Origin: Lactococcus allomyrinae
GTDB taxonomy: Bacteria; Bacillota; Bacilli; Lactobacillales; Streptococcaceae
DNA: 64,000 nucleotides
NCBI RefSeq assembly: GCF_003627095.1
Contig: NZ_CP032627.1
Span: 2,294,001-2,358,000, forward strand
Reading direction: 5' to 3'
The first letter of the stretch is position 1, and the number at the start of each line of letters is the position of its first letter. The notes under the pieces were generated by a model that had not been told where the DNA came from, searched no databases, and saw nothing but the letters and a program-made list of their open reading frames with translations. Shown here in pieces: positions 1 to 64,000 of this stretch. The position numbers and the translations under genes were made by a program.

Positions 1-2
1 AT

Positions 3-464
3 TTCAACCACAAGTCTCAGCCGTATTTTGCAATCTATCGTGAAGAGGGGAAGGCTATGGGCTACCTTATTTATGAGTTTTCAGAAATGACTTTTGTTAT
101 TCGTGAATTGATTTTTTTGACAGAATCCGCAAAGCAAGGCTTATACCATTTTGTTTATAGTCATGCAGGAAGTTTTGATAAGGTGTCGTGGGTTGCTACC
201 AGCGATACTCAACTTGAGTACGATATGCCAGAGCCAGCGCGTGCAACAATCCAGCTTATTCCTTATATGCAGGCGCGTATCGTAAATTTGCATGAATTTT
301 TGAAGATAAATGGTCAGCCAAATTTTGCCGCAGAAATCGTAGATGAACTTATCCCAGAAAATAATCAAGTTGTAGGAACAGGACACCCAGAGAAAATGAC
401 AATAGGTGAATTTACAGCAAAAGTATTACGCGAAAATCATGCCATTCTTCGTGAATATTTTTAA
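3..464 (+). CDS. GNAT acetyltransferase, Eis-like, C-terminal part (partial)
   Basis: The frame is open from the left edge, so the N-terminus lies outside the window; about 153 residues remain. The segment around IRELIFLTESAKQGLYHF, followed by a short helix and a valine-tryptophan strand, resembles the second half of Eis-type N-acetyltransferases, where a second GNAT-like fold is followed by a sterol-carrier-like C-terminal domain. The protein ends in ...LREYF, and a terminal carboxylate after Tyr-Phe is typical of the family, where it takes part in catalysis. The acceptor substrate cannot be told. A terminator follows at 526-559. Family call fairly good, function inferred. Confidence 0.7.
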   Translation, partial: FNHKSQPYFAIYREEGKAMGYLIYEFSEMTFVIRELIFLTESAKQGLYHFVYSHAGSFDKVSWVATSDTQLEYDMPEPARATIQLIPYMQARIVNLHEFLKINGQPNFAAEIVDELIPENNQVVGTGHPEKMTIGEFTAKVLRENHAILREYF

Positions 465-525
465 TTAGCAACTATCAACTTTTTTATTGACAAATTCAGG
501 ATTTTAATTAATTTCGAAAATTGAA

Positions 526-559
526 AAATTCTTTGCTGTTTGAGCGAAGAATTTTTTTA
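526..559 (+). terminator. Rho-independent terminator after the acetyltransferase
   Basis: Arms AAATTCTTTGC and GCGAAGAATTT (one wobble pair) with a short loop, followed by a T run. Confidence 0.75.
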
Positions 560-759
560 ATTGGCGAGCGAGAAAAATAAGAAACTGATTTTATTGAAAA
601 GTGTCTAATTTTACATTATTACAAGTATATTACCAAACGATATTGGTATAGTCAGATTTTCGTTGAAGATTAGGAAGCTCAAGAAGAAAGCGCTAAACCT
701 ATATAAAAATAAGATTTTTGCTGTATTGTTTCAATTTGAGAAACATGTTTTTTTGGCAT

Positions 760-773
760 GGATAACGCTTGCA
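760..773 (+). promoter_or_regulatory. Candidate cre (CcpA) site over a -35 box
   Basis: GGATAACGCTTGCA matches 12 of 14 positions of the cre consensus TGWAARCGYTWNCA. It overlaps a candidate -35 box TTGCAA (769-774) that lies 17 nt from a -10-like TATCAT (792-797). CcpA bound here would block the polymerase, consistent with carbon catabolite repression of the downstream sugar genes. Confidence 0.55.
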
Positions 774-985
774 ATTTTGCTTTGAAAACCTTATCATAGA
801 ATTAAGATTTATTTCAGGTTAAAAATGAAATAAAAAATACATTAGATTTTATAATTGATTTCAGGGTGTTTGAGGTCGAAAAAAAGATAAATTTTAGACT
901 TTTGTTGGAAGTATGAGTTTACGGTTTTCTATTTTTCATGACGTTAGGGCAAACGCTCTTTACAGCTTAAAGAAAAGGAGAAAAA

Positions 986-2077
986 ATGGGAAAATTAGGA
1001 GTTTCCGTTTATCCAGAACGTTCAACCTTTGAAGCAGATAAAGCCTATCTTGATCTTGCTCATAAATATGGCTTCAAGCGTGTTTTTACTTCATTACTTG
1101 AGATTGATGGTGATAAAGATACTGTCCTTGCAAGTTTTAAAAAAGTTGTAGATTACGCGAATGGACTTGATATGGAAGTGATGGTTGACATCAATCCGAG
1201 TCTATTTAAACAGCTTGATATCAGCTATGATGACCTGAGCTTTTTCCATGAGATGGGGGCAGACGGTGTTCGTCTTGACATCGGATTTACAGGAGCTGAG
1301 GAAGCGCGCATGACACGTAATCCTTATGGCATCAAGATTGAAATCAATATGAGTCAAGGAACAACTTATGTTGATAGTATTATGGATTATTCTCCTGATA
1401 CAGAAAAACTTCTTGGCAGTCACAACTTCTACCCACATCGTTACACAGGACTTGAGTTTAATCACTATGTGAAATGTACAGAGAAGTTTAATGGCTACAA
1501 TCTCAATACAATGGCATTTGTTAATTCTCACGCAGCAACATTTGGACCGTGGCCAACTCAAGATGGACTATGTACCCTTGAAGATCACCGCGACCTTGAC
1601 ATTGCAACACAAGTGAAGCATTACAAACTTCTCGGAGGGATTAATGACGTCACTATCGCTAATGCTTATGCAAGTGAAGAAGAACTGAGAGCAATGAGCG
1701 AAGCATTTAATGCTGCCATGCCAGAACTTAAAGTTGTTCCACGTGAAACGATTACTGAAGCAGAACGTAAATGTCTTTACGAAGCGACTCACAGCTACCG
1801 TGGTGATAAATCAGCCTATATGCTTCGCTCCACCATGACACGTGTTATTTATAAAGACCTTGATTTTCCACCACATGATAATTACACCATTCAACGAGGC
1901 GATGTTATTGTTGACAACAATGGTTATGGGCAATATAAAGGTGAAACCCAAATTGCTCTACGTGAAATGGAAAATGATGGACGTGTGAATGTTGTGGGAC
2001 GTATTTCTGATGATGAGCTCTTTTTACTTGATTTCTTGAAACCGTGGAGTTCTTTCAAATTTATCGAAAGTAATTAG
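986..2077 (+). CDS. MupG/DUF871-family TIM-barrel protein
   Basis: 363 residues in one TIM-barrel-like unit beginning MGKLGVSVYPERST, with the family blocks GADGVRLDIGFTG, NFYPHRYTGL and FGPWPTQDGLCTLEDHR. The C-terminal third carries the smaller domain of the DUF871 family (RGDVIVDNNGYGQYKGETQI). Members studied elsewhere are 6-phospho-N-acetylmuramidases that cleave phosphorylated disaccharides after PTS uptake. The neighbouring EIIC is of the lactose/cellobiose class and a GH1 6-phospho-glycosidase follows, so the substrate here may be a different phospho-disaccharide. The start is supported by AAGGAG five bases upstream. It probably shares the catabolite-repressed promoter at 760-797. Confidence 0.85.
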   Translation: MGKLGVSVYPERSTFEADKAYLDLAHKYGFKRVFTSLLEIDGDKDTVLASFKKVVDYANGLDMEVMVDINPSLFKQLDISYDDLSFFHEMGADGVRLDIGFTGAEEARMTRNPYGIKIEINMSQGTTYVDSIMDYSPDTEKLLGSHNFYPHRYTGLEFNHYVKCTEKFNGYNLNTMAFVNSHAATFGPWPTQDGLCTLEDHRDLDIATQVKHYKLLGGINDVTIANAYASEEELRAMSEAFNAAMPELKVVPRETITEAERKCLYEATHSYRGDKSAYMLRSTMTRVIYKDLDFPPHDNYTIQRGDVIVDNNGYGQYKGETQIALREMENDGRVNVVGRISDDELFLLDFLKPWSSFKFIESN

Positions 2078-2180
2078 AAAATAAAGTGTTTCACCAACTA
2101 AATCTGTTTTGAATTTCAAAATAAGTTGTGAACCATCTTCAAAGTTGGCTGTCAGTATTGACGGCTCTTATAAAACTTGA

Positions 2181-2217
2181 AAGGGTACCCTTTCTCTTTT
2201 GCAAAGCAAAAGAGAAA
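2181..2217. repeat. Perfect hairpin between MupG-family gene and EIIC
   Basis: TTTCTCTTTTGC (2191-2202) and GCAAAAGAGAAA (2206-2217) form a perfect 12-bp stem with an AAA loop, directly preceded by the palindrome AAGGGTACCCTT (2181-2192). No T run follows, so it is less likely a simple terminator than an mRNA processing or stability element between the two cistrons. A copy of the repeated CTGTCAGT palindrome follows at 2241-2256. Confidence 0.6.
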
Positions 2218-2240
2218 TACTTACAGTCCCTTATCTCTTT

Positions 2241-2256
2241 CTGTCAGTACTGACAG
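2241..2256. repeat. Repeated palindrome CTGTCAGTACTGACAG
   Basis: Perfect 16-bp palindrome in the gap before the EIIC gene; one of at least 14 copies in the window (see findings). Confidence 0.9.
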
Positions 2257-2321
2257 AAACTTAACCTCGTTCAAAAATATTTTTTGAGTAATTTATTATT
2301 AATTTCAAAGGAGGAAATTCC

Positions 2322-3826
2322 ATGAACGGAATTACTGCGTGGATGGAGAAATATCTCGTCCCAATTGCGGCAAAAATCGGGTCTCAAAAACACTTGGTTG
2401 CGCTGCGTGACTCATTCATTGGAATGTTGCCAGCAACACTTGCTGGTGCAATGGCTGCGTTAATCTCAGCTATCGTTACAACATTCCCATCAGCTCTTCA
2501 ACAGATGATTCAAGGACCAACTAAGGCAGCGGCTTCAGCAGCAGCTGGTACAGGGTGGACTTTGGCAAATACACCTGTTTTCAAAGAGTTAAACAACATC
2601 TCAGGACTTGTTAACCAAGGTACCCTAACAGTTATCGGTCTTATCTTTGCCTTTTCTTGGGTTACAACTTGGCGCGTGCTTATGGAGTCAATGACTTGGC
2701 TGGTGGTATTGTATCAACAGCAACATTGATGATGGGCTTACCAAACCAATTTGGTCGTTTCACTACAGCACTTGCTAATATTGGTGGAATGGATAAAGCA
2801 ACAGGTGCTTCAAAAGCTAATGATGCTGTCAACACTGTATTGTCAAACCAATTTATCGCTACATGGAAACCTGGTTTTGCGGCTGGGCAACTTGATGCTG
2901 GAGCATATTTCACTGTTATGATTATGGGTGCAATCGCAGTCATCATCTATGCAAAATTAATGCTTGCCGACATCACAATCAAAATGCCAGAATCAGTACC
3001 ACCTGCAGTAGCAAAAGCTTTCTTGGCTATCATTCCTACAATCGCAGCACTTTATATTGCAGGTATTATCTACTACATTGTAAATACACTTTCAGGCGAA
3101 TCACTCGTCTTCCTAATTCAAAAATATATCGCTCAACCATTCCAAATCTTGTCACAAAACATTATTTCCGTGCTGATTGTCACGATTTTTGTATCAATCT
3201 TCTGGTTCTTCGGAATTCATGGTCCAAATGTATTGTCACCAGCACTTGATGGTATCTGGGGACCTCTTGGACTTGACAACATGAACTTGTGGAACAAGAT
3301 TCATACATCAGGTATCCAACATTTGGTTGCTAATGGAGCAACTTCACGTGCGCACGCTATCAATGGTGAATATGTGAACATCTGGGTCCGTGGTTCATGG
3401 GATGCCTTCGCATGGTTTGGTGGTTCAGGTGGTACAATTACCCTTGTTCTTGCTATCCTTATCTTCTCTAAACGTAAAGATTACCAAATCGTTGGTCGTC
3501 TAGGACTTGCACCAGGTCTCTTCAATATCAATGAACCAGTTCTCTTTGGTTTACCAGTTGTATTGAATGCAATCTTTGCTATTCCATTCGTTGTGGCTCC
3601 ACTTGTAGCTGTTGTCGTTGCATATGTTGCAACAGCGCTTCAACTGGTTAACCCTGTCGTACTTGCAGTACCATGGGTAACACCACCAATCATGAATGCC
3701 TTCATGGCGACAGGTTTTGACTGGCGTGCGATTATCATTGCTGTCATCAACTTGGCAATTACTTTCTTCATCTGGGCACCATTTGTTATTGCTGCTAACA
3801 AGATGGAAGAAGCAGAACTTGACTAA
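2322..3826 (+). pseudogene. PTS lactose/cellobiose-family EIIC, frameshifted
   Basis: Two frames together make one EIIC of about 501 residues: multiple membrane spans, HGPNVLSPALDGIWGPL, and the signature GLFNINEPVLFGLP. The first frame (start ATG 2322, AAGGAGG just upstream) runs to ...GLIFAFSW and then leaves the conserved frame. The second resumes at GYNLARAYGVNDLAGG. Adding one G to the GGG at 2659-2661 restores a continuous protein. Either the gene is broken or one base was lost in sequencing (two other genes show the same lesion). EIIC carries the sugar-binding membrane channel; EIIA and EIIB are not next to it and would have to be supplied elsewhere. Confidence 0.85.
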
Positions 3827-3975
3827 TTTGAACTCTGTTATAGAGCAAGGAATCTCCTTGCTCTATACATTTTTTATTAAATATGATAAGATTTTGATAA
3901 AACCTTATCATATTTAATAAAAACTAAATCAATTTATTAGTTAGCGGTAAAAAACTCCGCAGAAAGGAAATTATT

Positions 3976-4188
3976 ATGATTATTGTAAATCTCGCTCAAA
4001 GACAAGAAGAAATTATCGCACTTTTGGAATCCAAAGGATACCATTTTGTAAAAAAACAGGGCATTAAGCTTTCTTTTGAAGTTCCAGAAGGAACAGAAGA
4101 CCTGAATGCTGCGGCAGTTGAGGTGAAAGCACTTATCAAGGGAACAGAGTGGGGGCCAGTGCTCTATTTCAACGTGGTAGTCGCATGA
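3976..4188 (+). CDS. Small conserved-looking protein, unknown function
   Basis: 70 residues beginning MIIVNLAQRQEEIIALLESKG, predicted mixed alpha/beta with a hydrophobic C-terminal strand (GPVLYFNVVVA). A good site (AGAAAGGAAA) precedes the ATG at 3976. It lies between the EIIC and 6-phospho-beta-glucosidase genes and overlaps the next frame by ATGA, so the two are probably translated together. I do not recognise the family. The position suggests an accessory role in sugar use, but nothing in the sequence proves it. Confidence 0.65.
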   Translation: MIIVNLAQRQEEIIALLESKGYHFVKKQGIKLSFEVPEGTEDLNAAAVEVKALIKGTEWGPVLYFNVVVA

Positions 4189-4379
4189 GTACATGGGGAG
4201 TTGCTTTTATTAGCTTAGGGCTTTTGCTCACAGCTTATCGAAATTGGTTCGGCTTGGTGGTTATTATATTAGGCGCTGTGATGATGATTGTAGCGCGTAA
4301 TAATAAAAAGAAAGCAGCGAAGTTGGAACAAGAGAAGCTACAAGAGCATAAAGAAACAAAAATAAAATCAAGAAAATAA
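4185..4379 (+). CDS. Small two-helix membrane protein, unknown function
   Basis: 64 residues starting at the ATG that overlaps the previous stop (ATGA at 4185-4188). Two hydrophobic segments (about residues 4-17 and 22-40) are followed by a highly charged Lys/Glu tail. Translation is likely coupled to the upstream small gene, since there is no strong ribosome site of its own. A longer start at 4149 is possible but would overlap the upstream gene more. No family recognised. Confidence 0.6.
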   Translation: MSTWGVAFISLGLLLTAYRNWFGLVVIILGAVMMIVARNNKKKAAKLEQEKLQEHKETKIKSRK

Positions 4380-4387
4380 TTTATAAA

Positions 4388-4416
4388 AAGTGACTTTCAA
4401 AAGAGTCGCTTTTTTT
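4388..4416 (+). terminator. Terminator after the small membrane protein
   Basis: Arms AGTGACT and AGTCGCT (one wobble pair) around a short loop, followed by seven T. Confidence 0.75.
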
Positions 4417-4511
4417 AGTGGATGTTGCAATAATATATGAAATCCCCTACCTCAAATTCTTCCGAACGTTGTATAGATAAATTAAAAACAAGTTCCGCAA
4501 TATGTAACACT

Positions 4512-4537
4512 AGAAAACGTTTCCAACGTGTTATAAT
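4512..4537 (+). promoter_or_regulatory. cre site and -10 box upstream of the GH1 gene
   Basis: AGAAAACGTTTCCA (4512-4525) matches 13 of 14 positions of the cre consensus. A perfect TATAAT lies at 4532-4537 with no clear -35. The cre sits in the -35 to -10 window, a position that gives CcpA repression. A hairpin with arms TTTTGCT and AGCAAAA (4575-4600) lies in the leader. Confidence 0.7.
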
Positions 4538-4637
4538 AAAAGAAATGCTAAGCTTGTGAAGCCATATATTTTACTTTTGCTTGAGCTACTCTTAGCAAAA
4601 TTGACTTTACACGACTAATATAAAAAAGGAGTAGAAG

Positions 4638-6074
4638 ATGGAACATGAAAAATTGAATGCTTTTCCTAAAGATTTTCTTTGGGGTTCGGCATCTGCTGCC
4701 TACCAAGTTGAGGGAGCACCCTTTGAGGATGGAAAAAAAGCAAGTGTTTGGGATAACTTTGTACGTATTCCAGGTAAAACTTTCAAGGGAACCAATGGTG
4801 ATGTAGCAGTTGACCATTATCACCGCTACAAAGAAGATGTTGCCTTGATGAAAGAAATGGGATTAAAATCTTACCGTTTCTCAATTGCTTGGACACGGAT
4901 TATTCCTGATGGACGCGGAGCAGTGAATGCTGCAGGTCTTGCTTTTTATGAAAATTTAATTGATGAGTTGATTGCAAATGACATTGAGCCTGTTGTTACT
5001 CTTTATCATTGGGACTTGCCGCAAGCCTTGCAGGATTTGTATGGAGGCTGGGAATCTCGCGAAATCATCGGTGATTTTGTAAACTATGCTGAAGTTTTGT
5101 TTAAAGCCTTTAAGGGTAAAGTCAAATATTGGGTTTCTCTAAATGAACAAAATATTTTTACGAATCAAGGATGGGCGATTGCGACACACCCACCAGGGAA
5201 AACAGACCTTAAGTTATTTTATCAAGTCAATCATATTGCAAATCTGGTCAACGCAGCAGTCATTAATAAATTTCATGAACTGGAGATTCCAGGACAAATT
5301 GGACCATCTTTTGCATATACACCACAATATCCTAAAGATTCTGATCCATTGAATGTTCTTGCAGCTGAAAATGCCGAAGAACTTTATAGTCACTTTTGGA
5401 TGGATGTCTATCTTTATGGAGAATACCCACTTGCTGCAATGGCTTATTTGCGTGAAAAAGGATTGGCTCCTGAATTTGAAGAAGGGGATGCTGAACTTTT
5501 AAAATCAGCAAAACCAGATTTCCTCGGTATTAATTACTATCAAACAGCAACTAATGCATGGAATCCAATAGACGGTGGTGTTGGTGCTGCGAAATTTAAT
5601 ACGACAGGTAAAAAAGGAACAACCCAAGAATCAGGTGTTCCAGGGTTGCATAAAAAAGTGCAAAATCCTTTTGTCGAACGTACAAACTGGGATTGGGAAA
5701 TTGACCCTGAAGGTCTACGAATTGCGCTTCGCCGGATTACTTCTCGCTATCGTATTCCAGTCATGATTACTGAGAATGGTTTAGGGGAGTATGACAAACT
5801 TGAAGATGGAAAAATCCATGATGATTATCGAATCAAATATCTTGAAAGCCATGTGAAAGCAATCAAAGAAGCAATTACAGATGGTGCAACTGTGATTGGG
5901 TATCATACTTGGTCTTATACAGACCTTCTTTCTTGGCTTAATGGTTATCAAAAACGTTATGGCTTTGTCTATGTTGACCAAGATGAGACGATGCAAGGAA
6001 GCTTAAAACGCATTCCGAAAGATTCTTATTATTGGTATCAACACGTGATTAAAACTAATGGAGATGAGATTTAA
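4638..6074 (+). CDS. bglA: 6-phospho-beta-glucosidase (glycoside hydrolase family 1)
   Basis: 478 residues, full family length. It begins with the GH1 N-terminal signature FPKDFLWGSASAAYQVEGA. The acid/base glutamate lies in LNEQN (E170) and the nucleophile in ITENG (E379). NGYQKRYGFVYVD near the C-terminus carries the Lys and Tyr that in this subfamily hold the 6-phosphate of the substrate. It hydrolyses phosphorylated beta-glucosides such as cellobiose-6-phosphate in the cytoplasm after PTS uptake, fitting the EIIC gene upstream. Start ATG 4638 follows AAGGAG. It has its own cre-controlled promoter. Confidence 0.93.
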   Translation: MEHEKLNAFPKDFLWGSASAAYQVEGAPFEDGKKASVWDNFVRIPGKTFKGTNGDVAVDHYHRYKEDVALMKEMGLKSYRFSIAWTRIIPDGRGAVNAAGLAFYENLIDELIANDIEPVVTLYHWDLPQALQDLYGGWESREIIGDFVNYAEVLFKAFKGKVKYWVSLNEQNIFTNQGWAIATHPPGKTDLKLFYQVNHIANLVNAAVINKFHELEIPGQIGPSFAYTPQYPKDSDPLNVLAAENAEELYSHFWMDVYLYGEYPLAAMAYLREKGLAPEFEEGDAELLKSAKPDFLGINYYQTATNAWNPIDGGVGAAKFNTTGKKGTTQESGVPGLHKKVQNPFVERTNWDWEIDPEGLRIALRRITSRYRIPVMITENGLGEYDKLEDGKIHDDYRIKYLESHVKAIKEAITDGATVIGYHTWSYTDLLSWLNGYQKRYGFVYVDQDETMQGSLKRIPKDSYYWYQHVIKTNGDEI

Positions 6075-6083
6075 GAAGAATGA

Positions 6084-6105
6084 AGCACCTAGGGGTGCTT
6101 TTTTG
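6084..6105 (+). terminator. Terminator after bglA
   Basis: Arms AGCACC and GGTGCT followed by a T run. Confidence 0.85.
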
Positions 6106-6110
6106 ATTTA

Positions 6111-6119
6111 TGTTATAAT
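6111..6119 (+). promoter_or_regulatory. Extended -10 promoter of dut
   Basis: TGTTATAAT is a TGn extended -10 with a perfect TATAAT 28 bases before the dut start; no clear -35. Confidence 0.6.
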
Positions 6120-6146
6120 AGATAAAAAGATTTTGAGAGGTTTAGA

Positions 6147-6599
6147 ATGAAAACACGTGGTTTTGAGATTGTCAGCAGTTATGAAAATAAAGGAATTAAC
6201 CTTCCTAAGCGTTCGACTGAACATTCGGCAGGTTATGATATTGAGGCGGCAGAAACAGTTTCTCTAGCAGCTGGTGAAATCAAATTGATTCCAACGGGAC
6301 TAAAGACCTATATGCAAACTGGTGAAGTACTTTATATGTATAGCCGATCAAGTAATCCTCGAAAAAAGGGCTTGATCTTGATTAATTCTGTTGGTGTTAT
6401 TGACAAAGATTACTATAATAATCCTGAGAATGAAGGGCATATGTTCATGCAAATGCGTAATATTACGGAGCATGAAGTCGTTGTTGAAAAAGGGGAGCGC
6501 ATCGTGCAAGGAGTATTTATGCCATTCTTAGTCGCCGATGGCGATGATGATGTTGAAAAAGGTATCCGTTCAGGTGGATTTGGTTCTACCGGTGTATAA
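6147..6599 (+). CDS. dut: dUTP diphosphatase (dUTPase)
   Basis: 150 residues with the five trimeric dUTPase motifs in order: AGYDIEA, YSRSSNPRKKGL, NSVGVIDKDYYNN, GERIVQGVF and the C-terminal RSGGFGSTG. It hydrolyses dUTP to dUMP and pyrophosphate, keeping uracil out of DNA and feeding thymidylate synthesis. The insert-bearing second motif (NPRKKGL) is the form common in Gram-positive bacteria and their phages; no phage genes lie nearby. Monocistronic: promoter at 6111-6119, terminator at 6646-6673. Confidence 0.95.
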   Translation: MKTRGFEIVSSYENKGINLPKRSTEHSAGYDIEAAETVSLAAGEIKLIPTGLKTYMQTGEVLYMYSRSSNPRKKGLILINSVGVIDKDYYNNPENEGHMFMQMRNITEHEVVVEKGERIVQGVFMPFLVADGDDDVEKGIRSGGFGSTGV

Positions 6600-6645
6600 T
6601 TTGGTTAAATTACTTGTGAAAAATGAGTCATAATCAAAGAATGAG

Positions 6646-6673
6646 TGCTGTCAGTATGCTGACAGCTTTTTTG
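6646..6673 (+). terminator. Terminator after dut built from the repeated palindrome
   Basis: GCTGTCAG / CTGACAGC arms (core 6648-6665) followed by a T run. One of several terminators using the window-wide repeat. Confidence 0.85.
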
Positions 6674-6717
6674 TCAGTAATTTTTTGGGAAATGGGGGAT
6701 GAGTGGTCGGTGAAATG

Positions 6718-6726
6718 TGCTATAAT
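6718..6726 (+). promoter_or_regulatory. Extended -10 promoter abutting the phosphoesterase start
   Basis: TGCTATAAT with only six bases to the ATG at 6733, placing the expected transcription start at or next to the A of the start codon, so the mRNA would be leaderless. Confidence 0.55.
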
Positions 6727-6732
6727 AGACCT

Positions 6733-8061
6733 ATGAATAATCTGCGTCTTCTCCATTTGAATGATTTACATTCTCACTTGGAAAAATTTCCAGTAATTGA
6801 GCGTTTTTTTGCCGAAAAATCTAAAGAAAATGTAGAAACTTTACGTTTTGATTTGGGGGATAATGTTGACCGTGTGCATCCACTTACTGAAGCAACGGCG
6901 GGACATATTAATGTTGAGTTGATGAATCGTTTGGATTTGACGGCAGCAACAGTGGGGAATAATGAAGGTTTGGGATTGACGCATGAGATGTTGTCGCATT
7001 TATATGATGAGGCAAATTTTCCTGTGTTATTGGCAAATTTGGAGACGGATTTTGCAATTTCTAAGCCATTGATCGTGACGACTTCATTTGGGTTGCGCAT
7101 TGGTTTGATTGGAATGACGGCACCTTATGAGCGAGCTTATCCTTCTGCTGGGTGGAAATTGTCTAATCCTTTTGATGTTTTAGATAAGATTTTACCTGTG
7201 GATTGTGATTTTACAATTTTGTTGTCACATTTAGGGAAGAATTTTGACGAAAAAATTGCGGAGTGCTATGATATTGATCTGATTATTGGCAGTCATACGC
7301 ATCATTTGTTTGAACATGGCGCACAGGTTAATAAAACATTACTTGCTGCAGCAGGGAAATATGGGGAACATATTGGACAAATTGACTTGGCTTTTGATGA
7401 GCAAAATCGCCTTGTGGATGCGCAGATTGAAACAATTGCAACGAATACCTTACCTAGTCGTAAGTCGGATGCTGTGGAGATATATGGCTGGGAATTACGC
7501 GGTCATAAGCTTTTGCAAGGAACGCAGGTAGTGGAGTTAGAGTCTCCATTAACGAACCAATCTCCTGATTTTGCAGGGAGTAGGTACTTTGCGAAGATTT
7601 TTTCTGATTATGCCCAAACTGGGATTTGTGTGATGAATTCGGGTTTGCTTGTTACTGATTTATTGCCTGCACGCTTAACTTTAGATAATTTGCATGAATT
7701 TTTGCCTCACTCTATTCGTTTAGTCCGTTTTAGTTTTACTGGAGCGGAGCTTGAGCTAGTGTTAACTGAGATGGTTGATGTTTCAGCTTTTCTCGTGACT
7801 CAAAGAATACAAGGTATGGGCTTCCGTGGGAAAATTTTCGGACAGTTGATTTTTGAGGGAATTGATTTTAAAAATGGTGAATTTTTTATACAGGGTGCGA
7901 GATTAGAGCGTGACAAAATTTATCAAGTCGCCATGCCAGACCAGTATTTGTTTGCTTGGTATTTCCCTTTACTTAAAAAATTAGGTCAATCAGAAATTTT
8001 ATTCCCATATTTTTTGCGAGAAATTGTAGCTGAACATTTAAAAAAAGAAGAGAAAAAGTAG
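6733..8061 (+). CDS. YunD-like metallophosphoesterase / 5'-nucleotidase
   Basis: 442 residues. The N-terminal calcineurin-like domain shows the metal motifs LNDLHSH, DLGDNVDR, VGNNEG (Asn where classic enzymes have GNHE, as in the YunD subfamily), LSHLG and GSHTHH. A C-terminal 5'-nucleotidase domain follows. No signal peptide, so it probably acts on nucleotides or related phosphate esters in the cytoplasm. I chose ATG 6733 because conserved sequence begins there and an extended -10 ends six bases earlier. A GTG at 6703 would add ten residues that overlap the promoter. The yutD gene follows with no gap. Confidence 0.88.
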   Translation: MNNLRLLHLNDLHSHLEKFPVIERFFAEKSKENVETLRFDLGDNVDRVHPLTEATAGHINVELMNRLDLTAATVGNNEGLGLTHEMLSHLYDEANFPVLLANLETDFAISKPLIVTTSFGLRIGLIGMTAPYERAYPSAGWKLSNPFDVLDKILPVDCDFTILLSHLGKNFDEKIAECYDIDLIIGSHTHHLFEHGAQVNKTLLAAAGKYGEHIGQIDLAFDEQNRLVDAQIETIATNTLPSRKSDAVEIYGWELRGHKLLQGTQVVELESPLTNQSPDFAGSRYFAKIFSDYAQTGICVMNSGLLVTDLLPARLTLDNLHEFLPHSIRLVRFSFTGAELELVLTEMVDVSAFLVTQRIQGMGFRGKIFGQLIFEGIDFKNGEFFIQGARLERDKIYQVAMPDQYLFAWYFPLLKKLGQSEILFPYFLREIVAEHLKKEEKK

Positions 8062-8799
8062 ATGCCTAAAGAAATAGACGAAAGTAAATTAAACTATAAT
8101 AAGTATCCTGGCGAGCACGTAATCGCTAGTGGTGATGTGGTGTTGGTCGGAGACAAGACCTTTCATGTCGTACGGAATTATCGTGAAGCTTTTGATACGG
8201 AAAAATTGGAACAACGGTTTTCTGATGTTTTAGATAAGTATGATTATATTGTGGGAGATTGGGGCTTTGAGCAATTAAGGTTAAAAGGTTTTTTCTCTGC
8301 CAGTCGGAAAAAAATGGAAGCCGATAACAAAATTGACCATCTTGAAGATTATATCAACGAGTATTGTAATTATGGTTGTGCTTATTTTGTTCTGCGCCGT
8401 ATTCGTACGCGTGATGCAAAACGGACAGAGGCTTTTACGTCTGAAAAGATTTTTACTGAAAAAGAGATTAAACAAAAACTTGATAAACCACGTCGCAGAC
8501 GCAATCGTAATAAAAATCGAGCACGTGATGGACAAATTTCGGAAAAAATCAACACAATGGAAAATCGTATTGAAAAGCCTGAAGAACGCAGAAAAGGTTT
8601 TAAAATGCGTGAAAAATCTACTGACAGAGCGACAAAATCTACTGACAGAACTGTTCGTCAGCAAACATCAGGAAAATCACATACTGATAGTAAATTTACA
8701 GTGAATCATCGTACAAAGCCAAAAGTTAAATCTGAAGTGAAGAGTAAAGAGCAAGTAGGACAAGGTTTTGTCATTCGTACACGTGGGAAAAAAGAGTAG
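8062..8799 (+). CDS. yutD: YutD/DUF1027-family protein with basic tail
   Basis: 245 residues. The first ~115 residues form the DUF1027 domain (block around YDYIVGDWGFEQLRLKGF, then NEYCNYGCAYFVLRR). The rest is a long Lys/Arg-rich, low-complexity extension with KPRRRRNRNKNR and a duplicated KSTDR unit. Both KSTDR copies are encoded by the half-site ACTGACAG repeated across this window. The start directly follows the upstream stop (TAG then ATG). Function unknown; the basic tail suggests RNA or nucleoid contact, which is inference. The order phosphoesterase-yutD-rlmN is common in related genomes. Confidence 0.85.
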   Translation: MPKEIDESKLNYNKYPGEHVIASGDVVLVGDKTFHVVRNYREAFDTEKLEQRFSDVLDKYDYIVGDWGFEQLRLKGFFSASRKKMEADNKIDHLEDYINEYCNYGCAYFVLRRIRTRDAKRTEAFTSEKIFTEKEIKQKLDKPRRRRNRNKNRARDGQISEKINTMENRIEKPEERRKGFKMREKSTDRATKSTDRTVRQQTSGKSHTDSKFTVNHRTKPKVKSEVKSKEQVGQGFVIRTRGKKE

Positions 8800-9161
8800 T
8801 TTTGTTCCACGTTAAAATCCCGTTGAAGTTTAAAGGGGTCACCACAAGTAGCGTGTCATGGAAATGTTTCTGCGCTAGGCGCTAGGAAGTTAGACCGCAA
8901 CGTCAATCCGTTGCCGATTTTTACAATGGATTAACTATAGAAAGTGATTGCACTCAAAAATTTTACTGACGGAATGAATTGCTCTTGTCAAATTCAAATT
9001 TTTAGATTAAAATAGAGTCTTGTGTGCTGACAGATTTCTGTCAGTGTATTTATTAGCATCTGTCAGTATACTGATAGAAAAAATTTTTGATAAAAATGAA
9101 TGAGTCATTGCCAAATGAAAAGTAGAATGAGATAAATTGGCTGTGATAAAAGAAAGATAAA
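8800..9161. other. Intergenic region with dispersed repeat and inverted half-sites
   Basis: No gene seen in 362 bases. It contains dispersed element A (8851-8940) and several half-copies of the CTGTCAGT palindrome (an inverted pair near 9026-9045 and another near 9060-9076). The rlmN promoter is not clear. Confidence 0.6.
8851..8940 (+). repeat. Dispersed non-coding element A, copy 1
   Basis: About 90 bases that align with the reverse complement of 11340-11422. Shared blocks include CGTGTCATGG, TGCGC, TCAATCCGTT, GATTTTTAC and GGATTA-CTATAG. Confidence 0.7.
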
Positions 9162-10259
9162 ATGACTGAAAATATCCAAAAAGAAACGCGCCCTTCAATC
9201 TATGGCTTAACGCGTGAACAATTGATTGCATGGGCAATTGAGCATGGTGAGAAGAAGTTTCGTGCGACACAAGTTTGGGACTGGCTTTACCGTAAACGTG
9301 TTCAAACTTTTGAAGAAATGACAAATCTGTCCGCAGGATTTATTGAGAAACTCAATGAGAATTTTATCCTGAACCCACTGGAGCAGGTTGTCGTACAAGA
9401 ATCTGCCGATGGAACAGTTAAATATCTCTTCATGCTACCTGATCGTATGATGATTGAAACAGTATTGATGCGTCAATCTTATGGTCTGTCTGTTTGCGTG
9501 ACTACACAAGTGGGGTGCAACATGGGTTGCACGTTTTGTGCTTCAGGGATTCTGAAAAAAGAGCGCGATGTGACAGCAGGAGAAATCGTGAGTCAAATCA
9601 TGCTGGTGCAAAAATATTTTGATGAGCGCGGACTAGATGAACGAGTGTCACACGTGGTTGTCATGGGGATTGGTGAACCTTTTGATAATTATGAGCATTT
9701 GATGAACTTTTTGCGTGTTATCAATGATGACAATGGTCTGGCGATTGGTGCAAGGCACATTACCGTATCAACTTGTGGCTTTATGCCAGCAAAAATCCGT
9801 GAGTTTGCTCATGAAAATTTGCAAATTAATTTAGCAATCTCACTTCATGCGCCAAATAATGAGTTACGGACATCGTTGATGCGTGTGACTCGTAACGCAC
9901 CACTGGAAAAATTATTTGATGCGATTGATTATTATACAGAAACGACAAATCGTCGTGTGACTTATGAGTATATTATGCTTTCTGGGGAAAACGATAGCCC
10001 AGAGATTGCTCAGGAACTTGCAGACTTGATTAAACCAAGAAATAAACTTTCCTATGTCAATCTGATTCCATATAATCCTGTTGCTGAACATATCAAGTAT
10101 GAGCGCTCCACCAAAGATGATACGACGAAATTTTACGACGTTTTAAAGAAAAATGGAATCAATTGTGTTGTTCGTCAAGAACATGGAACAGATATTGATG
10201 CTGCTTGTGGTCAATTGCGTTCAAAACAAATTAAAAAAGATAAAGTGAAACTTGCGTAA
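9162..10259 (+). CDS. rlmN: 23S rRNA (adenine-2503-C2)-methyltransferase / tRNA A37 methyltransferase
   Basis: 365 residues. The radical-SAM cluster motif CNMGCTFC has Cys at residues 119, 123 and 126. [13 protein letters not shown] and [11 protein letters not shown] are the SAM-binding blocks, and DAACGQLR near the end carries the cysteine that forms the methyl-transfer intermediate. It methylates C2 of A2503 in 23S rRNA and, by family precedent, A37 of some tRNAs. The ribosome site (AGAAAGAT) is weak. The gene ends at a palindrome-type terminator (10268-10297). Confidence 0.95.
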
Positions 10260-10267
10260 AGCCAATG

Positions 10268-10297
10268 AAATTCTGTCAGTATGCTGACAGAATTTTT
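10268..10297 (+). terminator. Terminator after rlmN built from the repeated palindrome
   Basis: CTGTCAG / CTGACAG arms (10273-10290) extended by AATT pairs and followed by T-rich sequence. Confidence 0.85.
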
Positions 10298-10342
10298 TGT
10301 TATTGATAAAACGGTGGGTGGAGATTATTTTATATTAGACGC

Positions 10343-10473
10343 GTGAAGTCAGCTCTGCCCTACGTCTTGATACAAGCTTCGTTTGCTTCATACGCAATCC
10401 CTGTCAAGCATTTGGCGTTTACGACGAATTTAATTTAGGTTCGCAGTCAAAAGCAGAACGAGTTTGACTTCAC
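10343..10473. other. Intergenic element bounded by inverted repeats
   Basis: GTGAAGTCA (10343-10351) and TGACTTCAC (10465-10473) are perfect inverted arms about 110 bases apart, with weaker pairing just inside (GCTCTGC against GCAGAAC). The enclosed sequence has no good reading frame. It could be a non-coding RNA or a decayed mobile remnant. The rest of 10260-10621 holds the rlmN terminator and a short AT-rich promoter-like stretch. Confidence 0.4.
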
Positions 10474-10621
10474 AATCTTATTTGAAAGTGAAACTCTTGT
10501 AATTCACAGCTATGACAAAATAAACTACTTTTGATAGAATATAACTATTAAAAATAATCTGAAATATGTGAGTTTTAATAATATTTATAAGTTCAGTGTA
10601 GAAATAGGAGAAGCCAATCTT

Positions 10622-11233
10622 ATGGAATTTCAAAAATTAACCAAGAGTCGCCATGCTGTAAAAAAATTTGATGGTAAAAAAGTTCCGACAGTAGATGTAC
10701 GTCAAATCATTGATACTGCAGCACTAGCCCCAAGTGGTATCAATATTCAAAGTTGGCATTTTGTAATTGTTGAAAGTGACGAAGCTAGAAGAAAGCTTCT
10801 TTTGGAAGTCAATCCAAGCAATCGAGAACAAGTAGAAACAGCTGGCGCTGTCGTTATGTTATTTGCAGATACGAACTGGTCATCCAGATTGCATTTGATT
10901 GCAGAACGGATGGGAGATGAAGCTTCTGATATTGAGCGTGAGCGTCTTTTAGAGCGCTATCCAGCTTATGTCTCAACATTTAGCAAAGAATATATGCTTG
11001 AATATATGGCGATTAATTCTGGCTTGGTTACAATGAATCTGATGTATGCAATAAAAGATATAGGCTATGAAGGAAATATTTTACTTGGTTTTAATCGCTC
11101 AAAGAAAATCAATGAAATTTTGGATATTAATCCGCGTTATATTCCTGAACTTCTGATTACACTTGGCTCATCTGATGAGAAAGGGCAAGCAAGTTATCGT
11201 TTACCCCAACAGGATATTTTAGAAATTAGATAA
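10622..11233 (+). CDS. Nitroreductase-family flavoprotein (paralogue 1)
   Basis: 203 residues. The N-terminal SRHAVKKFDGK and LAPSGINIQSWHFVIVE are the FMN-binding start of the nitroreductase fold, and GYEGNILLGF with the C-terminal YRLPQQDILEIR complete it. The enzyme would use NAD(P)H to reduce nitro or quinone compounds; the natural substrate is unknown. Start ATG 10622 is preferred because GGAG lies 11 bases upstream and the paralogue begins at the equivalent residue. A GTG at 10568 would add 18 unconserved residues. A paralogue of identical length follows at 11628. Confidence 0.85.
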   Translation: MEFQKLTKSRHAVKKFDGKKVPTVDVRQIIDTAALAPSGINIQSWHFVIVESDEARRKLLLEVNPSNREQVETAGAVVMLFADTNWSSRLHLIAERMGDEASDIERERLLERYPAYVSTFSKEYMLEYMAINSGLVTMNLMYAIKDIGYEGNILLGFNRSKKINEILDINPRYIPELLITLGSSDEKGQASYRLPQQDILEIR

Positions 11234-11627
11234 ACTATTATCTCAAAATGGTAATCAAAAGAAAGCCTTTTCTTGATAAATGGGGTTTCCCATGCAAAAA
11301 TAAGAAAAATTTGCTAAAATAAAGGCAGAATACTAAATACTATAGCTAATCCGTCGTAAAAATCAATAACGGATTGATGCTGCTCCACAACTTCATGGCG
11401 CAAAAATATTGCCATGACACGCCAATTACAGTTGCCATTAGCCATTTTATCTTGTTGCTTTTGCAGATTGCGATTTGAACTTCCGATAGGATAGCTGTTT
11501 TACGGATATGCTAGTTATTCCACTCAGTCGGTTAGTGAAATCAATAGTGTAGCGAAGCGGAGGTAGAACGAATGGACACTTGTGGCATAAAATCCTGTTG
11601 GATTTAGTATATGAGAAGAGGGAAATC
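11234..11627. other. Intergenic region with dispersed element A copy 2
   Basis: 394 bases between the two nitroreductase genes. Element A lies at 11340-11422 in inverted orientation. The remainder shows no gene; the promoter of the second nitroreductase probably lies near 11580 (TAAAAT). Confidence 0.55.
11340..11422 (-). repeat. Dispersed non-coding element A, copy 2
   Basis: The reverse complement aligns with 8851-8940 across about 85 bases with scattered substitutions and one ~9-base length difference. Confidence 0.7.
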
Positions 11628-12239
11628 ATGGACTATGTAAAGCTTAATAAATCTCGTCATGCAGTCAAGTTTTTTGACGGTAAAAAAATTCCAACCGTTG
11701 ATGTGAAACAAATCATTTCAGCAGCTAGTCTTGCACCATCGGCACACAATATTCAAAGTTGGCATTTTGTGATTGTGGAGTCTGCAGAAAAACGTGCAAA
11801 ACTTCTTGAAGAAGTTAGACCTAAAAATCGTGAACAAGTTGAACAAGCTGGTGCAGTTATTGTCTTGTTTAGTGATACAGATTTGGCGGAACGTTCGCGT
11901 GAAATCGCACGTCTTGGTGGGAATGAACTTACAGATGAGCAATTACTGAATTTCAACAGTCGTTATCCACAAATGTTTGAGAATTTTGAAGAACTTTATG
12001 AAAGTAACTATCTGTCCATTAATATCGGACTTATTGCGATGAATTTGGTACTTGCGATAAAGAATTATGGCTATGAAAGCAATTTGATTCTTGGATTTGA
12101 GCGGACAGAGAAGATTAATGATATTCTTGAAGTAGAACGTCGCTATCGTCCAGAGCTGATTGTTCCACTCGGCAACTCTGATACAAAAGGAAAACCAAGT
12201 TATCGCTTGCCACAAGATAGAATCATGGAGATTAGATAA
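11628..12239 (+). CDS. Nitroreductase-family flavoprotein (paralogue 2)
   Basis: 203 residues, clearly related to the gene at 10622: shared SRHAVK-FDGKK-PTVDV, LAPS-NIQSWHFVIVES, NREQVE-AGAV and C-terminal SYRLPQ. Divergence is considerable in the central lid (RYPQMFENFEELYES). FMN-dependent NAD(P)H oxidoreductase of unknown substrate. Start ATG 11628 follows AGAGGG. It ends at a terminator (12245-12280), and the intergenic element between the paralogues suggests separate transcription. Confidence 0.87.
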   Translation: MDYVKLNKSRHAVKFFDGKKIPTVDVKQIISAASLAPSAHNIQSWHFVIVESAEKRAKLLEEVRPKNREQVEQAGAVIVLFSDTDLAERSREIARLGGNELTDEQLLNFNSRYPQMFENFEELYESNYLSINIGLIAMNLVLAIKNYGYESNLILGFERTEKINDILEVERRYRPELIVPLGNSDTKGKPSYRLPQDRIMEIR

Positions 12240-12244
12240 AGTCA

Positions 12245-12280
12245 GTAAAAAGCTGTAGAATAGTAGTTCTATAGCTTTTT
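12245..12280 (+). terminator. Terminator after nitroreductase 2
   Basis: Arms AGCTGTAGAA and TTCTATAGCT (one G-T pair) around TAGTAG, followed by T5. Confidence 0.8.
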
Positions 12281-12417
12281 ATAAAAATGAGATTTGACAA
12301 AAATACAGATTGAAAGAGTCATCATTTTAAAGCAAGTTTTAAACCTGCAACATTCTGTTGTTTTTGTTAAAATATAAGGTAAGCGCGTATCACATACCGA
12401 GAGGAAATAAAGAAACA

Positions 12418-13398
12418 TTGCTCACTTTTTGGCAGGATTACCCCGAAATTCAAGAAAAATTAGAAAAGGTGCAGGCTTTGATGGCTGCACGCTTAAAAAT
12501 AAACAATGAAGACATTCAAAATGCACTTCAGAGATTCACATCACGCGGTGGGAAAATGGTTCGCCCAGCGCTCTTTTTCCTATTTGCTGGTCTTGTGGAA
12601 AATGAAGAAGTTGACGAGGAAAAACTGACAAAGATTGCAGCTTCTCTGGAGATGTTGCATTCTGCAACATTGATTCATGATGATATTATTGATGATTCGC
12701 CACTGAGACGTGGTCTCCCATCAATTGAATCACAGTTTGGAAAAGATGTCGCGGTTTATACAGGAGATTTTGTTTATACTATTTATTTTGAGTTGTTGAT
12801 TGAAACGATGAATGGTACTAAGTTTCTTTCAAGAAATGCAAAATCAATGAAAAAAATCTTACAAGGTGAGCTGACTCAAATGCAATCAGCATTCAACAAG
12901 GAAAATACAGCACGACGCTATATGAAAGCAATCAGTGGAAAAACCGCAGAGTTGTTGAGTTTAAGTTGCTTAGAAGGTGCTTATTTTGCAGGTGGAGATA
13001 GACATTTACAACACTCTGCTCGTAAGATTGGAAGAAGTATTGGCCTTGCCTTTCAAGTTTATGATGATATTTTAAACTTTACGGTTGGACTTGATGAAGC
13101 CGATAAACCTATCCTAACAGATTTTCGTCAAGGGATTTATACTTTACCATTACTTTTGGCTAAGGAAGCAGATGAAGCGGCGATTATGCCTTATCTAGAA
13201 GCACCTGAACAGCTTTCACGCGATGAATGTTTGCAGTTTGCGGCATTGGTTACAGATTTGGGCGGAATTACAGGAAGTTTGATGATTGCTGCAACATTGA
13301 CTGAACTCGCACTTGCAGAGATTCGTAAACTTCCACAATCACGTAATCGTGAGATTTTAGAAGAAGCAACTCAGATTCTATTACAAAGAAATTATTGA
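12418..13398 (+). CDS. Polyprenyl diphosphate synthase (menaquinone side chain)
   Basis: 326 residues with GGKMVRP, the first aspartate-rich motif HDDIIDDSPLRRG and the second VYDDILNF (DDxxN instead of the usual DDxxD). It condenses isopentenyl diphosphate units onto an allylic primer to give the long isoprenoid tail of menaquinone, the substrate for MenA encoded at 18416. The most likely start is TTG 12418: GAGAGG lies 13 bases upstream and conserved FWQDYPE follows directly. An in-frame TTG at 12358 overlaps promoter-like sequence. Chain length cannot be told by eye. Confidence 0.88.
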   Translation: MLTFWQDYPEIQEKLEKVQALMAARLKINNEDIQNALQRFTSRGGKMVRPALFFLFAGLVENEEVDEEKLTKIAASLEMLHSATLIHDDIIDDSPLRRGLPSIESQFGKDVAVYTGDFVYTIYFELLIETMNGTKFLSRNAKSMKKILQGELTQMQSAFNKENTARRYMKAISGKTAELLSLSCLEGAYFAGGDRHLQHSARKIGRSIGLAFQVYDDILNFTVGLDEADKPILTDFRQGIYTLPLLLAKEADEAAIMPYLEAPEQLSRDECLQFAALVTDLGGITGSLMIAATLTELALAEIRKLPQSRNREILEEATQILLQRNY

Positions 13399-13442
13399 GT
13401 AGTCATTCACTGGACTAGAAATCTTGTTAATTTGATGATATT

Positions 13443-13474
13443 AAAACTCTGAAGTGCTTGCTTCAGAGTTTTTA
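13443..13474 (+). terminator. Terminator after polyprenyl diphosphate synthase
   Basis: Arms AAAACTCTGAAG and CTTCAGAGTTTT, loop TGCTTG, then T-rich. Confidence 0.9.
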
Positions 13475-13528
13475 CACTGTTTCACTTTCACAGGTTTAGC
13501 TCCTTTGCGGTAGCACTGTAACCTCCCA

Positions 13529-13559
13529 AAATAGCCTGTCAGTACTGACAGACTATTTT
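13529..13559. terminator. Palindrome at the 3' end of modC
   Basis: The 16-bp palindrome 13536-13551 is extended by AAAATAG on the left and CTATTTT on the right, giving a long symmetrical hairpin right at the modC stop. It may terminate transcription on either strand. Confidence 0.6.
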
Positions 13560-14182
13560 ATTTTAATGATATGATTTGTCAGTGCATCAAGTTCATTTTT
13601 TCGATGAGAAACAATGATGGTTGGAATTTGTTTTTCTTCAATGATTGATTTTAAGAGTTGACTGGCAAGCATTGCATTCTCCTCATCAAGTCCATTAAAA
13701 GGTTCATCAAGAAGGAGCAAACGAGGCTGACTGTATAGTGCCCTAGCAAGTGCGACACGTTGCTTTTGTCCACCAGAGAGTTTGTGTGTGGGCTGATGGA
13801 TTAGTTTTTCTATCCCTAACTTTTCTGTCAGTACTGACAGATCTTCTGCTTTGCTGACAGAGCGTTTTTGATGAGTTGTCAGTGGAAATCTGATGTTTTT
13901 TTCGACATCAAGGTGTGGAAAAAGAGAAACTTCTTGCATTACGAAAGCAAGATTTCTTTTGTAAGTTGGCTGAAAAATATGCTTTGAGCTTGATGCCCAA
14001 ACTTCATTATCAAAAGTAATCTCTGCTTGACTACTGAGAGATAAACCAGCGATATTTTTTAAGATAGTTGATTTTCCAATGCCAGAAGGCCCAGAAAGAC
14101 CAGTGATGAGTGAGGTAAATTCTGCTTCAAAATCGAGTCTTTGCAAGAAAAGTTGTTGATGGATTTTTACGGAAAGGGTCAT
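13553..14182 (-). CDS. modC: Molybdate ABC transporter ATP-binding protein
   Basis: 209 residues, just the nucleotide-binding domain: Walker A GPSGIGKST, Q-loop FVMQEVSLFPH, signature LSGGQKQRVALARAL, Walker B LLLLDEPFNGLDEE and switch His in IVSHR. It lacks the C-terminal molybdate-binding MOBE domain of longer ModC proteins. It energises molybdate import with ModB and ModA. Start ATG 14182 follows GGAG at the right distance; a TTG at 14194 would bury that site. The gene contains a full copy of the window repeat (13825-13840) read as LSVLTE. Confidence 0.88.
   Translation of the reverse strand: MTLSVKIHQQLFLQRLDFEAEFTSLITGLSGPSGIGKSTILKNIAGLSLSSQAEITFDNEVWASSSKHIFQPTYKRNLAFVMQEVSLFPHLDVEKNIRFPLTTHQKRSVSKAEDLSVLTEKLGIEKLIHQPTHKLSGGQKQRVALARALYSQPRLLLLDEPFNGLDEENAMLASQLLKSIIEEKQIPTIIVSHRKNELDALTNHIIKIK
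13825..13840. repeat. Repeated palindrome inside modC
   Basis: Perfect CTGTCAGTACTGACAG, read as LSVLTE on the minus strand. Confidence 0.9.
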
Positions 14183-14240
14183 GTCAAACTCCAATACGAT
14201 AGAGAGAAAGGTGAGGTCCAGATGTATTTTTACGATAGAA

Positions 14241-14299
14241 TTATACTAGCTCGCCTCTAAAGCGGCATGAGTATATTTAGTAGTTGAACTGCATATATA
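14241..14299 (+). repeat. Dispersed element B, copy 1
   Basis: Lies in the gap between modB and modC. It shares TTATACTAGCT, CTCTAAA, TTTAGTAGTT, AACTGCA and ATATA blocks with 17949-18007 in the same orientation. Confidence 0.65.
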
Positions 14300-14365
14300 G
14301 TATCTTGAAATAATTGAGAAATTATCTAAAGCCTTGAAAAGTAGCGTCAAACACAAGAAACAGTA

Positions 14366-15034
14366 TTAGTAATGATTGTCCATTTCTATTCGACCACGTG
14401 TGAGGAGATAGATGATTGCTAAGATAATGAAGCCAAATGCGACATTAATCAAACTCAACATTAAAGCCCGATGGGTGTCTCCTTGTTGCACGGCGAAATA
14501 AATAGAATTGGCAATAGTATCGGTCTTGCCTTGGATGTAGCCTGCGACCATGAGGCTGGCGCCAAATTCGCCCAAAGCTCGACAAAATGCAAGTAGCAAT
14601 GTAGCGATAAGTGACGGCCAGCAATTCGGCAAAATCACGCGAAATAAAATCTCACGCGGATTGGCAGACAATGTCGCAGCAACTTCAATAATGGATTTAG
14701 GAACAGAGGCAAGTGCACCTTTAAGTCCTTGATAAATGATGGGTAAAATAACAACAACACTTGCAATAACAGCACCACTAAGATTGAAAATGATAGAAAA
14801 ATTAAATAAAGCTAAGAATTTACCAAGCCATCCATAGCGTCCAAATGCCATAAGGAGATATAAACCAACAACAGTGGGAGGTAAAACCAGAGGCATGAGA
14901 AGCAGGCTCTCAATCAACCATTTTCCACGATAAGATTTAAAAACTCCCATATAACTCAAAGGGAGCATGACTAAAAAGGCGATAATTGTCGCCAAAATAC
15001 TCACGATAATAGAGTGAATAATGGGAGTAAGCAT
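14366..15034 (-). CDS. modB: Molybdate ABC transporter permease
   Basis: 222 residues with about five to six membrane spans. The EAA cytoplasmic loop that contacts ModC is visible as EVAATLSANPREILFRVILP, and LGEFGASLMVAGYIQGKT is characteristic of ModB/CysT-type permeases. Start ATG 15034 follows AAGGAAA. It lies between modA and modC in the minus-strand order modA-modB-modC, with 183 bases of repeat-bearing DNA before modC, so modC may be expressed less efficiently or from its own promoter. Confidence 0.92.
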   Translation of the reverse strand: MLTPIIHSIIVSILATIIAFLVMLPLSYMGVFKSYRGKWLIESLLLMPLVLPPTVVGLYLLMAFGRYGWLGKFLALFNFSIIFNLSGAVIASVVVILPIIYQGLKGALASVPKSIIEVAATLSANPREILFRVILPNCWPSLIATLLLAFCRALGEFGASLMVAGYIQGKTDTIANSIYFAVQQGDTHRALMLSLINVAFGFIILAIIYLLTRGRIEMDNHY

Positions 15035-15172
15035 AAGAATTTCCTTATAAAATGATGAATGAGTTGTTTTATCAAAACGACTATTTGAAATACACTGTTG
15101 ATACTGTAATCATGCTAAAGCTATGAAACGAGCGGTCAAGTACAATTAGAGTAGTGGGAGTGATAAGTTGCA

Positions 15173-15967
15173 TTACTTAGCGGATTTGAAACCGTATTTT
15201 GCAAAAACTTTTTGAGCAGCGGAAGAATCAAGATATTTGTTGAAAGCTTTAACTTCTTTACTGTGTTTAGTATCTTTCACTGTTTCTGTGTAATAAGTAA
15301 TTGCATCGTGCAAATTATCTGGAATATTATCCACGACTTTTACATTTTTGTTAGACATGGCATCTGTTTTATAAACAAAACCGAGGTCAACATTTCCAGC
15401 AGCAGCGTAAGAAAGCACTTGAGTGACATCTGAACCCATGACGAGTTTAGGTTTGAGAGATGTTGCTAAACCAAGTTTTGCCAGAGTTTGTTCAGCATAC
15501 ATTCCAGCAGGTACTGTGCTTGGTTCACCAATAGCAATTTTCTTAGCAGCGTTTAATGTGTCTGTAAGATTTTTACTTGAGTTGACAGAAGTATTTTTAT
15601 TTGCAACAAGTACGAGAGTATTTCCTAAAACCGCTTTAGCATCTGCGCCTTTTCCTGCCTGAGTCAATTTGTCAGCATCAGACTTGCTGGCAAGAAAGAC
15701 ACCATCAATTGGAGCACCAGCGACTACTTTTTCGCGAATAGCGCCAGAACCTGCAAAATCAAAATTGATTTTAACATTTTGATGAGATTTTTCATAAGTT
15801 TTATCAATTTCTGTCAGTGCACCTTGTAAACTTGCAGCAGCAGAATAATTGATGCTTACAGGTTTGTCAGTAGTCGTTTTTTTTGCAGAGCTTTGTGAAG
15901 TACAGCCTGTCAGGATAAGACCGGCAGAAAGTGCAACAACACCTGCAAGAAGTAATTTTTTAGACAT
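15173..15967 (-). CDS. modA: Molybdate-binding lipoprotein
   Basis: 264 residues with an N-terminal lipoprotein signal (MSKKLLLAGVVALSAG then LTGC, Cys lipidation site). The mature part has the ModA blocks SAAASLQGALTEI, FDFAGSGAIREKV and AAAGNVDLGFVYKTDA. It binds molybdate (or tungstate) outside the membrane and hands it to ModBC for molybdenum cofactor synthesis. Start ATG 15967 has GGAGG immediately upstream; a longer frame from 15997 would overlap the ribosome site. Its leader holds an inverted repeat and a long hairpin. Confidence 0.93.
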   Translation of the reverse strand: MSKKLLLAGVVALSAGLILTGCTSQSSAKKTTTDKPVSINYSAAASLQGALTEIDKTYEKSHQNVKINFDFAGSGAIREKVVAGAPIDGVFLASKSDADKLTQAGKGADAKAVLGNTLVLVANKNTSVNSSKNLTDTLNAAKKIAIGEPSTVPAGMYAEQTLAKLGLATSLKPKLVMGSDVTQVLSYAAAGNVDLGFVYKTDAMSNKNVKVVDNIPDNLHDAITYYTETVKDTKHSKEVKAFNKYLDSSAAQKVFAKYGFKSAK

Positions 15968-15980
15968 AGTTCCTCCAAAT

Positions 15981-15998
15981 AATGAGCAAACACTCATT
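15981..15998 (-). promoter_or_regulatory. Inverted repeat in the modA leader
   Basis: AATGAG and CTCATT around a 6-base spacer, just upstream of the modA ribosome site. The size and symmetry would suit a dimeric repressor such as a TetR-type protein, but no regulator is identified here. Confidence 0.45.
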
Positions 15999-16016
15999 AA
16001 GTTTATTTTTATTGAG

Positions 16017-16079
16017 CGCTTTTGCTCTGAAAGTTTCTGTGCAAGGGGTCAGGAATTTTCAGAGCAAAGGCGAAAAGCG
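16017..16079 (-). other. Long hairpin between the 82-aa gene and modA
   Basis: TTTGCTCTGAAA (16021-16032) pairs perfectly with TTTCAGAGCAAA (16057-16068). An outer CGCT/AGCG pairing (16017-16020 with 16076-16079) extends it across a bulge. On the minus strand it follows the stop of the upstream gene without a T run, so it may be an mRNA leader structure rather than a plain terminator. Confidence 0.5.
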
Positions 16080-16081
16080 AT

Positions 16082-16330
16082 TTACTCGTAATAAGCATCC
16101 AACTTGAAAGGGTGCTTATTATCAACCATTGCGAGATAGTGTTCATAATCTCGATTTAAAGCAATCAATGCGCGGTCAAGTTTTTCCAAATCGTCATCTC
16201 GCTCTAGGGTACGCAATTCATTATTTAATTCAGCAGCTTCATTTTCAAGTAAAGTCCGTTGAATCGTTAAGCTTTGCAGTGCAATTTGGAGCAATTTTTG
16301 AAAATCTGTTTCTGTAATTTCTGTTTTCAT
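16082..16330 (-). CDS. Small coiled-coil protein of unknown function
   Basis: 82 residues, strongly charged and helical (TLLENEAAELNNELRTLERD with heptad-like leucines), no membrane segment. It lies between moaB and modA on the same strand, in what looks like a molybdenum operon. The ribosome site is weak. I do not recognise a family; linkage to molybdenum metabolism is by position only. Confidence 0.6.
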   Translation of the reverse strand: MKTEITETDFQKLLQIALQSLTIQRTLLENEAAELNNELRTLERDDDLEKLDRALIALNRDYEHYLAMVDNKHPFKLDAYYE

Positions 16331-16407
16331 GTTTAAAATGTGAGTTCATCTACATCGTGACTACAATAATGCAAAGTCTGATCTGAAAAAATGAACTCAG
16401 TTCCTTT

Positions 16408-16884
16408 CTATTTTCGTCTTTCTTTAATCAAATGATAAATTTCTGGCAAAATCAGTTGCTTCATTGCCAAAGTGACCGCATGAGTTGAGCCAGGCAGGAC
16501 AAAGACTAACTTGTCATCCTCCGTAAAAAAAGCAAGAGAACGTGAAGCCATTGCGTGCGTTCCAATTTCCTTAAAACTAAGCAAACGAAAAAATTCGCCA
16601 AACCCAGGAATCTCTTGAGCAATGAGGGGCTGCACCGCTTCAAAAGTAACATCGCGCTTTGCAAGCCCAGTGCCACCACTTGTAATTAGAACGTCTGCAC
16701 CCCAAAGTTGTTCAAATCCACTATGGATTGCCTCTACATCGTCACTGACAACAATTCTGTCAGTAACAGTTAACTGATGGTCAGTAATAATCTGCTCAAT
16801 GGTTTGTCCTGATAAATCTGTCAGTAAATTTCTTGTGTCACTAATTGTTAAAATTCCGATAGATAAAGTTAATTCTTCTTTCAT
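16408..16884 (-). CDS. moaB: Molybdopterin adenylyltransferase-type protein (MoaB/Mog)
   Basis: 158 residues with the molybdopterin-binding signature ITSGGTGLAKRDVTFEA and the C-terminal VLPGSTHAVTLAMKQLI. It activates molybdopterin by adenylylation before MoeA inserts molybdenum. Start ATG 16884 overlaps the stop of the upstream MoeB-like gene (ATGA), so the pair is translationally coupled. It contains half-sites of the window repeat. Confidence 0.9.
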   Translation of the reverse strand: MKEELTLSIGILTISDTRNLLTDLSGQTIEQIITDHQLTVTDRIVVSDDVEAIHSGFEQLWGADVLITSGGTGLAKRDVTFEAVQPLIAQEIPGFGEFFRLLSFKEIGTHAMASRSLAFFTEDDKLVFVLPGSTHAVTLAMKQLILPEIYHLIKERRK

Positions 16885-17906
16885 AAATTTATAATCTGCT
16901 CGAAAATCTTTTGAGCGACCTTTTCTTCTTCAAAATGATAGAACAAAATGCGTCCCTTTCTAAAAATTGTAATTTCATAATGTTCAAATTTGACTAAAAG
17001 AACAAGTGAATTTGATTTTAAGTCCCATTGTTTCATTTGACAAAATTGTTCGAATTTCTCAAGGTTAAAATGAGTAAGTGTAGACTGATAAACTCCGCCA
17101 CAGCTCCGTTCTACCCGCAGATTTCTGTCAGTACTGACAGAAAAATCATGACTGCAACAAGGGCAAGATTTTTGCTTTTTGATTGTAAATTGAGCAAAAT
17201 TTAAAGGCCAATTTTCAACAATATGCATGGTTTCCCAATCAACTGCAGAAGGAGCCACTAAAATTTGTAAGGCAAGGCTCACTTCTATTCCTGAAATTAA
17301 AGGAATCAAAGAAGTCACTACACCGATTGTTTCACAATTTCGCTCAAGTTCAATTAAATCAGGAAAGATACAAGATAGACAAGGTCCAAATCTAGGTTTG
17401 AGCGCCATTACTTGTCCGCTGGTTCCTGCGGCAGAGGCAAATACGAAAGGTAAATCATGATGTAAGCAAAACTCGTTAATCAACTCTCGTGCTAAAAAGT
17501 TGTCGGTACAATCAAGTACCAAATCAAGCTTTCCAAAATCATCAAAAAGCGTGTGTTCAAAAGATTCATTACGAGCCGTGATTGTGACTTCGGGATTAAT
17601 TGCAAGTAGTGCCTCTCGTGCTGCAAAAACTTTGAAATGAGAAAATTTAACATCGGCCGTTGTAAAAAGTGCCTGTCGTTGAAGATTTGATTTCTCAACA
17701 ATATCTGGGTCAATCAAAAAAAGATGTCCAACTCCAGCGCGAGTCAGTTGTTCGGCGGCATAAGTGCCAAGCGCACCGCAACCCACGATGAGTACACGAG
17801 AATTTGTTAGTTTTTCTTGACCAGCAAGTCCGATTTGTGGTACTCGAATTTGTCTGTCGTAGCGGTTTTTATCTGTTTTCATTCTAAAAACTTTCATAGA
17901 GCACAT
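16881..17906 (-). CDS. moeB: MoeB/ThiF-family adenylyltransferase with C-terminal extension
   Basis: 341 residues. It begins near RYDRQIRVPQIGLAGQEKL, with nucleotide loop VGCGALGTYAAEQL, then DCTDNFLARELIN. Zinc cysteines lie in CLSC and CPCC. About 85 C-terminal residues after the zinc site form an extra domain of unknown role. It would adenylylate the C-terminal Gly-Gly of MoaD for sulfur loading. None of the starts at 17906, 17897 or 17882 has a good ribosome site; the last keeps all conserved sequence. It carries a full repeat copy (17125-17140) read in another frame (SVSTDR). Confidence 0.85.
   Translation of the reverse strand: MCSMKVFRMKTDKNRYDRQIRVPQIGLAGQEKLTNSRVLIVGCGALGTYAAEQLTRAGVGHLFLIDPDIVEKSNLQRQALFTTADVKFSHFKVFAAREALLAINPEVTITARNESFEHTLFDDFGKLDLVLDCTDNFLARELINEFCLHHDLPFVFASAAGTSGQVMALKPRFGPCLSCIFPDLIELERNCETIGVVTSLIPLISGIEVSLALQILVAPSAVDWETMHIVENWPLNFAQFTIKKQKSCPCCSHDFSVSTDRNLRVERSCGGVYQSTLTHFNLEKFEQFCQMKQWDLKSNSLVLLVKFEHYEITIFRKGRILFYHFEEEKVAQKIFEQIINL
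17125..17140. repeat. Repeated palindrome inside the moeB-like gene
   Basis: Perfect 16-bp copy, read as SVSTDR in a different frame from the other intragenic copies. Confidence 0.9.
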
Positions 17907-18415
17907 TCATTGTAATACTATTTGACATTTTATACTTGATGCTGCTTTTTATACTAGCTTATCTCTAAATCTGAGTTAGCGGATTTAGTAGTTAAACTGC
18001 AAATATACTGCCTTACGTTTACGCAAACTTTAATTTCTAAAAGGAACTTTTAGAAATTAAACAGTATTAAGTCTGTTGTATGAGAAAAGCATCGCTTTTT
18101 ACTCATTTCAAAGAACAGAAAGCTTTACCAAATTCAAGCAAAGCGAACTCACCGCAAATATGCTAAAATAAGATTAAGTAATCTAAATAAACAACGCGAT
18201 GTTGTTTCAGAGATATTGTAACACACTTTATACAAATTTTCACAAAGAAAATAAATATTAAATAAAATAAAGGATAAATAAAATGGTCTGAAGCCTTGTA
18301 TTCATTGCAAAAGAGCTTATAAAAAATTTCTCTAGCTGAACCATCAAAATGAAATTGATGTCATAACTTTGCTACTTTTGCTCAAAAAAGGTAAATCAGA
18401 TTAATAGAATAAAAA
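17907..18415. other. Divergent intergenic region between moeB and menA
   Basis: 509 bases without a gene. It holds element B copy 2 (17949-18007), a palindromic stretch around TTTCTAAAAGGAACTTTTAGAAA (about 18032-18054), and AT-rich sequence that must contain the promoters of the two divergent operons. I could not place either with confidence. Confidence 0.55.
17949..18007 (+). repeat. Dispersed element B, copy 2
   Basis: Aligns with 14241-14299 over about 59 bases. A shorter related stretch (TTATACTAG) occurs in inverted orientation near 48295-48304. Confidence 0.65.
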
Positions 18416-19318
18416 ATGAATTTTAAAATTTTCGCTGAACTCATTGAACTCAAAGCCAAGACAGCTTCGGTTTTCCCCTTTTTATTGGGGCTTGGCTATT
18501 CGCTCTATCATTACAAGACCGCAAATGTTCTACCACTTGTTATTTACTTCATTGCGATGTTTTTGTTTAATTGTTTTGTTGACATTTGGGACAATTACAA
18601 TGATTATCATAATGCGGTAGATACCGCTGATTATCAAAAAAACACTAATATTATTGGTCGAGAAGAAATTCCAATGAAATTGATTAAAGGACTGCTTGCC
18701 TTTTTCTTCATTGTTTCCTTAGTTTTAGGATTAATTGTAGCGAGTATGACAGGTTGGGCAGTCTTTTTCCTCGGCTTAATCTGTTATGCGGTTGGAATTT
18801 TTTATGCAGGAGGCCCTAAACCTTTGTCATCTTTACCTGTAGGAGAGTTTCTCTCAGGGATAACGATGGGATATATTATTTTCCTTATTTGTGTTTATAT
18901 CAATGCACATGGTATGTTTGTATGGTCATGGGCAACGATTGGAAGCACCTTTCTAATTTCTCTTCCAAATACTTTGTTAATTGCTAATCTGATGTTGGCA
19001 AATAATACTTGTGATTTAGAAGAAGATGAGGCGAACCATCGTTTTACAATTGTGCATTATATTGGACGTCAAGGGGCGTTGCTATGGTGGAAAGCAGCTC
19101 TTGTCATCGCCTTTTTATCGGTGGTTTTGGCAGTAATTTTAGGGTTGCTTTCTCCAGTCAGTTTAGCCATTATCATTATTATTCCACTAATGATAAAATT
19201 TGCACGACCTTATCTAAAAAAACAAGTCAAACGAGAAACCTTTATTTGTTCTGTTAAGATATTGATGGTTTTTCAACTTTTTCAAGTTTTGTTATTGTTT
19301 CTGAGTCTAATAGAGTAA
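18416..19318 (+). CDS. menA: 1,4-dihydroxy-2-naphthoate polyprenyltransferase
   Basis: 300 residues, UbiA-type with about eight to nine membrane spans. The first aspartate motif is DIWDNYNDYHN and the second NNTCDLEEDEANHR, which coordinate magnesium and the polyprenyl diphosphate. It joins the isoprenoid chain to 1,4-dihydroxy-2-naphthoate to form demethylmenaquinone. Together with the synthase at 12418 this supplies the quinone that would feed electrons to NarGHI. The other men genes are not in the window. The rgg gene follows after 17 bases. Confidence 0.92.
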   Translation: MNFKIFAELIELKAKTASVFPFLLGLGYSLYHYKTANVLPLVIYFIAMFLFNCFVDIWDNYNDYHNAVDTADYQKNTNIIGREEIPMKLIKGLLAFFFIVSLVLGLIVASMTGWAVFFLGLICYAVGIFYAGGPKPLSSLPVGEFLSGITMGYIIFLICVYINAHGMFVWSWATIGSTFLISLPNTLLIANLMLANNTCDLEEDEANHRFTIVHYIGRQGALLWWKAALVIAFLSVVLAVILGLLSPVSLAIIIIIPLMIKFARPYLKKQVKRETFICSVKILMVFQLFQVLLLFLSLIE

Positions 19319-19335
19319 ATGAAGAGGATTGAATC

Positions 19336-20166
19336 ATGCCTTACGGAAGATACGGAAAAACATTTAAGAAAATCAGAACTCAAAAACATCTTTCTTTATC
19401 CTATTTTACAGATTTAGGAATTTCAAAAGCAGCATTAGATAGATTTGAGCTTGGACGAACCATGATGAGTTTTGAGCGAGTGGATGCAGCACTTCAAGAG
19501 ATGAATGTGTCTCTTGGAGAATACGAATATTTCATTAATGATTATGCTTTAGACTACCAGGAAGAAATTCTACTTGAAATTACCAATGCGGATATTGCCA
19601 GCGATAGTCACACTTTGTCCAAAATTTACGAGGAAGCTTTTTCGGCAGGGTATATATATCTTGCTTATGCGGCTAAAAGTCGCTATATGAGTTTGACAAT
19701 CGAGGAAGCAGAAAAAGTGACCGATTTTCTTTATGGTGTTGAGCAATGGGGCTATTTTGAATTGTCGATATTTTATTTTGCCTTAGATAATTTGAGCGAG
19801 CGGGAAATCATGCACTTAATGCAAGGGTTCTGGACAAAGAATCGAGCGCTGTATAATATTTTTAAATATCGAAGAAGAATTTTGCAATCTGCTTATCGAG
19901 CTGCCACTTTGTTGTCGGCTAAAGGGTATAAACAATCGGCATTTAAAATATTGCAAAAAAGTCATCCGAGAGACCAAGTGTATGACTTATATATTCAAAA
20001 CGTGCGCAAGATGGCTTTAGGATTTTATGATTACTGTTTTGAGAATCGCGAGCAAGGTCAAGCCCAAATTCAAGGTGCTATTCAACTTTTTGCAGAAATG
20101 GACCATCAAGATTTGGAACTTTATTACCAAAAGCGTTTTGAGCGTTTTAAAAAAGAAGTCCAATAA
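19336..20166 (+). CDS. Rgg/GadR/MutR-family transcriptional regulator
   Basis: 276 residues. The N-terminal helix-turn-helix (about 8-65: YGKTFKKIRTQKHLSLSYF, SKAALDRFELGR) is followed by an all-helical repeat domain that in Rgg proteins binds short peptide pheromones. Rgg regulators usually control an adjacent target, here the secreted protein at 20388. The ribosome site is moderate (GAGGA). It sits just after menA but its terminator (20194-20227) and the promoter beyond mark the start of a separate cassette. Pheromone dependence is inference; no classic SHP gene was found. Confidence 0.85.
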   Translation: MPYGRYGKTFKKIRTQKHLSLSYFTDLGISKAALDRFELGRTMMSFERVDAALQEMNVSLGEYEYFINDYALDYQEEILLEITNADIASDSHTLSKIYEEAFSAGYIYLAYAAKSRYMSLTIEEAEKVTDFLYGVEQWGYFELSIFYFALDNLSEREIMHLMQGFWTKNRALYNIFKYRRRILQSAYRAATLLSAKGYKQSAFKILQKSHPRDQVYDLYIQNVRKMALGFYDYCFENREQGQAQIQGAIQLFAEMDHQDLELYYQKRFERFKKEVQ

Positions 20167-20193
20167 ACCGCATGGTTATCATAGCATTTTAAA

Positions 20194-20227
20194 AATCGTT
20201 GCATTTCTGCAACGGTTTAATTTTTGT
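20194..20227 (+). terminator. Terminator after rgg
   Basis: Arms ATCGTTGCA and TGCAACGGT around TTTC, then T-rich. Confidence 0.75.
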
Positions 20228-20287
20228 CAAAATTATGTGCTAAAATAAAAACATAGAAAAATTAAAAATAAGGAGGAGCAAACAGTA

Positions 20288-20317
20288 ATGATGATGTTGC
20301 ACGTTTGCAAAGTCTAA
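20288..20317 (+). CDS. Nine-codon upstream reading frame (candidate leader peptide)
   Basis: ATG ATG ATG TTG CAC GTT TGC AAA GTC TAA encodes MMMLHVCKV behind an excellent ribosome site (AGGAGGAG, 20271-20278), itself preceded by an extended -10 (TGCTAAAAT, about 20239-20247). The following 70 bases contain two small hairpins, including GTTAGC-TGA-GCTAAC (20351-20365), before the next gene. It could be a regulatory leader, a peptide signal for the adjacent Rgg, or a chance frame. Confidence 0.4.
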   Translation: MMMLHVCKV

Positions 20318-20387
20318 TGAATTCTTAACTCTGAAATTCATTAGATCTTCGTTAGCTGAGCTAACTAGAAATTTCGGAGAATTGGTT

Positions 20388-21176
20388 ATGAAAAATTGGA
20401 AAACAACCCTCGCACTTTCTAGTGCAACAGTGTTACTTGTCGCAGGTGGAACATTTGGATTGAATCAGTCCATCCATAAGAATATTTCAGAAGCTAAAAC
20501 AGAAGTAAAAAGTAATACTATTAAATTAGCTAAAGCAGATTTTACTTTTACAGATAGTGATGTAGATACCAGTCAACCCACTGAGCCAATTGAAAATGGT
20601 CAAGTTAATACTGATTTTGTTGACCGCTTTGATAATGCAGTAAGTTTAAATTCTACAACAGGACAATTTGAAATTGACAAGACAGCTTTGCCCGATAATG
20701 CGTCTGATGAAGAGCTTGCAGCGTTAAATAAAATGGTTGACGCAAGTAATGTTGCACTAGCACAAGCAATTAAAATTGTTCCTAAAGTCGATATGGTTCA
20801 AAGTGATAATTCTGTTGTAATCAGTGATAATCCTCAAACGTCACAAGAAATTGCTCAAGATTCTCAAATTGTGATGACTTCAACTTATCATGAAGGCTCA
20901 ACCTACGTGCATTATTATTGGTGGGGAATGAGAATTGGAATTTCTAAAACTATGATACACACGATTGGACAAGATGGAATTAATTCTAGTGCTGCAATTG
21001 GAGCGCTTGCTAGTGCTTTAGGAAAAAGTCGACCAGATGTTGCAGCTATTTTGGGAGAAATAGGTGGCGTAACGTGGTTCTTTGGAGTGGGTTTGACAAA
21101 AGTTCCTGGAGGATTTGTTTTTAATTTCACTGCTGGAGCACCTGCTAACGGTGTTTGGGGGTTAGAATGGCAATGA
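20388..21176 (+). CDS. Secreted bacteriocin-like protein, unknown family
   Basis: 262 residues. Residues 1-28 form a signal or anchor segment (MKNWKTTLALSSATVLLVAGG). The middle (30-160) is acidic and low in aromatics. The last ~95 residues change character: aromatic-rich VHYYWWGMRIGISK, then a glycine/alanine-rich hydrophobic stretch ending GVWGLEWQ. That design (acidic secreted pro-region, membrane-active C-terminus) resembles some class II-like antimicrobials. The Rgg gene upstream and overlapping small membrane proteins downstream suggest toxin plus immunity. Start ATG 20388 follows CGGAGA. Function is inferred from layout only. Confidence 0.7.
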   Translation: MKNWKTTLALSSATVLLVAGGTFGLNQSIHKNISEAKTEVKSNTIKLAKADFTFTDSDVDTSQPTEPIENGQVNTDFVDRFDNAVSLNSTTGQFEIDKTALPDNASDEELAALNKMVDASNVALAQAIKIVPKVDMVQSDNSVVISDNPQTSQEIAQDSQIVMTSTYHEGSTYVHYYWWGMRIGISKTMIHTIGQDGINSSAAIGALASALGKSRPDVAAILGEIGGVTWFFGVGLTKVPGGFVFNFTAGAPANGVWGLEWQ

Positions 21177-21340
21177 TACAAAAACAAAAAATAATTAGAA
21201 ATATTTCTATGGCGGTATCACTTGTTTTTGCTTTATTAGTATTTTTAACCTCAATACATAAATTTCTACTCATTAAAGGAATATTAGCAGGAACTATGAT
21301 TATTGTTGGAATATTATGGCAAATTGAACGAAAGAGATAA
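21167..21340 (+). CDS. Small two-helix membrane protein, immunity-like
   Basis: 57 residues with two hydrophobic spans (about 11-29 and 33-49) and a basic end (QIERKR). It overlaps the end of the secreted-protein gene. ATG 21167 has GGGGG five bases upstream; a second ATG at 21173 overlaps the upstream stop as ATGA. Coupled expression with the secreted protein and the size fit a bacteriocin-immunity-type protein, but sequence identity to a known family was not recognised. Confidence 0.6.
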   Translation: MAMIQKQKIIRNISMAVSLVFALLVFLTSIHKFLLIKGILAGTMIIVGILWQIERKR

Positions 21341-21477
21341 AAACATTCTTTTTAAATAAACAACTAATAACAAGATGAAAAACAAAACCCCTTAATTGGC
21401 AATGTCATTAAGTTAGGTCATATACAGAAGTAATCCTTCAACGGGAGCAACACAATGGAAAACGGAATGAGGTGAAA

Positions 21478-21627
21478 ATGATTAAAAAAATTTTATTAAC
21501 TTTATTTGTTTTGCTAATTTTTATAATATCTACTGCTTTTCCATAATATAAAATATTTGGTTATATTATTGGATTATTCATTTTTAGTCTAATTTGGTTT
21601 CCTATAAACTTCCATAATAAAAGTTAA
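21478..21627 (+). pseudogene. Small membrane protein with in-frame stop
   Basis: ATG 21478 follows GAGGTGAAA. The frame encodes a basic start and a hydrophobic span (MIKKILLTLFVLLIFI), hits TAA at 21544-21546, and continues in the same frame through a second hydrophobic span to a stop at 21625-21627. If the TAA were CAA the product would be a 49-residue two-helix protein like its neighbours at 21167 and 21642. Either a decayed copy or a genuine 22-residue peptide. Confidence 0.5.
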
Positions 21628-21641
21628 ACAGGGTGGCAATA

Positions 21642-21830
21642 ATGAAAAAAACACTAATTATTATTGATGTTGCAGGGCGAGCTTTGTTTCTCGGTTTAGC
21701 AGGATACCTTATGTTTAATAATGTTATTTCAAAAAACTCATATCTAATTGGAGTAGTCATGATTGGTTTTAATGTTTTTACAATGTTTTTTGATAAAAAT
21801 TATCTTGATAAACGCAGGAACAGAGAATGA
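21642..21830 (+). CDS. Small two-helix membrane protein, immunity-like
   Basis: 62 residues, two membrane spans (about 4-25 and 34-51), charged end (DKNYLDKRRNRE). ATG 21642 follows GGGTGG. Third member of the row of small membrane frames after the secreted protein. A strong terminator follows at 21861-21897. No family recognised. Confidence 0.6.
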   Translation: MKKTLIIIDVAGRALFLGLAGYLMFNNVISKNSYLIGVVMIGFNVFTMFFDKNYLDKRRNRE

Positions 21831-21860
21831 AGAGATATGTGCCTAATTAAAGTGCAATAA

Positions 21861-21897
21861 AAAAATCACTGACAGTTTTTTGTCAGTGATTTTTTTT
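21861..21897. terminator. Bidirectional terminator using repeat half-sites
   Basis: Arms AAATCACTGACA and TGTCAGTGATTT with T runs on the plus side and A5 on the other. It ends the Rgg cassette and the converging feo operon. Confidence 0.9.
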
Positions 21898-22084
21898 ATT
21901 TGCAGCAGTCATGCGTGTGCTCTTTTGCTTCATGCAAATCAGTAGGGAGTACGGACACGCCTTTCACAGGGCAACTGTTAACATTACAATCTTCACAAGC
22001 CCCTTTGCTTCGGATTGTCTTGAAAATCGCAAAAGCTGTGATGATGAGAATAATCGCTAAGATAATAAAACTTGCTAAGTTCAT
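21896..22084 (-). CDS. FeoB-associated Cys-rich membrane protein
   Basis: 62 residues: one N-terminal membrane helix (LASFIILAIILIITAFAIF), then CEDCNVNSCPVKG and a C-terminal His/Cys tail ending HTHDCCK. Short proteins of this type sit at the end of feo operons in Gram-positive bacteria and may handle ferrous iron during FeoB transport. Start ATG 22084 follows GGAGG that overlaps the feoB stop, so the two genes are co-transcribed. Confidence 0.9.
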   Translation of the reverse strand: MNLASFIILAIILIITAFAIFKTIRSKGACEDCNVNSCPVKGVSVLPTDLHEAKEHTHDCCK

Positions 22085-22099
22085 AAATATTGCTACCTC

Positions 22100-24181
22100 C
22101 TAAAGTTCATTGAGCGCTGGTTGAGAACTTTTCCTGAAAATGAAATATAGCCCAATCAGCAATACAATAATTGCTAATATTGTCATGGTTTGAATACCAT
22201 ATCCGCTAATTGCTCGTCCCAACTGATAAATGATGAAACTCATACTGTAAGCGACCAAAGTTTGAAATCCTACTGCACGAATCGTCCATTTTAACTCTCC
22301 CATTTCCTTATAAATCGTAGAAATGGCAGCTACGCAAGGGGCGCAAAGCAAATTGAAGACAAGGAGAGAATAAGCAGAAAGTGGGGTGTAGGCTTGACGG
22401 ACGTTTTCCCATAAGACATGCGTTGAGCTTGAGTTGTGTGCATAGAGGACACCCATCGTTCCGACGATTGTTTCTTTTGCAATCAAACCGGTAAGCGTAG
22501 CCACAGTAGCGCGCCATTCACCAAAACCAAGTGGAGCAAAGAAGATGGCAACGACTTTACCGAAGTCTGCTAAAATAGAATGACTAGAATCAACTTGTTG
22601 GAAATCCCAAGCGTAGTTTGAAGTAAACCAAATTAGAACATTCATCGCAAAAATAATTGTTCCTGCACGCTTGATAAAGCTAAATGCACGGTCAAAAGCG
22701 TACTTGAAGACAGTGAGAGCGTGTGGGAGATGATACATCGGTAATTCCATGATGAAAGCGGAGGTATCACCAGAAAACATTCGTGTTTTCTTAAGAATGA
22801 TTCCAGATAAAATAATCATTCCCATTCCTAAGAAATAAGCACTAGGTGCCACCCAGCTCGCGTGTCTAAAGAAAGCACCAGAAACAAGTGCAATAATTGG
22901 CAACTTAGCCGAACAAGGCATAAAAGTTGTGACCATAATTGTAATTTTTCGGTCACGTTCTTGTTCGATTGTACGTGTTGCCATAATCCCAGGAACACCG
23001 CAACCAGAAGCGATAAGCATTGGAATAAATGATTTACCAGATAAACCAAAACGACGGAAGATACGATCCATGACAAAGGCAACCCGAGCCATATATCCAG
23101 AATCTTCAAGAATTCCAAGTAATAGAAAAAGTACAAAAATCTGTGGTACAAAACCTAAAATTGCACCAATACCAGCTACGACACCATTTAAGACCAAGTC
23201 TTGAAGCCAAGGAACAATCGCAAGACTATGCATTCCAGTAGAAATCCAGCTAGGTATGAGCTGACCAAAGAAAACATCATTGACCCAGTCCGTTGCAGCA
23301 GTACCAACGGTTTGGATAGAAAGGAAATAAACCAACCACATGATAAAGACAAAAATTGGCAATCCTAACCACTTATGAGTGATGATACGGTCAATTTTAT
23401 CAGTCATGTTTGCTTTTCCGGTTGATGTATCACTTACACAAAGATTGACAATATGACCGATAAGGTCATAGCGCTCGTTGACAATAATAGATTCACGGTC
23501 ATCAGCCATAATTTTTTCGGTGATATTGACAATTTCTTCAAGCTCGGACTTTTGGTTTTCTGTCAGTACTGACAGTGCAATTTTGTCAGCTTCAAAAGCT
23601 TTGATTTGGTCAAAACGGCTTGTAAAGCCAGTCACCTTAGCGATTTCAGATAAAGCCCCTTCAAGCCTGTGATCATAATCTAATGGCTTAATCTCGTGGG
23701 TCTTTAGCGCAAGATTGACGGCTTCATCTAAACCTTTGTTTTTGATGGCAGAAGTAGTAACAACAGGAAGCCCCAAACTGTAAGATAATTTTTCTGTGTC
23801 AATCTTTTTGCCAAGAGATTCAACCAAGTCACTCATATTCAAAGCAAGAACCATTGGAATACCAAATTCCATGAGTTGTAGAGTGAGATATAGTGAGCGC
23901 TCAAGATTTGTTGAATCCACAATATTAATCAGCACATCAGGAGGGGTTTTAGATAGAAAGTCACGTGCGACTTGCTCATCTGGTGAGTAAGGAGAGAGCG
24001 AGTATAGACCTGGTAAATCTTGGATACAAATTGATTTATCTTTTTTATAAAAACCAGATTTGCGTTCAACAGTAACACCAGGCCAGTTCCCAACTTGTTG
24101 ATTTGAGCCAGTCAATATATTAAAGATACTCGTTTTTCCGCTATTGGGATTACCAAGCAATGCAATTATTTTCATATTCAT
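22100..24181 (-). CDS. feoB: Ferrous iron transporter FeoB
   Basis: 693 residues. The N-terminal G domain has G1 GNPNSGKTS, G3 DLPGLYSLSPYSPDEQ and G4 NMSD; a helical spacer and about eight to nine membrane spans with Gate motifs (SGCGVPGIMATR, MPCSAKLPI) follow. It imports Fe(II) under anaerobic or acidic conditions. It lies 105 bases after feoA, same strand. A full repeat copy (23560-23575) is read as LSVLTE between G domain and helical spacer. Iron supply would support the iron-sulfur-rich NarGH encoded next door. Ribosome site weak. Confidence 0.95.
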   Translation of the reverse strand: MNMKIIALLGNPNSGKTSIFNILTGSNQQVGNWPGVTVERKSGFYKKDKSICIQDLPGLYSLSPYSPDEQVARDFLSKTPPDVLINIVDSTNLERSLYLTLQLMEFGIPMVLALNMSDLVESLGKKIDTEKLSYSLGLPVVTTSAIKNKGLDEAVNLALKTHEIKPLDYDHRLEGALSEIAKVTGFTSRFDQIKAFEADKIALSVLTENQKSELEEIVNITEKIMADDRESIIVNERYDLIGHIVNLCVSDTSTGKANMTDKIDRIITHKWLGLPIFVFIMWLVYFLSIQTVGTAATDWVNDVFFGQLIPSWISTGMHSLAIVPWLQDLVLNGVVAGIGAILGFVPQIFVLFLLLGILEDSGYMARVAFVMDRIFRRFGLSGKSFIPMLIASGCGVPGIMATRTIEQERDRKITIMVTTFMPCSAKLPIIALVSGAFFRHASWVAPSAYFLGMGMIILSGIILKKTRMFSGDTSAFIMELPMYHLPHALTVFKYAFDRAFSFIKRAGTIIFAMNVLIWFTSNYAWDFQQVDSSHSILADFGKVVAIFFAPLGFGEWRATVATLTGLIAKETIVGTMGVLYAHNSSSTHVLWENVRQAYTPLSAYSLLVFNLLCAPCVAAISTIYKEMGELKWTIRAVGFQTLVAYSMSFIIYQLGRAISGYGIQTMTILAIIVLLIGLYFIFRKSSQPALNEL
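23560..23575. repeat. Repeated palindrome inside feoB
   Basis: Perfect 16-bp copy, read as LSVLTE. Confidence 0.9.
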
Positions 24182-24286
24182 CTAATTTTTCATTTTTGAC
24201 AATCGTCCTGTGAAGTCAATTTTACCTTTTAGCAGAATCACCTTTTGAAGAAAGGGACTTAGATAAAAGTAGAATGAGTTAACCAA

Positions 24287-24751
24287 TCAGTAAGGTTTTT
24301 CTAGAACGACTTTAATTTTTTCAGCATCCATTTTTCGAAGTGAAAGGGCATATCCGCGGAGATGAAGCTCAATTGGGTCGCCGAGTGGTGCAAGCTTTTG
24401 AACATAAATACTCGTTCCGCGCGTAATTCCCATATCCATTAATCGCCGTTTAATTTCGCCCGCAGCATCTACCAAACGAACAATTCCAGTTTGACCAACT
24501 TGTAAAGTAGATAAGCCAACGACCTGTTCAGCAGAGCGCTCATTTTTAACAAAAATCTGTTTCAAAAATTGAGCACTTAGTGCAATACGCGAATGATCTA
24601 TTTTGACAATAGCGTTCTCTCCATCACTCGAAACGAGTGTTATCTTTTTGTCGGTAATAAATCCCATTTCGCGCAGTTTCGACTGATTAGCACCAAATAT
24701 TTTATCTATATAGTAAATTTGTCCCACGTGGGTGGTATCAAGTGTCTTCAT
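24287..24751 (-). CDS. feoA: FeoA, two fused FeoA domains
   Basis: 154 residues, about twice a single-domain FeoA: residues ~1-70 and ~77-154 each form an SH3-like FeoA fold. The second has the classic RRLMDMGITRGTSIYV and GYALSLRKMDAEKI. It is the cytoplasmic partner that supports FeoB. Start ATG 24751 follows GGAGG. A promoter and a 22-bp inverted repeat lie upstream. Confidence 0.92.
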   Translation of the reverse strand: MKTLDTTHVGQIYYIDKIFGANQSKLREMGFITDKKITLVSSDGENAIVKIDHSRIALSAQFLKQIFVKNERSAEQVVGLSTLQVGQTGIVRLVDAAGEIKRRLMDMGITRGTSIYVQKLAPLGDPIELHLRGYALSLRKMDAEKIKVVLEKPY

Positions 24752-24781
24752 AGTTCCTCCAATTCTGTCAATCGTGACAAA

Positions 24782-24836
24782 AATGTAAAACAGTTTTTAC
24801 ATTACCTATTATAGCAAAGTGTGAAAAAGAATACAA
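24782..24836 (-). promoter_or_regulatory. feo promoter with inverted-repeat operator
   Basis: On the minus strand, -35 TTGTAT (24831-24836) and -10 TATAAT (24808-24813) are exactly 17 bases apart. A perfect inverted repeat, AATGTAAAA and TTTTACATT around CAGT (24782-24803), lies directly downstream, covering the transcription start. A repressor bound there would block feoAB; iron, redox or metal control is plausible, but the regulator is unknown. Confidence 0.7.
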
Positions 24837-24927
24837 AGATTTATCGAAGAAAACAACACGCTGTCGTTAAACGTTGATGTGAAAGGCTTTGCAACAAAAT
24901 GTCAAAAACCCTTTACACTCATATATA

Positions 24928-24957
24928 TTGCGGATTGGCGGGACTTTGTACTATACT
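24928..24957 (+). promoter_or_regulatory. Candidate narG promoter
   Basis: TTGCGG (24928-24933) and TATACT (24952-24957) separated by 18 bases, about 56 bases before the narG start. No FNR-type or NreC-type site was recognised around it. Confidence 0.45.
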
Positions 24958-25012
24958 TGAGAGGTATAAAACTCTAGAAAATAATTTATCCATTATGAAA
25001 GGGACCGGAATT

Positions 25013-28000
25013 ATGAGAAAACCACGTTTTTTCAACGTCGTTGAGAAATTCAATGGGTCGTTCACTCAGCTTGAAGAAAATAATCGTCGCTGGGAAGATA
25101 TATATCGCAGACGCTGGGCGCATGATAAAGTAGTTCGTACGACTCACGGTGTCAACTGTACTGGCTCATGCTCTTGGAATGTCTTTGTCAAGCAGGGCAT
25201 CATTACTTGGGAACATCAAGCAACAGACTACCCTTCGTGTGGTCCAGATATGCCTGAGTACGAACCACGTGGTTGTCCTCGTGGTGCAAGCTTTAGCTGG
25301 TATGAATACAGCCCATTACGCATTAAATATCCTTATATTCGTGGTGTACTTTGGACAATGTGGCTCGAAGCTAAAAATCTATTTGCAGGGGATCCAGTTG
25401 CAGCATGGAAATCTATCGTAGAGAATCCAGAAAAATCACGCGAATATAAAGCAGCGCGTGGACATGGTGGACTTGTACGAGTTAAATGGACTGATGCACT
25501 TGAGCTTATCTCAGCGATGCTGACTTATACGATCAAAACATACGGTCCAGACCGTCTTGTCGGTTTCTCACCTATTCCAGCGATGTCAATGATTTCTTTT
25601 GCCTCAGGCGCACGTTTCTTATCACTTGTGGGTGGTGAAATGTTGTCATTTTATGACTGGTATGCTGATTTGCCACCCGCTTCTCCGCAAATTTGGGGAG
25701 AACAAACTGACGTTCCAGAATCAGCGGATTGGTATAACTCTCAATATATTATGATGTGGGGTTCAAATGTCCCATTAACTCGGACACCCGATGCTCACTT
25801 TATGACAGAAGCACGTTATAAAGGGACTAAAGTGGTTGCAGTAAGCCCAGACTATGCCGAAAATGTTAAGTTCGCAGATAACTGGCTGGCACCACACCCA
25901 GGAACAGATGCAGCCTTAGCTCAAGCGATGACATATGTTATCTTAAAAGAATATTATGTTGATCGTCAGGTTCCTTATTTCATTGAGTATACAAAGCAAT
26001 ACACTGACCTTCCATTCTTGATTCTTTTAGATAAAGATGATAATGGAAATTATAAATCAGGGCGTTTTCTTCGTATTTCTGATCTCCGTGGTAAAGGCTC
26101 GGAAGAAAATTCAGAATGGAAGCCTGTTTTAATTGATGAGAATGACCAACAAATTAAAGTTCCAAATGGAACAATCGGTCAACGTTGGGACCATTCAGAA
26201 AAATGGAATCTAAAACTTGGTGGCATTAATCCTAAATTATCAATTTTAGAAGAAAATACAGCACATGTTAAAATTGATTTTCCTTATTTTGATGAAGCAG
26301 GCTCAAGTATTTTGACTCGGAATGTTCCTGTGAAAACTGTGATTTTTGAGGATGGCACGGAACATCTTGTCACTACTGTGTTTGATTTACAAATGTCACA
26401 GTATGGTGTAAAACGCGTAGCCACTGATGACCTTGCTGCTAAGGGATATGATGACCTAAACTCACCATACACACCTGCTTGGCAAGAAAAAATCACAGGG
26501 GTCAAAGCCTCACTTGCGATTCAAATCGGTCAAGAATTTGCACAAAATGCCGAAGATACCAAAGGTAAAACAATGGTCATTATTGGTGCGGGTGTCAATC
26601 ACTGGTTCAACTCTGATATGATTTATCGTGGTGTTATCAATATGCTGGCTTTGACAGGTTGTATTGGTGTTTCTGGTGGTGGCTGGGCTCACTATGTTGG
26701 TCAAGAAAAACTCCGTCCAGCAGAGGGTTGGGCAGCGGTTACATTTGCTAACGATTGGAATCCAGGTGCTGCACGTCAACAAAACGGAACTTCTTTCTTC
26801 TACTTTGCTTCAGACCAATGGAAGTACGATGAGATGGATAATGAAGCACTTAAATCTCCATTAGCAAATAAAACGTCCAATAGCTATAAACATCCAGCAG
26901 ACTATAACCAAATGGCAGTTCGATTAGGTTGGTTACCAAGTTATCCACAATTTAACCGTAATTCACTTGATTTTGTGAAGCAGTATGGTACGACCGATAT
27001 TGAAGAAATCAAACCACGTATTGTTGAGGAACTCAAATCAGGCAGCTTACAATTTGCTGTAGAAGCACCAGACCGTAAAGAAAATCAGCCTAAAGGGATG
27101 TTCATCTGGCGTTCAAATCTTTTTGCCTCATCAGGCAAAGGCGCAGAATATTTCATGAAACACCTGCTCGGCGCTGAAAATGGCTTGCTCGCAAAGACGA
27201 ACGACAACTTCAAACCTGAAGAAATGGAATGGAATGAAGAAGAGGTCACAGGTAAACTTGATCTTGTAACAACACTTGATTTTCGGATGGTAACAACACC
27301 AATGTACTCTGATATTGTTTTGCCAGCAGCAACATGGTATGAAAAAGAAGATTTATCTTCAACAGATATGCATCCATTTATACATCCGTTTAATGCTGCG
27401 GTAAGTCCACTTTGGGAGTCGAAAACAGACTGGAATATTTTCCGTGAACTTGCTAAAACTTTCCAAGAAATGGCGAAAAAAGAATTTGACGGACCAGTCT
27501 ATGATGTTCATACTAGTCCGTTGGCACATGATTCAAAAGCTGAAATTTCTCAACCATTTGGTCAAGTTAAAGATTGGAAAAAAGGTGAGATTGAGGCTAT
27601 TCCTGGTCAAACAATGCCGAACATTAAGCTTATAAAACGTGATTATACGAAGCTGTATGACCAATATATTGCACTTGGCCCTAACCTTGCTAAAGGAAAA
27701 GTTGGAGCGATTGGTTTATCTTATCCAGTAGCAACGCAGTATGAGGAACTGAAACATACCCTTCAAACCTATAAGACAGGAAGTAATGCTGGACTTCCTA
27801 AAATTTATGAAGCGAAACAAGTCGCCGATGCAATCTTGACACTTTCATCTACTTCAAACGGTAAAGTTAATATGGAAGCCTGGAAAGCTGCGGAAGAAGA
27901 ACACGGGGTAGATTTACTTGATATTGGTGGAGGCTATGAGCAACAAAAGATGACCTTCAAAGATATCACAGCTCAACCTCGTGAATCTTATCCAACACCA

Positions 28001-28696
28001 ATCGGTACTTCTGCTAAAAAAGATGGTGAACGCTATTCGGCATTCTCTCTACATATCGAACGTTTGGTGCCTTTCCGTACATTGACAGGACGTCAACAAT
28101 TCTATATTGACCATGAAATTTTCCAAGAATATGGAGAAAATCTCTCAACATATAAACCAACCTTACCTCCACAAGTGATGGGACCAAAAGATGCAGACAT
28201 CAAAGCGGCAGAGGGTAAAGAAATTACTTTGCGCTATATGACACCACATGGTAAATGGAACATACACACCATGTATCAAGATAATATCCATATGCTGACT
28301 CTTTTCCGCGGAGGGCCAAATGTTTGGCTTTCGATTGAGGATGCGAAGAAATTGGAAATTAAAGATAATGATTGGCTAGAGCTTTATAACCGAAATGGTG
28401 TGGTAACAGCAAGAGCAGTTGTTTCACATCGGATGCCAGAAGGAACAATGTATATGTATCATGCTCAGGATGCTACTGTCCAAGTGCCACTTTCAAATAT
28501 TACTGGAAATCGTGGTGGCTCGCATAATGCTCCTACACAAATCCATATCAAGCCAACACAAATGGTTGGTGGATATGCGCAACTTTCTTATGGATGGAAC
28601 TATTATGGCCCAATCGGAAATCAGCGTGATTTATATGTCAATGTTAGAAAATTGGACAAGGTAGATTGGTCTAATACAGAAGGAGGCAACTCATGA
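25013..28696 (+). CDS. narG: Respiratory nitrate reductase alpha subunit
   Basis: 1227 residues, close to the usual ~1220-1250. The iron-sulfur ligand region HGVNCTGSC lies near residues 44-53, the molybdenum-ligating Asp is D219 in YADLPPASPQ, and C-terminal GGSHNAPTQIHIKPTQ marks the cofactor-binding domain. It reduces nitrate to nitrite at a bis-MGD molybdenum centre on the cytoplasmic face. No Tat leader, as in other Gram-positive NarG. It is very close to staphylococcal and bacillar NarG in memory comparison. ATG 25013 is preferred: CGGAA sits just upstream and homologues start near MRKPRFFNVVEKF; ATG 24995 is an alternative. The stop overlaps narH. Confidence 0.96.
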   Translation: MRKPRFFNVVEKFNGSFTQLEENNRRWEDIYRRRWAHDKVVRTTHGVNCTGSCSWNVFVKQGIITWEHQATDYPSCGPDMPEYEPRGCPRGASFSWYEYSPLRIKYPYIRGVLWTMWLEAKNLFAGDPVAAWKSIVENPEKSREYKAARGHGGLVRVKWTDALELISAMLTYTIKTYGPDRLVGFSPIPAMSMISFASGARFLSLVGGEMLSFYDWYADLPPASPQIWGEQTDVPESADWYNSQYIMMWGSNVPLTRTPDAHFMTEARYKGTKVVAVSPDYAENVKFADNWLAPHPGTDAALAQAMTYVILKEYYVDRQVPYFIEYTKQYTDLPFLILLDKDDNGNYKSGRFLRISDLRGKGSEENSEWKPVLIDENDQQIKVPNGTIGQRWDHSEKWNLKLGGINPKLSILEENTAHVKIDFPYFDEAGSSILTRNVPVKTVIFEDGTEHLVTTVFDLQMSQYGVKRVATDDLAAKGYDDLNSPYTPAWQEKITGVKASLAIQIGQEFAQNAEDTKGKTMVIIGAGVNHWFNSDMIYRGVINMLALTGCIGVSGGGWAHYVGQEKLRPAEGWAAVTFANDWNPGAARQQNGTSFFYFASDQWKYDEMDNEALKSPLANKTSNSYKHPADYNQMAVRLGWLPSYPQFNRNSLDFVKQYGTTDIEEIKPRIVEELKSGSLQFAVEAPDRKENQPKGMFIWRSNLFASSGKGAEYFMKHLLGAENGLLAKTNDNFKPEEMEWNEEEVTGKLDLVTTLDFRMVTTPMYSDIVLPAATWYEKEDLSSTDMHPFIHPFNAAVSPLWESKTDWNIFRELAKTFQEMAKKEFDGPVYDVHTSPLAHDSKAEISQPFGQVKDWKKGEIEAIPGQTMPNIKLIKRDYTKLYDQYIALGPNLAKGKVGAIGLSYPVATQYEELKHTLQTYKTGSNAGLPKIYEAKQVADAILTLSSTSNGKVNMEAWKAAEEEHGVDLLDIGGGYEQQKMTFKDITAQPRESYPTPIGTSAKKDGERYSAFSLHIERLVPFRTLTGRQQFYIDHEIFQEYGENLSTYKPTLPPQVMGPKDADIKAAEGKEITLRYMTPHGKWNIHTMYQDNIHMLTLFRGGPNVWLSIEDAKKLEIKDNDWLELYNRNGVVTARAVVSHRMPEGTMYMYHAQDATVQVPLSNITGNRGGSHNAPTQIHIKPTQMVGGYAQLSYGWNYYGPIGNQRDLYVNVRKLDKVDWSNTEGGNS

Positions 28697-30255
28697 AAGT
28701 AAAAGCACAAATCGGCATGGTGCTCAACCTTGATAAATGTATCGGTTGTCATACTTGCTCTGTGACTTGTAAAAATACTTGGACTAATCGTCCAGGAACT
28801 GAATATATGTGGTTTAACAATGTCGAAACAAAGCCTGGGGTGGGTTATCCAAAGCGTTGGGAAGATCAAGAAAAATATGCTGGTGGTTGGAAAGTTAATA
28901 AGAATGGTAAACTAACTTTAAAAGCTGGGGGGAAAGCTGAAAAAGTAGCAACCTTTAGTATTTTTTACAATGCTGATATGCCAGAGCTTGATGATTATTA
29001 CGAGCCTTGGACTTACGACTATCGAAATCTTTTTGGAAAAGCTCAAAAACATCAACCTGTAGCGCGGGCAAAATCACAAATTACGGGTGAAAATATTGAT
29101 CTTAAATGGGGTCCAAACTGGGATGATGATCTGGCAGGAGGGGAACATTCTATCGCTAATGACCCTAATATTGCTAAAATTGAATCAGATATTAAGGCTA
29201 ACTTTGAGACAACATTCATGATGTATTTGCCACGTCTTTGTGAACATTGTTTAAATCCTGCCTGTGTGAGTTCTTGCCCATCAGGAGCTATGTATAAACG
29301 TGATGAAGATGGGATTGTTTTGGTTAATCAAGATCATTGTAAAGGTTGGCGTTTCTGTGTAAGTTCTTGTCCTTACAAAAAAGTTTACTTTAACTGGTCA
29401 ACACACAAAGCTGAAAAATGTACTTTCTGTTATCCACGGATTGAAGAAGGTTTACCAACGGTATGCTCTGAAACTTGTGTGGGTCGGATTCGTTATATTG
29501 GTGTGATGCTTTATGATGCTGACCGTGTGGCTGAAGCAGCTAGTGAGCCAGATGAAAAATTACTCTATCAACGTCAGCTGGAAGTTTTCCTTGATCCGTA
29601 TGACCCAGCAGTGATTGAAGCAGCGCGTGCTGAGGGAATTTCTGAGGAAATGATTGAGGGGGCGCAAAATTCTCCTGTCTATCGGATGGTAATGGAGGAA
29701 AAAATTGCTTTCCCTCTGCATCCTGAATATCGTACCATGCCAATGGTTTGGTATTGCCCACCACTTAGTCCAATCATGAGTTATTTTGAGGGGAAAAATT
29801 CGCTGAAAAATCCTGAGATGATTTTCCCAGGTATTGATGAGATGCGTATTCCTGTGGACTATTTGGCATCAATCTTGACAGCTGGCAATGTAGAACCAGT
29901 TAAGGCTGCACTTTACAAGTTGGCGATGATTCGTTTGTATATGCGTGCGGCAACTTCAGGGAAAGACTTTGACGAAGCAAAGTTGAAAATGGTTGGTTTG
30001 ACGAAGGAATCAGCTACTTCACTCTATCGTTTACTTGCGATTGCTAAATATGAAGACCGATTTGTTATCCCTAAGGCGCATAGGGAAGAACAATTTGAAG
30101 ATGTCAATAAAGCGCAAGGTGCTTTAGGCTACGATGAATGTAATGGTTGTTCATTGGCTGATTTGCATTCGTCAATGATCCAAAAAGCACAAAATGGAAA
30201 ATCTGGTTCAGATATTTACGCTGAAAGCTTCTATGGAGGAATTTGGCGTGATTAA
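28693..30255 (+). CDS. narH: Respiratory nitrate reductase beta subunit
   Basis: 520 residues. Four iron-sulfur ligand groups are visible: C16-IGC-HTC-SVTC, CEHCLNPACVSSCPSG, the CKGWRFCVSSCPYKK group whose Trp marks the 3Fe-4S cluster, and CTFCYPR...CSETCVGR. It carries electrons from NarI haem to NarG. The ATG overlaps the narG stop (ATGA) and has GGAGG upstream, so translation is coupled. Confidence 0.96.
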   Translation: MKVKAQIGMVLNLDKCIGCHTCSVTCKNTWTNRPGTEYMWFNNVETKPGVGYPKRWEDQEKYAGGWKVNKNGKLTLKAGGKAEKVATFSIFYNADMPELDDYYEPWTYDYRNLFGKAQKHQPVARAKSQITGENIDLKWGPNWDDDLAGGEHSIANDPNIAKIESDIKANFETTFMMYLPRLCEHCLNPACVSSCPSGAMYKRDEDGIVLVNQDHCKGWRFCVSSCPYKKVYFNWSTHKAEKCTFCYPRIEEGLPTVCSETCVGRIRYIGVMLYDADRVAEAASEPDEKLLYQRQLEVFLDPYDPAVIEAARAEGISEEMIEGAQNSPVYRMVMEEKIAFPLHPEYRTMPMVWYCPPLSPIMSYFEGKNSLKNPEMIFPGIDEMRIPVDYLASILTAGNVEPVKAALYKLAMIRLYMRAATSGKDFDEAKLKMVGLTKESATSLYRLLAIAKYEDRFVIPKAHREEQFEDVNKAQGALGYDECNGCSLADLHSSMIQKAQNGKSGSDIYAESFYGGIWRD

Positions 30256-30856
30256 TGTTCAAGAACTAGAGCGTTTGAGAAAGAGTTTTTTGCTTCTTTC
30301 TCAAGCAATTGATTTTCCAGATGATGAAGTAAGAAGTCAGGATTTTGTAATAGAAGTTGAAAGAAATTTTCCTCAGATTCCCGAAAGAAATCAATTTTTA
30401 AGTGTTTTGAAGGGGTTTCAAGCGAAGTCTTTACAAGAACTACAAGAAAATTATACAGGACTATTTGAACTAAACAAGCGAATTACAATGTACTGTACCT
30501 ATTATCGTTTTGAGGATTCACGTGAACGTGGGGGAATTTTGGCGAAATTGAAAATGCTCTATGAAATGTTTGGTGTAGAGCTTGATATGGCTGAAATGAC
30601 AGACTATTTGCCTACGATGTTGGAATTTTTGGGACTTGGTGTGTGGACAGATGGACCCGTAGAAGATACTCGAATTGAAGATTTGAATTTGTTATTTTCT
30701 GTGTTAGAAGATGGAACTTATGAGATTCTAAAGCAGGCAAAAGAGCTTGTAGATGAGCCATATTTAGACCTGGTTCGCTTAATTCGAAGTAGCTTACGGT
30801 ATTGCGTTACTGCTGGAGGAGATAACGCAGAGATGAGGAAAGGAGAAAAAGCTTAG
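30248..30856 (+). CDS. narJ: Nitrate reductase assembly chaperone
   Basis: 202 residues, all-helical, with LLSQAIDFPDDEV and HLY-like TYYRFEDSRERGG typical of the NarJ/TorD family; TMLEFLGLGVW and the Glu/Asp-rich end fit as well. It holds apo-NarGH while the molybdenum cofactor is inserted and before docking on NarI. The likely start is GTG 30248, eight bases after GGAGGA and overlapping narH by eight bases. An upstream ATG at 30194 would overlap narH by 62 bases without a ribosome site. Confidence 0.9.
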   Translation: MINVQELERLRKSFLLLSQAIDFPDDEVRSQDFVIEVERNFPQIPERNQFLSVLKGFQAKSLQELQENYTGLFELNKRITMYCTYYRFEDSRERGGILAKLKMLYEMFGVELDMAEMTDYLPTMLEFLGLGVWTDGPVEDTRIEDLNLLFSVLEDGTYEILKQAKELVDEPYLDLVRLIRSSLRYCVTAGGDNAEMRKGEKA

Positions 30857-31546
30857 ATGACTCAGTTTTGGAACTTTATGCTTTGGGTGGTTTACCCATA
30901 TTTGATGCTTGGTTCGTTTTTCATCGGAACGATTGTTCGAATGAGAAAACCTGGCTCTGTTACTGCGAAATCAAGTGAACTCATGGAGAAGAAGCGTTTG
31001 ATTTGGGGGTCAATTCTTTTCCACATTGGGATTCTTGGGGTATTTGGTGGACACGTGATTGGTATTTTTATTCCAGAAACGTTTACGGATTCAATCGGGA
31101 TTACTAATGAGTTCTATCATAAGGTGCTTGCGATGGGAATTGGTGGTGTGTTTGGTGCAATGACTCTTGCGGGAATTATTGTACTGACTTATCGTCGTTT
31201 TACGAGTAAGCGTGTTGCTGCAACTTCTACGCTAAATGATAATGTTGTGATTGTGGCACTGTTGGTAACTATTGTACTTGGGATGATGAGTTCATTTTGG
31301 GCAGGTCCTATGACACCTGGTTTTGATTATCGTACAACAATTGGGGTTTGGGGACGTGGTTTATTTGCTTTCAGTCCAGCTTGGCATCTGATGAATAATA
31401 TTCCATTGTTTTATAAGTTGCACATTATTTGTGGCTTGGCTATGTTTGGATTTTTCCCTTATACGCGGTTAGTTCATGCACTTTATGTTCCTTTGCATTA
31501 TATTTTCCGTCGTTTCGTGGTTTATCGTCGGTATTCACGTCGTTAA
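30857..31546 (+). CDS. narI: Respiratory nitrate reductase gamma subunit (cytochrome b)
   Basis: 229 residues with five membrane spans. Haem-ligand histidines are expected in ILFHIGILGVFGGHVIG and in the C-terminal KLHIICGLAMF and RLVHALYVPLHY segments. It oxidises menaquinol and passes electrons through two b haems to NarH. It starts directly after the narJ stop. Lactococcal relatives do not make haem, so this subunit probably needs haem from outside; no haem genes lie in the window. Confidence 0.94.
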   Translation: MTQFWNFMLWVVYPYLMLGSFFIGTIVRMRKPGSVTAKSSELMEKKRLIWGSILFHIGILGVFGGHVIGIFIPETFTDSIGITNEFYHKVLAMGIGGVFGAMTLAGIIVLTYRRFTSKRVAATSTLNDNVVIVALLVTIVLGMMSSFWAGPMTPGFDYRTTIGVWGRGLFAFSPAWHLMNNIPLFYKLHIICGLAMFGFFPYTRLVHALYVPLHYIFRRFVVYRRYSRR

Positions 31547-31552
31547 AAGAAA

Positions 31553-31577
31553 AAATCCAGCTAAGCTGGGTTTTTTT
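31553..31577 (+). terminator. Terminator of narGHJI
   Basis: CCAGC-TAA-GCTGG hairpin followed by seven T. Confidence 0.85.
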
Positions 31578-31661
31578 AGTCACTAACAGCTTTCTGTCAG
31601 TACTGATGAGTCTGATTTATCATAGATTAGTTCATGTTTTTGAAAAAGACTTGGGTAATTT

Positions 31662-32189
31662 TTACTGATAGTTGTGGTTGGTAAGCTCAATCTCAGGTAG
31701 GGTTATTGAGGTTGCTTGGATAGAGGTTAAAAAATCTTGCATTCGACGGTTTTTATTTTCCAGAAAATCTTGTATTTGGGTGTGGCTGAAAGTAAGGTGA
31801 GCAATGGTGAAATTATTTTTGATATAAGTATTTTTTACTGACAGAAGTTCTGTCAGTGATTGTACCGAAATCTCTGGATAATCTACGGCTAAAATTAAAT
31901 AATCATGTGTGTCTGTAACTATTGATGAAACGGTGTATAAGCCTGCCAGAGGTCCTTCTCCTGTGAAAAGTGGATGGTCAGTAATAATGTGTGCTGACGG
32001 AAGTTGTTTTTTGATTTGAGGAAGATTAGAATGGCTTGCAACGATATAAGTTTTTTCTGTCAGTGCTGACAGTTTCATATAAGCGATTTCTGTCCAAGTT
32101 TGATTGGAGTTTTTATCTAAAAATAGAGCTTTATCCCCATTTTTAAAGCGACTGGACTTTCCACCCGCTAGAATGATTCCGATAGTCAT
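31662..32189 (-). CDS. mobA: Molybdenum cofactor guanylyltransferase
   Basis: 175 residues. The nucleotide loop LAGGKSSRFKNGDKAL opens the protein; HPLFTGEGPLAGLYT and AVDYPEIS (Asp for metal) follow. It attaches GMP to molybdopterin to give the bis-MGD form that NarG requires. It converges on narI, tail to tail. A full repeat variant (32057-32072) reads LSALTE. Confidence 0.9.
   Translation of the reverse strand: MTIGIILAGGKSSRFKNGDKALFLDKNSNQTWTEIAYMKLSALTEKTYIVASHSNLPQIKKQLPSAHIITDHPLFTGEGPLAGLYTVSSIVTDTHDYLILAVDYPEISVQSLTELLSVKNTYIKNNFTIAHLTFSHTQIQDFLENKNRRMQDFLTSIQATSITLPEIELTNHNYQ
32057..32072. repeat. Repeated palindrome variant inside mobA
   Basis: CTGTCAGTGCTGACAG, read as LSALTE. 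Confidence 0.85.
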
Positions 32190-32662
32190 AGCTTTATTCT
32201 ATCATAAAGCTTGTGAGCTTGACTTGTTTTGCTTTTGAGAAGAAGAATATAGATGTTATTCTGTGGTTAATTCGTTATGAATAGGAATAATGAATTGAGG
32301 TGTTTCGTAACTGCATGATGTCAAAAATGCTGCTATCATTGTTGCTGAAGAAGTTGATAAAAAGCACGATAAATGATTTTGGTTTACGAATTTATTTGTG
32401 TGCCATAAGGACTGTGCTATAAAAGTTTGTTTGAGCTTGAAAGATAACTAGTATGAAGTCGGGGCTAGAGTCAGATTTCCTTGAGAATAGCTCTTAACTT
32501 TGGACTTTTACAAAAGAAAAATAAACTACATTGCGTTGCTTTTCGTTGACACAAGCATCTAAATTTTTGATATACTAAGGGTGTAACTTTTTCTCTAAAA
32601 AAGTGGGATTCTATAGTTTTAGAAAATATATAAATAAGTAAAAATAGAATTGAGAGATTGTC
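32190..32662. other. Divergent intergenic region between mobA and moeA
   Basis: 473 bases. A promoter for moeA is likely at TTGACA with an extended -10 TGATATACT (about 32548-32577; 19-base spacing). An open stretch near 32331-32375 reads VKNAAIIVAEEVDKKHDK then stop, which looks like the tail of a lost gene. A short hairpin-like stretch lies at about 32586-32604. Otherwise AT-rich with no gene. Confidence 0.5.
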
Positions 32663-33877
32663 ATGTATCTAAATCGTGATATTATCACGCTTGAAGAAGC
32701 TCAAGGATTACTTCAAGGTGTAAATTTACAAACTAAAACAAAGAAAATTTCTACTGCTGAAGCACTTTTTTATGTGCTTGCAGAGGATGTTTACGCTACT
32801 TTTCCGATTCCGGCTTTCAGAAGGAGTGGATATGATGGTTATGGGATTTTAAATGAAGATGATCATAGTTTTCCACGTGAATTTGAAATTATAGATAACA
32901 TTGGTGCAGGTTCAGTTTTGGAGAAAAAGATGTCTTCTGGTCAAGCAGTAAGGATTATGACGGGAGCCAAAGTTCCAGATGAAGTTGGTAAAGTCATCAT
33001 GCTCGAAGTTACAGAAAAGTTATCAGATGATAAAGTATTAATCAAGGAAAGTATGAAGAACAGTAATATTTCTTCTATCGGTGAGGAATTTCTTAAAGGC
33101 GATTTGCTGTTAAGTTCAGGAACACGCCTAAATGCTGGTGCAATCAGTTTGCTTAATGCTTTTGGTATTGCTGAGATATTGGTCTATCAAAAGCCGAAAG
33201 TTGGGATTTTAGCGACAGGCTCAGAGCTTCTAAAAGCTGGTGAGCCTTATGTTGAAGGGAAAATATATAATTCTAATGGCCCACTTCTTGAAGCTTTAGT
33301 CCGAGAAAATGGCGGTCTTGTTGTCACTTTGGATAATGTCAAAGATGAACTTCAGGATACATTGGCGATTTTAAATGACCTAACTTCGCAGTGTGATCTT
33401 GTATTAACGACTGGTGGGGTGTCTGTCGGAGATTTTGATTTTATGGCTGAGGCAGCTAAAGCAGCAGACCAATTTTTATTTAATAAATTGAGTATGCGAC
33501 CAGGGAGTCCAACGACTGCTTTTGTTCATAAAGGGACACCTGTTATTGCGCTTTCAGGAAATCCAGGGGCTTGTTTCACAGGATTTTATCTTTTTGTTGA
33601 GCCTACGTTGCAACGGTTTGTTGGAGGGAAAAGTCGCTTAAAACAAGTGAAGTTACCTTTGGTTCATGATTACGATAAACCAAATAATTTCGATAAATAT
33701 CTACGGGCAACGGTCAATTTTGACCATGACTCTAGACTTACCGTTAGTCAAATTGGTTCTGATAAATCATCAGCACTTGGAAATTTACATAGTACAACAG
33801 CATTCTTTAAAGTTCCGCATGACAGTAGTATTCACAAAGGTGAGGAGGTTGAAGTATGGTTACTGCCTTACAAATAA
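32663..33877 (+). CDS. moeA: Molybdopterin molybdenumtransferase
   Basis: 404 residues, full length. Motifs: VRIMTGAKVPDEVGKVIMLE, YNSNGPLLEALVRENGG, TTGGVSVGDFDF and RPGSPTTAF with ALSGNPGACFTGF. It inserts molybdate into adenylylated molybdopterin from MoaB. First gene of the moeA-mobB-moaC group; mobB overlaps it by 22 bases. Confidence 0.94.
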   Translation: MYLNRDIITLEEAQGLLQGVNLQTKTKKISTAEALFYVLAEDVYATFPIPAFRRSGYDGYGILNEDDHSFPREFEIIDNIGAGSVLEKKMSSGQAVRIMTGAKVPDEVGKVIMLEVTEKLSDDKVLIKESMKNSNISSIGEEFLKGDLLLSSGTRLNAGAISLLNAFGIAEILVYQKPKVGILATGSELLKAGEPYVEGKIYNSNGPLLEALVRENGGLVVTLDNVKDELQDTLAILNDLTSQCDLVLTTGGVSVGDFDFMAEAAKAADQFLFNKLSMRPGSPTTAFVHKGTPVIALSGNPGACFTGFYLFVEPTLQRFVGGKSRLKQVKLPLVHDYDKPNNFDKYLRATVNFDHDSRLTVSQIGSDKSSALGNLHSTTAFFKVPHDSSIHKGEEVEVWLLPYK

Positions 33878-34344
33878 TCGGTAAAAAAAAGTCTGGAAAG
33901 ACAACGACAACAATTGATTTTATTAAGTCGGCTCGTGAACTGAATCTTGTTGTTGCAAGCTTTAAACATACTCATCATACGGTTTCAATGGATATGGAAG
34001 GAACGGATACAGCACGATTTGCTCAAGCGGGAGCGCAGCAAGTTGGAATGCAAAATGACAAGGGATTTTTTTGGCATGAAACACGTCCAGCAAAAGCATT
34101 AGAAGAAGAAATTGCTGATTTTGTTCGACCAGAAACAGATTTGCTTCTAATTGAAGGATTTAAGAAGGAAAAATTTCCGAAATTATTGCTCTTGCGAGAA
34201 AATGACCGAGTTACAGACTTTGCAGAATTTGATAATATTGAATTTGTTGGAACGATTTTTCCGTTGGTACTGACAGAAAATATGATTGATTTGACGACGG
34301 AAGAGAAACGAAAGGAATGGTTAAAGTCATGGCTGACGAATTAA
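33856..34344 (+). CDS. mobB: Molybdopterin-guanine dinucleotide synthesis protein B
   Basis: 162 residues. P-loop [18 protein letters not shown] and the [15 protein letters not shown] block identify MobB, a GTP-binding helper of MobA. Start ATG 33856 lies inside the end of moeA with GAGGAGG upstream. Ends inside moaC. Confidence 0.92.
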
Positions 34345-34808
34345 CCCATTTTAACGGACAGGGACGAGCTAAGATGGTGGATGTAACTGAGAAAGCTGTC
34401 AGTAAACGTGTGGCGCTAGCCACGACAACCATTATCATGCAAGCAGAAACACTTAAGAGAATTAAAGAAGGAAAAGTGAAAAAAGGAGATGTGCTTGCTG
34501 TGGCTCAAACTGCTGGTATCATGGCAGCGAAACGTACATCAGAGTTGATTCCAATGTGTCACCTTCTTCCACTTTCAGGTGTAGATATAAGTTTCGTTGA
34601 CAATGAAGTTGACAGGTTGACACTTACTGCAACTGTAAAAACAGTTAATCAAACAGGTGTTGAGATGGAGGCGTTGACAGCGGTACAAATTGCAGCACTT
34701 ACCGTTTATGATATGTGTAAAGCGATGGACAGAGGAATGCGGATTACGGAATGTCATTTGGTTGAGAAAATGGGTGGAAAATCAGGGCATTTTGTCTATG
34801 GTGAGTGA
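34329..34808 (+). CDS. moaC: Cyclic pyranopterin monophosphate synthase
   Basis: 159 residues. MCHLLPLSG and [22 protein letters not shown] are the active-site blocks, with KAMDRGMRI following. With MoaA it turns GTP into cPMP, the first step of molybdenum cofactor synthesis. I prefer ATG 34329 (GGAATGG seven bases upstream) over ATG 34317. It overlaps mobB by 16 bases, and a half-site reads AVSKR. Confidence 0.92.
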
Positions 34809-35106
34809 TTATACGGCTGTCAAAAACTTGTCAGTATTGACAGAGAGAAAGAGGTAAATCAGCAAAAGTTATCGTAAGGGTGATTATTATCGGTGCATTA
34901 TTTCTCTGGTGCTTGGACATTTGGATGCGCCAAGTTGATTACTCTGAACTTATGATTTATTTTTTGCTTTTTAAATTATGGAAATGATATAGACAGTGAG
35001 AAGTAAAAATTTCAGTACAGATAAAATTTTTTATTTCCTCGTCAAAAATTTGACAGTGAAGTTAAATATCTGTCAGTATCGAAAATTCTTAAAATAAGGA
35101 AAAAAC
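34809..35106. other. Gap between moaC and moaE with a small hydrophobic frame
   Basis: A variant palindrome TTGTCAGTATTGACAG lies at 34828-34843. A 35-codon frame from GTG 34880 to TGA 34987 encodes a hydrophobic segment (VIIIGALFLWCLDIWM) but has no ribosome site, so it may be a remnant or chance. Half-sites recur just before moaE. Confidence 0.4.
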
Positions 35107-35538
35107 ATGGCATATATCAAATTACAAAATGAGCCAATTGATGTTGCGGGGCTGTATGCACAACTCAAATCGCCAGAGTATGGTGGTATTGGAGTTTTTG
35201 TTGGGACGATTCGCAATCTGACGGATTTTGATGAGGAAAGCAAAGGGGGGGCTCGCACGGAGTATACGGATTTCATTGAGTATACAGCTTATGAGGCGAT
35301 GGCGATAAAAGAGTTGAAAAAGTTGGCTGCGCCAATCGAGATGATGGGTAATCGTGTGATTATTGTGCACCGTATCGGACATCTAGAAGTTGAGGATGAA
35401 GCAGTTTTTATTGGCGTTGCAAGTGTGCATCGTAAACAAGCACTTGAGGGTTGTCATCAGATCATTGACCAACTCAAGAAAACCGTGCCAATTTGGAAAA
35501 AAGAAGTTGATGGTGATACGGAGAGGTGGGGTAAATGA
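35107..35538 (+). CDS. moaE: Molybdopterin synthase catalytic subunit
   Basis: 143 residues with FVGTIRN, IEYTAYEAMA, VIIVHRIGHLEVEDEAVFIG and the catalytic lysine region LKKTVPIWKKE. It transfers sulfur from MoaD thiocarboxylate to cPMP. The next gene, moaD, overlaps by ATGA. Confidence 0.95.
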   Translation: MAYIKLQNEPIDVAGLYAQLKSPEYGGIGVFVGTIRNLTDFDEESKGGARTEYTDFIEYTAYEAMAIKELKKLAAPIEMMGNRVIIVHRIGHLEVEDEAVFIGVASVHRKQALEGCHQIIDQLKKTVPIWKKEVDGDTERWGK

Positions 35539-35783
35539 AAGTGAAAAAGGTAAAACTATTTGGCTTTCTTGGCGCATTTATCGCACCAGAGATTAAACTT
35601 GATTTACCAGATAAAATTAATAAAAATATCATTCTGTCAGTACTGACAGAGCAATATCCGATGCATCGAACAGAGTTTTTGCAGTGTAATGTCGCTGTAA
35701 ACCAAGTTTACATCTTTGACGAAGAAGTTGACAGTAGAAATATTGAAGAAATTGCAATTATTCCACCTGTCAGTGGTGGATGA
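35535..35783 (+). CDS. moaD: Molybdopterin synthase sulfur carrier subunit
   Basis: 82 residues, ubiquitin-like fold ending IAIIPPVSGG; the C-terminal Gly-Gly is thiocarboxylated after activation by the MoeB-like protein. The start overlaps the moaE stop. A full repeat copy (35634-35649) in the middle encodes LSVLTE, a surprising place for a shared sequence in such a small protein. Confidence 0.93.
   Translation: MKVKKVKLFGFLGAFIAPEIKLDLPDKINKNIILSVLTEQYPMHRTEFLQCNVAVNQVYIFDEEVDSRNIEEIAIIPPVSGG
35634..35649. repeat. Repeated palindrome inside moaD
   Basis: Perfect 16-bp copy, read as LSVLTE. Confidence 0.9.
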
Positions 35784-35786
35784 AAG

Positions 35787-35804
35787 CTGTCAGTATGCTG
35801 ACAG
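35787..35804. repeat. Repeated palindrome after moaD
   Basis: CTGTCAGTATGCTGACAG, same variant as at 6648 and 10273, but without a strong T run, so terminator function is uncertain. Confidence 0.8.
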
Positions 35805-35915
35805 AAATGAAAATATAGAACATCGTAATTTTTCATAAAGCGAGCAGCCTACTATTTGTAAAATAAGACACTGAATTGAGGGCCTCATAACTTAAATATG
35901 AAAAACTCTGAGTAA

Positions 35916-35979
35916 TTGTGAGTGCGGTAGATTTACCGTAATCTTGTGCTGAAATGCAAGATTGTCTCATCAAAAGGAG
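35916..35979 (+). promoter_or_regulatory. Three-way-junction RNA fold in the moaA leader (candidate)
   Basis: P1 TTG-TGAG (35916-35922) pairs with CTCA-T-CAA (35966-35973). P2 TGCGGTA (35923-35929) pairs with TACCGTA (35934-35940). P3 ATCTTG (35941-35946) pairs with CAAGAT (35957-35962). The helices abut with almost no linker, and P1 ends directly against the AAGGAG ribosome site (35974-35979). This is the layout of a translation-controlling element. It does not match what I recall of the known molybdenum-cofactor riboswitch. Confidence 0.45.
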
Positions 35980-35984
35980 AAATA

Positions 35985-37016
35985 ATGACAACAAAAATGA
36001 CAGAACCATTTGTACTGACAGACCGTTTTGGCCGAGTTCATGATTATATTCGTATCAGTATTACAGATAAATGTAGTTTACGCTGCGTTTACTGTATGCC
36101 AGAAGAAGGATTAGAGTTTTTTCCGGATGATAAAGTGCTTTCGAAAGATGAGATTATACAACTGGTGAAAAATTTTGCAGCACTTGGAATCAAAAAAGTT
36201 CGTTTGACTGGTGGAGAACCGTTGATGCGTCATGATATTCTTGAACTGGTTGAAGGAATTGCAAGTATTTCAGGGATTGAAGACATTGCTCTTACAACGA
36301 ATGGTTTGGCATTAGCACGTTTATCTGAAAAATTGTGGAATGCAGGTTTAAAGCGGATAAACATCAGTTTGGATACTTTTGAAGCAGATAAGTATCGTGA
36401 AATCACACGTGGTGGAAATATTAAGCAGGTTTTAAAAGGTTTGGAAAAGGCCAGTCAATTTCCTTTCAAAATAAAGATGAACGTCGTCGTTATTGGGGGT
36501 CAAAATGACAATGAAATTATTGATTTTTTGAAATATTCGATTGAACATCCAGTAAATGTTCGTTTCATTGAGTTTATGCCGATTGGTCATACCAATATCG
36601 AGCGAGATAATGAGATGTGGAAACACAAATATAAGGGCGTTGAAACAGTTTTTGATATTTGTGAGACAAATGGTTGGGACTATAAACCGATTGATTTTGC
36701 TGGGAATGGACCGTCAGAAAATTATCAAATTTCTGGAGCAAAAGGATCATTTGGATTGATTCATCCAGTATCCTGCCGCTTTTGTGAGAGTTGTAATCGT
36801 TTACGGGTGACGGCAGATGGTTATATCAAGTCTTGTCTTTATTGGGATGACGAAGAAAGCATTCGTCCTTATCTCAATGACTTTGAGGCTTTTAAAGCAA
36901 AAATTTTGCATTCACTTGATATGAAACCAGAAAATCATGAAATGGCACTTGCGGAAAATGAAAAAAGTCAATTTCAAAAACCAACTTGGCGACATATGAG
37001 TCAAATAGGGGGCTGA
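35985..37016 (+). CDS. moaA: GTP 3',8-cyclase (molybdenum cofactor synthesis A)
   Basis: 343 residues. Radical-SAM cluster CSLRCVYC, SAM region LTGGEPLMRHD, and a second cluster in the C-terminal half, CRFCESCNRLRVTADGYIKSC. It ends in a Gly-Gly tail (QIGG) required for activity in characterised MoaA. It starts cPMP synthesis together with MoaC. Start ATG 35985 has AAGGAG six bases upstream; a longer frame from 35946 would run through the leader fold. Terminator at 37049-37073. Confidence 0.95.
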   Translation: MTTKMTEPFVLTDRFGRVHDYIRISITDKCSLRCVYCMPEEGLEFFPDDKVLSKDEIIQLVKNFAALGIKKVRLTGGEPLMRHDILELVEGIASISGIEDIALTTNGLALARLSEKLWNAGLKRINISLDTFEADKYREITRGGNIKQVLKGLEKASQFPFKIKMNVVVIGGQNDNEIIDFLKYSIEHPVNVRFIEFMPIGHTNIERDNEMWKHKYKGVETVFDICETNGWDYKPIDFAGNGPSENYQISGAKGSFGLIHPVSCRFCESCNRLRVTADGYIKSCLYWDDEESIRPYLNDFEAFKAKILHSLDMKPENHEMALAENEKSQFQKPTWRHMSQIGG

Positions 37017-37048
37017 CAGAGCAATAAAAATTCTGTCAGTATGCTTAT

Positions 37049-37073
37049 AAAGCTGTCATTGACAGCTTTTTTG
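37049..37073 (+). terminator. Terminator after moaA
   Basis: AAAGCTGTC and GACAGCTTT arms around ATT, then T run. Confidence 0.85.
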
Positions 37074-37177
37074 TCGTTCAGAGCGTATTTAAAAGAAAAC
37101 GATGTCAAGTGTATTTTACACAACTCAGTGTAGCTTTTTCATACAAATTGTAATAGAATATAGCTTGTTAATAGCTG

Positions 37178-37204
37178 TTACATTGTTAAATAAATACAAC
37201 GTAA
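37178..37204 (+). promoter_or_regulatory. Inverted repeat upstream of narK
   Basis: TTAC-A-TTGT and ACAA-C-GTAA half-sites in inverted orientation, about 110 bases before the narK start. Possible operator for an unknown regulator; single weak dyad, so low confidence. A TATAAA -10-like box lies near 37287. Confidence 0.35.
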
Positions 37205-37311
37205 TATGTCGCTTCATATCAAAATGATGTGAGAATAGCGTCAAAATATGCTAATCACGGTCTTTTATTAAAAATGAGACTAGTATAAAATAACTAAGGA
37301 GATTTATTATC

Positions 37312-38532
37312 ATGGAAAATATTTCCAACGATAAAAAAGCTGCTACAATGGCGCTTGTCATGGGAACTTTGGCGATGTTAGTTTCATTTATGGCATGGTC
37401 TTCTGTTGCACCATTAGCAACTGCATTTGCACCGAAGCTCGGATTTGTAGCAGGCACAGGAGCACAAAAGGTACTTGTTGCAGTACCAGTATTGCTCGGC
37501 TCAATTATGCGTATCCCGATGGGGATTTTATCTGACCGTTTAGGCGGTAAAAAAGTTTTTATTGCATTAATGATTTTCACATTAATTCCGCTGGTTATCA
37601 TTCCGCATATCACGAGTTATACTGCGATGCTCTGGGTTTTATTGCTTTTGGGAATGGCTGGAACGTCATTTGCTGTGGCAATTAGTTATGTCAGCGTTTG
37701 GTTCCCTGCTGAAAAACAAGGACTTGCACTTGGAATCGCTGGGATGGGAAATATTGGTAACGCAGTCTCTGCATTGATTCTGCCATCTATTATCGGTCCT
37801 GCAAAGCATATTGACCATGCTTATAATTTCCTTATTGTACTTATTGCTGTCTTTACTGTTATCTTTGCGCTGACAACAAAAGAAATGCCTACTGACAAAA
37901 ACAAAACTTTGAGTAGTGCGCTGTCAGTGGCTAAGGAAAAGGACACTTGGTATCTGTCGCTCTTTTATATGTTGACCTTTGGTTCTTTCATGGCTTTCGG
38001 TAATCTAATTCCAACTTTGATCGGTAAAGGAAATGTCAACGGTTTCGTCATTGCTGACAATCCTGCACGAGTTCTTGTCATTGCAGGTTTTTGGGCAGCT
38101 GGTTTCTCTGCTGTTGCAACGATTATGCGTCCGCTCGGTGGTGCCATTGCTGATAAGATTTTGCCTAAAAAAATGTTGATGTTTGTATTTGCAGGTGTAT
38201 TTATATCAACTTTAGTTCTTGCTGAGGGAACGAAAAATTTTGCCATTCTCATGACAGGAGTTTTCCTACTTGCTGTTTTTGCAGGTATTGGTAATGGTGT
38301 TGTATTCAAGATGGTGCCTTATGTTTCAAAGAAGAATACAGGAGCGGTCACAGGATTTGTTGGCGCAATCGGTGGTTTAGGTGGATTCGTTTATCCATTT
38401 GTCGTTGCGGGTATCGGAAATCTTCATATTAGTTTTCTTGTGCTGACAGGATTCACAATAATTTGTGCCATCGTTCTCTGGGCTGTATTCTTCCGAGGTG
38501 GTGACACAATTGTCAAAAATCCAAGAAATTAA
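37312..38532 (+). CDS. narK: Nitrate/nitrite transporter (MFS)
   Basis: 406 residues with 12 predicted spans. GSIMRIPMGILSDRLGG and IMRPLGGAIADK hold the two substrate-binding arginines. The family's glycine-rich nitrate signatures are present as GIAGMGNIGNAVSAL and GFVGAIGGLGGFVYPF. It brings nitrate in and/or nitrite out to serve NarGHI. Start ATG 37312 after AAGGAG. Separate transcription unit after moaA. Confidence 0.93.
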   Translation: MENISNDKKAATMALVMGTLAMLVSFMAWSSVAPLATAFAPKLGFVAGTGAQKVLVAVPVLLGSIMRIPMGILSDRLGGKKVFIALMIFTLIPLVIIPHITSYTAMLWVLLLLGMAGTSFAVAISYVSVWFPAEKQGLALGIAGMGNIGNAVSALILPSIIGPAKHIDHAYNFLIVLIAVFTVIFALTTKEMPTDKNKTLSSALSVAKEKDTWYLSLFYMLTFGSFMAFGNLIPTLIGKGNVNGFVIADNPARVLVIAGFWAAGFSAVATIMRPLGGAIADKILPKKMLMFVFAGVFISTLVLAEGTKNFAILMTGVFLLAVFAGIGNGVVFKMVPYVSKKNTGAVTGFVGAIGGLGGFVYPFVVAGIGNLHISFLVLTGFTIICAIVLWAVFFRGGDTIVKNPRN

Positions 38533-38761
38533 AGTGTAGTCAACTTCTTTGAAAGTTTCTTTCGCTCATAAGTTAAAAGAAAATCAAGAGTGCAACTGTT
38601 AAATAATTAATCCCTAAAATAAAACCTTTGGATGTTAACATTCAAAGGTTTTATTTTAGGATTTTAATTTTGGTAAATGTTCCTTAAAAATAGAACTTAA
38701 GTACTGATTTTTTATGATAAACTGTAAGCAGATACAAATAGAACTCAATTCAGAAAGAAGA

Positions 38762-39559
38762 ATGATGATTAAACTAATTTTAACAGATTTAGACGGTACA
38801 TTTCTCAATTCCAGCGGGGGGTTTGATGCTGACAGGTTCCAAAAAATTCTGTCAGCACTGACAGAAAAAGGAATTTCCTTTGGAGTAGTGACAGGAAAGC
38901 AGACAGAGCGTGTAGAAGAACTTTTTGGTGACTTGTCCAAGAAAATATGGATTTTGGGAGATTCTGCGAGTCGGATAAAATTCAATGGAAAATTTGAATT
39001 TCAGCAACTCATTCCAAATGCTCAAGGCAAGCAGTTGATTCAAAAATTAGAAGAAATTCATGCTGACCAGACCATCATTGCCTGCACAGAAAGCGCAGCG
39101 ATTATCAAAGAAAGTCAGGCAGAGCTTGATGGAGAGGTGGTTAGAGGGTCTTATGCAGTGATGAAGGTGGTCAAAGATTTCAGCGAAATCACCGAGGATT
39201 TTGTCAAAGTGACAGTATTTGATAGGCAAAAGCGTTGCTACGAAAGCTTTGAGCGGCTAAAGGCTGAACAAGAGCAATTTTACATTGTGGCAAGTGAAGC
39301 AGCTTGGATTGATATCACATCAAAAGGGATCCACAAAGGTACAACCGTACAAAAATTGCAGGAATTGCTTTGTGTTTCTGTCAGTGAGACAATGGCTTTT
39401 GGAGATGGCTATAATGATTTTGAACTGCTGGCTCAAGCTAAATTTAGTTATGCGATGGCCAATGCTTTTCCAGAAGTACAGGCTCAAGCTAGCTTTATCG
39501 CACCAACGAATGATGAATCTGGTGTCTTGCAAGTAATCGAGCAAGAGCTTATCAAATAG
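38762..39559 (+). CDS. HAD-superfamily (Cof-type) phosphatase
   Basis: 265 residues. Catalytic motif DLDGTFLN near the N-terminus, a variable cap domain, then KGIHKGTTVQKL (motif III Lys) and GDGYNDFELL (motif IV). Cof-type HADs dephosphorylate sugar phosphates or flavin-type compounds; the substrate cannot be told. ATG 38762 or 38765 both fit AGAAAGAAG. A repeat variant (38849-38864) reads LSALTE. Terminator at 39582-39609. Confidence 0.87.
   Translation: MMIKLILTDLDGTFLNSSGGFDADRFQKILSALTEKGISFGVVTGKQTERVEELFGDLSKKIWILGDSASRIKFNGKFEFQQLIPNAQGKQLIQKLEEIHADQTIIACTESAAIIKESQAELDGEVVRGSYAVMKVVKDFSEITEDFVKVTVFDRQKRCYESFERLKAEQEQFYIVASEAAWIDITSKGIHKGTTVQKLQELLCVSVSETMAFGDGYNDFELLAQAKFSYAMANAFPEVQAQASFIAPTNDESGVLQVIEQELIK
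38849..38864. repeat. Repeated palindrome variant inside the HAD phosphatase gene
   Basis: CTGTCAGCACTGACAG, read as LSALTE. Confidence 0.85.
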
Positions 39560-39581
39560 AATGGTTCGAAGATAAAGAAAA

Positions 39582-39609
39582 AAGCTGTCAGCGTGCTGAC
39601 AGCTTTTAA
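39582..39609 (+). terminator. Terminator built from the repeated palindrome
   Basis: AAAGCTGTCAGC and GCTGACAGCTTT arms (core 39585-39602). Confidence 0.85.
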
Positions 39610-39655
39610 TTACAATTACAATATTGATAAGTAGTTGAAACAATATATTTTAAGC

Positions 39656-41320
39656 TTATTCAACAGAGAAGATATACGGGTAAACAGGTTGTTTACCATC
39701 ATGAATCTCAACTTCAAGATTTGGATGTTTCTTTTCAAGTTCCTTAGCAATACGGTCAGCGTTGGACTTTTTACCTTCACTACCTACATAAATCGCGGCA
39801 ATTTCACTGTCTTCATCAATCATTTTGTCAAATACGGAGAAGATAGCATCGTTCATTTTCTTCGTTGAAGCGACGATTTTGTTATTCAACATACCAAGAG
39901 TATCTTTTTTATGAATTTCAATACCGTCAACATTTGTATCTCGGATTGCAGTTGTCACAGAACCAGATTGAACATCAGCTAAAGCATTTGTCATTGCATC
40001 TTTATTTTCTTCTATCGTGCGTGTTGGGTCAAAACTCAATAATGCAGTGAATCCTTGTGGAACTGTGGCTGTTTCGATGACTTCCACGGGAATTTCGGCA
40101 ACTTCAGCGGCCGATTTTGCAGCCATAAAAATATTTTTATTGTTTGGTAAAATAATGACCTTTTCTGCGTTGACCACTTCAACAGCGTTTAGGATATCTT
40201 CAGTTGAAGGGTTCATTGTTTGTCCGCCTGAAACAACATGGTTAACTCCCATTTCGCGGAAAATATCAGCTAAACCTTCACCAGCTGCGATGGCGATAAG
40301 TCCCCAATCCTTCTTAGAAGTAGAAGTGAATACCTTTGAAGATTTAGCTTCTTTTTCAGCCACTCCTTCATTTTGAAGACGCATATTATCGACTTTGACT
40401 TTTACTAGACGCCCGTATTTTAAACCTTCCTGCATCACAAGCCCAGGGTCTTCTGTATGGACATGGACTTTTACAATTTCATCATCATCAACAACAAGAA
40501 GAGAATTTCCGATACCTGCTAGATAAGCTTGGAAATTATCGTGATTATAACCTTCACGAGCAGTTGGACCTTGACCGAGTTCGACCATAATTTCTGTGCA
40601 ATAACCATATTTAATATCCGAAGTTGAAGCATTTGCGACACTCTCATGTTCAATATTAACCATACGATCCATTGCCCCAAGTTCAGCAGTAGGTGTTTCA
40701 GGAACAAATTCACCATTGAGCGCCATCAAAAAGCCTTCGTAAATGTAAACCAAACCTTGTCCACCAGAGTCAACTACACCGACTTCTTTAAGGACAGGCA
40801 ACAAATCAGGCGTCTTGGCAAGCGCACGTTTTGCACCTTCAAGAGCAGCTGTCATGACCTGTGTAGCATCATCAGTTTCGTCAGTCTTATGTTTTGCCAT
40901 TTCAGCAGCACCACGGGAAACAGTAAGAATTGTTCCCTCAACAGGTTTCATTACGGCTTTGTAGGCCACTTCTACACCATTTTGGAGTGCAGCAGCGAGA
41001 TGAATCCCATCAAGTTCTTCATAATCTTTTGCATATTGTCCAAAACCACGGAAAAGTTGGCTTAAAATAACACCAGAGTTTCCACGGGCTCCCATAAGTA
41101 ACCCTTTTGAGAGAATTTGAGCAACTTCACCAACTGTATTCGCTGATTTTTCAGCCACTTCTTTTGCACCATTAGTAATGGTCATTCCCATGTTGGTTCC
41201 TGTGTCACCATCTGGTACAGGAAATACATTGAGCGAGTTGACATATTCAGCTTGTTCATTCAAACGGCTTGCCGCAGCTTGAATCATTTCTTGAAATTTA
41301 CTTGAATTGATATTTGACAC
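39656..41320 (-). CDS. fakA: Fatty acid kinase catalytic subunit (DAK2/DegV-fusion, YloV)
   Basis: 554 residues. The N-terminal DhaL/DAK2 nucleotide-binding domain has NVFPVPDGDTGTNM and GARGNSGVILSQL; the central and C-terminal domains (GYCTEIMVEL, VHVHTEDPG, GGQTMNPSTEDIL) match FakA. It phosphorylates fatty acids held by FakB for phospholipid synthesis. The start is GTG 41320, overlapping the TAG of the upstream gene by one base, with GAGGA upstream. Confidence 0.92.
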   Translation of the reverse strand: MSNINSSKFQEMIQAAASRLNEQAEYVNSLNVFPVPDGDTGTNMGMTITNGAKEVAEKSANTVGEVAQILSKGLLMGARGNSGVILSQLFRGFGQYAKDYEELDGIHLAAALQNGVEVAYKAVMKPVEGTILTVSRGAAEMAKHKTDETDDATQVMTAALEGAKRALAKTPDLLPVLKEVGVVDSGGQGLVYIYEGFLMALNGEFVPETPTAELGAMDRMVNIEHESVANASTSDIKYGYCTEIMVELGQGPTAREGYNHDNFQAYLAGIGNSLLVVDDDEIVKVHVHTEDPGLVMQEGLKYGRLVKVKVDNMRLQNEGVAEKEAKSSKVFTSTSKKDWGLIAIAAGEGLADIFREMGVNHVVSGGQTMNPSTEDILNAVEVVNAEKVIILPNNKNIFMAAKSAAEVAEIPVEVIETATVPQGFTALLSFDPTRTIEENKDAMTNALADVQSGSVTTAIRDTNVDGIEIHKKDTLGMLNNKIVASTKKMNDAIFSVFDKMIDEDSEIAAIYVGSEGKKSNADRIAKELEKKHPNLEVEIHDGKQPVYPYIFSVE

Positions 41321-41682
41321 TAGTCCTCAACCACCTTCACATTTTGTACGTACACGTTCACACGGGCAGCAGTAATGCCGAGTTGATTTTCGAGATTGAA
41401 ACGCACACGTTCTTGGATATTTTTAGCGACTTCGCTGATTTTTACACCATAACTGATTACAACATAAACATCAATGGAAATTTCGTTATCACTAGTTGTG
41501 ACAACAACGCCTTTTGAGTAGTTTTCTTGGCGTAAGATATTGCGGACATTGTCTTTAACAGCTGACTTACTTGTCATACCAACCACACCGAAAATCTCAG
41601 TTGTAGAGGCACCTACAACAGTCGCAATGACTTCGGTAGCAATGTCAACGTTACCATGTTGGTTGTTAATAGTAACACTCAT
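41320..41682 (-). CDS. Asp23/Gls24-family protein (YloU)
   Basis: 120 residues: NNQHGNVDIATEVIATVVG, VSYGVKISEVAKNIQERVR-type helix and a valine-rich end, characteristic of Asp23 proteins, which in relatives associate with membrane or envelope stress. The usual start is ATG 41682. A TTG at 41745 lies ten bases after GGAGG and would add 21 residues, including a stretch that can form a TCAGAAAAA/TTTTTCTGA-type hairpin. The order rpmB-yloU-fakA is widely conserved. Confidence 0.88.
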   Translation of the reverse strand: MSVTINNQHGNVDIATEVIATVVGASTTEIFGVVGMTSKSAVKDNVRNILRQENYSKGVVVTTSDNEISIDVYVVISYGVKISEVAKNIQERVRFNLENQLGITAARVNVYVQNVKVVED

Positions 41683-41898
41683 TTTTATACCTGTACCGTC
41701 ATCAATGACACGATTTCTCGGGTTCAGAAAAAATTTTTCTGACAAACGGCACTTTCCTCCATATTATTTAAATATCATTACTTATTCTATCATATTTTTG
41801 CAAAATAAAACAGTTGTATTGACTGATGGAATCGCTATCTCATCAAAACCATCCCCTAATAGTTGATAAAAATGATGATATGTTCAAAAATAAAAAAG

Positions 41899-41925
41899 AA
41901 AAAAACCCTATCAATCTGACAGGAT
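41899..41925 (-). terminator. Terminator after rpmB
   Basis: Minus-strand CCTGTCA and TGATAGG arms (one wobble) followed by T-rich sequence. Confidence 0.7.
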
Positions 41926-41954
41926 ATTTTTGTGTTTTGCAAAAAACAAAAAAA

Positions 41955-42149
41955 TTACACGCGTTCTACGCCTGCTGGCAATTTTTTCAAAGCTTTAGCT
42001 GAAGCCCAAACAGTTTTAAGTTCACCGTTTTCAAGGATAGTCACTTTTTGAAGATTAGGTTTAACTACACGTTTAGTTTGGTTCATTGCGTGTGAGCGGT
42101 TATTAGATGTCACAGTCTTACGACCAGTGAAATAACATTCTTTAGACAT
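41955..42149 (-). CDS. rpmB: 50S ribosomal protein L28
   Basis: 64 residues: [33 protein letters not shown] and [10 protein letters not shown] are standard L28 sequence. Only one cysteine, so the zinc-free form. Start ATG 42149 follows GGGAGG. Confidence 0.96.
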
Positions 42150-42270
42150 GGTGCATACCTCCCATTAGATTTTTATGTTCTATAAAATAACATACCTGTT
42201 AAGTATAACATTTTCTTAAATAAAAAATCAAGCTTTTACACTATTTTTTAATGATTTTTTTTAGAGATTC

Positions 42271-42279
42271 TGCTAAAAT
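42271..42279 (+). promoter_or_regulatory. Extended -10 promoter abutting the DUF1129 gene
   Basis: TGCTAAAAT ends six bases before ATG 42286, the same geometry as at 6718-6726, predicting a leaderless mRNA. Confidence 0.5.
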
Positions 42280-42285
42280 GAAGCT

Positions 42286-42945
42286 ATGGAAAATTTAATA
42301 GAAGAACTCACTGCAAAGAACAAAGAATATATCCATTCAGTGACCAAGCAGCTCATGCTACTTGGCAAGTCTGATGAAGAAATTAAGACAATTTTAAATG
42401 ATATTCTCCCACAAATTATTGAGGCTCAAAAAAATGGTACAATTGCTAGGAAGCTTCTGGGAGCACCGACAGAGTTTGCTCAAAAGTACCAACCAAAAGT
42501 TGCTGACAAGCCTGTCACAGAAAAGAATGAAAATCCTGGTTTGATGTGGTTGGATAGCACATTACTTTTCTTAGGGTTTATCTCTGTTTTAAATGGTATC
42601 ATGGCATTTGTTAGCTCGACTTCACCAGTATATGGATTTGTCACTGTTGTTTTATCATCTGTTATTGCAGGTCTTGTGATGTATATGATGTATCGCTTCT
42701 TCTATCGTCCTAAAGCTGATGGAACACGTCAAAAGTGGAACTGGAAAGGCTTTGCGGCAACCACAGTTTCAGTCTTATTGTGGATTGCGGTTACGGTATT
42801 CTCAGGATTGCTCCCAACTTCTGTTAACATCCAACTTCCAGCAATTGCTTTGATTATTATTGGTATCGTTGCGTTTGGTGTACGGTGGTTACTTAAACGT
42901 CAACTCAACATTCAATCTGCACTTGTTTCACAACCTAGAAAATGA
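42286..42945 (+). CDS. DUF1129-family membrane protein
   Basis: 219 residues. The N-terminal ~75 residues are a soluble helical segment (MENLIEELTAKNKEYIHSV, KSDEEIKTILNDILP); four hydrophobic spans follow. DUF1129 proteins of Gram-positive bacteria have no assigned function. No ribosome binding site precedes the ATG; the promoter is immediately upstream. Terminator at 42948-42970. Confidence 0.82.
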   Translation: MENLIEELTAKNKEYIHSVTKQLMLLGKSDEEIKTILNDILPQIIEAQKNGTIARKLLGAPTEFAQKYQPKVADKPVTEKNENPGLMWLDSTLLFLGFISVLNGIMAFVSSTSPVYGFVTVVLSSVIAGLVMYMMYRFFYRPKADGTRQKWNWKGFAATTVSVLLWIAVTVFSGLLPTSVNIQLPAIALIIIGIVAFGVRWLLKRQLNIQSALVSQPRK

Positions 42946-42947
42946 CA

Positions 42948-42970
42948 AAAACCTCGACTGAGGTTTTTTG
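42948..42970 (+). terminator. Terminator after the DUF1129 gene
   Basis: AAACCTC-GACT-GAGGTTT hairpin with T run. Confidence 0.88.
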
Positions 42971-43068
42971 TTTTACAGATTTGCGTATCTTTGGGAAAAA
43001 ATGGAGAAGAACGGTATACTAAAAGTACGAACAAACTGAATTTTAAGTGAAGATAGGAGAGTGAAGCA

Positions 43069-44022
43069 TTGAAACTTGCTCAAAAAATAGTACTAACTGG
43101 TCTGATAGCCATAGTTGCTGTGTTTGGAGTAGTTATAGCTAGAGATAAAATGCAGATTTTGGATTCTCAAAAGTCAAATCTTGCTTCTACTACAAAGATA
43201 ACAAGTAAGCAAAGTTTGAGTACACAAACGACTTCCCTATCGTCAAAAGATATGGAAAAACCTTTCGATAAAAGCTCGGTCTCCACTCGGAAATCCATTC
43301 CTCCAACGACACAAGTAACTCAGGGTAATTTATCTGGCTCAACACAGAGTACGCAAGAATCAACTCAAAAATTCCAAGAATCTACTGGAAATCAAGAAAC
43401 GACATTGGACTGGTTCAACACTCAAGCGTCAAATTATCTGGCACAACTTATTTTGAATGAAAATGCGATTGCGAATAATGGGACAGCTAATTTCTCTATT
43501 AGTACTGACTCAAAAGATGTCACATTGGCAAAAATAGAATGTGAATGGAATAACAGTCAAGAACAAGTTGTTCATAATTATATCCCAGCCCCTGGCGGTC
43601 AAAATATTGCAGGAGGCCACTACGACGCTGACTTGACAGATGCAGGAGCAAAGGCACTTGCACAGAAACTTTTTAACGGTTATTATGCAGAGAAGACGGG
43701 TTATTATGACTTGATAGCTGCGGGATATACACCAGAGCAAATCGTAAATGGAGGCGCACAAGTAACAGTGAATGGTGTGACCTATAGCGAAAAAGGGATG
43801 AATGGTACAGGGTTTGAAACGAGTAGTGGTGGTGGTGTCGTTTCACATTATGCTGAAATTGCCAATCAAGTTCCGACTCACAAAGCAACGAAATTTTCAG
43901 TGAGTGTGATTTATGATCCGGATAAAAATTTTGTTAGCACTGCAGCGGACTTCTTTTGTGGTAACGTAAGTTACGTTTATCAGATGGATGCAAATGGTGT
44001 GATGAATTATGTGAATTATTAA
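43069..44022 (+). CDS. Secreted or membrane-anchored protein with Ser/Thr-rich linker
   Basis: 317 residues. An N-terminal hydrophobic segment (about 5-24) is followed by a Ser/Thr/Gln-rich linker (~40-115), then a C-terminal domain of about 200 residues (from LDWFNTQASNYLAQL), with glycine-rich turns and a terminal FCGNVSYVYQM. The layout suits a surface protein held off the membrane by a flexible spacer; no LPXTG or lipobox is present. Start is TTG 43069 after AGGAGAG. Family not recognised. Terminator at 44030-44053. Confidence 0.7.
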   Translation: MKLAQKIVLTGLIAIVAVFGVVIARDKMQILDSQKSNLASTTKITSKQSLSTQTTSLSSKDMEKPFDKSSVSTRKSIPPTTQVTQGNLSGSTQSTQESTQKFQESTGNQETTLDWFNTQASNYLAQLILNENAIANNGTANFSISTDSKDVTLAKIECEWNNSQEQVVHNYIPAPGGQNIAGGHYDADLTDAGAKALAQKLFNGYYAEKTGYYDLIAAGYTPEQIVNGGAQVTVNGVTYSEKGMNGTGFETSSGGGVVSHYAEIANQVPTHKATKFSVSVIYDPDKNFVSTAADFFCGNVSYVYQMDANGVMNYVNY

Positions 44023-44029
44023 TGAAATC

Positions 44030-44053
44030 AAGAGACTTTTTAGTCTCTTTTTT
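44030..44053 (+). terminator. Terminator after the surface protein gene
   Basis: AAGAGACT and AGTCTCTT arms around TTTT, then T run. Confidence 0.88.
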
Positions 44054-44115
44054 GATGTTTCGGTATTAAAAGTCATTCAACTGATAAAGAGGCTTGTGAA
44101 ATGAAAAAGGATTTA

Positions 44116-44124
44116 TGATATAAT
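44116..44124 (+). promoter_or_regulatory. Extended -10 promoter of the rml-rgp cluster
   Basis: TGATATAAT, 33 bases before rmlA, with a weak -35-like TTGTGA (44094-44099). Confidence 0.6.
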
Positions 44125-44157
44125 TACTACGATTAATTATGTTATGGAGGTCCTTTC

Positions 44158-45027
44158 ATGAAAGGGATTATTTTGGCCGGAGGGTCTGGAACTCGTCTTT
44201 ACCCTTTAACTCGTGCTGCAAGTAAGCAATTGATGCCTATTTATGATAAACCAATGATTTACTATCCACTGTCAACATTGATGTTAGCAGGGATTAAAGA
44301 TATTTTGATTATCTCAACTCCTACAGATACACCACGTTTTAAAGAGTTGTTGCAAGATGGCTCAGAATTTGGTATTAATCTGGAATATGCAGTGCAACCT
44401 TCTCCGGATGGATTGGCGCAAGCTTTTATCATTGGAGAGGAATTCATAGGTGATGACTCAGTTGCGCTGATTTTGGGCGATAATATTTATCACGGACCAG
44501 GTATGTCCAAAATGCTTCAAAATGCAGCTGCTAAAGAAAAAGGGGCAACCGTCTTTGGTTATCATGTTTCTGACCCAGAGCGCTTTGGCGTTGTGGAATT
44601 TGATGACAAGATGAATGCTGTTTCTATTGAAGAAAAACCAGAACAACCAAAATCAAATTATGCTGTAACAGGTCTTTACTTCTATGATAATGATGTAGTG
44701 GAAATTGCTAAAAGTATAAAACCTTCTCCTCGTGGGGAGCTGGAAATTACCGATGTCAACAAGGTCTATCTTGAACGTGGTGACTTGTCTGTTGAACTGA
44801 TGGGACGTGGCTTTGCGTGGCTTGATACAGGAACGCATGAGTCACTTTTGGAAGCAGCTCAATATATTGAAACAGTACAACGTATGCAAAATGTTCAAGT
44901 GGCAAATTTGGAAGAAATTGCTTGGAGAATGGGATATATCAGCGCAGATGACGTTTATGAATTGGCGCAACCGCTGAAGAAAAATGAGTACGGACAATAT
45001 TTATTGCGTTTGATTGGGAAGGATTAG
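44158..45027 (+). CDS. rmlA: Glucose-1-phosphate thymidylyltransferase
   Basis: 289 residues. Nucleotide-binding start [18 protein letters not shown], then [47 protein letters not shown] and [10 protein letters not shown]. First step of dTDP-L-rhamnose synthesis. GGAGGTCC precedes the start. First gene of the long cell-wall polysaccharide cluster. Confidence 0.96.
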
Positions 45028-45028
45028 T

Positions 45029-45622
45029 ATGACTGAAGAATTTTTCGGAAAAACGTTAGCTTCTCGGGAAATTGAAGCAATTCCGGGGATGTTAGAGTTT
45101 GATATTCCAGTTCACGGAGATAATCGGGGCTGGTTTAAAGAAAATTTTCAAAAGGAAAAAATGCTACCTTTAGGGTTTCCAGAAAGTTTTTTTACTGAGG
45201 GAAAATTGCAAAATAATGTGAGCTTTTCTCGTAAGAATGTTTTAAGAGGCTTGCATGCTGAACCTTGGGATAAATATATTTCGGTGGCGGATAGCGGTCG
45301 TGTGCTAGGCTCTTGGGTAGATTTGCGCGAAGGTGCGAGTTTTGGTCAAGTTTATCAGACTGTGATTGATGCTAGCAAAGGGATTTTTGTGCCACGTGGT
45401 GTGGCAAATGGGTTTCAAGTTCTATCTGATACCGTTTCTTACTCTTATCTGGTTAATGATTATTGGGCGTTGGATTTGAAACCAAAATATGCTTTTGTTA
45501 ACTATGCTGACCCAGCTTTGGGGATTTCTTGGGAAAATTTGGATGAGGTTGAGGTTTCTGAGGCGGATAAGAAGCATCCTATGCTAAAAGATGTAAAACC
45601 TTTGACAGAGGATTTGTTGTAG
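45029..45622 (+). CDS. rmlC: dTDP-4-dehydrorhamnose 3,5-epimerase
   Basis: 197 residues, cupin fold: DNRGWFKENFQ, SFSRKNVLRGLHAEPWDKY (catalytic His in RGLH) and VPRGVANGFQVLSDT. Third step of dTDP-rhamnose synthesis. ATG 45029 with AAGGA upstream; an earlier TTG at 45014 would overlap rmlA. Confidence 0.94.
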   Translation: MTEEFFGKTLASREIEAIPGMLEFDIPVHGDNRGWFKENFQKEKMLPLGFPESFFTEGKLQNNVSFSRKNVLRGLHAEPWDKYISVADSGRVLGSWVDLREGASFGQVYQTVIDASKGIFVPRGVANGFQVLSDTVSYSYLVNDYWALDLKPKYAFVNYADPALGISWENLDEVEVSEADKKHPMLKDVKPLTEDLL

Positions 45623-45626
45623 TGTA

Positions 45627-45890
45627 ATGAAGGCAATACATCTATGTAGTAAGAAAAAATTAGAATTTTGGTTGATAAAGAACGGAAATGAAGATGCTCC
45701 TGTTTGGGTGCAAGATGCGTTCACAGCGAAAGGTTTTCAGTGGGTAAGCCCTTCTAGCCTAAGGATTGTTAATACTGGTGGACTAATTAAAATTAATGCG
45801 AATGCCGGAGATTTTCTTGTTTTTAATGGAAAATACATGAAAATTGTAACTGCCCAAAAATTCCAGACGGATTATCGTGTATTAAATTAA
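45627..45890 (+). CDS. Small protein resembling phage PGDYG-type proteins
   Basis: 87 residues: APVWVQDAF, a VNTGG turn and GDFLVFNGKYMKIVTAQKF near the end recall the small PGDYG-domain proteins common in phages of Gram-positive bacteria (memory comparison, not searched). It sits between rmlC and rmlB on the same strand, four bases after rmlC, with a weak ribosome site. Standard rml operons do not include it. Role unknown. Confidence 0.55.
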   Translation: MKAIHLCSKKKLEFWLIKNGNEDAPVWVQDAFTAKGFQWVSPSSLRIVNTGGLIKINANAGDFLVFNGKYMKIVTAQKFQTDYRVLN

Positions 45891-45897
45891 TCAATAG

Positions 45898-47001
<1,104 letters not shown>

Positions 47002-47008
47002 AAAATTT

Positions 47009-47038
47009 ACTGACAGAGTTAAAAGTGACTCTGTCAGT
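47009..47038 (+). terminator. Hairpin after rmlB made of inverted repeat half-sites
   Basis: ACTGACAGAG and CTCTGTCAGT perfect arms; T content after it is low, so it may only attenuate. Confidence 0.65.
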
Positions 47039-47105
47039 AATTATATACTGATAAATGGGTTTCTACATCTGTCAGTAAATTAATGAATCTGAAAGTAGAG
47101 AAAAT

Positions 47106-48005
47106 ATGATTTTAATCACAGGTGGAAATGGACAACTCGGTACAGAATTGCGCCATTTGCTTGATGAGCGTGGTGTAGTTTATACGGCAACGGATGCAAA
47201 AGAACTTGATATTACTGACAAGGCCGCAGTGGATAGCTTTTTTGATGAAAATAAACCTGAGTTAGTTTATCATTGCGCGGCTTATACAGCGGTTGATAAA
47301 GCCGAGGATGAGGGAAAGGCGCTTGATGAAAAAATCAATGTTGATGGTACGAAAAATGTTGCTGAAGCAGCAGCTCGCGTAGGTGCAACGTTAGTCTATA
47401 TCTCGACAGATTATGTATTTGGCGGTACTTTGCCTGTTGGTCAAGAATGGCCAGTTGATGCACCAAAAGCTCCTGAATCAGAATATGGACGGACGAAACA
47501 TTTGGGTGAAGAAGCGGTTGTTGCAAGTGGTGTGAAGCATTATATCATTCGTACGGCTTGGGTTTTCGGCTCTTTCGGTCCAAACTTTGTCTTTACGATG
47601 CAAAATTTGGCAAAAACGCACGACGCACTCACAGTAGTCAATGACCAGCATGGACGTCCAACATGGACGCGGACACTCGCTGAATTTATGGTTTATCTGG
47701 TGGATAATGACGAAGCGACAGGATTTTATCATTTGACGAATGATGCGAAGTCTGGTGAAGATGTGACTTGGTTTGACTTTGCAACGGAAATCTTGAAAAA
47801 GACAGATACAAAAGTTTTGCCTGTTGATTCAAGCCAATTTCCAGCAAAAGCAAAACGTCCGTTTAATTCGACAATGAGTCTTGAGAAAGCGAAGGCAACG
47901 GGCTTTGTTATCCCTACTTGGCAAGATGCACTTTGGTCAATGCTTGAAAAAGGCGATTTGCGAGAAAATAAAGATGGGCTTAAAGGCGAAATCAGCAAAA
48001 AATAA
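47106..48005 (+). CDS. rmlD: dTDP-4-dehydrorhamnose reductase
   Basis: 299 residues: MILITGGNGQLGTEL, VYHCAAYTAVDKAE, YISTDYVFGG, YGRTKHLGE and RTAWVFGSFG. Final step giving dTDP-L-rhamnose for the rhamnan backbone. Ribosome site weak (AGAGAA). Confidence 0.96.
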   Translation: MILITGGNGQLGTELRHLLDERGVVYTATDAKELDITDKAAVDSFFDENKPELVYHCAAYTAVDKAEDEGKALDEKINVDGTKNVAEAAARVGATLVYISTDYVFGGTLPVGQEWPVDAPKAPESEYGRTKHLGEEAVVASGVKHYIIRTAWVFGSFGPNFVFTMQNLAKTHDALTVVNDQHGRPTWTRTLAEFMVYLVDNDEATGFYHLTNDAKSGEDVTWFDFATEILKKTDTKVLPVDSSQFPAKAKRPFNSTMSLEKAKATGFVIPTWQDALWSMLEKGDLRENKDGLKGEISKK

Positions 48006-48399
48006 TGAAAATTTACTGACAGAATTTCTGTCAGTGAAATACTTATTGTTTTACTAACAGAAATTCTGTCAGTAAGATAATAGAAGTAAAGAATTCTGTC
48101 ATGGTGCAACTTCTAATACTGTTTAACTTTTAAAAGACGCTTTTAGAGGTTACTTCGCTCCGTTGTCGATCTCGCTATGCTAGTCGCAGTCGCAACCTTT
48201 GCGTTTCACGAAAAACTCTCTTGCGCTTGATGCTACTTTTCAAGGCTACGGATGAGAAAAGTATTGCTTTTCCCAATTGTTGCAAAGTAGATGAACTAGT
48301 ATAAGAGTTACGGTGCTGACAGAATTCTCGTTTTGAGAAGCTAGAAAAAATCGCTAGAGTCAAAAGACAAATAGCGCTTAAAGTAGCCAAAGGAAGAAC
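48006..48399. other. Intergenic region between rmlD and rgpA
   Basis: 394 bases, no gene seen. It begins with two inverted half-site hairpins (48015-48035: ACTGACAGA and TCTGTCAGT; and about 48053-48073). The remainder is repeat-like, mixed-composition DNA, including a stretch (near 48295-48304) related to dispersed element B in reverse. Confidence 0.55.
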
Positions 48400-49544
48400 A
48401 TGAAAAAACACATTTTTATCATTGGCAGTCGTGGTCTGCCAGCGAAATATGGCGGTTTTGAGACATTTGTTGAAGAACTTGTCAAGCATCAACATAATAA
48501 AAATATTCAATATCATGTAGCTTGTCAAAGCGAGAATTCAGATAGAGCTGCTGCGGGGAGCATTTTGACTATCTTGGAGCAGATTGTTTTGTGGTCAAAG
48601 TTCCCAAAATTGGTCCGGCGCGTGTCATTGCATATGATATTTTAGCTATTAACGCTGGACTTAGACAGTGTAAGGTTGAAAATATAGAGCGACCTATTTT
48701 TTATATTTTAGGTAATACGATTGGTGGCGTTATTGGGCACTATTCAAGAAAAATCCATAGGATCGGCGGTAGACTATTTGTCAATCCAGATGGTCTTGAA
48801 TGGAAACGGACGAAATGGGCGCCCTCTGTGCGTAAGTATCTTAAAATTGCCGAGAAAAAGATGGTGAAAAATGCAAATCTTATCATCTCAGATAATGCTG
48901 GGATTAAAGAATACTTAACCTCAGAATATGGCAAAATTGATACCGAAATTATCGCTTATGGCACTGAAAAATTTAGTTCAAATTTGACAGAATCAAAAAC
49001 TTTGGTAAAATATAAGGTTAGAGATTACTATTTGATTGTAGGGCGTTTTGTACCAGAAAATAATTATGAATTATTGATTCGTACATTTATGGCAAGTAAG
49101 ATAACGCGGGATTTAGTCATTATCACGAATTACGCGGGGAATAGTTATTACGAAGAACTTCGAGAGAAGACAGGATTTGATAAAGATTCACGCATCAAAT
49201 TTGTTGGTACCGTTTATAATCAAAATGAGCTGCGATTCATTCGTGAACACGCGTTTGCTTATTTGCATGGTCATGAAGTCGGAGGAACCAATCCAGGTCT
49301 GCTGGAAGCGATGTGGTCAACACCTGTCAATGTGGTGTTGGGTGTTAATTTCAATCAGACAACTGCTGGCGAATCTGTCATATATTTTGACAAAAAAAAT
49401 CTTCTGTCAGTACTGACAGAAATTGAAAATATGACTGATGAAACTAGAAAGCTTCTTCATGAGAAGGCCCACAAAATTATTGAAGAAAAATATACTTGGG
49501 AACATATCTGCACCCAATACGAGGAACTTTTTGTTGAAAGTTAA
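48400..49544 (+). pseudogene. rgpA: Rhamnosyltransferase RgpA (DUF1972/GT4), frameshifted
   Basis: The first frame opens MKKHIFIIGSRGLPAKYGGF, the DUF1972 start that begins rhamnan assembly. The rest (VPKIGPARVIAYDILAINA, NPDGLEWKRTKW, GHEVGGTNPGLLEAMW) is in the next frame. Adding one G to GGGG at 48555-48558 gives AAAGEHFDYLGAD and a continuous protein of about 381 residues. Real mutation or a one-base sequencing loss. It carries a full repeat copy (49404-49419) read as LSVLTE. Confidence 0.88.
49404..49419. repeat. Repeated palindrome inside rgpA
   Basis: Perfect 16-bp copy, read as LSVLTE. Confidence 0.9.
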
Positions 49545-50471
49545 TATACTAATGTCAACCTACAATGGCGAAAAGTACATCGCTGAACAAATTGAAAGTA
49601 TACAAAAACAGACCTTTAAAGATTGGCAGCTCATCATTCGTGATGATGGCTCTAAAGATACAACCTGTAAAATTGTGGAAACTTTTATCACTGGCGATAA
49701 GCGTATTCGTTTAATAAGAGCAGAGAATGTTGGAGTTATCCAATCATTTTATGAATTAGTAAAAGTAGAAACTGTAGATTTTTATTTCTTTGCAGACCAA
49801 GATGATTACTGGCTTCCAGAAAAACTGGAAATCATGCTAAACGAAACACAAAAACATGATAACAGCAAACCTGTTATGTATTATACTGATTTAAAGGTTA
49901 CTGACAGAAATCTGTCAGTAACAAGAGAATCTATGATTAAAACTCAATCCAGTCATCCGAATACTCAACTTGTTCAAGAACTGACAGAAAATACAGTAAC
50001 GGGCGGGCTAGTATGATTAACCATGCACTAGCTGAGCATTGGCTTACAACGAATGATATCATCATGCATGATTGGTACTTGGCGCTTTTAGCAACAGCGG
50101 TAGGCCAGTTGGTCTTTATTGATATTCCGACGCATCTTTATCGTCAGCATGATTCTAATGTTTTAGGCGCTAGGACGTTAACCAAACGGATGAAGAAATG
50201 GGTTCATCCAAAATCATGGTTTGAAAAATATTGGTGGTTGATTAATGCTAGCCAAAAACAAGCAAAAAAAATACTGACGGAAAATATATCACTGCTGACA
50301 GAGCAAAATAAACAACTTATTGAAGCTTTTGTTAAAGTATTAGATTACCCACGAAAAGAGCGCAGACATATTTTAAACCAATACAACTTACGGAAGAATA
50401 AAAAGTATCATACATACATTTTCCGTGCGCTTCTCATCACAAAATTTGCATACAAAGGAAAAAATAAATGA
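49534..50471 (+). pseudogene. rgpB: Rhamnosyltransferase RgpB (GT2), frameshifted
   Basis: Start TTG 49534 overlaps rgpA, eight bases after GAGGA. GT-A motifs: ILMSTYNGEKYIAEQIES, RDDGSKD and FADQDDYW. The frame leaves the family at ...ENTVTGG and resumes as MINHALAEHW, IIMHDWYLALLA, YRQHDSNVLG. One G added to GGG at 50005-50007 restores VTGGASMINH and about 312 residues. It would add rhamnose to the growing chain. Confidence 0.88.
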
Positions 50472-51277
50472 ATTTCTTCAGTCGCAGAAATCAAATTCTG
50501 CTCAAAGAACTCGTCAAAACAGATTTTAAGCTTAGATATCAAGGTTCCGTTATTGGATATCTTTGGTCAGTTCTGAAACCGATTTTACTCTTTGTCATCA
50601 TGTATCTTGTCTTTGTAAGATTTATGCGATTTGGTGCAAGCGTACCTCATTTTGCTGTTGCGTTACTTTTAGGGATTACAATTTGGAATTTCTTTGGTGA
50701 AGCGACAGGAGTGGGAATGTTATCCATTGTTAGTAGAGTAGATTTATTACGTAAAGTAAATTTCTCAAAACCTGTTGTGATATTTTCCGTCATTCTAAAT
50801 GCTCTGATTAATCTTGTTATTTCACTTGTTGTTGTCTTTGGGTTTGCAATTATCAACGGTGTTCCATTCAGTTGGAATATCATTTTTGTTATTCCTCTCC
50901 TCATTGAATTGATACTTTTTACAACAGGTCTGACTTTTATACTATCAACTCTGTTTGTTTATTTCCGTGACCTCGGCCCAATCTGGGAAGTGGTAATGCA
51001 AGCAGGATTTTACGGTACACCGATTATTTATCCGATTACACAGATTTCTACTAATCATCTTTTTATTGCAAAGCTTCTCATGCTCAATCCAATGGCACAA
51101 ATCATACAAGATTTGCGCTATATTTTGACTTTTAGTAATAATACCAATCCTACTCTTTGGCAACTTTGGGATAATCCATGGGTGATTATTATTCCATATC
51201 TATTACCAATTCTTATTTTTATTTTGGGATATTGGGTGTTCACAAATCATGCACATAAATTTGCAGAAATTATCTAA
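50468..51277 (+). CDS. rgpC: ABC transporter permease for rhamnan export
   Basis: 269 residues with six membrane spans, ABC-2 type: KTDFKLRYQGSVIGYLWSVLKP and YFRDLGPIWEVVMQAGFYGTPIIYP are typical of polysaccharide/teichoic acid exporters. With RgpD it moves the lipid-linked rhamnan across the membrane. The start overlaps the rgpB stop (ATGA). Confidence 0.94.
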   Translation: MNFFSRRNQILLKELVKTDFKLRYQGSVIGYLWSVLKPILLFVIMYLVFVRFMRFGASVPHFAVALLLGITIWNFFGEATGVGMLSIVSRVDLLRKVNFSKPVVIFSVILNALINLVISLVVVFGFAIINGVPFSWNIIFVIPLLIELILFTTGLTFILSTLFVYFRDLGPIWEVVMQAGFYGTPIIYPITQISTNHLFIAKLLMLNPMAQIIQDLRYILTFSNNTNPTLWQLWDNPWVIIIPYLLPILIFILGYWVFTNHAHKFAEII

Positions 51278-51290
51278 AAGGAGCTGAAAA

Positions 51291-52472
51291 ATGTCTGAAA
51301 TTGCAGTAAAAATTGATCATGTCAGTAAATCTTTTCGTCTCCCAACCGAAAGTTCAGCAAGTCTTCGCACAACATTGATTAATAGACTTAGAGGCATCAA
51401 GGGGTATCGTGAACAACACGTTTTGAAAGATATCAACTTTGAAGTAGAAAAAGGAGATTTTTTTGGAATTGTTGGACGAAATGGTTCTGGTAAATCAACA
51501 CTTCTAAAAATTATTTCTCAAATTTATACTCCTGAAAAAGGGGAAGTTACAGTTAATGGAAAATTAGTTAGTTTTATTGAGTTAGGCGTTGGCTTTAATC
51601 CAGAACTTACAGGGCGCGAGAATGTTTATCTCAACGGTGCTATGCTTGGATTTGCTACAGAAGAGATTGATGCTATATATGACGAAATTGTCGAATTTGC
51701 AGAGCTTAGCGAGTTTATGAATCAGAAATTAAAAAATTATTCCAGCGGAATGCAAGTTCGTTTGGCATTTTCTGTCGCTATAAAGGCAAAAGGAGATATT
51801 CTTGTTCTTGATGAAGTTTTAGCTGTTGGGGATGAGGCTTTCCAGCGTAAGTGTAATGAATTCTTTGTTGATACCAAGAAAGATAAATCAAAAACTGTTA
51901 TTCTCGTAACACATGACATGAGCGCCGTTCAGCGTTATTGTAATAAAGCAGTATATATTTCAGAAGGCTACGCTGCTGAAGATACTGACGTCCAACATGT
52001 AACTAATCTTTATTCAGCTGATAATCTGAAAGTTACGCAACATCTTGAACAAGATGCCTCAGCAGACCGTGTTTGGCTGACAACAGATTCTAACAAAATA
52101 CTGACAAAGGAAACGGATAAACTTTCTTTTACTATCCACTTTGAAGCTAATACTGCTGAAACAAAGGCTGAAAAAAAACTGTATTTGTCTTATTTTCTCT
52201 ATGATGCTACTCGAGGAGGAGCGGCTTATGAATCGCCAGCACAGGAAGTCAATATCGGAGAGAGTTTGAGAGCAGAAATTCCGATGACAAATTTCCATAA
52301 TACAGAATTTCAGCTTGGTGCAACACTTCGTAAAGACCCATCAGATTGGGAAAATGATAATCCTCTATCACAAACAGAAGTTGTTACAGTGACACAGCCA
52401 GGAGATGATGTTCGCTTTATTTATCGTAATCCAGAAGACAAGGAAGCTGCAAGCCTGCTCAAAACACTTTAA
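51291..52472 (+). CDS. rgpD: ABC transporter ATP-binding protein for rhamnan export
   Basis: 393 residues. Walker A GRNGSGKST, SFIELGVGFNPELTGREN (exporter subfamily), signature YSSGMQVRLAFSVA, Walker B ILVLDEVLAVGDE. The C-terminal ~150 residues form an immunoglobulin-like extension of the kind that recognises chain ends in some exporters. AAGGAG precedes the start. Confidence 0.93.
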   Translation: MSEIAVKIDHVSKSFRLPTESSASLRTTLINRLRGIKGYREQHVLKDINFEVEKGDFFGIVGRNGSGKSTLLKIISQIYTPEKGEVTVNGKLVSFIELGVGFNPELTGRENVYLNGAMLGFATEEIDAIYDEIVEFAELSEFMNQKLKNYSSGMQVRLAFSVAIKAKGDILVLDEVLAVGDEAFQRKCNEFFVDTKKDKSKTVILVTHDMSAVQRYCNKAVYISEGYAAEDTDVQHVTNLYSADNLKVTQHLEQDASADRVWLTTDSNKILTKETDKLSFTIHFEANTAETKAEKKLYLSYFLYDATRGGAAYESPAQEVNIGESLRAEIPMTNFHNTEFQLGATLRKDPSDWENDNPLSQTEVVTVTQPGDDVRFIYRNPEDKEAASLLKTL

Positions 52473-52500
52473 AAAATATGATAAAAGAAAGGAGAAGATA

Positions 52501-54549
52501 ATGCCAACAAATTTTGAGCGTGCAAAATATATTTTAACTCAAAATCCAAAATTACTTGCAAAAATTCCCCAAAAATTCTTGCAGAGAGTTCGTCAATATT
52601 TTCATCCTTTCGCTGACCTCCAGTTGAAAATTAATAGAAATAAGCGCGCAAAAACGCGTGAAATGAATAATTATAAAAACCCAAAACGTGCTCTCGTTTA
52701 CGTAATATATGAAAATCAGTCAAATTTACAAACATATAAATTAACATTTCTATCTGCATTATCAGATTTGTCTGACAAGACTCTAATTATTGTGAACGGT
52801 GATTTACCTGATGAAGATATAGAAAAGCTGTCTAAATATGGAGATGTTGAGAAGCGTGAAAATTCGGGTTACGATACAGCTGCTTTTAGATATGGAATTT
52901 TGCAACTTGTATCTGAATTAACAAGTTTTGATGAGTTACTTTTAGTTAACGATACAAATGTGGGACCAATGACCGATTTATCATTAGTTTTTCAAAAAAT
53001 GTCAGCAAAACGATTAGATTTTTGGGGGATTTCATATGGAGAAAAGCAAGTAGATTTTACAGGATTTAATCCTTATGGCACAATTCCTGAGCATCTACAG
53101 TCATATTTTCTTGTGATTGAAAAGAATATGTTTCAATCTCCCGAATTTATTCAATATTGGCAGGAGCTTTCTGATACTGATTCAAGAAATAAAGCGATTG
53201 GAAGACATGAAACAGTTTTTACAAAGTATTTCTCAGATTTAGGGTTTTTACACGGTGCAGTTTCTGGTAATAATGCAGATTCTGCAATGTATATTCATCC
53301 ATTGACGATGTTGAAAGATTTTGATGTCCCTTTGGTAAAATATACAGCATTTGTCAATGATACTGATGATAAGTTTGCATGGCAAGGCTTAGAGAGACGG
53401 ACAGAAGTACCTGAATTGATTGATTATATTAAAACAGAAACTAATTTTCCGAATGAGATACTTTCCGAGGTTTTGGAAACGATTAGACATACTCCTCACT
53501 CTGAGCATATACTCATAATTGACGGAGTTGAGAATCAGATACCACAGTGCACAAGATATAGAGTGACAAATAAGGCTGAACAGCTTCGGAGCCTAGGTTA
53601 TACTGTTTGGACAGTGAATGCTAGTGAATTTCAAATGGGGTATGCGGAATATGCTAGTCAAATTATTATTTATCGTGCTCCATATAGTGAACGATTCAAA
53701 AAGTTAATTGACTTGGCTCATAAGTATCATAAGCCTGTTTTTTATGATATTGATGATCTCGTCTATGATACTCTTTATACAAATCAGTTAGATTATATAC
53801 GTACCTTGAGTGTAGACGAGAAGAGAAAATATGATTTAGGCGTAAAAAACTATGGTAAACTGATGAAATTATGTGATGCGTTCATCACTTCAACAACAGA
53901 TTTGAAAAAAGAGCTATTAAAATTAGGAAAACCAGTGTATCTCAATCGAAATCTTGCGAGTGAGGAATTGATTTCTATAAGTGAAAGAGCACGTGCAGAG
54001 GTTCAGAAAGACACTGCAAAAGTAAAAATTGGATATTTTTCTGGTTCTATCACGCACAATGAAAATTTCAAGTTAGTCATGCCTGTGATTGTAAGAATTT
54101 TGAAAGATTTTCCACAGGTAGAGTTGCATCTTGTAGGACATTTATTAATTCCTAATGAATTGCAGGATTATAAAAAGCAATTGGTTATACATAACTATGT
54201 AGATTGGTTAGAATTGCCAGCATTAGTAGCAGAGGTGGATGTTAATATAGCACCACTTGTTGACACGATTTTTAATCGAGCTAAATCTGAAATTAAATGG
54301 ATGGAAGCAGCATTAGTAGGAGTACCGACAATAGCAAGTAATATTGGTGCTTTTACTGAAAGTATAGACAATGGGAAAACAGGTATTCTTGCTGAGGACA
54401 TTGAGTGGCAAGAAAAGTTAAGACAACTCATTATCCAAAAAGACTTACGCCAAACAATTGCCGAATCAACTTATCGAAAGGTGCGAACTGATTTTCGAGT
54501 TAAAGGACACCATGATGAATTAACGGAGAAACTTAATGAATTTTCTTAA
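52501..54549 (+). CDS. rgpF: RgpF-type rhamnan synthesis protein fused to a GT4 domain
   Basis: 682 residues in two parts. Residues ~55-330 match the rhamnan synthesis F family (VYVIYENQSNLQTYKLTFL, ENSGYDTAAFRYGI, LLLVNDTNVGPM). Residues ~345-680 are a GT4-like glycosyltransferase (DIDDLVYD, IGYFSGSITHNENFKLV, NIAPLVDTIFNRAKSEIKWMEA). It probably extends or caps rhamnan. ATG 52501 follows AAAGGAGA. Confidence 0.88.
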   Translation: MPTNFERAKYILTQNPKLLAKIPQKFLQRVRQYFHPFADLQLKINRNKRAKTREMNNYKNPKRALVYVIYENQSNLQTYKLTFLSALSDLSDKTLIIVNGDLPDEDIEKLSKYGDVEKRENSGYDTAAFRYGILQLVSELTSFDELLLVNDTNVGPMTDLSLVFQKMSAKRLDFWGISYGEKQVDFTGFNPYGTIPEHLQSYFLVIEKNMFQSPEFIQYWQELSDTDSRNKAIGRHETVFTKYFSDLGFLHGAVSGNNADSAMYIHPLTMLKDFDVPLVKYTAFVNDTDDKFAWQGLERRTEVPELIDYIKTETNFPNEILSEVLETIRHTPHSEHILIIDGVENQIPQCTRYRVTNKAEQLRSLGYTVWTVNASEFQMGYAEYASQIIIYRAPYSERFKKLIDLAHKYHKPVFYDIDDLVYDTLYTNQLDYIRTLSVDEKRKYDLGVKNYGKLMKLCDAFITSTTDLKKELLKLGKPVYLNRNLASEELISISERARAEVQKDTAKVKIGYFSGSITHNENFKLVMPVIVRILKDFPQVELHLVGHLLIPNELQDYKKQLVIHNYVDWLELPALVAEVDVNIAPLVDTIFNRAKSEIKWMEAALVGVPTIASNIGAFTESIDNGKTGILAEDIEWQEKLRQLIIQKDLRQTIAESTYRKVRTDFRVKGHHDELTEKLNEFS

Positions 54550-56128
54550 AAACACAGGAAAAGAATTATTAAAGAATCGCTGGTGGATGTTAGCTTTCTT
54601 TTTGATTTTAATACTATCACAATTTGCTATACAGTATCGTCCTTTGATTATCCCAAAGAAGTATTTATTCATTGTGATTGTAGCTATGCTACTGCTCTTT
54701 TCTTTGACGAGACTTCGAGAGATTAAAAAATTACCTCTTAATACGTTTCTAATAATTATGATTTTGGGCACTGTAAATACTTTGGTATTACCAGTGCGAC
54801 AAGAATTGGACGAAAATACTCACTTTTTCTACGCTGTACAAATCGCTGATGGACAGTTTTTTAAAAGAGATTTTAACCAAATGAAGTTTCTTCAAATGTC
54901 CCCCAATTTTTTGGAAATAACACAGCTTCCTAGTAAACCAGAATATGGAAGTAAGACCAATACGAATCTTTATTCTCGAGAATTTTTGCGTCTTAAGAAC
55001 CAGAAAAATGACTATTCACATGCAGGGCCAATTACAGGAATTGCTAATCCAGTTTATTATCCTTCGGCTTTAGGAATTGCATTAGGACGTTTTATTAGTC
55101 CATATCTTTTTGTAAGTTACTATTTGGGCCGAGTATTTAACTTGTTGATGTATGCATTGTTGGCATTTTTTGCAGTCAAAAAAAGCAAAAGATACCAACT
55201 TCCTCTTTTTGTTGTCGCATTTTTACCATATACCTTGTGGATTACGGCAGGCTATAATTATGATGCGCTTTACTATGGTGTAATCTTGCTTTTTCTATCT
55301 CAGCTGACCAATCTTTTTACAGAGGAAAAAGGTATTAGTTTAAAACAAATGGTGCGAATATCATTGACTGGATTGTTACTTGTTTTTTGTAAAGCTCCAA
55401 TGGCGCTTCTGATAATCCTCCCATTTTTCTTGCCTAAAAAGGTTTTTGCTTCAAATAAGGTGAGACTACAAGCACTAGGAATGCTCGCTTTTTCTTCAGC
55501 TTTGATATTTGCGTGGGTTAAACAGGGGATGATCCTTGAGAAATTACGCCTTATCTTTGGGAGAACTCTACCAGATACTGCTGGGGGTGCAGGTGGAAAT
55601 GTTGGAAGAGTAGATTATTTTCTAACACATCCGTTATATACGGTAACAACAGGGTTACGAACAGTTTTCGATATTCCGTCCACTATAAAAGATTCTATTG
55701 CAAGCCCACAGCCCTTTTTAAATAAAATCTACTCGTCAGGTGCAGTCGAATTATTTAATATTTTGCTAGTGGCATTACTTTTCGTTTTGGTGAGCTTACA
55801 GCTGGACTTTCAAGTTTCTAAACGCATCAAAATTGTGACTATTGTTCTGTTTGGTGCCATTACAGCAGGGATTATTTATGCGATTTCGGGAGATTCACGT
55901 GTTTTTCATATTGGAGATTTAACAGTGGCAGGAGTACAAGGCCGTTATCATTTTTACATCTTGGCGTTCTTGCCAATATTTTTAGAAAAACCAGTCAAAA
56001 AAATTTTTGATCGAAAAATGGTGGGTTCTGAAAGAACAAACGACTTTAACATTCAAAAATTTGTTGTTAGTGCCGTTTTAGTGATGACATTTGTTAATAC
56101 TTGTATTGGATTGTTTGGGTATTTATGA
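54536..56128 (+). CDS. DUF2142 multi-span membrane protein
   Basis: 530 residues with about eleven membrane spans. The large outside loop after the second hydrophobic region has ELDENTHFFYAVQIADG, the conserved start of DUF2142, a group thought to include GT-C-type glycosyltransferases using polyprenyl-phosphate sugars. It overlaps rgpF by 14 bases (CGGAG site inside rgpF). The polyprenyl-P glycosyltransferase at 58183 could supply its donor. Confidence 0.85.
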   Translation: MNFLKNTGKELLKNRWWMLAFFLILILSQFAIQYRPLIIPKKYLFIVIVAMLLLFSLTRLREIKKLPLNTFLIIMILGTVNTLVLPVRQELDENTHFFYAVQIADGQFFKRDFNQMKFLQMSPNFLEITQLPSKPEYGSKTNTNLYSREFLRLKNQKNDYSHAGPITGIANPVYYPSALGIALGRFISPYLFVSYYLGRVFNLLMYALLAFFAVKKSKRYQLPLFVVAFLPYTLWITAGYNYDALYYGVILLFLSQLTNLFTEEKGISLKQMVRISLTGLLLVFCKAPMALLIILPFFLPKKVFASNKVRLQALGMLAFSSALIFAWVKQGMILEKLRLIFGRTLPDTAGGAGGNVGRVDYFLTHPLYTVTTGLRTVFDIPSTIKDSIASPQPFLNKIYSSGAVELFNILLVALLFVLVSLQLDFQVSKRIKIVTIVLFGAITAGIIYAISGDSRVFHIGDLTVAGVQGRYHFYILAFLPIFLEKPVKKIFDRKMVGSERTNDFNIQKFVVSAVLVMTFVNTCIGLFGYL

Positions 56129-57366
56129 TGAAAAATATATTATTTATTTCCCCAACTGGAACGCTTGATAATGGAGCCGAAATTTCAATTTTTAATCTTC
56201 AAAAGGTACTGGTAAAACAAGGCTATCATGTGATAAATGTAACGCAAGCTTCTGGAGATATACCATATATAACAGCGTTTGAGTCCGCAGGTATCAAAAA
56301 CTTTATGTTAGATGCAGTCAAATGGTGGTGGGAAGATGCACCAGGTCCTGTTCAAGGAACTCAGCGTGAACTCTATCATTATTATCGTGAACATATTGCA
56401 AGTATTCAACATATAGTAGAAGATGAGAAAATTGATTTAATTATCACTAATTCTGTGAATATGTTTCAAGGAGCAGTGGTTGCTGCGATAGAAGGCATTC
56501 CCCATTTTTGGCTTATCCATGAATTTCCTGAGGACGAGTTTTCATACTATGTGGACAAGCTAGATTTCGTAAATGAATTTTCGACAGAAATTTTTGCAGT
56601 GCAGGGTCGCTTACAAGAAAAGTTACAAGAAATTATTCATAATCGCAAAATTCACAGTTTTTACCCGTTTACAAAAATTTCTGATACTCCTTTATCAGTT
56701 GGTGAGAAAACGCGCATAGTGTCTGTTGGTCGACTCACAGAAAGAAAAAATCAATTGGAATTGCTTGAGGCTTATAGCAAATTAAACCGCCCCGAAATTG
56801 AGTTGATTTTAATTGGAAACTTTGATAAGGAATACAAGCAAAAAGTTGTAAAATTCATTGATGAAAAAGCCTTTAAAAACGTGACTTTGGTTGGTCCACA
56901 AGATAATCCGTGGTCATTAATTACTGACAAAGATATTTTTGTCAGTTCTTCAAAAATGGAAACTTTTGGTTTGGTCTATGTTGAGGCATTATTGCATGGT
57001 GTGCCGAGTATTGTGTCAAATAATCCAGGACATCTGTCAGCAAACGATATTTTTGATTTTGGAAAATTTTATGAAATAGGAAATACTGATCAGTTGGTAA
57101 ATTTACTTGCCGACAGTCTTAAAAATTTCGATACACAGAAAAAAGAGAGTCTGTCAGTACTGACAGAACTTCGCAAAGCTTATTCTGTGGGAAAAGCTTA
57201 TCAAGAAATCATGGATTTTATCGAAAGAGATTTTGACAAAAAATCAAACTCTATCAGGCATTTATCAAAATTACTGATGCTTAATGATCACAATCCAGAT
57301 AAACTGACAGCTAGAATCAAACGCATTATCAAAACCATACTCATCAAAACGAGGATTTTACGATGA
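56125..57366 (+). CDS. Glycosyltransferase family 4
   Basis: 413 residues, GT-B fold: SPTGTLDNGAEISIFNL start, WLIHEFPEDEFSY, RIVSVGRLTERKNQLELLEA and SSSKMETFGLVYVEALLHG (Glu-x7-Glu region). Sugar and acceptor unknown; part of the variable side chain. ATG 56125 overlaps the upstream stop. A full repeat copy (57151-57166) reads LSVLTE. Confidence 0.9.
   Translation: MMKNILFISPTGTLDNGAEISIFNLQKVLVKQGYHVINVTQASGDIPYITAFESAGIKNFMLDAVKWWWEDAPGPVQGTQRELYHYYREHIASIQHIVEDEKIDLIITNSVNMFQGAVVAAIEGIPHFWLIHEFPEDEFSYYVDKLDFVNEFSTEIFAVQGRLQEKLQEIIHNRKIHSFYPFTKISDTPLSVGEKTRIVSVGRLTERKNQLELLEAYSKLNRPEIELILIGNFDKEYKQKVVKFIDEKAFKNVTLVGPQDNPWSLITDKDIFVSSSKMETFGLVYVEALLHGVPSIVSNNPGHLSANDIFDFGKFYEIGNTDQLVNLLADSLKNFDTQKKESLSVLTELRKAYSVGKAYQEIMDFIERDFDKKSNSIRHLSKLLMLNDHNPDKLTARIKRIIKTILIKTRILR
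57151..57166. repeat. Repeated palindrome inside a GT4 gene
   Basis: Perfect 16-bp copy, read as LSVLTE. Confidence 0.9.
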
Positions 57367-58181
57367 ATTTGACAATATGTCTAGTTGCTTACAGCAAAAA
57401 ATTTACAGATACTACCAGTTTTAACCAGCTTAAAAATTTTGATAGTTCTGTCAAAAAACAGCTGAATCTCATTATTTTTGACAACGGCATTGAAAATTTT
57501 ACTGATGAAAAATTACCCAATGATTTTGCGTCAGTAAGTTATCAATTTAACACTGATAAAAATGAGCGTGGTACAAGGATTGCCTATCAGTATGCATTAA
57601 CAAATATGCAAGACTCATGGCTCATGCTGCTTGACGATGACACTTTGCTGACAGAAAATTATGTTAAAAATTTACTGGCAGAGTTGTCAACGGCTGTTGT
57701 TGATGCGTTTTGTCCACAAATTTTTGATGAAAAAATACAAATTTCTCCAACAGACAGTGAAACGATCGAAAACCTGTATTTCCCAAAGAAGCCAGGAATT
57801 TACACAGAAAATATCACAGGAATATCAAGTGGATTTGTGTTGTCCAAAAAGTTTATGACAGAAATTGATGGATTTACAAAAGAATTTCCTCTTGACTATT
57901 TAGATCACTGGATTTTCTGGCAACTAAGACATCGAAATAAAATGATAAAAGTTGTTGACGAAACAATTCAACATCAGCTTTCGGTCCAGCATTTGACAGA
58001 GTTATCAAAAGAACGCTTTGTCAAGATTTTCACAGCAGAATATCACTATTATCAGCACTATCAGCCAGATCAACTCTACTCAATCAGAAAAAAATATGGT
58101 AAAATGATGGTTAAAGGTTGGTTGAAAGGGAATATTTTCCTTGCGAAAACATTCCTTAAAATATTACTGGGGAAGAAATAA
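57363..58181 (+). CDS. Glycosyltransferase family 2
   Basis: 272 residues, GT-A fold with TICLVAYSKKFTDT, NERGTRIAYQYAL and LMLLDDDTLL (DxD-like metal site), plus SSGFVLSKKFM. Starts at an ATGA overlap with the previous gene. Donor and acceptor unknown. Confidence 0.87.
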   Translation: MNLTICLVAYSKKFTDTTSFNQLKNFDSSVKKQLNLIIFDNGIENFTDEKLPNDFASVSYQFNTDKNERGTRIAYQYALTNMQDSWLMLLDDDTLLTENYVKNLLAELSTAVVDAFCPQIFDEKIQISPTDSETIENLYFPKKPGIYTENITGISSGFVLSKKFMTEIDGFTKEFPLDYLDHWIFWQLRHRNKMIKVVDETIQHQLSVQHLTELSKERFVKIFTAEYHYYQHYQPDQLYSIRKKYGKMMVKGWLKGNIFLAKTFLKILLGKK

Positions 58182-58182
58182 A

Positions 58183-58911
58183 ATGATAAATCCAAAAATA
58201 TTATTAATTATACCAGCTTATAATGAATCTGAGGGAATCATACAAGTCGTTCAAAAAGTAGAACAATATTGTAAAAATTCAAAGTACTCTATTGATTATG
58301 TGGTAATTAATGATGGTTCGACAGATAACGAAGAGGAAGTGCTGAAAGAGCATAACATCAATCATGTGGAACTAATTAATAATTTAGGCATAGGTGGAGC
58401 CGTTCAAACGGGCTATCTATATGCCAAAGAAAGCGGTTATGATATTGCTGTTCAATTTGATGGAGATGGGCAACACGATATTGAATCACTTCCACATCTC
58501 TTAGAGCCTGTGATAAATGATGAAGCGGACTTTACGGTAGGTTCTAGATTTCTGGATGAAAGTAATTCCGAGTTCAAATCTTCAAAATCAAGACAATTTG
58601 GTATAAAATTTCTTTCTTCGCTAATTTATATGTCTTCAAAAATTAGAATTAAAGATGTAACAAGCGGATATCGAGCAGGTAATAAAAAAGTGGTTAATCA
58701 ATTTGTCAATCGTTATCCCAGACAATATCCAGAACCAGAGAGTTATATGCATTTATTTGCAGGCGATATTAGAGTAAAAGAGGTAGGCGTTCGAATGTTT
58801 GAACGTACAACAGGAGCTTCAAGTATAAATATGGTAAAAGGGATAAACTATATGATTAGTGTTTCTCTATCAATCCTAGCAAGTTCACTGTTTGGAAGGA
58901 GGGACAAATAA
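58183..58911 (+). CDS. Polyprenyl-phosphate glycosyltransferase (GT2, DPM1-like)
   Basis: 242 residues: ILLIIPAYNESEGI, VVINDGSTDNEEEVL, AVQFDGDGQHD and RFLDESNSEFKS-to-RQFGIKFLSSLI match the dolichyl-/undecaprenyl-phosphate sugar synthase group. It would make a lipid-P-sugar donor. ATG 58183 with GGAAG. The DUF2304 protein overlaps next, a known pairing in lactococcal cell-wall clusters. Confidence 0.88.
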   Translation: MINPKILLIIPAYNESEGIIQVVQKVEQYCKNSKYSIDYVVINDGSTDNEEEVLKEHNINHVELINNLGIGGAVQTGYLYAKESGYDIAVQFDGDGQHDIESLPHLLEPVINDEADFTVGSRFLDESNSEFKSSKSRQFGIKFLSSLIYMSSKIRIKDVTSGYRAGNKKVVNQFVNRYPRQYPEPESYMHLFAGDIRVKEVGVRMFERTTGASSINMVKGINYMISVSLSILASSLFGRRDK

Positions 58912-59267
58912 TGCCAATACAACTTCGCATTTTGGCTATTTTGTTTGCCGTATTGTTCTTTCTCTATATTACGCGGTTAGTCAGAAAAGACAGAGCAGAA
59001 ATTCGACATATGTTAAAATGGATAGTTTTAGCATTGGTTATTTTAGTCGGTTCAATATTTCCAGATTTGGGCAGTAGAGTTGCCCATGTTTTAGGTATTG
59101 CTACTCTAACCTCTTTAGCTTTATTTATATTAGTTACTCTTTTATTAATTATCTCTCTAAAATATCAAATGTCATTAATCGCAGCAGAAAAACAAATCAA
59201 GAACTTGATTCAAGAAGTCTCATTGTTGAAAAAAAAAGTAAATGACAAAGAGGAAAAGAAAAAATGA
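58911..59267 (+). CDS. DUF2304 small membrane protein
   Basis: 118 residues with three hydrophobic spans and a coiled-coil end (EKQIKNLIQEVSLLKKKV). TAATG overlap with the upstream GT2 and GGAAGGAGGG just before. DUF2304 proteins accompany DPM1-like GT2 enzymes and probably anchor or activate them. Confidence 0.87.
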   Translation: MPIQLRILAILFAVLFFLYITRLVRKDRAEIRHMLKWIVLALVILVGSIFPDLGSRVAHVLGIATLTSLALFILVTLLLIISLKYQMSLIAAEKQIKNLIQEVSLLKKKVNDKEEKKK

Positions 59268-60316
59268 CAATGAGTAAAGTATTAACAATTACAGTGCCAA
59301 GTTACAACACAGAAAAATATATTGATGAATGTATGCCCTTCTTGATAGATAATCGAATTGTTGAGGATATTGAGATTATTATCGTAAGTGATGGCTCAAG
59401 AGACAGAACAGTTGAATTGGCAAATAAGTGGCAAACAAGATATCCACAAAGTATCCGAGTAATTGAAAAGGAAAATGGAGGCCATGGTTCAACCATTAAT
59501 CGTGGAATCCTTGAAGCTACTGGAAAATATTTTAAAGTTATTGATGGTGACGACTGGGTCAAGACGGATAATCTAGTTAAACTTGTTGATTTTTTAAAAA
59601 ATAATGATGTAGATCTTATCAATAATCCATATTTTGAACACGATGAAGTGACAAATGAAGAAACTTTGATGATGAAACTGAATATAAAAAGCAATTTTAT
59701 CAATGATTACGGAAGTATAATTGAAAATATAAAAATCCCTCCAATGCATACAGTGACATATAGAACGAAGATTCTAAAGGATAATAATATTAGAATTGAC
59801 GAAAAAATGTTTTATGTGGATGTGGAATATATCACTTTTCCACTTCCTTTTGTAAAAACTCAAGTATATCTCGATTTTCCAGTCTATGTTTATCGAGTGA
59901 ATTCTGGCACTCAAAGTATGACCATAGGAAATATGGTAAAAAATCGGGCGATGCATTTGGCTATGCTGAAACATGAGTTGGAGTTTATAAAAATCTTACC
60001 TTCTACTACCGCGTTTTCAGTCAAAAAAGTCTTGTATCAACGTTTTTCAGAACTTGTTTTAGCTCAATATGTAATCGATTTGTCTATACCAAATAAAAAA
60101 CAACGTGAGAGAGAAATAAAAGAATTTACCGATTTTTTGAAAGCTGAAAGAATTGATAAAAATGTTAATATGTTGATGATAAGTAAGATTCTTGTAAAAA
60201 CGAGTGGAAAAATTATATTTCCAGCAGTAAAGTTTCGTAGTCTTGTTCAAAACAATAATACTTGGCGTAATGTTGAACGTCAAGTATTGAATGTAGTAAA
60301 GAGGATGAAAAAATAG
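59264..60316 (+). CDS. Glycosyltransferase family 2
   Basis: 350 residues: TITVPSYNTEKYIDECM, EIIIVSDGSRDRTVELA, ENGGHGSTINRGILEA and VIDGDDWV (DxD). ATGA overlap with the DUF2304 gene. Side-chain sugar transferase of unknown specificity. Confidence 0.9.
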   Translation: MTMSKVLTITVPSYNTEKYIDECMPFLIDNRIVEDIEIIIVSDGSRDRTVELANKWQTRYPQSIRVIEKENGGHGSTINRGILEATGKYFKVIDGDDWVKTDNLVKLVDFLKNNDVDLINNPYFEHDEVTNEETLMMKLNIKSNFINDYGSIIENIKIPPMHTVTYRTKILKDNNIRIDEKMFYVDVEYITFPLPFVKTQVYLDFPVYVYRVNSGTQSMTIGNMVKNRAMHLAMLKHELEFIKILPSTTAFSVKKVLYQRFSELVLAQYVIDLSIPNKKQREREIKEFTDFLKAERIDKNVNMLMISKILVKTSGKIIFPAVKFRSLVQNNNTWRNVERQVLNVVKRMKK

Positions 60317-61317
60317 TGGTAGAACCAATAATAACCGTGATCATGCCTGTGTACAATACTGCAAGGTATCTCCCAAGAACATTAGAGAGTATTTTTAATC
60401 AATCCATTGGAGTGGACATGTTTAAATTAATTGCTATTGATGATGGAAGTATTGATAATAGTCTGAGTATACTTAGGAAGTACTTGCAAAAATTCCCTGA
60501 CAATATGGAAGTAATCAGCAAATCCAATGAGGGAATTGGTCCGACTAGAAATTTAGGGATAGAACGGACAACTTCAAAATATATTGCCTTTATTGATTCA
60601 GATGACTATTATGATATTGATTTTTTAAAAAAACACGTCACTAAAGCTGAAGAAACAGGAGCTGATATTGTAAGTAGTGGTTATACGAGGATTACTCCAG
60701 AAGGACAAATATTACGTCAGTTTATACCTGAAAAAATTACTGATTATACTAAATATATAACCTTATCCTCTTGCAATAGAATTCACCGAGTGTCATTTCT
60801 AACAGAAAAAAAAATTAAATTCTTTTTGGATACTTATGTGGAAGATGCGCCGTTTTCTGTGTTAGAAATAGCTCAAGGAGCAAAATTTGCATTTATAAAT
60901 TATTCAGGATATTACTGGGTGGCGCACAATGACTCATTTTCGGGTACAAAGATGCGTCTACAAGATAAGGATAATCAAAAACTGGCTCTTGAGCAGCTAG
61001 CTCTTTACATTAAAATGGGGGAGAGTTTGAAAAGAACTCCAGAATTTTCATATTTTATGCTTAAAGCCTTAATCCATCAGTTTAAGCAAGGCAGAAATCA
61101 AACATCTCAAAAATTTATGAAACATTATGGAAAAGGTATTCGCCTATTAAAAGAGGCTGTTCCTAATTCTTTGAAATTGAGTGTTATAAGTGGAGGACGG
61201 GGAGACGAGCTTGAATTAAGAGTAGTCGTATTTCTTTTTTTAGTTATTTATAAACTAAATCTGATGCCTTTGTTATCAAAAATATACTGTACAGGTAGAG
61301 AAAATGGGAAAAATTGA
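60316..61317 (+). CDS. Glycosyltransferase family 2
   Basis: 333 residues: TVIMPVYNTARYLPRTLES, AIDDGSIDNSLSIL, NEGIGPTRNLGIE and FIDSDDYYDIDFL. GTG start 60316 overlaps the previous TAG by one base. Specificity unknown. Confidence 0.9.
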   Translation: MVEPIITVIMPVYNTARYLPRTLESIFNQSIGVDMFKLIAIDDGSIDNSLSILRKYLQKFPDNMEVISKSNEGIGPTRNLGIERTTSKYIAFIDSDDYYDIDFLKKHVTKAEETGADIVSSGYTRITPEGQILRQFIPEKITDYTKYITLSSCNRIHRVSFLTEKKIKFFLDTYVEDAPFSVLEIAQGAKFAFINYSGYYWVAHNDSFSGTKMRLQDKDNQKLALEQLALYIKMGESLKRTPEFSYFMLKALIHQFKQGRNQTSQKFMKHYGKGIRLLKEAVPNSLKLSVISGGRGDELELRVVVFLFLVIYKLNLMPLLSKIYCTGRENGKN

Positions 61318-62311
61318 TATTGTAGTTTCATGGTTAGACGATGGAGATCCAAAATGGAGAAATGAGTTTGAAGTTTATAAAGAAAAAGAACACCTTTCTA
61401 TGAAGAAGACTTCAGCTAACAATGCATCAAGGTTTAGAGATTATGACACCTTTCGCTATTGGTTTAGGGCAATAGAAAAAAATGCATTTTGGGTTCGTAA
61501 AATTTTCTTAGTTACCTATGGTCATTATCCTAAATGGCTAAATTTGAACCATCCCAAGCTAGTGATAGTAAAGCATGAGGATTTTATTCCTCATAAATAT
61601 TTGCCTACTTTTTCCTCAGTGACTATTGCAATGAATCTTCACCGTATCAAAGATTTGAGTGAAAATTTTGTATATTTCAATGATGATATGTTCTTAATTA
61701 ATCCAACAAAACAAACGGATTTCTTTAAAAATGGTATACCTTGTGATATGTTGACTTTAATACCATGTGCGACATATGAGGAACTGGATCATCTGCACAT
61801 TAATAACATGAATCTTATCCATCAAAAATTTTCGAAGCGAGATATAGTAAAAAAGAATTTGCGGAAGATGATTAATTTAAGAACAAGTATACCATATTTA
61901 GGGACAACGTTATTGCAGCTCCCATATCCTAATATTTCATATATTATGCATTTTCATTTAGCTACTCCTTTAAATAAATCAATTTATGAAAAATTATGGA
62001 ATGAGTATCATGGAGAGTTTGATAAAGCTTCTGCTTTTAAATTTAGAAATATAAATGGCATAGATGATTGGTTTATTAGATTGTATTCATTGTGTAGTGG
62101 AAACTTTGTTCCTAAGAATATGTACAGATTTGGACGCTTTTTTAAGTTGAACAAGCAGTCAAATATCAATAAAATTGTAAATTCAAAATTGAAACTTGTT
62201 TGCTTAAATGACAATGAAGCGCTTGATGATGATGAACTCAATGAAATGACAGTGAAAATTCAGACGGCACTGGGAAATAAATTTCCTCAAAAGTCAGAAT
62301 TTGAAGTGTAA
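61304..62311 (+). CDS. Stealth-family sugar-phosphate transferase
   Basis: 335 residues with conserved regions of the Stealth family: IDIVVSWLDDGDPKWRNEF, RFRDYDTFRYWFRAIEKNAFWVRKIFLVT (abbreviated), and ENFVYFNDDMFLINP. Stealth proteins transfer a hexose-1-phosphate, forming phosphodiester links in surface polysaccharides. It overlaps the upstream gene by 14 bases. Confidence 0.9.
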   Translation: MGKIDIVVSWLDDGDPKWRNEFEVYKEKEHLSMKKTSANNASRFRDYDTFRYWFRAIEKNAFWVRKIFLVTYGHYPKWLNLNHPKLVIVKHEDFIPHKYLPTFSSVTIAMNLHRIKDLSENFVYFNDDMFLINPTKQTDFFKNGIPCDMLTLIPCATYEELDHLHINNMNLIHQKFSKRDIVKKNLRKMINLRTSIPYLGTTLLQLPYPNISYIMHFHLATPLNKSIYEKLWNEYHGEFDKASAFKFRNINGIDDWFIRLYSLCSGNFVPKNMYRFGRFFKLNKQSNINKIVNSKLKLVCLNDNEALDDDELNEMTVKIQTALGNKFPQKSEFEV

Positions 62312-62346
62312 AATTTAAACGTATAGTTTAAGCGAGAAAGAGGCTA

Positions 62347-63228
62347 ATGGTTTATCAACAGTTGGAGTACCAAAGGTTACTTCAAAAGAGAAGTTTGGAA
62401 ATTTTAATAGCGATAGATGCTTTTTGTAAAAATAACGATATCAGGTATTTCCTAATCGGAGGAAGCTTACTTGGAGCTGTTAGACACAAAGGCTTCATAC
62501 CATGGGATGATGACATAGACGTAGGAATGTTACGAAAAGATTATTTAAAGTTTATAGAGCTTTGGAATAATAAAAATGAGAAATTCGATCTTTTAGTAGC
62601 AAATGACCATAATGATTATCCATATCCTCTGGCGAAAGTATCGGATAGGAATTCAAGGATTGAAGAATGGATAACAGATAAGTCTGATAAGTACCATTTA
62701 GGGATATATGTAGATATTTTTCCTTTTGATTTTGTTGATGATAACGAGAAGGATAGAAAGAAAAGACTTCAAAAGATAAGATTTTGGAATGTGTTGCAGT
62801 GGCATTCTAAATTTGCTAACGTAAAAAATCCTAAAGGAACCTCAAAAGTAAAAAATGGAATACTTTTGATAGAGAAATTTGCTATATATTTGGTCCAAAA
62901 AACTCTCGGAAGAAAAAAAGTAATAAACGGAGTTTACAATGCTGTTCCAAAGGTTGCTACAGAAAAAGTAGGAAATTATGTTTCACGTTACGGTCTCGTG
63001 CGAGAAACATATCCCGTGGAATTTGCTAAGAACCTAGTTGACCAGAACTTTGAAAAAAGTAAGTTCCCGATTTTTTCTGAATTTGACAAAGCGTTGGTGA
63101 TCCAGTATGGTTCAGACTATATGACTCCGCCAGAAGACATTATGGCGAATCAACATCATGGATTTATTAGCTTAGAAATAGATGGGAAAGTATATATTAA
63201 AGATGGAAAAATTTTAGGAGAAAACTGA
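62347..63228 (+). CDS. LicD-family phosphotransferase
   Basis: 293 residues with FLIGGSLLGAVRHKGFIPWD then DDIDVGM, the nucleotidyltransferase-like core of LicD, and VDIFPFDFVDD. LicD proteins attach phosphocholine or other phospho-substituents to surface glycans; the group here is unknown, as no choline genes are nearby. Confidence 0.9.
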   Translation: MVYQQLEYQRLLQKRSLEILIAIDAFCKNNDIRYFLIGGSLLGAVRHKGFIPWDDDIDVGMLRKDYLKFIELWNNKNEKFDLLVANDHNDYPYPLAKVSDRNSRIEEWITDKSDKYHLGIYVDIFPFDFVDDNEKDRKKRLQKIRFWNVLQWHSKFANVKNPKGTSKVKNGILLIEKFAIYLVQKTLGRKKVINGVYNAVPKVATEKVGNYVSRYGLVRETYPVEFAKNLVDQNFEKSKFPIFSEFDKALVIQYGSDYMTPPEDIMANQHHGFISLEIDGKVYIKDGKILGEN

Positions 63229-63239
63229 CAGAAATAAAA

Positions 63240-64000
63240 ATGAAAAAAACAATAGTGCTTATAGCGACATATAATGGTCAGAAATATTTGACGAATCAAC
63301 TTGATTCAATTCGTCAGCAAGAAATTCAACCTGATTATGTTTTGTTGAGAGATGATGGTTCGACTGATCTAACAGTTGAACTGATAAAAAATTATATTGA
63401 GAAATATCAGTTATTGAATTGGACGATAGCTCAAAATGAAGCCAATATTGGCTGGCAGAAAAATTTTAGACAACTTTTGATAGATGCTTTATCATTAGAA
63501 GCTGACTACATTTTTTTCTCAGATCAGGATGATGAGTGGGCTTTAGATAAAATTAAAAATCAGCTAGACTTTATGGAAAATCATAGTAAATGTCAACTAT
63601 TATCTGGAGACATTGAAATTAAAAATATCGGAGAAGGAGATTACCATAAGCTCCCTTTCCAATTTGTGGACGGTAATAAGATTGCCTCAAAATTCCCAGC
63701 CAGTATTGAATATTTTACCTATAGACTGGGGTGGACCTTTGCCATAAAACGTCAACTGGCAGAAAAAACTATTGAATTTTGGAAGGCAGATTATTTTATA
63801 GCTCATGATGTCATTTTTTCTTGTCTGTCAAGTTTGCTTGGCGTAGGTTATAATCTTAATCGGAGCGTGGGTTACCATGTTGTACATGGAGAGAATGCTA
63901 GTGTAAAGCCATCAATCACAATATCCAGTAATAAAGCACAGCACGTTAGACATTTATTGAAAGAAGTTCAGTTTTATGAACTGCTTAATCAGATTTTAAG
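63240..64000 (+). CDS. Glycosyltransferase family 2 (partial, runs off the window)
   Basis: ATG 63240 opens a frame with no stop to the end (253 codons). TIVLIATYNGQKYLTNQLDS, LLRDDGSTDLTVEL and FFSDQDDEWALDKI are GT-A motifs (similar in style to rgpB). Ribosome site weak; a repeat half-site lies just upstream. Next gene of the variable side-chain set. Confidence 0.88.
   Translation, partial: MKKTIVLIATYNGQKYLTNQLDSIRQQEIQPDYVLLRDDGSTDLTVELIKNYIEKYQLLNWTIAQNEANIGWQKNFRQLLIDALSLEADYIFFSDQDDEWALDKIKNQLDFMENHSKCQLLSGDIEIKNIGEGDYHKLPFQFVDGNKIASKFPASIEYFTYRLGWTFAIKRQLAEKTIEFWKADYFIAHDVIFSCLSSLLGVGYNLNRSVGYHVVHGENASVKPSITISSNKAQHVRHLLKEVQFYELLNQIL

Follow-up and report, generated by a model that had tools for sequence, protein, structure and literature searches.

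The window, i.e. the whole 64-kb stretch of DNA analyzed here, raises the question of why one short palindrome should recur along it, in terminators as well as inside unrelated genes, and what might read it. The original prediction had listed 14 positions for this palindrome and likened it to a DNA uptake sequence or, alternatively, to a chromosome-organizing or nucleoid-protein site.

Sites in the window and the unit of the motif

By checking each coordinate, we found that all 14 positions hold the sequence ascribed to them, namely eight exact copies of CTGTCAGTACTGACAG, two copies with a single central base altered (32057 and 38849) and four 18-bp forms with a four-base center (6648, 10273, 35787 and 39585). 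Twelve palindrome matches with at most two mismatches occur in the window, while 0.01 are expected, which excludes chance as had been claimed. The many half-sites that had been noticed are also there, with 52 occurrences of CTGTCAGT against 1.5 expected, and 28 of these 52 lie within open reading frames (ORFs) of at least 120 amino acids, confirming the presence inside genes (overlapping ORFs were dropped by hand, and 56 of 63 were kept). The sites and clusters are collected in Table 1. At window positions 10268-10298, further places in the same genome match at 97-100% identity.

What did not hold was the 16-bp palindrome as the unit. The actual unit is the near-symmetric 7-mer CTGTCAG with its flanks, and the 16-bp palindrome is two such 7-mer units about one helical turn apart.

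Table 1. Motif sites and site clusters in the 64-kb window, in window coordinates.
Feature	Position	Strand	Context
16-bp dyad CTGTCAGTACTGACAG	2241..2256		intergenic
18-bp dyad CTGTCAGTATGCTGACAG, then CTTTTTT	6648..6665		intergenic, terminator-like
pair of ACTGACAG sites with a spacing of 21 bp, or two helical turns	8620..8648	-	within YutD-like gene
cluster of CTGACAGATTTCTGTCAG and near-dyad 9060-9077 (one mismatch); CTGTCAGT begins at 9038 and 9060, spacing 22 bp	9027..9077		intergenic, upstream of rlmN
18-bp dyad CTGTCAGTATGCTGACAG, then AATTTTTTG	10273..10290		directly after rlmN, terminator-like
16-bp dyad	13536..13551		intergenic
16-bp dyad; extra CTGACAG 20 bp beyond second arm	13825..13840		within ABC-transporter ATPase gene
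16-bp dyad	17125..17140		within MoeB/ThiF-like adenylyltransferase gene (NCBIfam scores below cut-offs)
16-bp dyad	23560..23575		within feoB
outward dyad CTGACAGAAGTTCTGTCAG	31838..31856		within MobA-like gene
16-bp dyad, center TG	32057..32072		same MobA-like gene as dyad 31838..31856
16-bp dyad	35634..35649		intergenic
CTGTCAGT and 18-bp dyad beginning 20 bp further	35767..35804		intergenic
16-bp dyad, center CA; second CTGACAG 20 bp upstream	38849..38864		within HAD-family hydrolase gene
18-bp dyad CTGTCAGCGTGCTGACAG, then CTTTTAATTA	39585..39602		between convergent ORFs
three sites, 7-mer cores spaced 21 and 38 bp	47009..47076		between two ORFs
cluster of outward dyad 48016-48034 and more sites	48015..48073		intergenic
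16-bp dyad	49404..49419		within ORF with DUF1972 domain
outward dyad CTGACAGAAATCTGTCAG	49901..49918		in an ORF
16-bp dyad	57151..57166		within glycosyltransferase-like gene (scores below cut-offs)

Distribution on the chromosome, plasmids and phages

The window's own genome (G000; Lactococcus, 2.76 Mb) harbors 94 exact palindromes and no copy of the reversed word, and CTGTCAGT occurs 1,413 times (687 and 726 by strand), i.e. about once per 1,950 bp, against 69 occurrences (40 and 29) of its reversed control. A motif confined to the window was thereby rejected, and so was, from the window and whole-genome counts together, an origin by chance. The 94 palindromes are evenly spread along the chromosome (KS p 0.75), with no origin-terminus pattern and no confinement to the terminus of the kind seen for matS.

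Being short, frequent and chromosomal, the word could in principle be a guide for RexAB or FtsK, similar to Chi or KOPS. We regard this as very improbable, as the strand counts show no bias over the whole genome with the replichores pooled, and as Lactococcus already has a Chi, GCGCGTG. The KOPS of L. lactis is, moreover, cited as identified and validated (PMC4786541).

Motif density is higher downstream of genes than within them, and in G000 and its sister genome G011 the intergenic density is high between convergent or codirectional genes and low between divergent ones. Outside the chromosome, the 48 kb of small contigs in G000, presumed to be plasmids, hold four CTGTCAG and four copies of the control word, while four phages with a total of 125 kb hold 17 and five, respectively, where chromosomal density would predict about 90. 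Among 2.9 million viral contigs the exact 16-mer was found in 16 stretches, each time as a single copy. When phage records were searched for distant matches to the rlmN region, nine unannotated ones matched at 67-74%; they were uninformative on the motif.

Helical phasing of the sites

In G000, G011 and L. lactis, the distances between copies and near-copies of the motif fall near multiples of about 10.35 bp. This holds whichever way the sites are oriented, within genes as well as between them, and with unrelated spacers. The statistic nR2 at 10.5 bp was 49.1, 39.0 and 14.3 in the three genomes, respectively, while the top value of 40 control words was 3.6. On fewer pairs, L. cremoris gave 11.2 and G009 gave 9.3 with its own dialect CTGTCAA, unlike TGTCAAAA in G009, for which we obtained 4.1 and a best period of 13.9. 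The in-phase half, where 50% is expected, held 69 of 76 coding and 41 of 56 intergenic pairs in G000 (58 of 70 with one pair per cluster), 52 of 63 and 46 of 59 in G011, and 16 of 16 and 28 of 42 in L. lactis. For near-matches in G000, 294 pairs were found against 122 expected (nR2 59.1; controls 0.9 and 3.6). Phasing spans tens of bp, with a weaker signal beyond 100 bp when degenerate sites are included.

Codon periodicity was rejected as the cause of the spacing, since the period-3 statistic (8.2 in G000, 2.5 in G011 and 0.1 in L. lactis) is weaker than that at 10.5 bp and since opposite-strand and intergenic pairs are phased too. Dispersed longer repeats were rejected as well, every spacer being distinct in G000, G011 and G007 (presumed L. 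lactis). A helical register, as expected of a nucleoid or wrapping site, was found in these same three genomes and was not found in four other species. No phasing beyond the built-in dyad was seen in L. taiwanensis (10 CTGTCAG pairs, 2.4; 26 TGTCAG pairs, 1.7), L. hircilactis (16 TGTCAG pairs, 1.0), sp. dk101 (23 pairs, 1.0) or the outgroup MAG (14 pairs, 1.1). In G012 the picture is ambiguous, since CGTCAG pairs reached 9.6 at 10.4 bp and a higher value, 12.8, at 13.35 bp, and longer words in this genome gave 4.6 at 16-57 bp spacing.

Sites in either orientation at helical spacing imply double-stranded DNA that is contacted on one face of the helix by a putative multivalent protein. To our knowledge such phasing is undescribed so far; we know of no precedent for it, nor of any report of it for the known uptake sequences.

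This bears on the possibility that the motif is an RNA-level element, i.e. a transcription terminator stem or a signal for mRNA stability. In our sample, a T run adjoins 22 of the 25 intergenic 18-bp dyads, which supports the predicted terminator use of inverted pairs, and the related word gtcagtaa, downstream of 19% of the genes in L. lactis IL1403, is termed mRNA-destabilizing in PMC2526093. However, 231 of 397 sampled CTGTCAG sites are coding (96 sense, 135 antisense), 19 of 24 coding 16-bp dyads have no T run, and phasing in either orientation requires double-stranded DNA, which speaks against an RNA-level role as the sole function. This explanation thus appears improbable.

Turnover and dialects

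The sites of G000 were compared with the sister genome, and the view was then reversed. Out of 180 sites in G000, 147 were identical in the sister, 25 differed by substitution only and eight were gapped in the core; the corresponding numbers in the reverse view were 147, 31 and eight out of 186. Gain and loss between sister species, to which the original prediction had pointed, is therefore dominated by point changes, with 25 of the 33 sites that differ, and 31 of the 39 in the reverse view, free of gaps. On these grounds, insertion of a mobile palindrome was rejected as the main source of the sites. Palindromic and dispersed as it is, the motif could resemble a tiny REP- or MITE-like element mobilized by a transposase, but half-sites and degenerate sites also belong to the pattern and the spacers all differ, so that such an element seems extremely improbable.

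Conservation of the motif, 147 of 176 (0.835), exceeds the 0.672 found for all 7-mers, although it is not unique, as six of 67 other frequent 7-mers do equally well or better.

Several Lactococcus species have a short word that is repeated from hundreds to more than 1,000 times per chromosome and whose spelling is lineage-specific. The dialects in related species, CTGTCAGTAA, CTGTCAGTACTGACAG, CTGTCAGCGCTGACA, CGTCAGTAA and CTGTCAAAA, share a common core. Word counts showed the motif to be absent from the genomes of the garvieae group. In the rlmN tree few inner branches are resolved (6 of 19 starred), and the bootstrap is not settled.

Relation to known systems

Like the word described here, the DNA uptake sequence (DUS) of Neisseria occurs in about 1,000 or more copies on both strands, forms terminators as inverted pairs and has dialects with a constant core. 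The Lactococcus word differs in its Gram-positive host, its near-symmetric core, its helically spaced arrays and the putative nature of its uptake role and receptor. High density and dialects are likewise shared with the uptake signal sequence (USS) of Pasteurellaceae, for which ComN/PpdA is a candidate receptor and which is recognized as single sites with AT flanks. The REP/BIME elements of E. coli are also palindromic and often downstream of genes, but they are longer, transposase-linked and intergenic, whereas the Lactococcus word is mostly born by substitution and also found in genes. A frequent oligonucleotide of L. lactis was reportedly noted by Mrazek, Gaynon and Karlin in 2002.

As for published details, DUS is bound by the minor pilin ComP (PMC12040237), and USS has a mean spacing of about 1,000 bp in H. 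influenzae (PMC7811141) and two dialects with a common inner core (PMC12616744). Helical arrays set the Lactococcus word apart from USS as described in the latter two sources. Along H. influenzae genomes, uptake ratios are reported to show no periodicity (PMC7811141), which weighs against the uptake reading, though it does not test how the sites are spaced. For L. lactis, enrichment has been published before: gtcagtaa/ttactgac belongs to the same word family and is scarce in phage, prophage and transposon genes, being found in 4% of them (PMC2526093). That account, as far as it describes the word, covers one species and an mRNA role, while dialects, palindrome and phasing are features seen here.

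Candidate readers of the motif

The proposed likeness to DNA uptake sequences holds for features at the sequence level, i.e. copy number, occurrence on both strands, even spread and inverted-pair terminators, and further for the scarcity on presumed plasmids and the four phages, the turnover mostly by point mutation, the lineage dialects with a shared core and the presence of com genes. Our main reading, with a probability of roughly 0.45, is that the motif labels the Lactococcus chromosome as self in a lineage-specific manner, much as a DNA uptake sequence does, probably with a multivalent reader of several TGTCAG-type sites. The competence pilus is favored as candidate reader, with a chromosome-organizing protein as a close rival.

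According to this rival explanation, the motif provides sites for a sequence-specific chromosome-organizing or DNA-wrapping protein (a nucleoid protein, a condensin loader or a wrapping topoisomerase) and is kept by selection on chromosome structure. The corresponding alternative in the original prediction gains from the helical phasing, which had not been noticed there, and this phasing, with its register over tens of bp, is explained no less readily by a protein that coats or wraps the chromosome than by uptake. Density is high at convergent and codirectional gaps, i.e. downstream of genes, where positive supercoils would gather, and the motif is conserved above the average word. Against this, about 1,000 separately selected sites would hardly shift dialect in concert, the garvieae group lacks the motif, and the palindromes have no origin-terminus pattern, unlike matS and KOPS. 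The explanation is somewhat less probable than the uptake-like self-label.

Under the uptake-like self-label, the reader would be the competence pilus, as the minor pilins ComGF and ComGD carry DNA-binding residues in a Gram-positive relative, S. pneumoniae, where DNA binding requires them (PMC12040237). A repeated receptor at the pilus tip or shaft could grip TGTCAG-type sites over 20-100 bp or more simultaneously. Arrays in register would be bound more tightly, and DNA bearing them would be taken up and recombined more often. Such an uptake bias (molecular drive) would build and maintain the label and let all copies shift jointly once the receptor changes. Tentatively, and with less confidence than in the label itself, Lactococcus may have a code for recognizing its own DNA during uptake, the first in a Gram-positive bacterium and one that is read multivalently, in which arrays, not individual words, would mark self and dialects would separate species.

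If so, sequence-specific uptake would not be a Gram-negative speciality, a harmless and genetically easy food bacterium would become a model for the evolution of codes and receptors, and strain builders should put arrays into donor DNA. If the motif is instead a chromosome-coating site, it would mark a new and highly sequence-specific chromosome protein. On either reading, helical phasing makes the statistical curiosity of 2002 testable by pull-down.

Competence genes and donor DNA

The comGC gene was present in 18 of 18 genomes and a comEC domain in 17 of 18. The garvieae group lacks the motif and yet has com genes, so that presence of the genes does not follow that of the motif, which counts against the uptake reading. 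Comparison of ComEA and the comG pilins across loci gave no receptor candidate; ComEA-like ORFs were recovered by the filter at 13 of 17 comEC loci and comG genes at 15 of 18 comGC loci, all but ComGC being named by pattern and position only.

Natural transformation has been shown for L. lactis with intact com genes (PMC11244767). The rpsL, rpsG and fusA genes of G007 carry no copies, which is compatible with the uptake model and the chromosome model alike, while the carboxypeptidase gene in the dacA position carries five CTGTCAG. The published 3.7-kb rpsL donor may thus carry some copies of the motif, as its primer names suggest a span from fusA to dacA (PMC11244767).

The motif and its dyad forms

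All 14 positions at which the original prediction had placed a palindrome carry the motif as described. The window holds eight exact 16-mers, 12 matches to the 16-mer with at most two mismatches (0.01 expected) and 52 copies of CTGTCAGT (1.5 expected). The motif is neither restricted to the window nor near expectation, since the whole genome (G000; 2,758,410 bases in three contigs, including the window) has 94 exact palindromes and 1,413 copies of CTGTCAGT, against 0 and 69 for the reversed control words, as well as 203 copies of CTGTCAGNNCTGACAG (control 0). The 94 palindromes are evenly distributed along the chromosome (KS p 0.75), and CTGTCAGT is found 687 times on one strand and 726 times on the other.

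The palindrome, although present at all 14 sites, is not the unit. The unit is CTGTCAG, which is nearly symmetric (CTG, one base, CAG) and is most commonly preceded by T and followed by TA or CA. The 16-mer and the 18-mer each combine two such units, whose centres are separated by 9 bp and 11 bp, respectively. A spacing of 10 bp hardly occurs (one pair, compared to 37 and 38 at 9 and 11 bp), which would fit a preference of each unit for A at the second base after its G. Words one mismatch away from the unit are 1.59-fold enriched, and those two mismatches away show no enrichment (0.94).

Genomic context was analyzed in 404 kb of G000 (the window and 17 other 20-kb stretches), in 15 stretches (300 kb) of the close sister G011 and in eight (160 kb) of G007, presumed to be L. 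lactis from its 86.5% identity to L. cremoris over about 4 kb. As gene calls followed a simple longest-ORF criterion, the context classes are approximate. Based on 388 sites, with nine more unclassed at stretch ends, CTGTCAG in G000 reaches 6.9 per 10 kb in coding sequence (reversed control 0.6), 24.5 between codirectional, 44.2 between convergent and 7.0 between divergent genes. The order is the same in G011 (7.0, 21.8, 30.0 and 5.4), and the corresponding densities in L. lactis are 3.9, 29.7, 14.7 and 3.3. Of the 32 18-mers in the G000 sample, 25 fall between genes, 22 of them next to a T run, so that they resemble terminator stems; the 16-bp forms are coding in 24 of 34 cases, 19 of the 24 without a T run. 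This agrees with the predicted occurrence of the palindrome both as terminator stem and inside genes.

Helical register

Distances between CTGTCAG sites in G000 pile up at 9, 11, 20-22, 29-31, 38-43, 49-53, 59-63, 69-74 and 81-84 bp, and intermediate values are rare. For 140 pairs at 16-120 bp, Rayleigh nR2 at 10.5 bp is 49.1 and the best period 10.35; the values are 39.0 and 10.25 in G011 (131 pairs), and 14.3 and 10.25 in L. lactis (58 pairs). Of 47 control words, 40 had 30 or more pairs, and none of these exceeded 3.6. The pairs are partly non-independent, and G000 and G011 share ancestry; counted besides as one pair per cluster, 58 of 70 (24.1), 55 of 65 and 18 of 24 (6.1) fall in the in-phase half in G000, G011 and L. 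lactis, respectively. The in-phase half holds 69 of 76 coding and 41 of 56 intergenic pairs in G000, 28 of 33 with opposite orientations within genes, and 16 of 16 coding and 28 of 42 intergenic pairs in L. lactis. All spacers between phased sites are distinct sequences, and 283 of 397 G000 sites have a neighbor within 75 bp, dyad partners counted.

Near matches take part as well. Perfect and one-mismatch sites form 294 pairs at 14-75 bp in G000 (122 expected, nR2 59.1), 115 of them contributed by TTGTCAG, with nR2 of 29.3 in G011 and 7.5 in L. lactis; two-mismatch and shuffled words give 0.9 and 3.6. When TTGTCAG is counted too, the G000 register fades with distance, from 76.0 at 16-57 bp to 18.3 at 58-99, 3.6 at 100-141 and 11.9 at 142-183 bp. 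L. cremoris is also phased (30 TGTCAG pairs, 11.2), as is G009 with its own dialect word CTGTCAA (63 pairs, 9.3), though not with TGTCAAAA (4.1). In G012, CGTCAG pairs give 9.6 at 10.4 bp but 12.8 at 13.35 bp. No register was seen in L. taiwanensis, L. hircilactis, sp. dk101 or a Streptococcaceae MAG (10-26 pairs each). To our knowledge, this phasing would be new.

A register on the helix that is blind to strand and coding suggests double-stranded DNA contacted on one face, with several sites held at once, and argues against a purely RNA-level role of the motif.

Distribution among relatives and mobile DNA

The relatives compared are Lactococcus, and their spellings of the motif differ.

Lineage-specific spellings and whole-genome counts of CTGTCAGT on both strands. 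Species and strain names given with handles, except L. lactis, rest on 100% identity over about 4 kb.
Genome	Dialect	CTGTCAGT	Control
G011	CTGTCAGTA(C)	1,545	49
G000	CTGTCAGTA(C)	1,413	69
G007 (L. lactis, presumed)	TTCTGTCAGTAA	1,216	75
G005 (L. hircilactis)	mostly strict 16-mer	993	52
G001 (L. cremoris NBRC 100676)	TTCTGTCAGTAA	948	65
G016 (L. taiwanensis)	outward pair with CTGTCAGTAACTTT	591	38
G013 (Lactococcus sp. dk101)	CTGTCAG with mixed centres	399	62
G002		149	49
G012	CGTCAGTAA and CGTCAGCAT	141	47
G009	CTGTCAAAA	97	57
G015		76	62
Streptococcaceae MAG	CTGTCAGCGCTGACA		

Counts are at or below control in G003, G004, G006 (L. ileimucosae), G008 (L. garvieae EP01), G010 (L. petauri), G014 and G017, the last three names resting on the same identity, and no enriched relative of the motif was found in sampled DNA of L. 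petauri, L. garvieae, L. ileimucosae, L. formosensis, G003, G004 and G017. Across 245 genomes of the family, CTGTCAGNNCTGACAG occurs at all in 21 and exceeds 100 copies in five (G000, G005, G011, G013 and, from another genus, G045); its reversed control occurs in one, G002. In an rlmN tree the garvieae group forms a clade, as do lactis, cremoris, G000, G011 and G012; the deep branches are unsettled, so that gain and loss of the motif cannot be placed.

The two small contigs of G000, presumably plasmids (48 of 63 kb sampled), have four CTGTCAG (control four), and those of G007 (33 kb sampled) two (control three). G012 has its own words CGTCAGTA and CGTCAGCA once and twice on small contigs (47 kb), and 55 and 63 times in 160 kb of chromosome. 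The Lactococcus phages sk1, Tuc2009, c2 and TP901-1 (125 kb) carry 17 CTGTCAG, above the control (5) and far below the approximately 90 predicted from the G007 density. In 2.9 million viral contigs the 16-mer was found in 16 stretches, one copy each.

G011 is 93.1% identical to G000 over 150 kb aligned, out of 204 kb. Among the 180 G000 sites that fall in aligned blocks, G011 has the identical sequence at 147, substitutions but no gap at 25 (a single base in 17) and a gap within the core at eight, several of these where the alignment is poor; seen from G011 (186 sites), the numbers are 147, 31 and eight. The sister comparison thus points to gain and loss mainly by point mutation. Conservation is high, at 147 of 176 cases (0.835), where 7-mers overall reach 0.672; it exceeds the value for all words in intergenic DNA (62 of 75, against 0.632) as well as in genes (85 of 101, against 0.678). 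It is not unique, being matched or exceeded by 6 of the 67 other words that occur 100 times or more.

A possible uptake code or chromosome protein site

Mrazek et al. 2002 reportedly describes a TACTGAC-containing motif and may already draw the parallel to uptake signals. A literature search with the 16-mer returned no paper containing it, and among the matches listed, the open-licence excerpts did not describe dialects or a palindromic form. An excerpt of PMC2526093 places gtcagtaa/ttactgac downstream of 19% of genes in L. lactis IL1403 and calls it scarce in phage, prophage and transposon genes, crediting its frequency to Mrazek et al. 2002 and mRNA destabilisation to another work.

The proposed likeness to DNA uptake sequences holds for the pattern, with the exception of the helical register. 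All 18 genomes have comGC, and 17 have the comEC domain, which lies in shortened open frames in L. cremoris (L195, 473 aa) and G003 (L205, 386 aa), the other 15 matches having 733-758 aa. In G000, comGC is followed by a series of pilin-like ORFs, and a ComEA-like ORF is present too. As excerpted, PMC11244767 reports that L. lactis strains with intact com genes took up and recombined a linear chromosomal fragment, and that attempts with linear plasmid DNA in KF147 failed, competence being weak under those conditions; for S. pneumoniae, an excerpt of PMC12040237 assigns DNA binding to residues of two minor pilins, mainly ComGF and also ComGD. On this pattern, the com genes, the transformation and the pilin binding, we put a putative uptake code first among the readings; a chromosome-coating or wrapping protein that reads the motif would come a close second.

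Further observations

CTGTCAGT is absent from the four nar ORFs and present in several adjoining cofactor genes, which may reflect later arrival or constraint. The intergenic DNA listed below is perhaps a longer dispersed repeat. GCGCGTGA is enriched in G009 (L152, L153, L215-L219; 17 against 2.2 expected) and contains GCGCGTG, the lactococcal Chi. In G004 (L162-L163), GCACAGCAC and overlapping words occur about 26 times in 40 kb, probably as one repetitive stretch.

Location of further features.
Feature	Position	Observation
Intergenic DNA	window 8804-8947	stretches of about 40-140 bp match several other places in G000 and G011, 72-94% identity
Molybdenum-cofactor genes	window 13553-17906, 31662-37016	adjoin narGHJI in a Lactococcus
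narGHJI (respiratory nitrate reductase)	window 24899-31546	
D-Ala-D-Ala carboxypeptidase gene	G007, L242, reverse-strand coordinates 3962-8891	five CTGTCAG; adjoining rpsL, rpsG and fusA, none
Cluster with rmlD and glycosyltransferase-like genes	window 44158-63228	last ORF matches a cholinephosphotransferase model below cut-off
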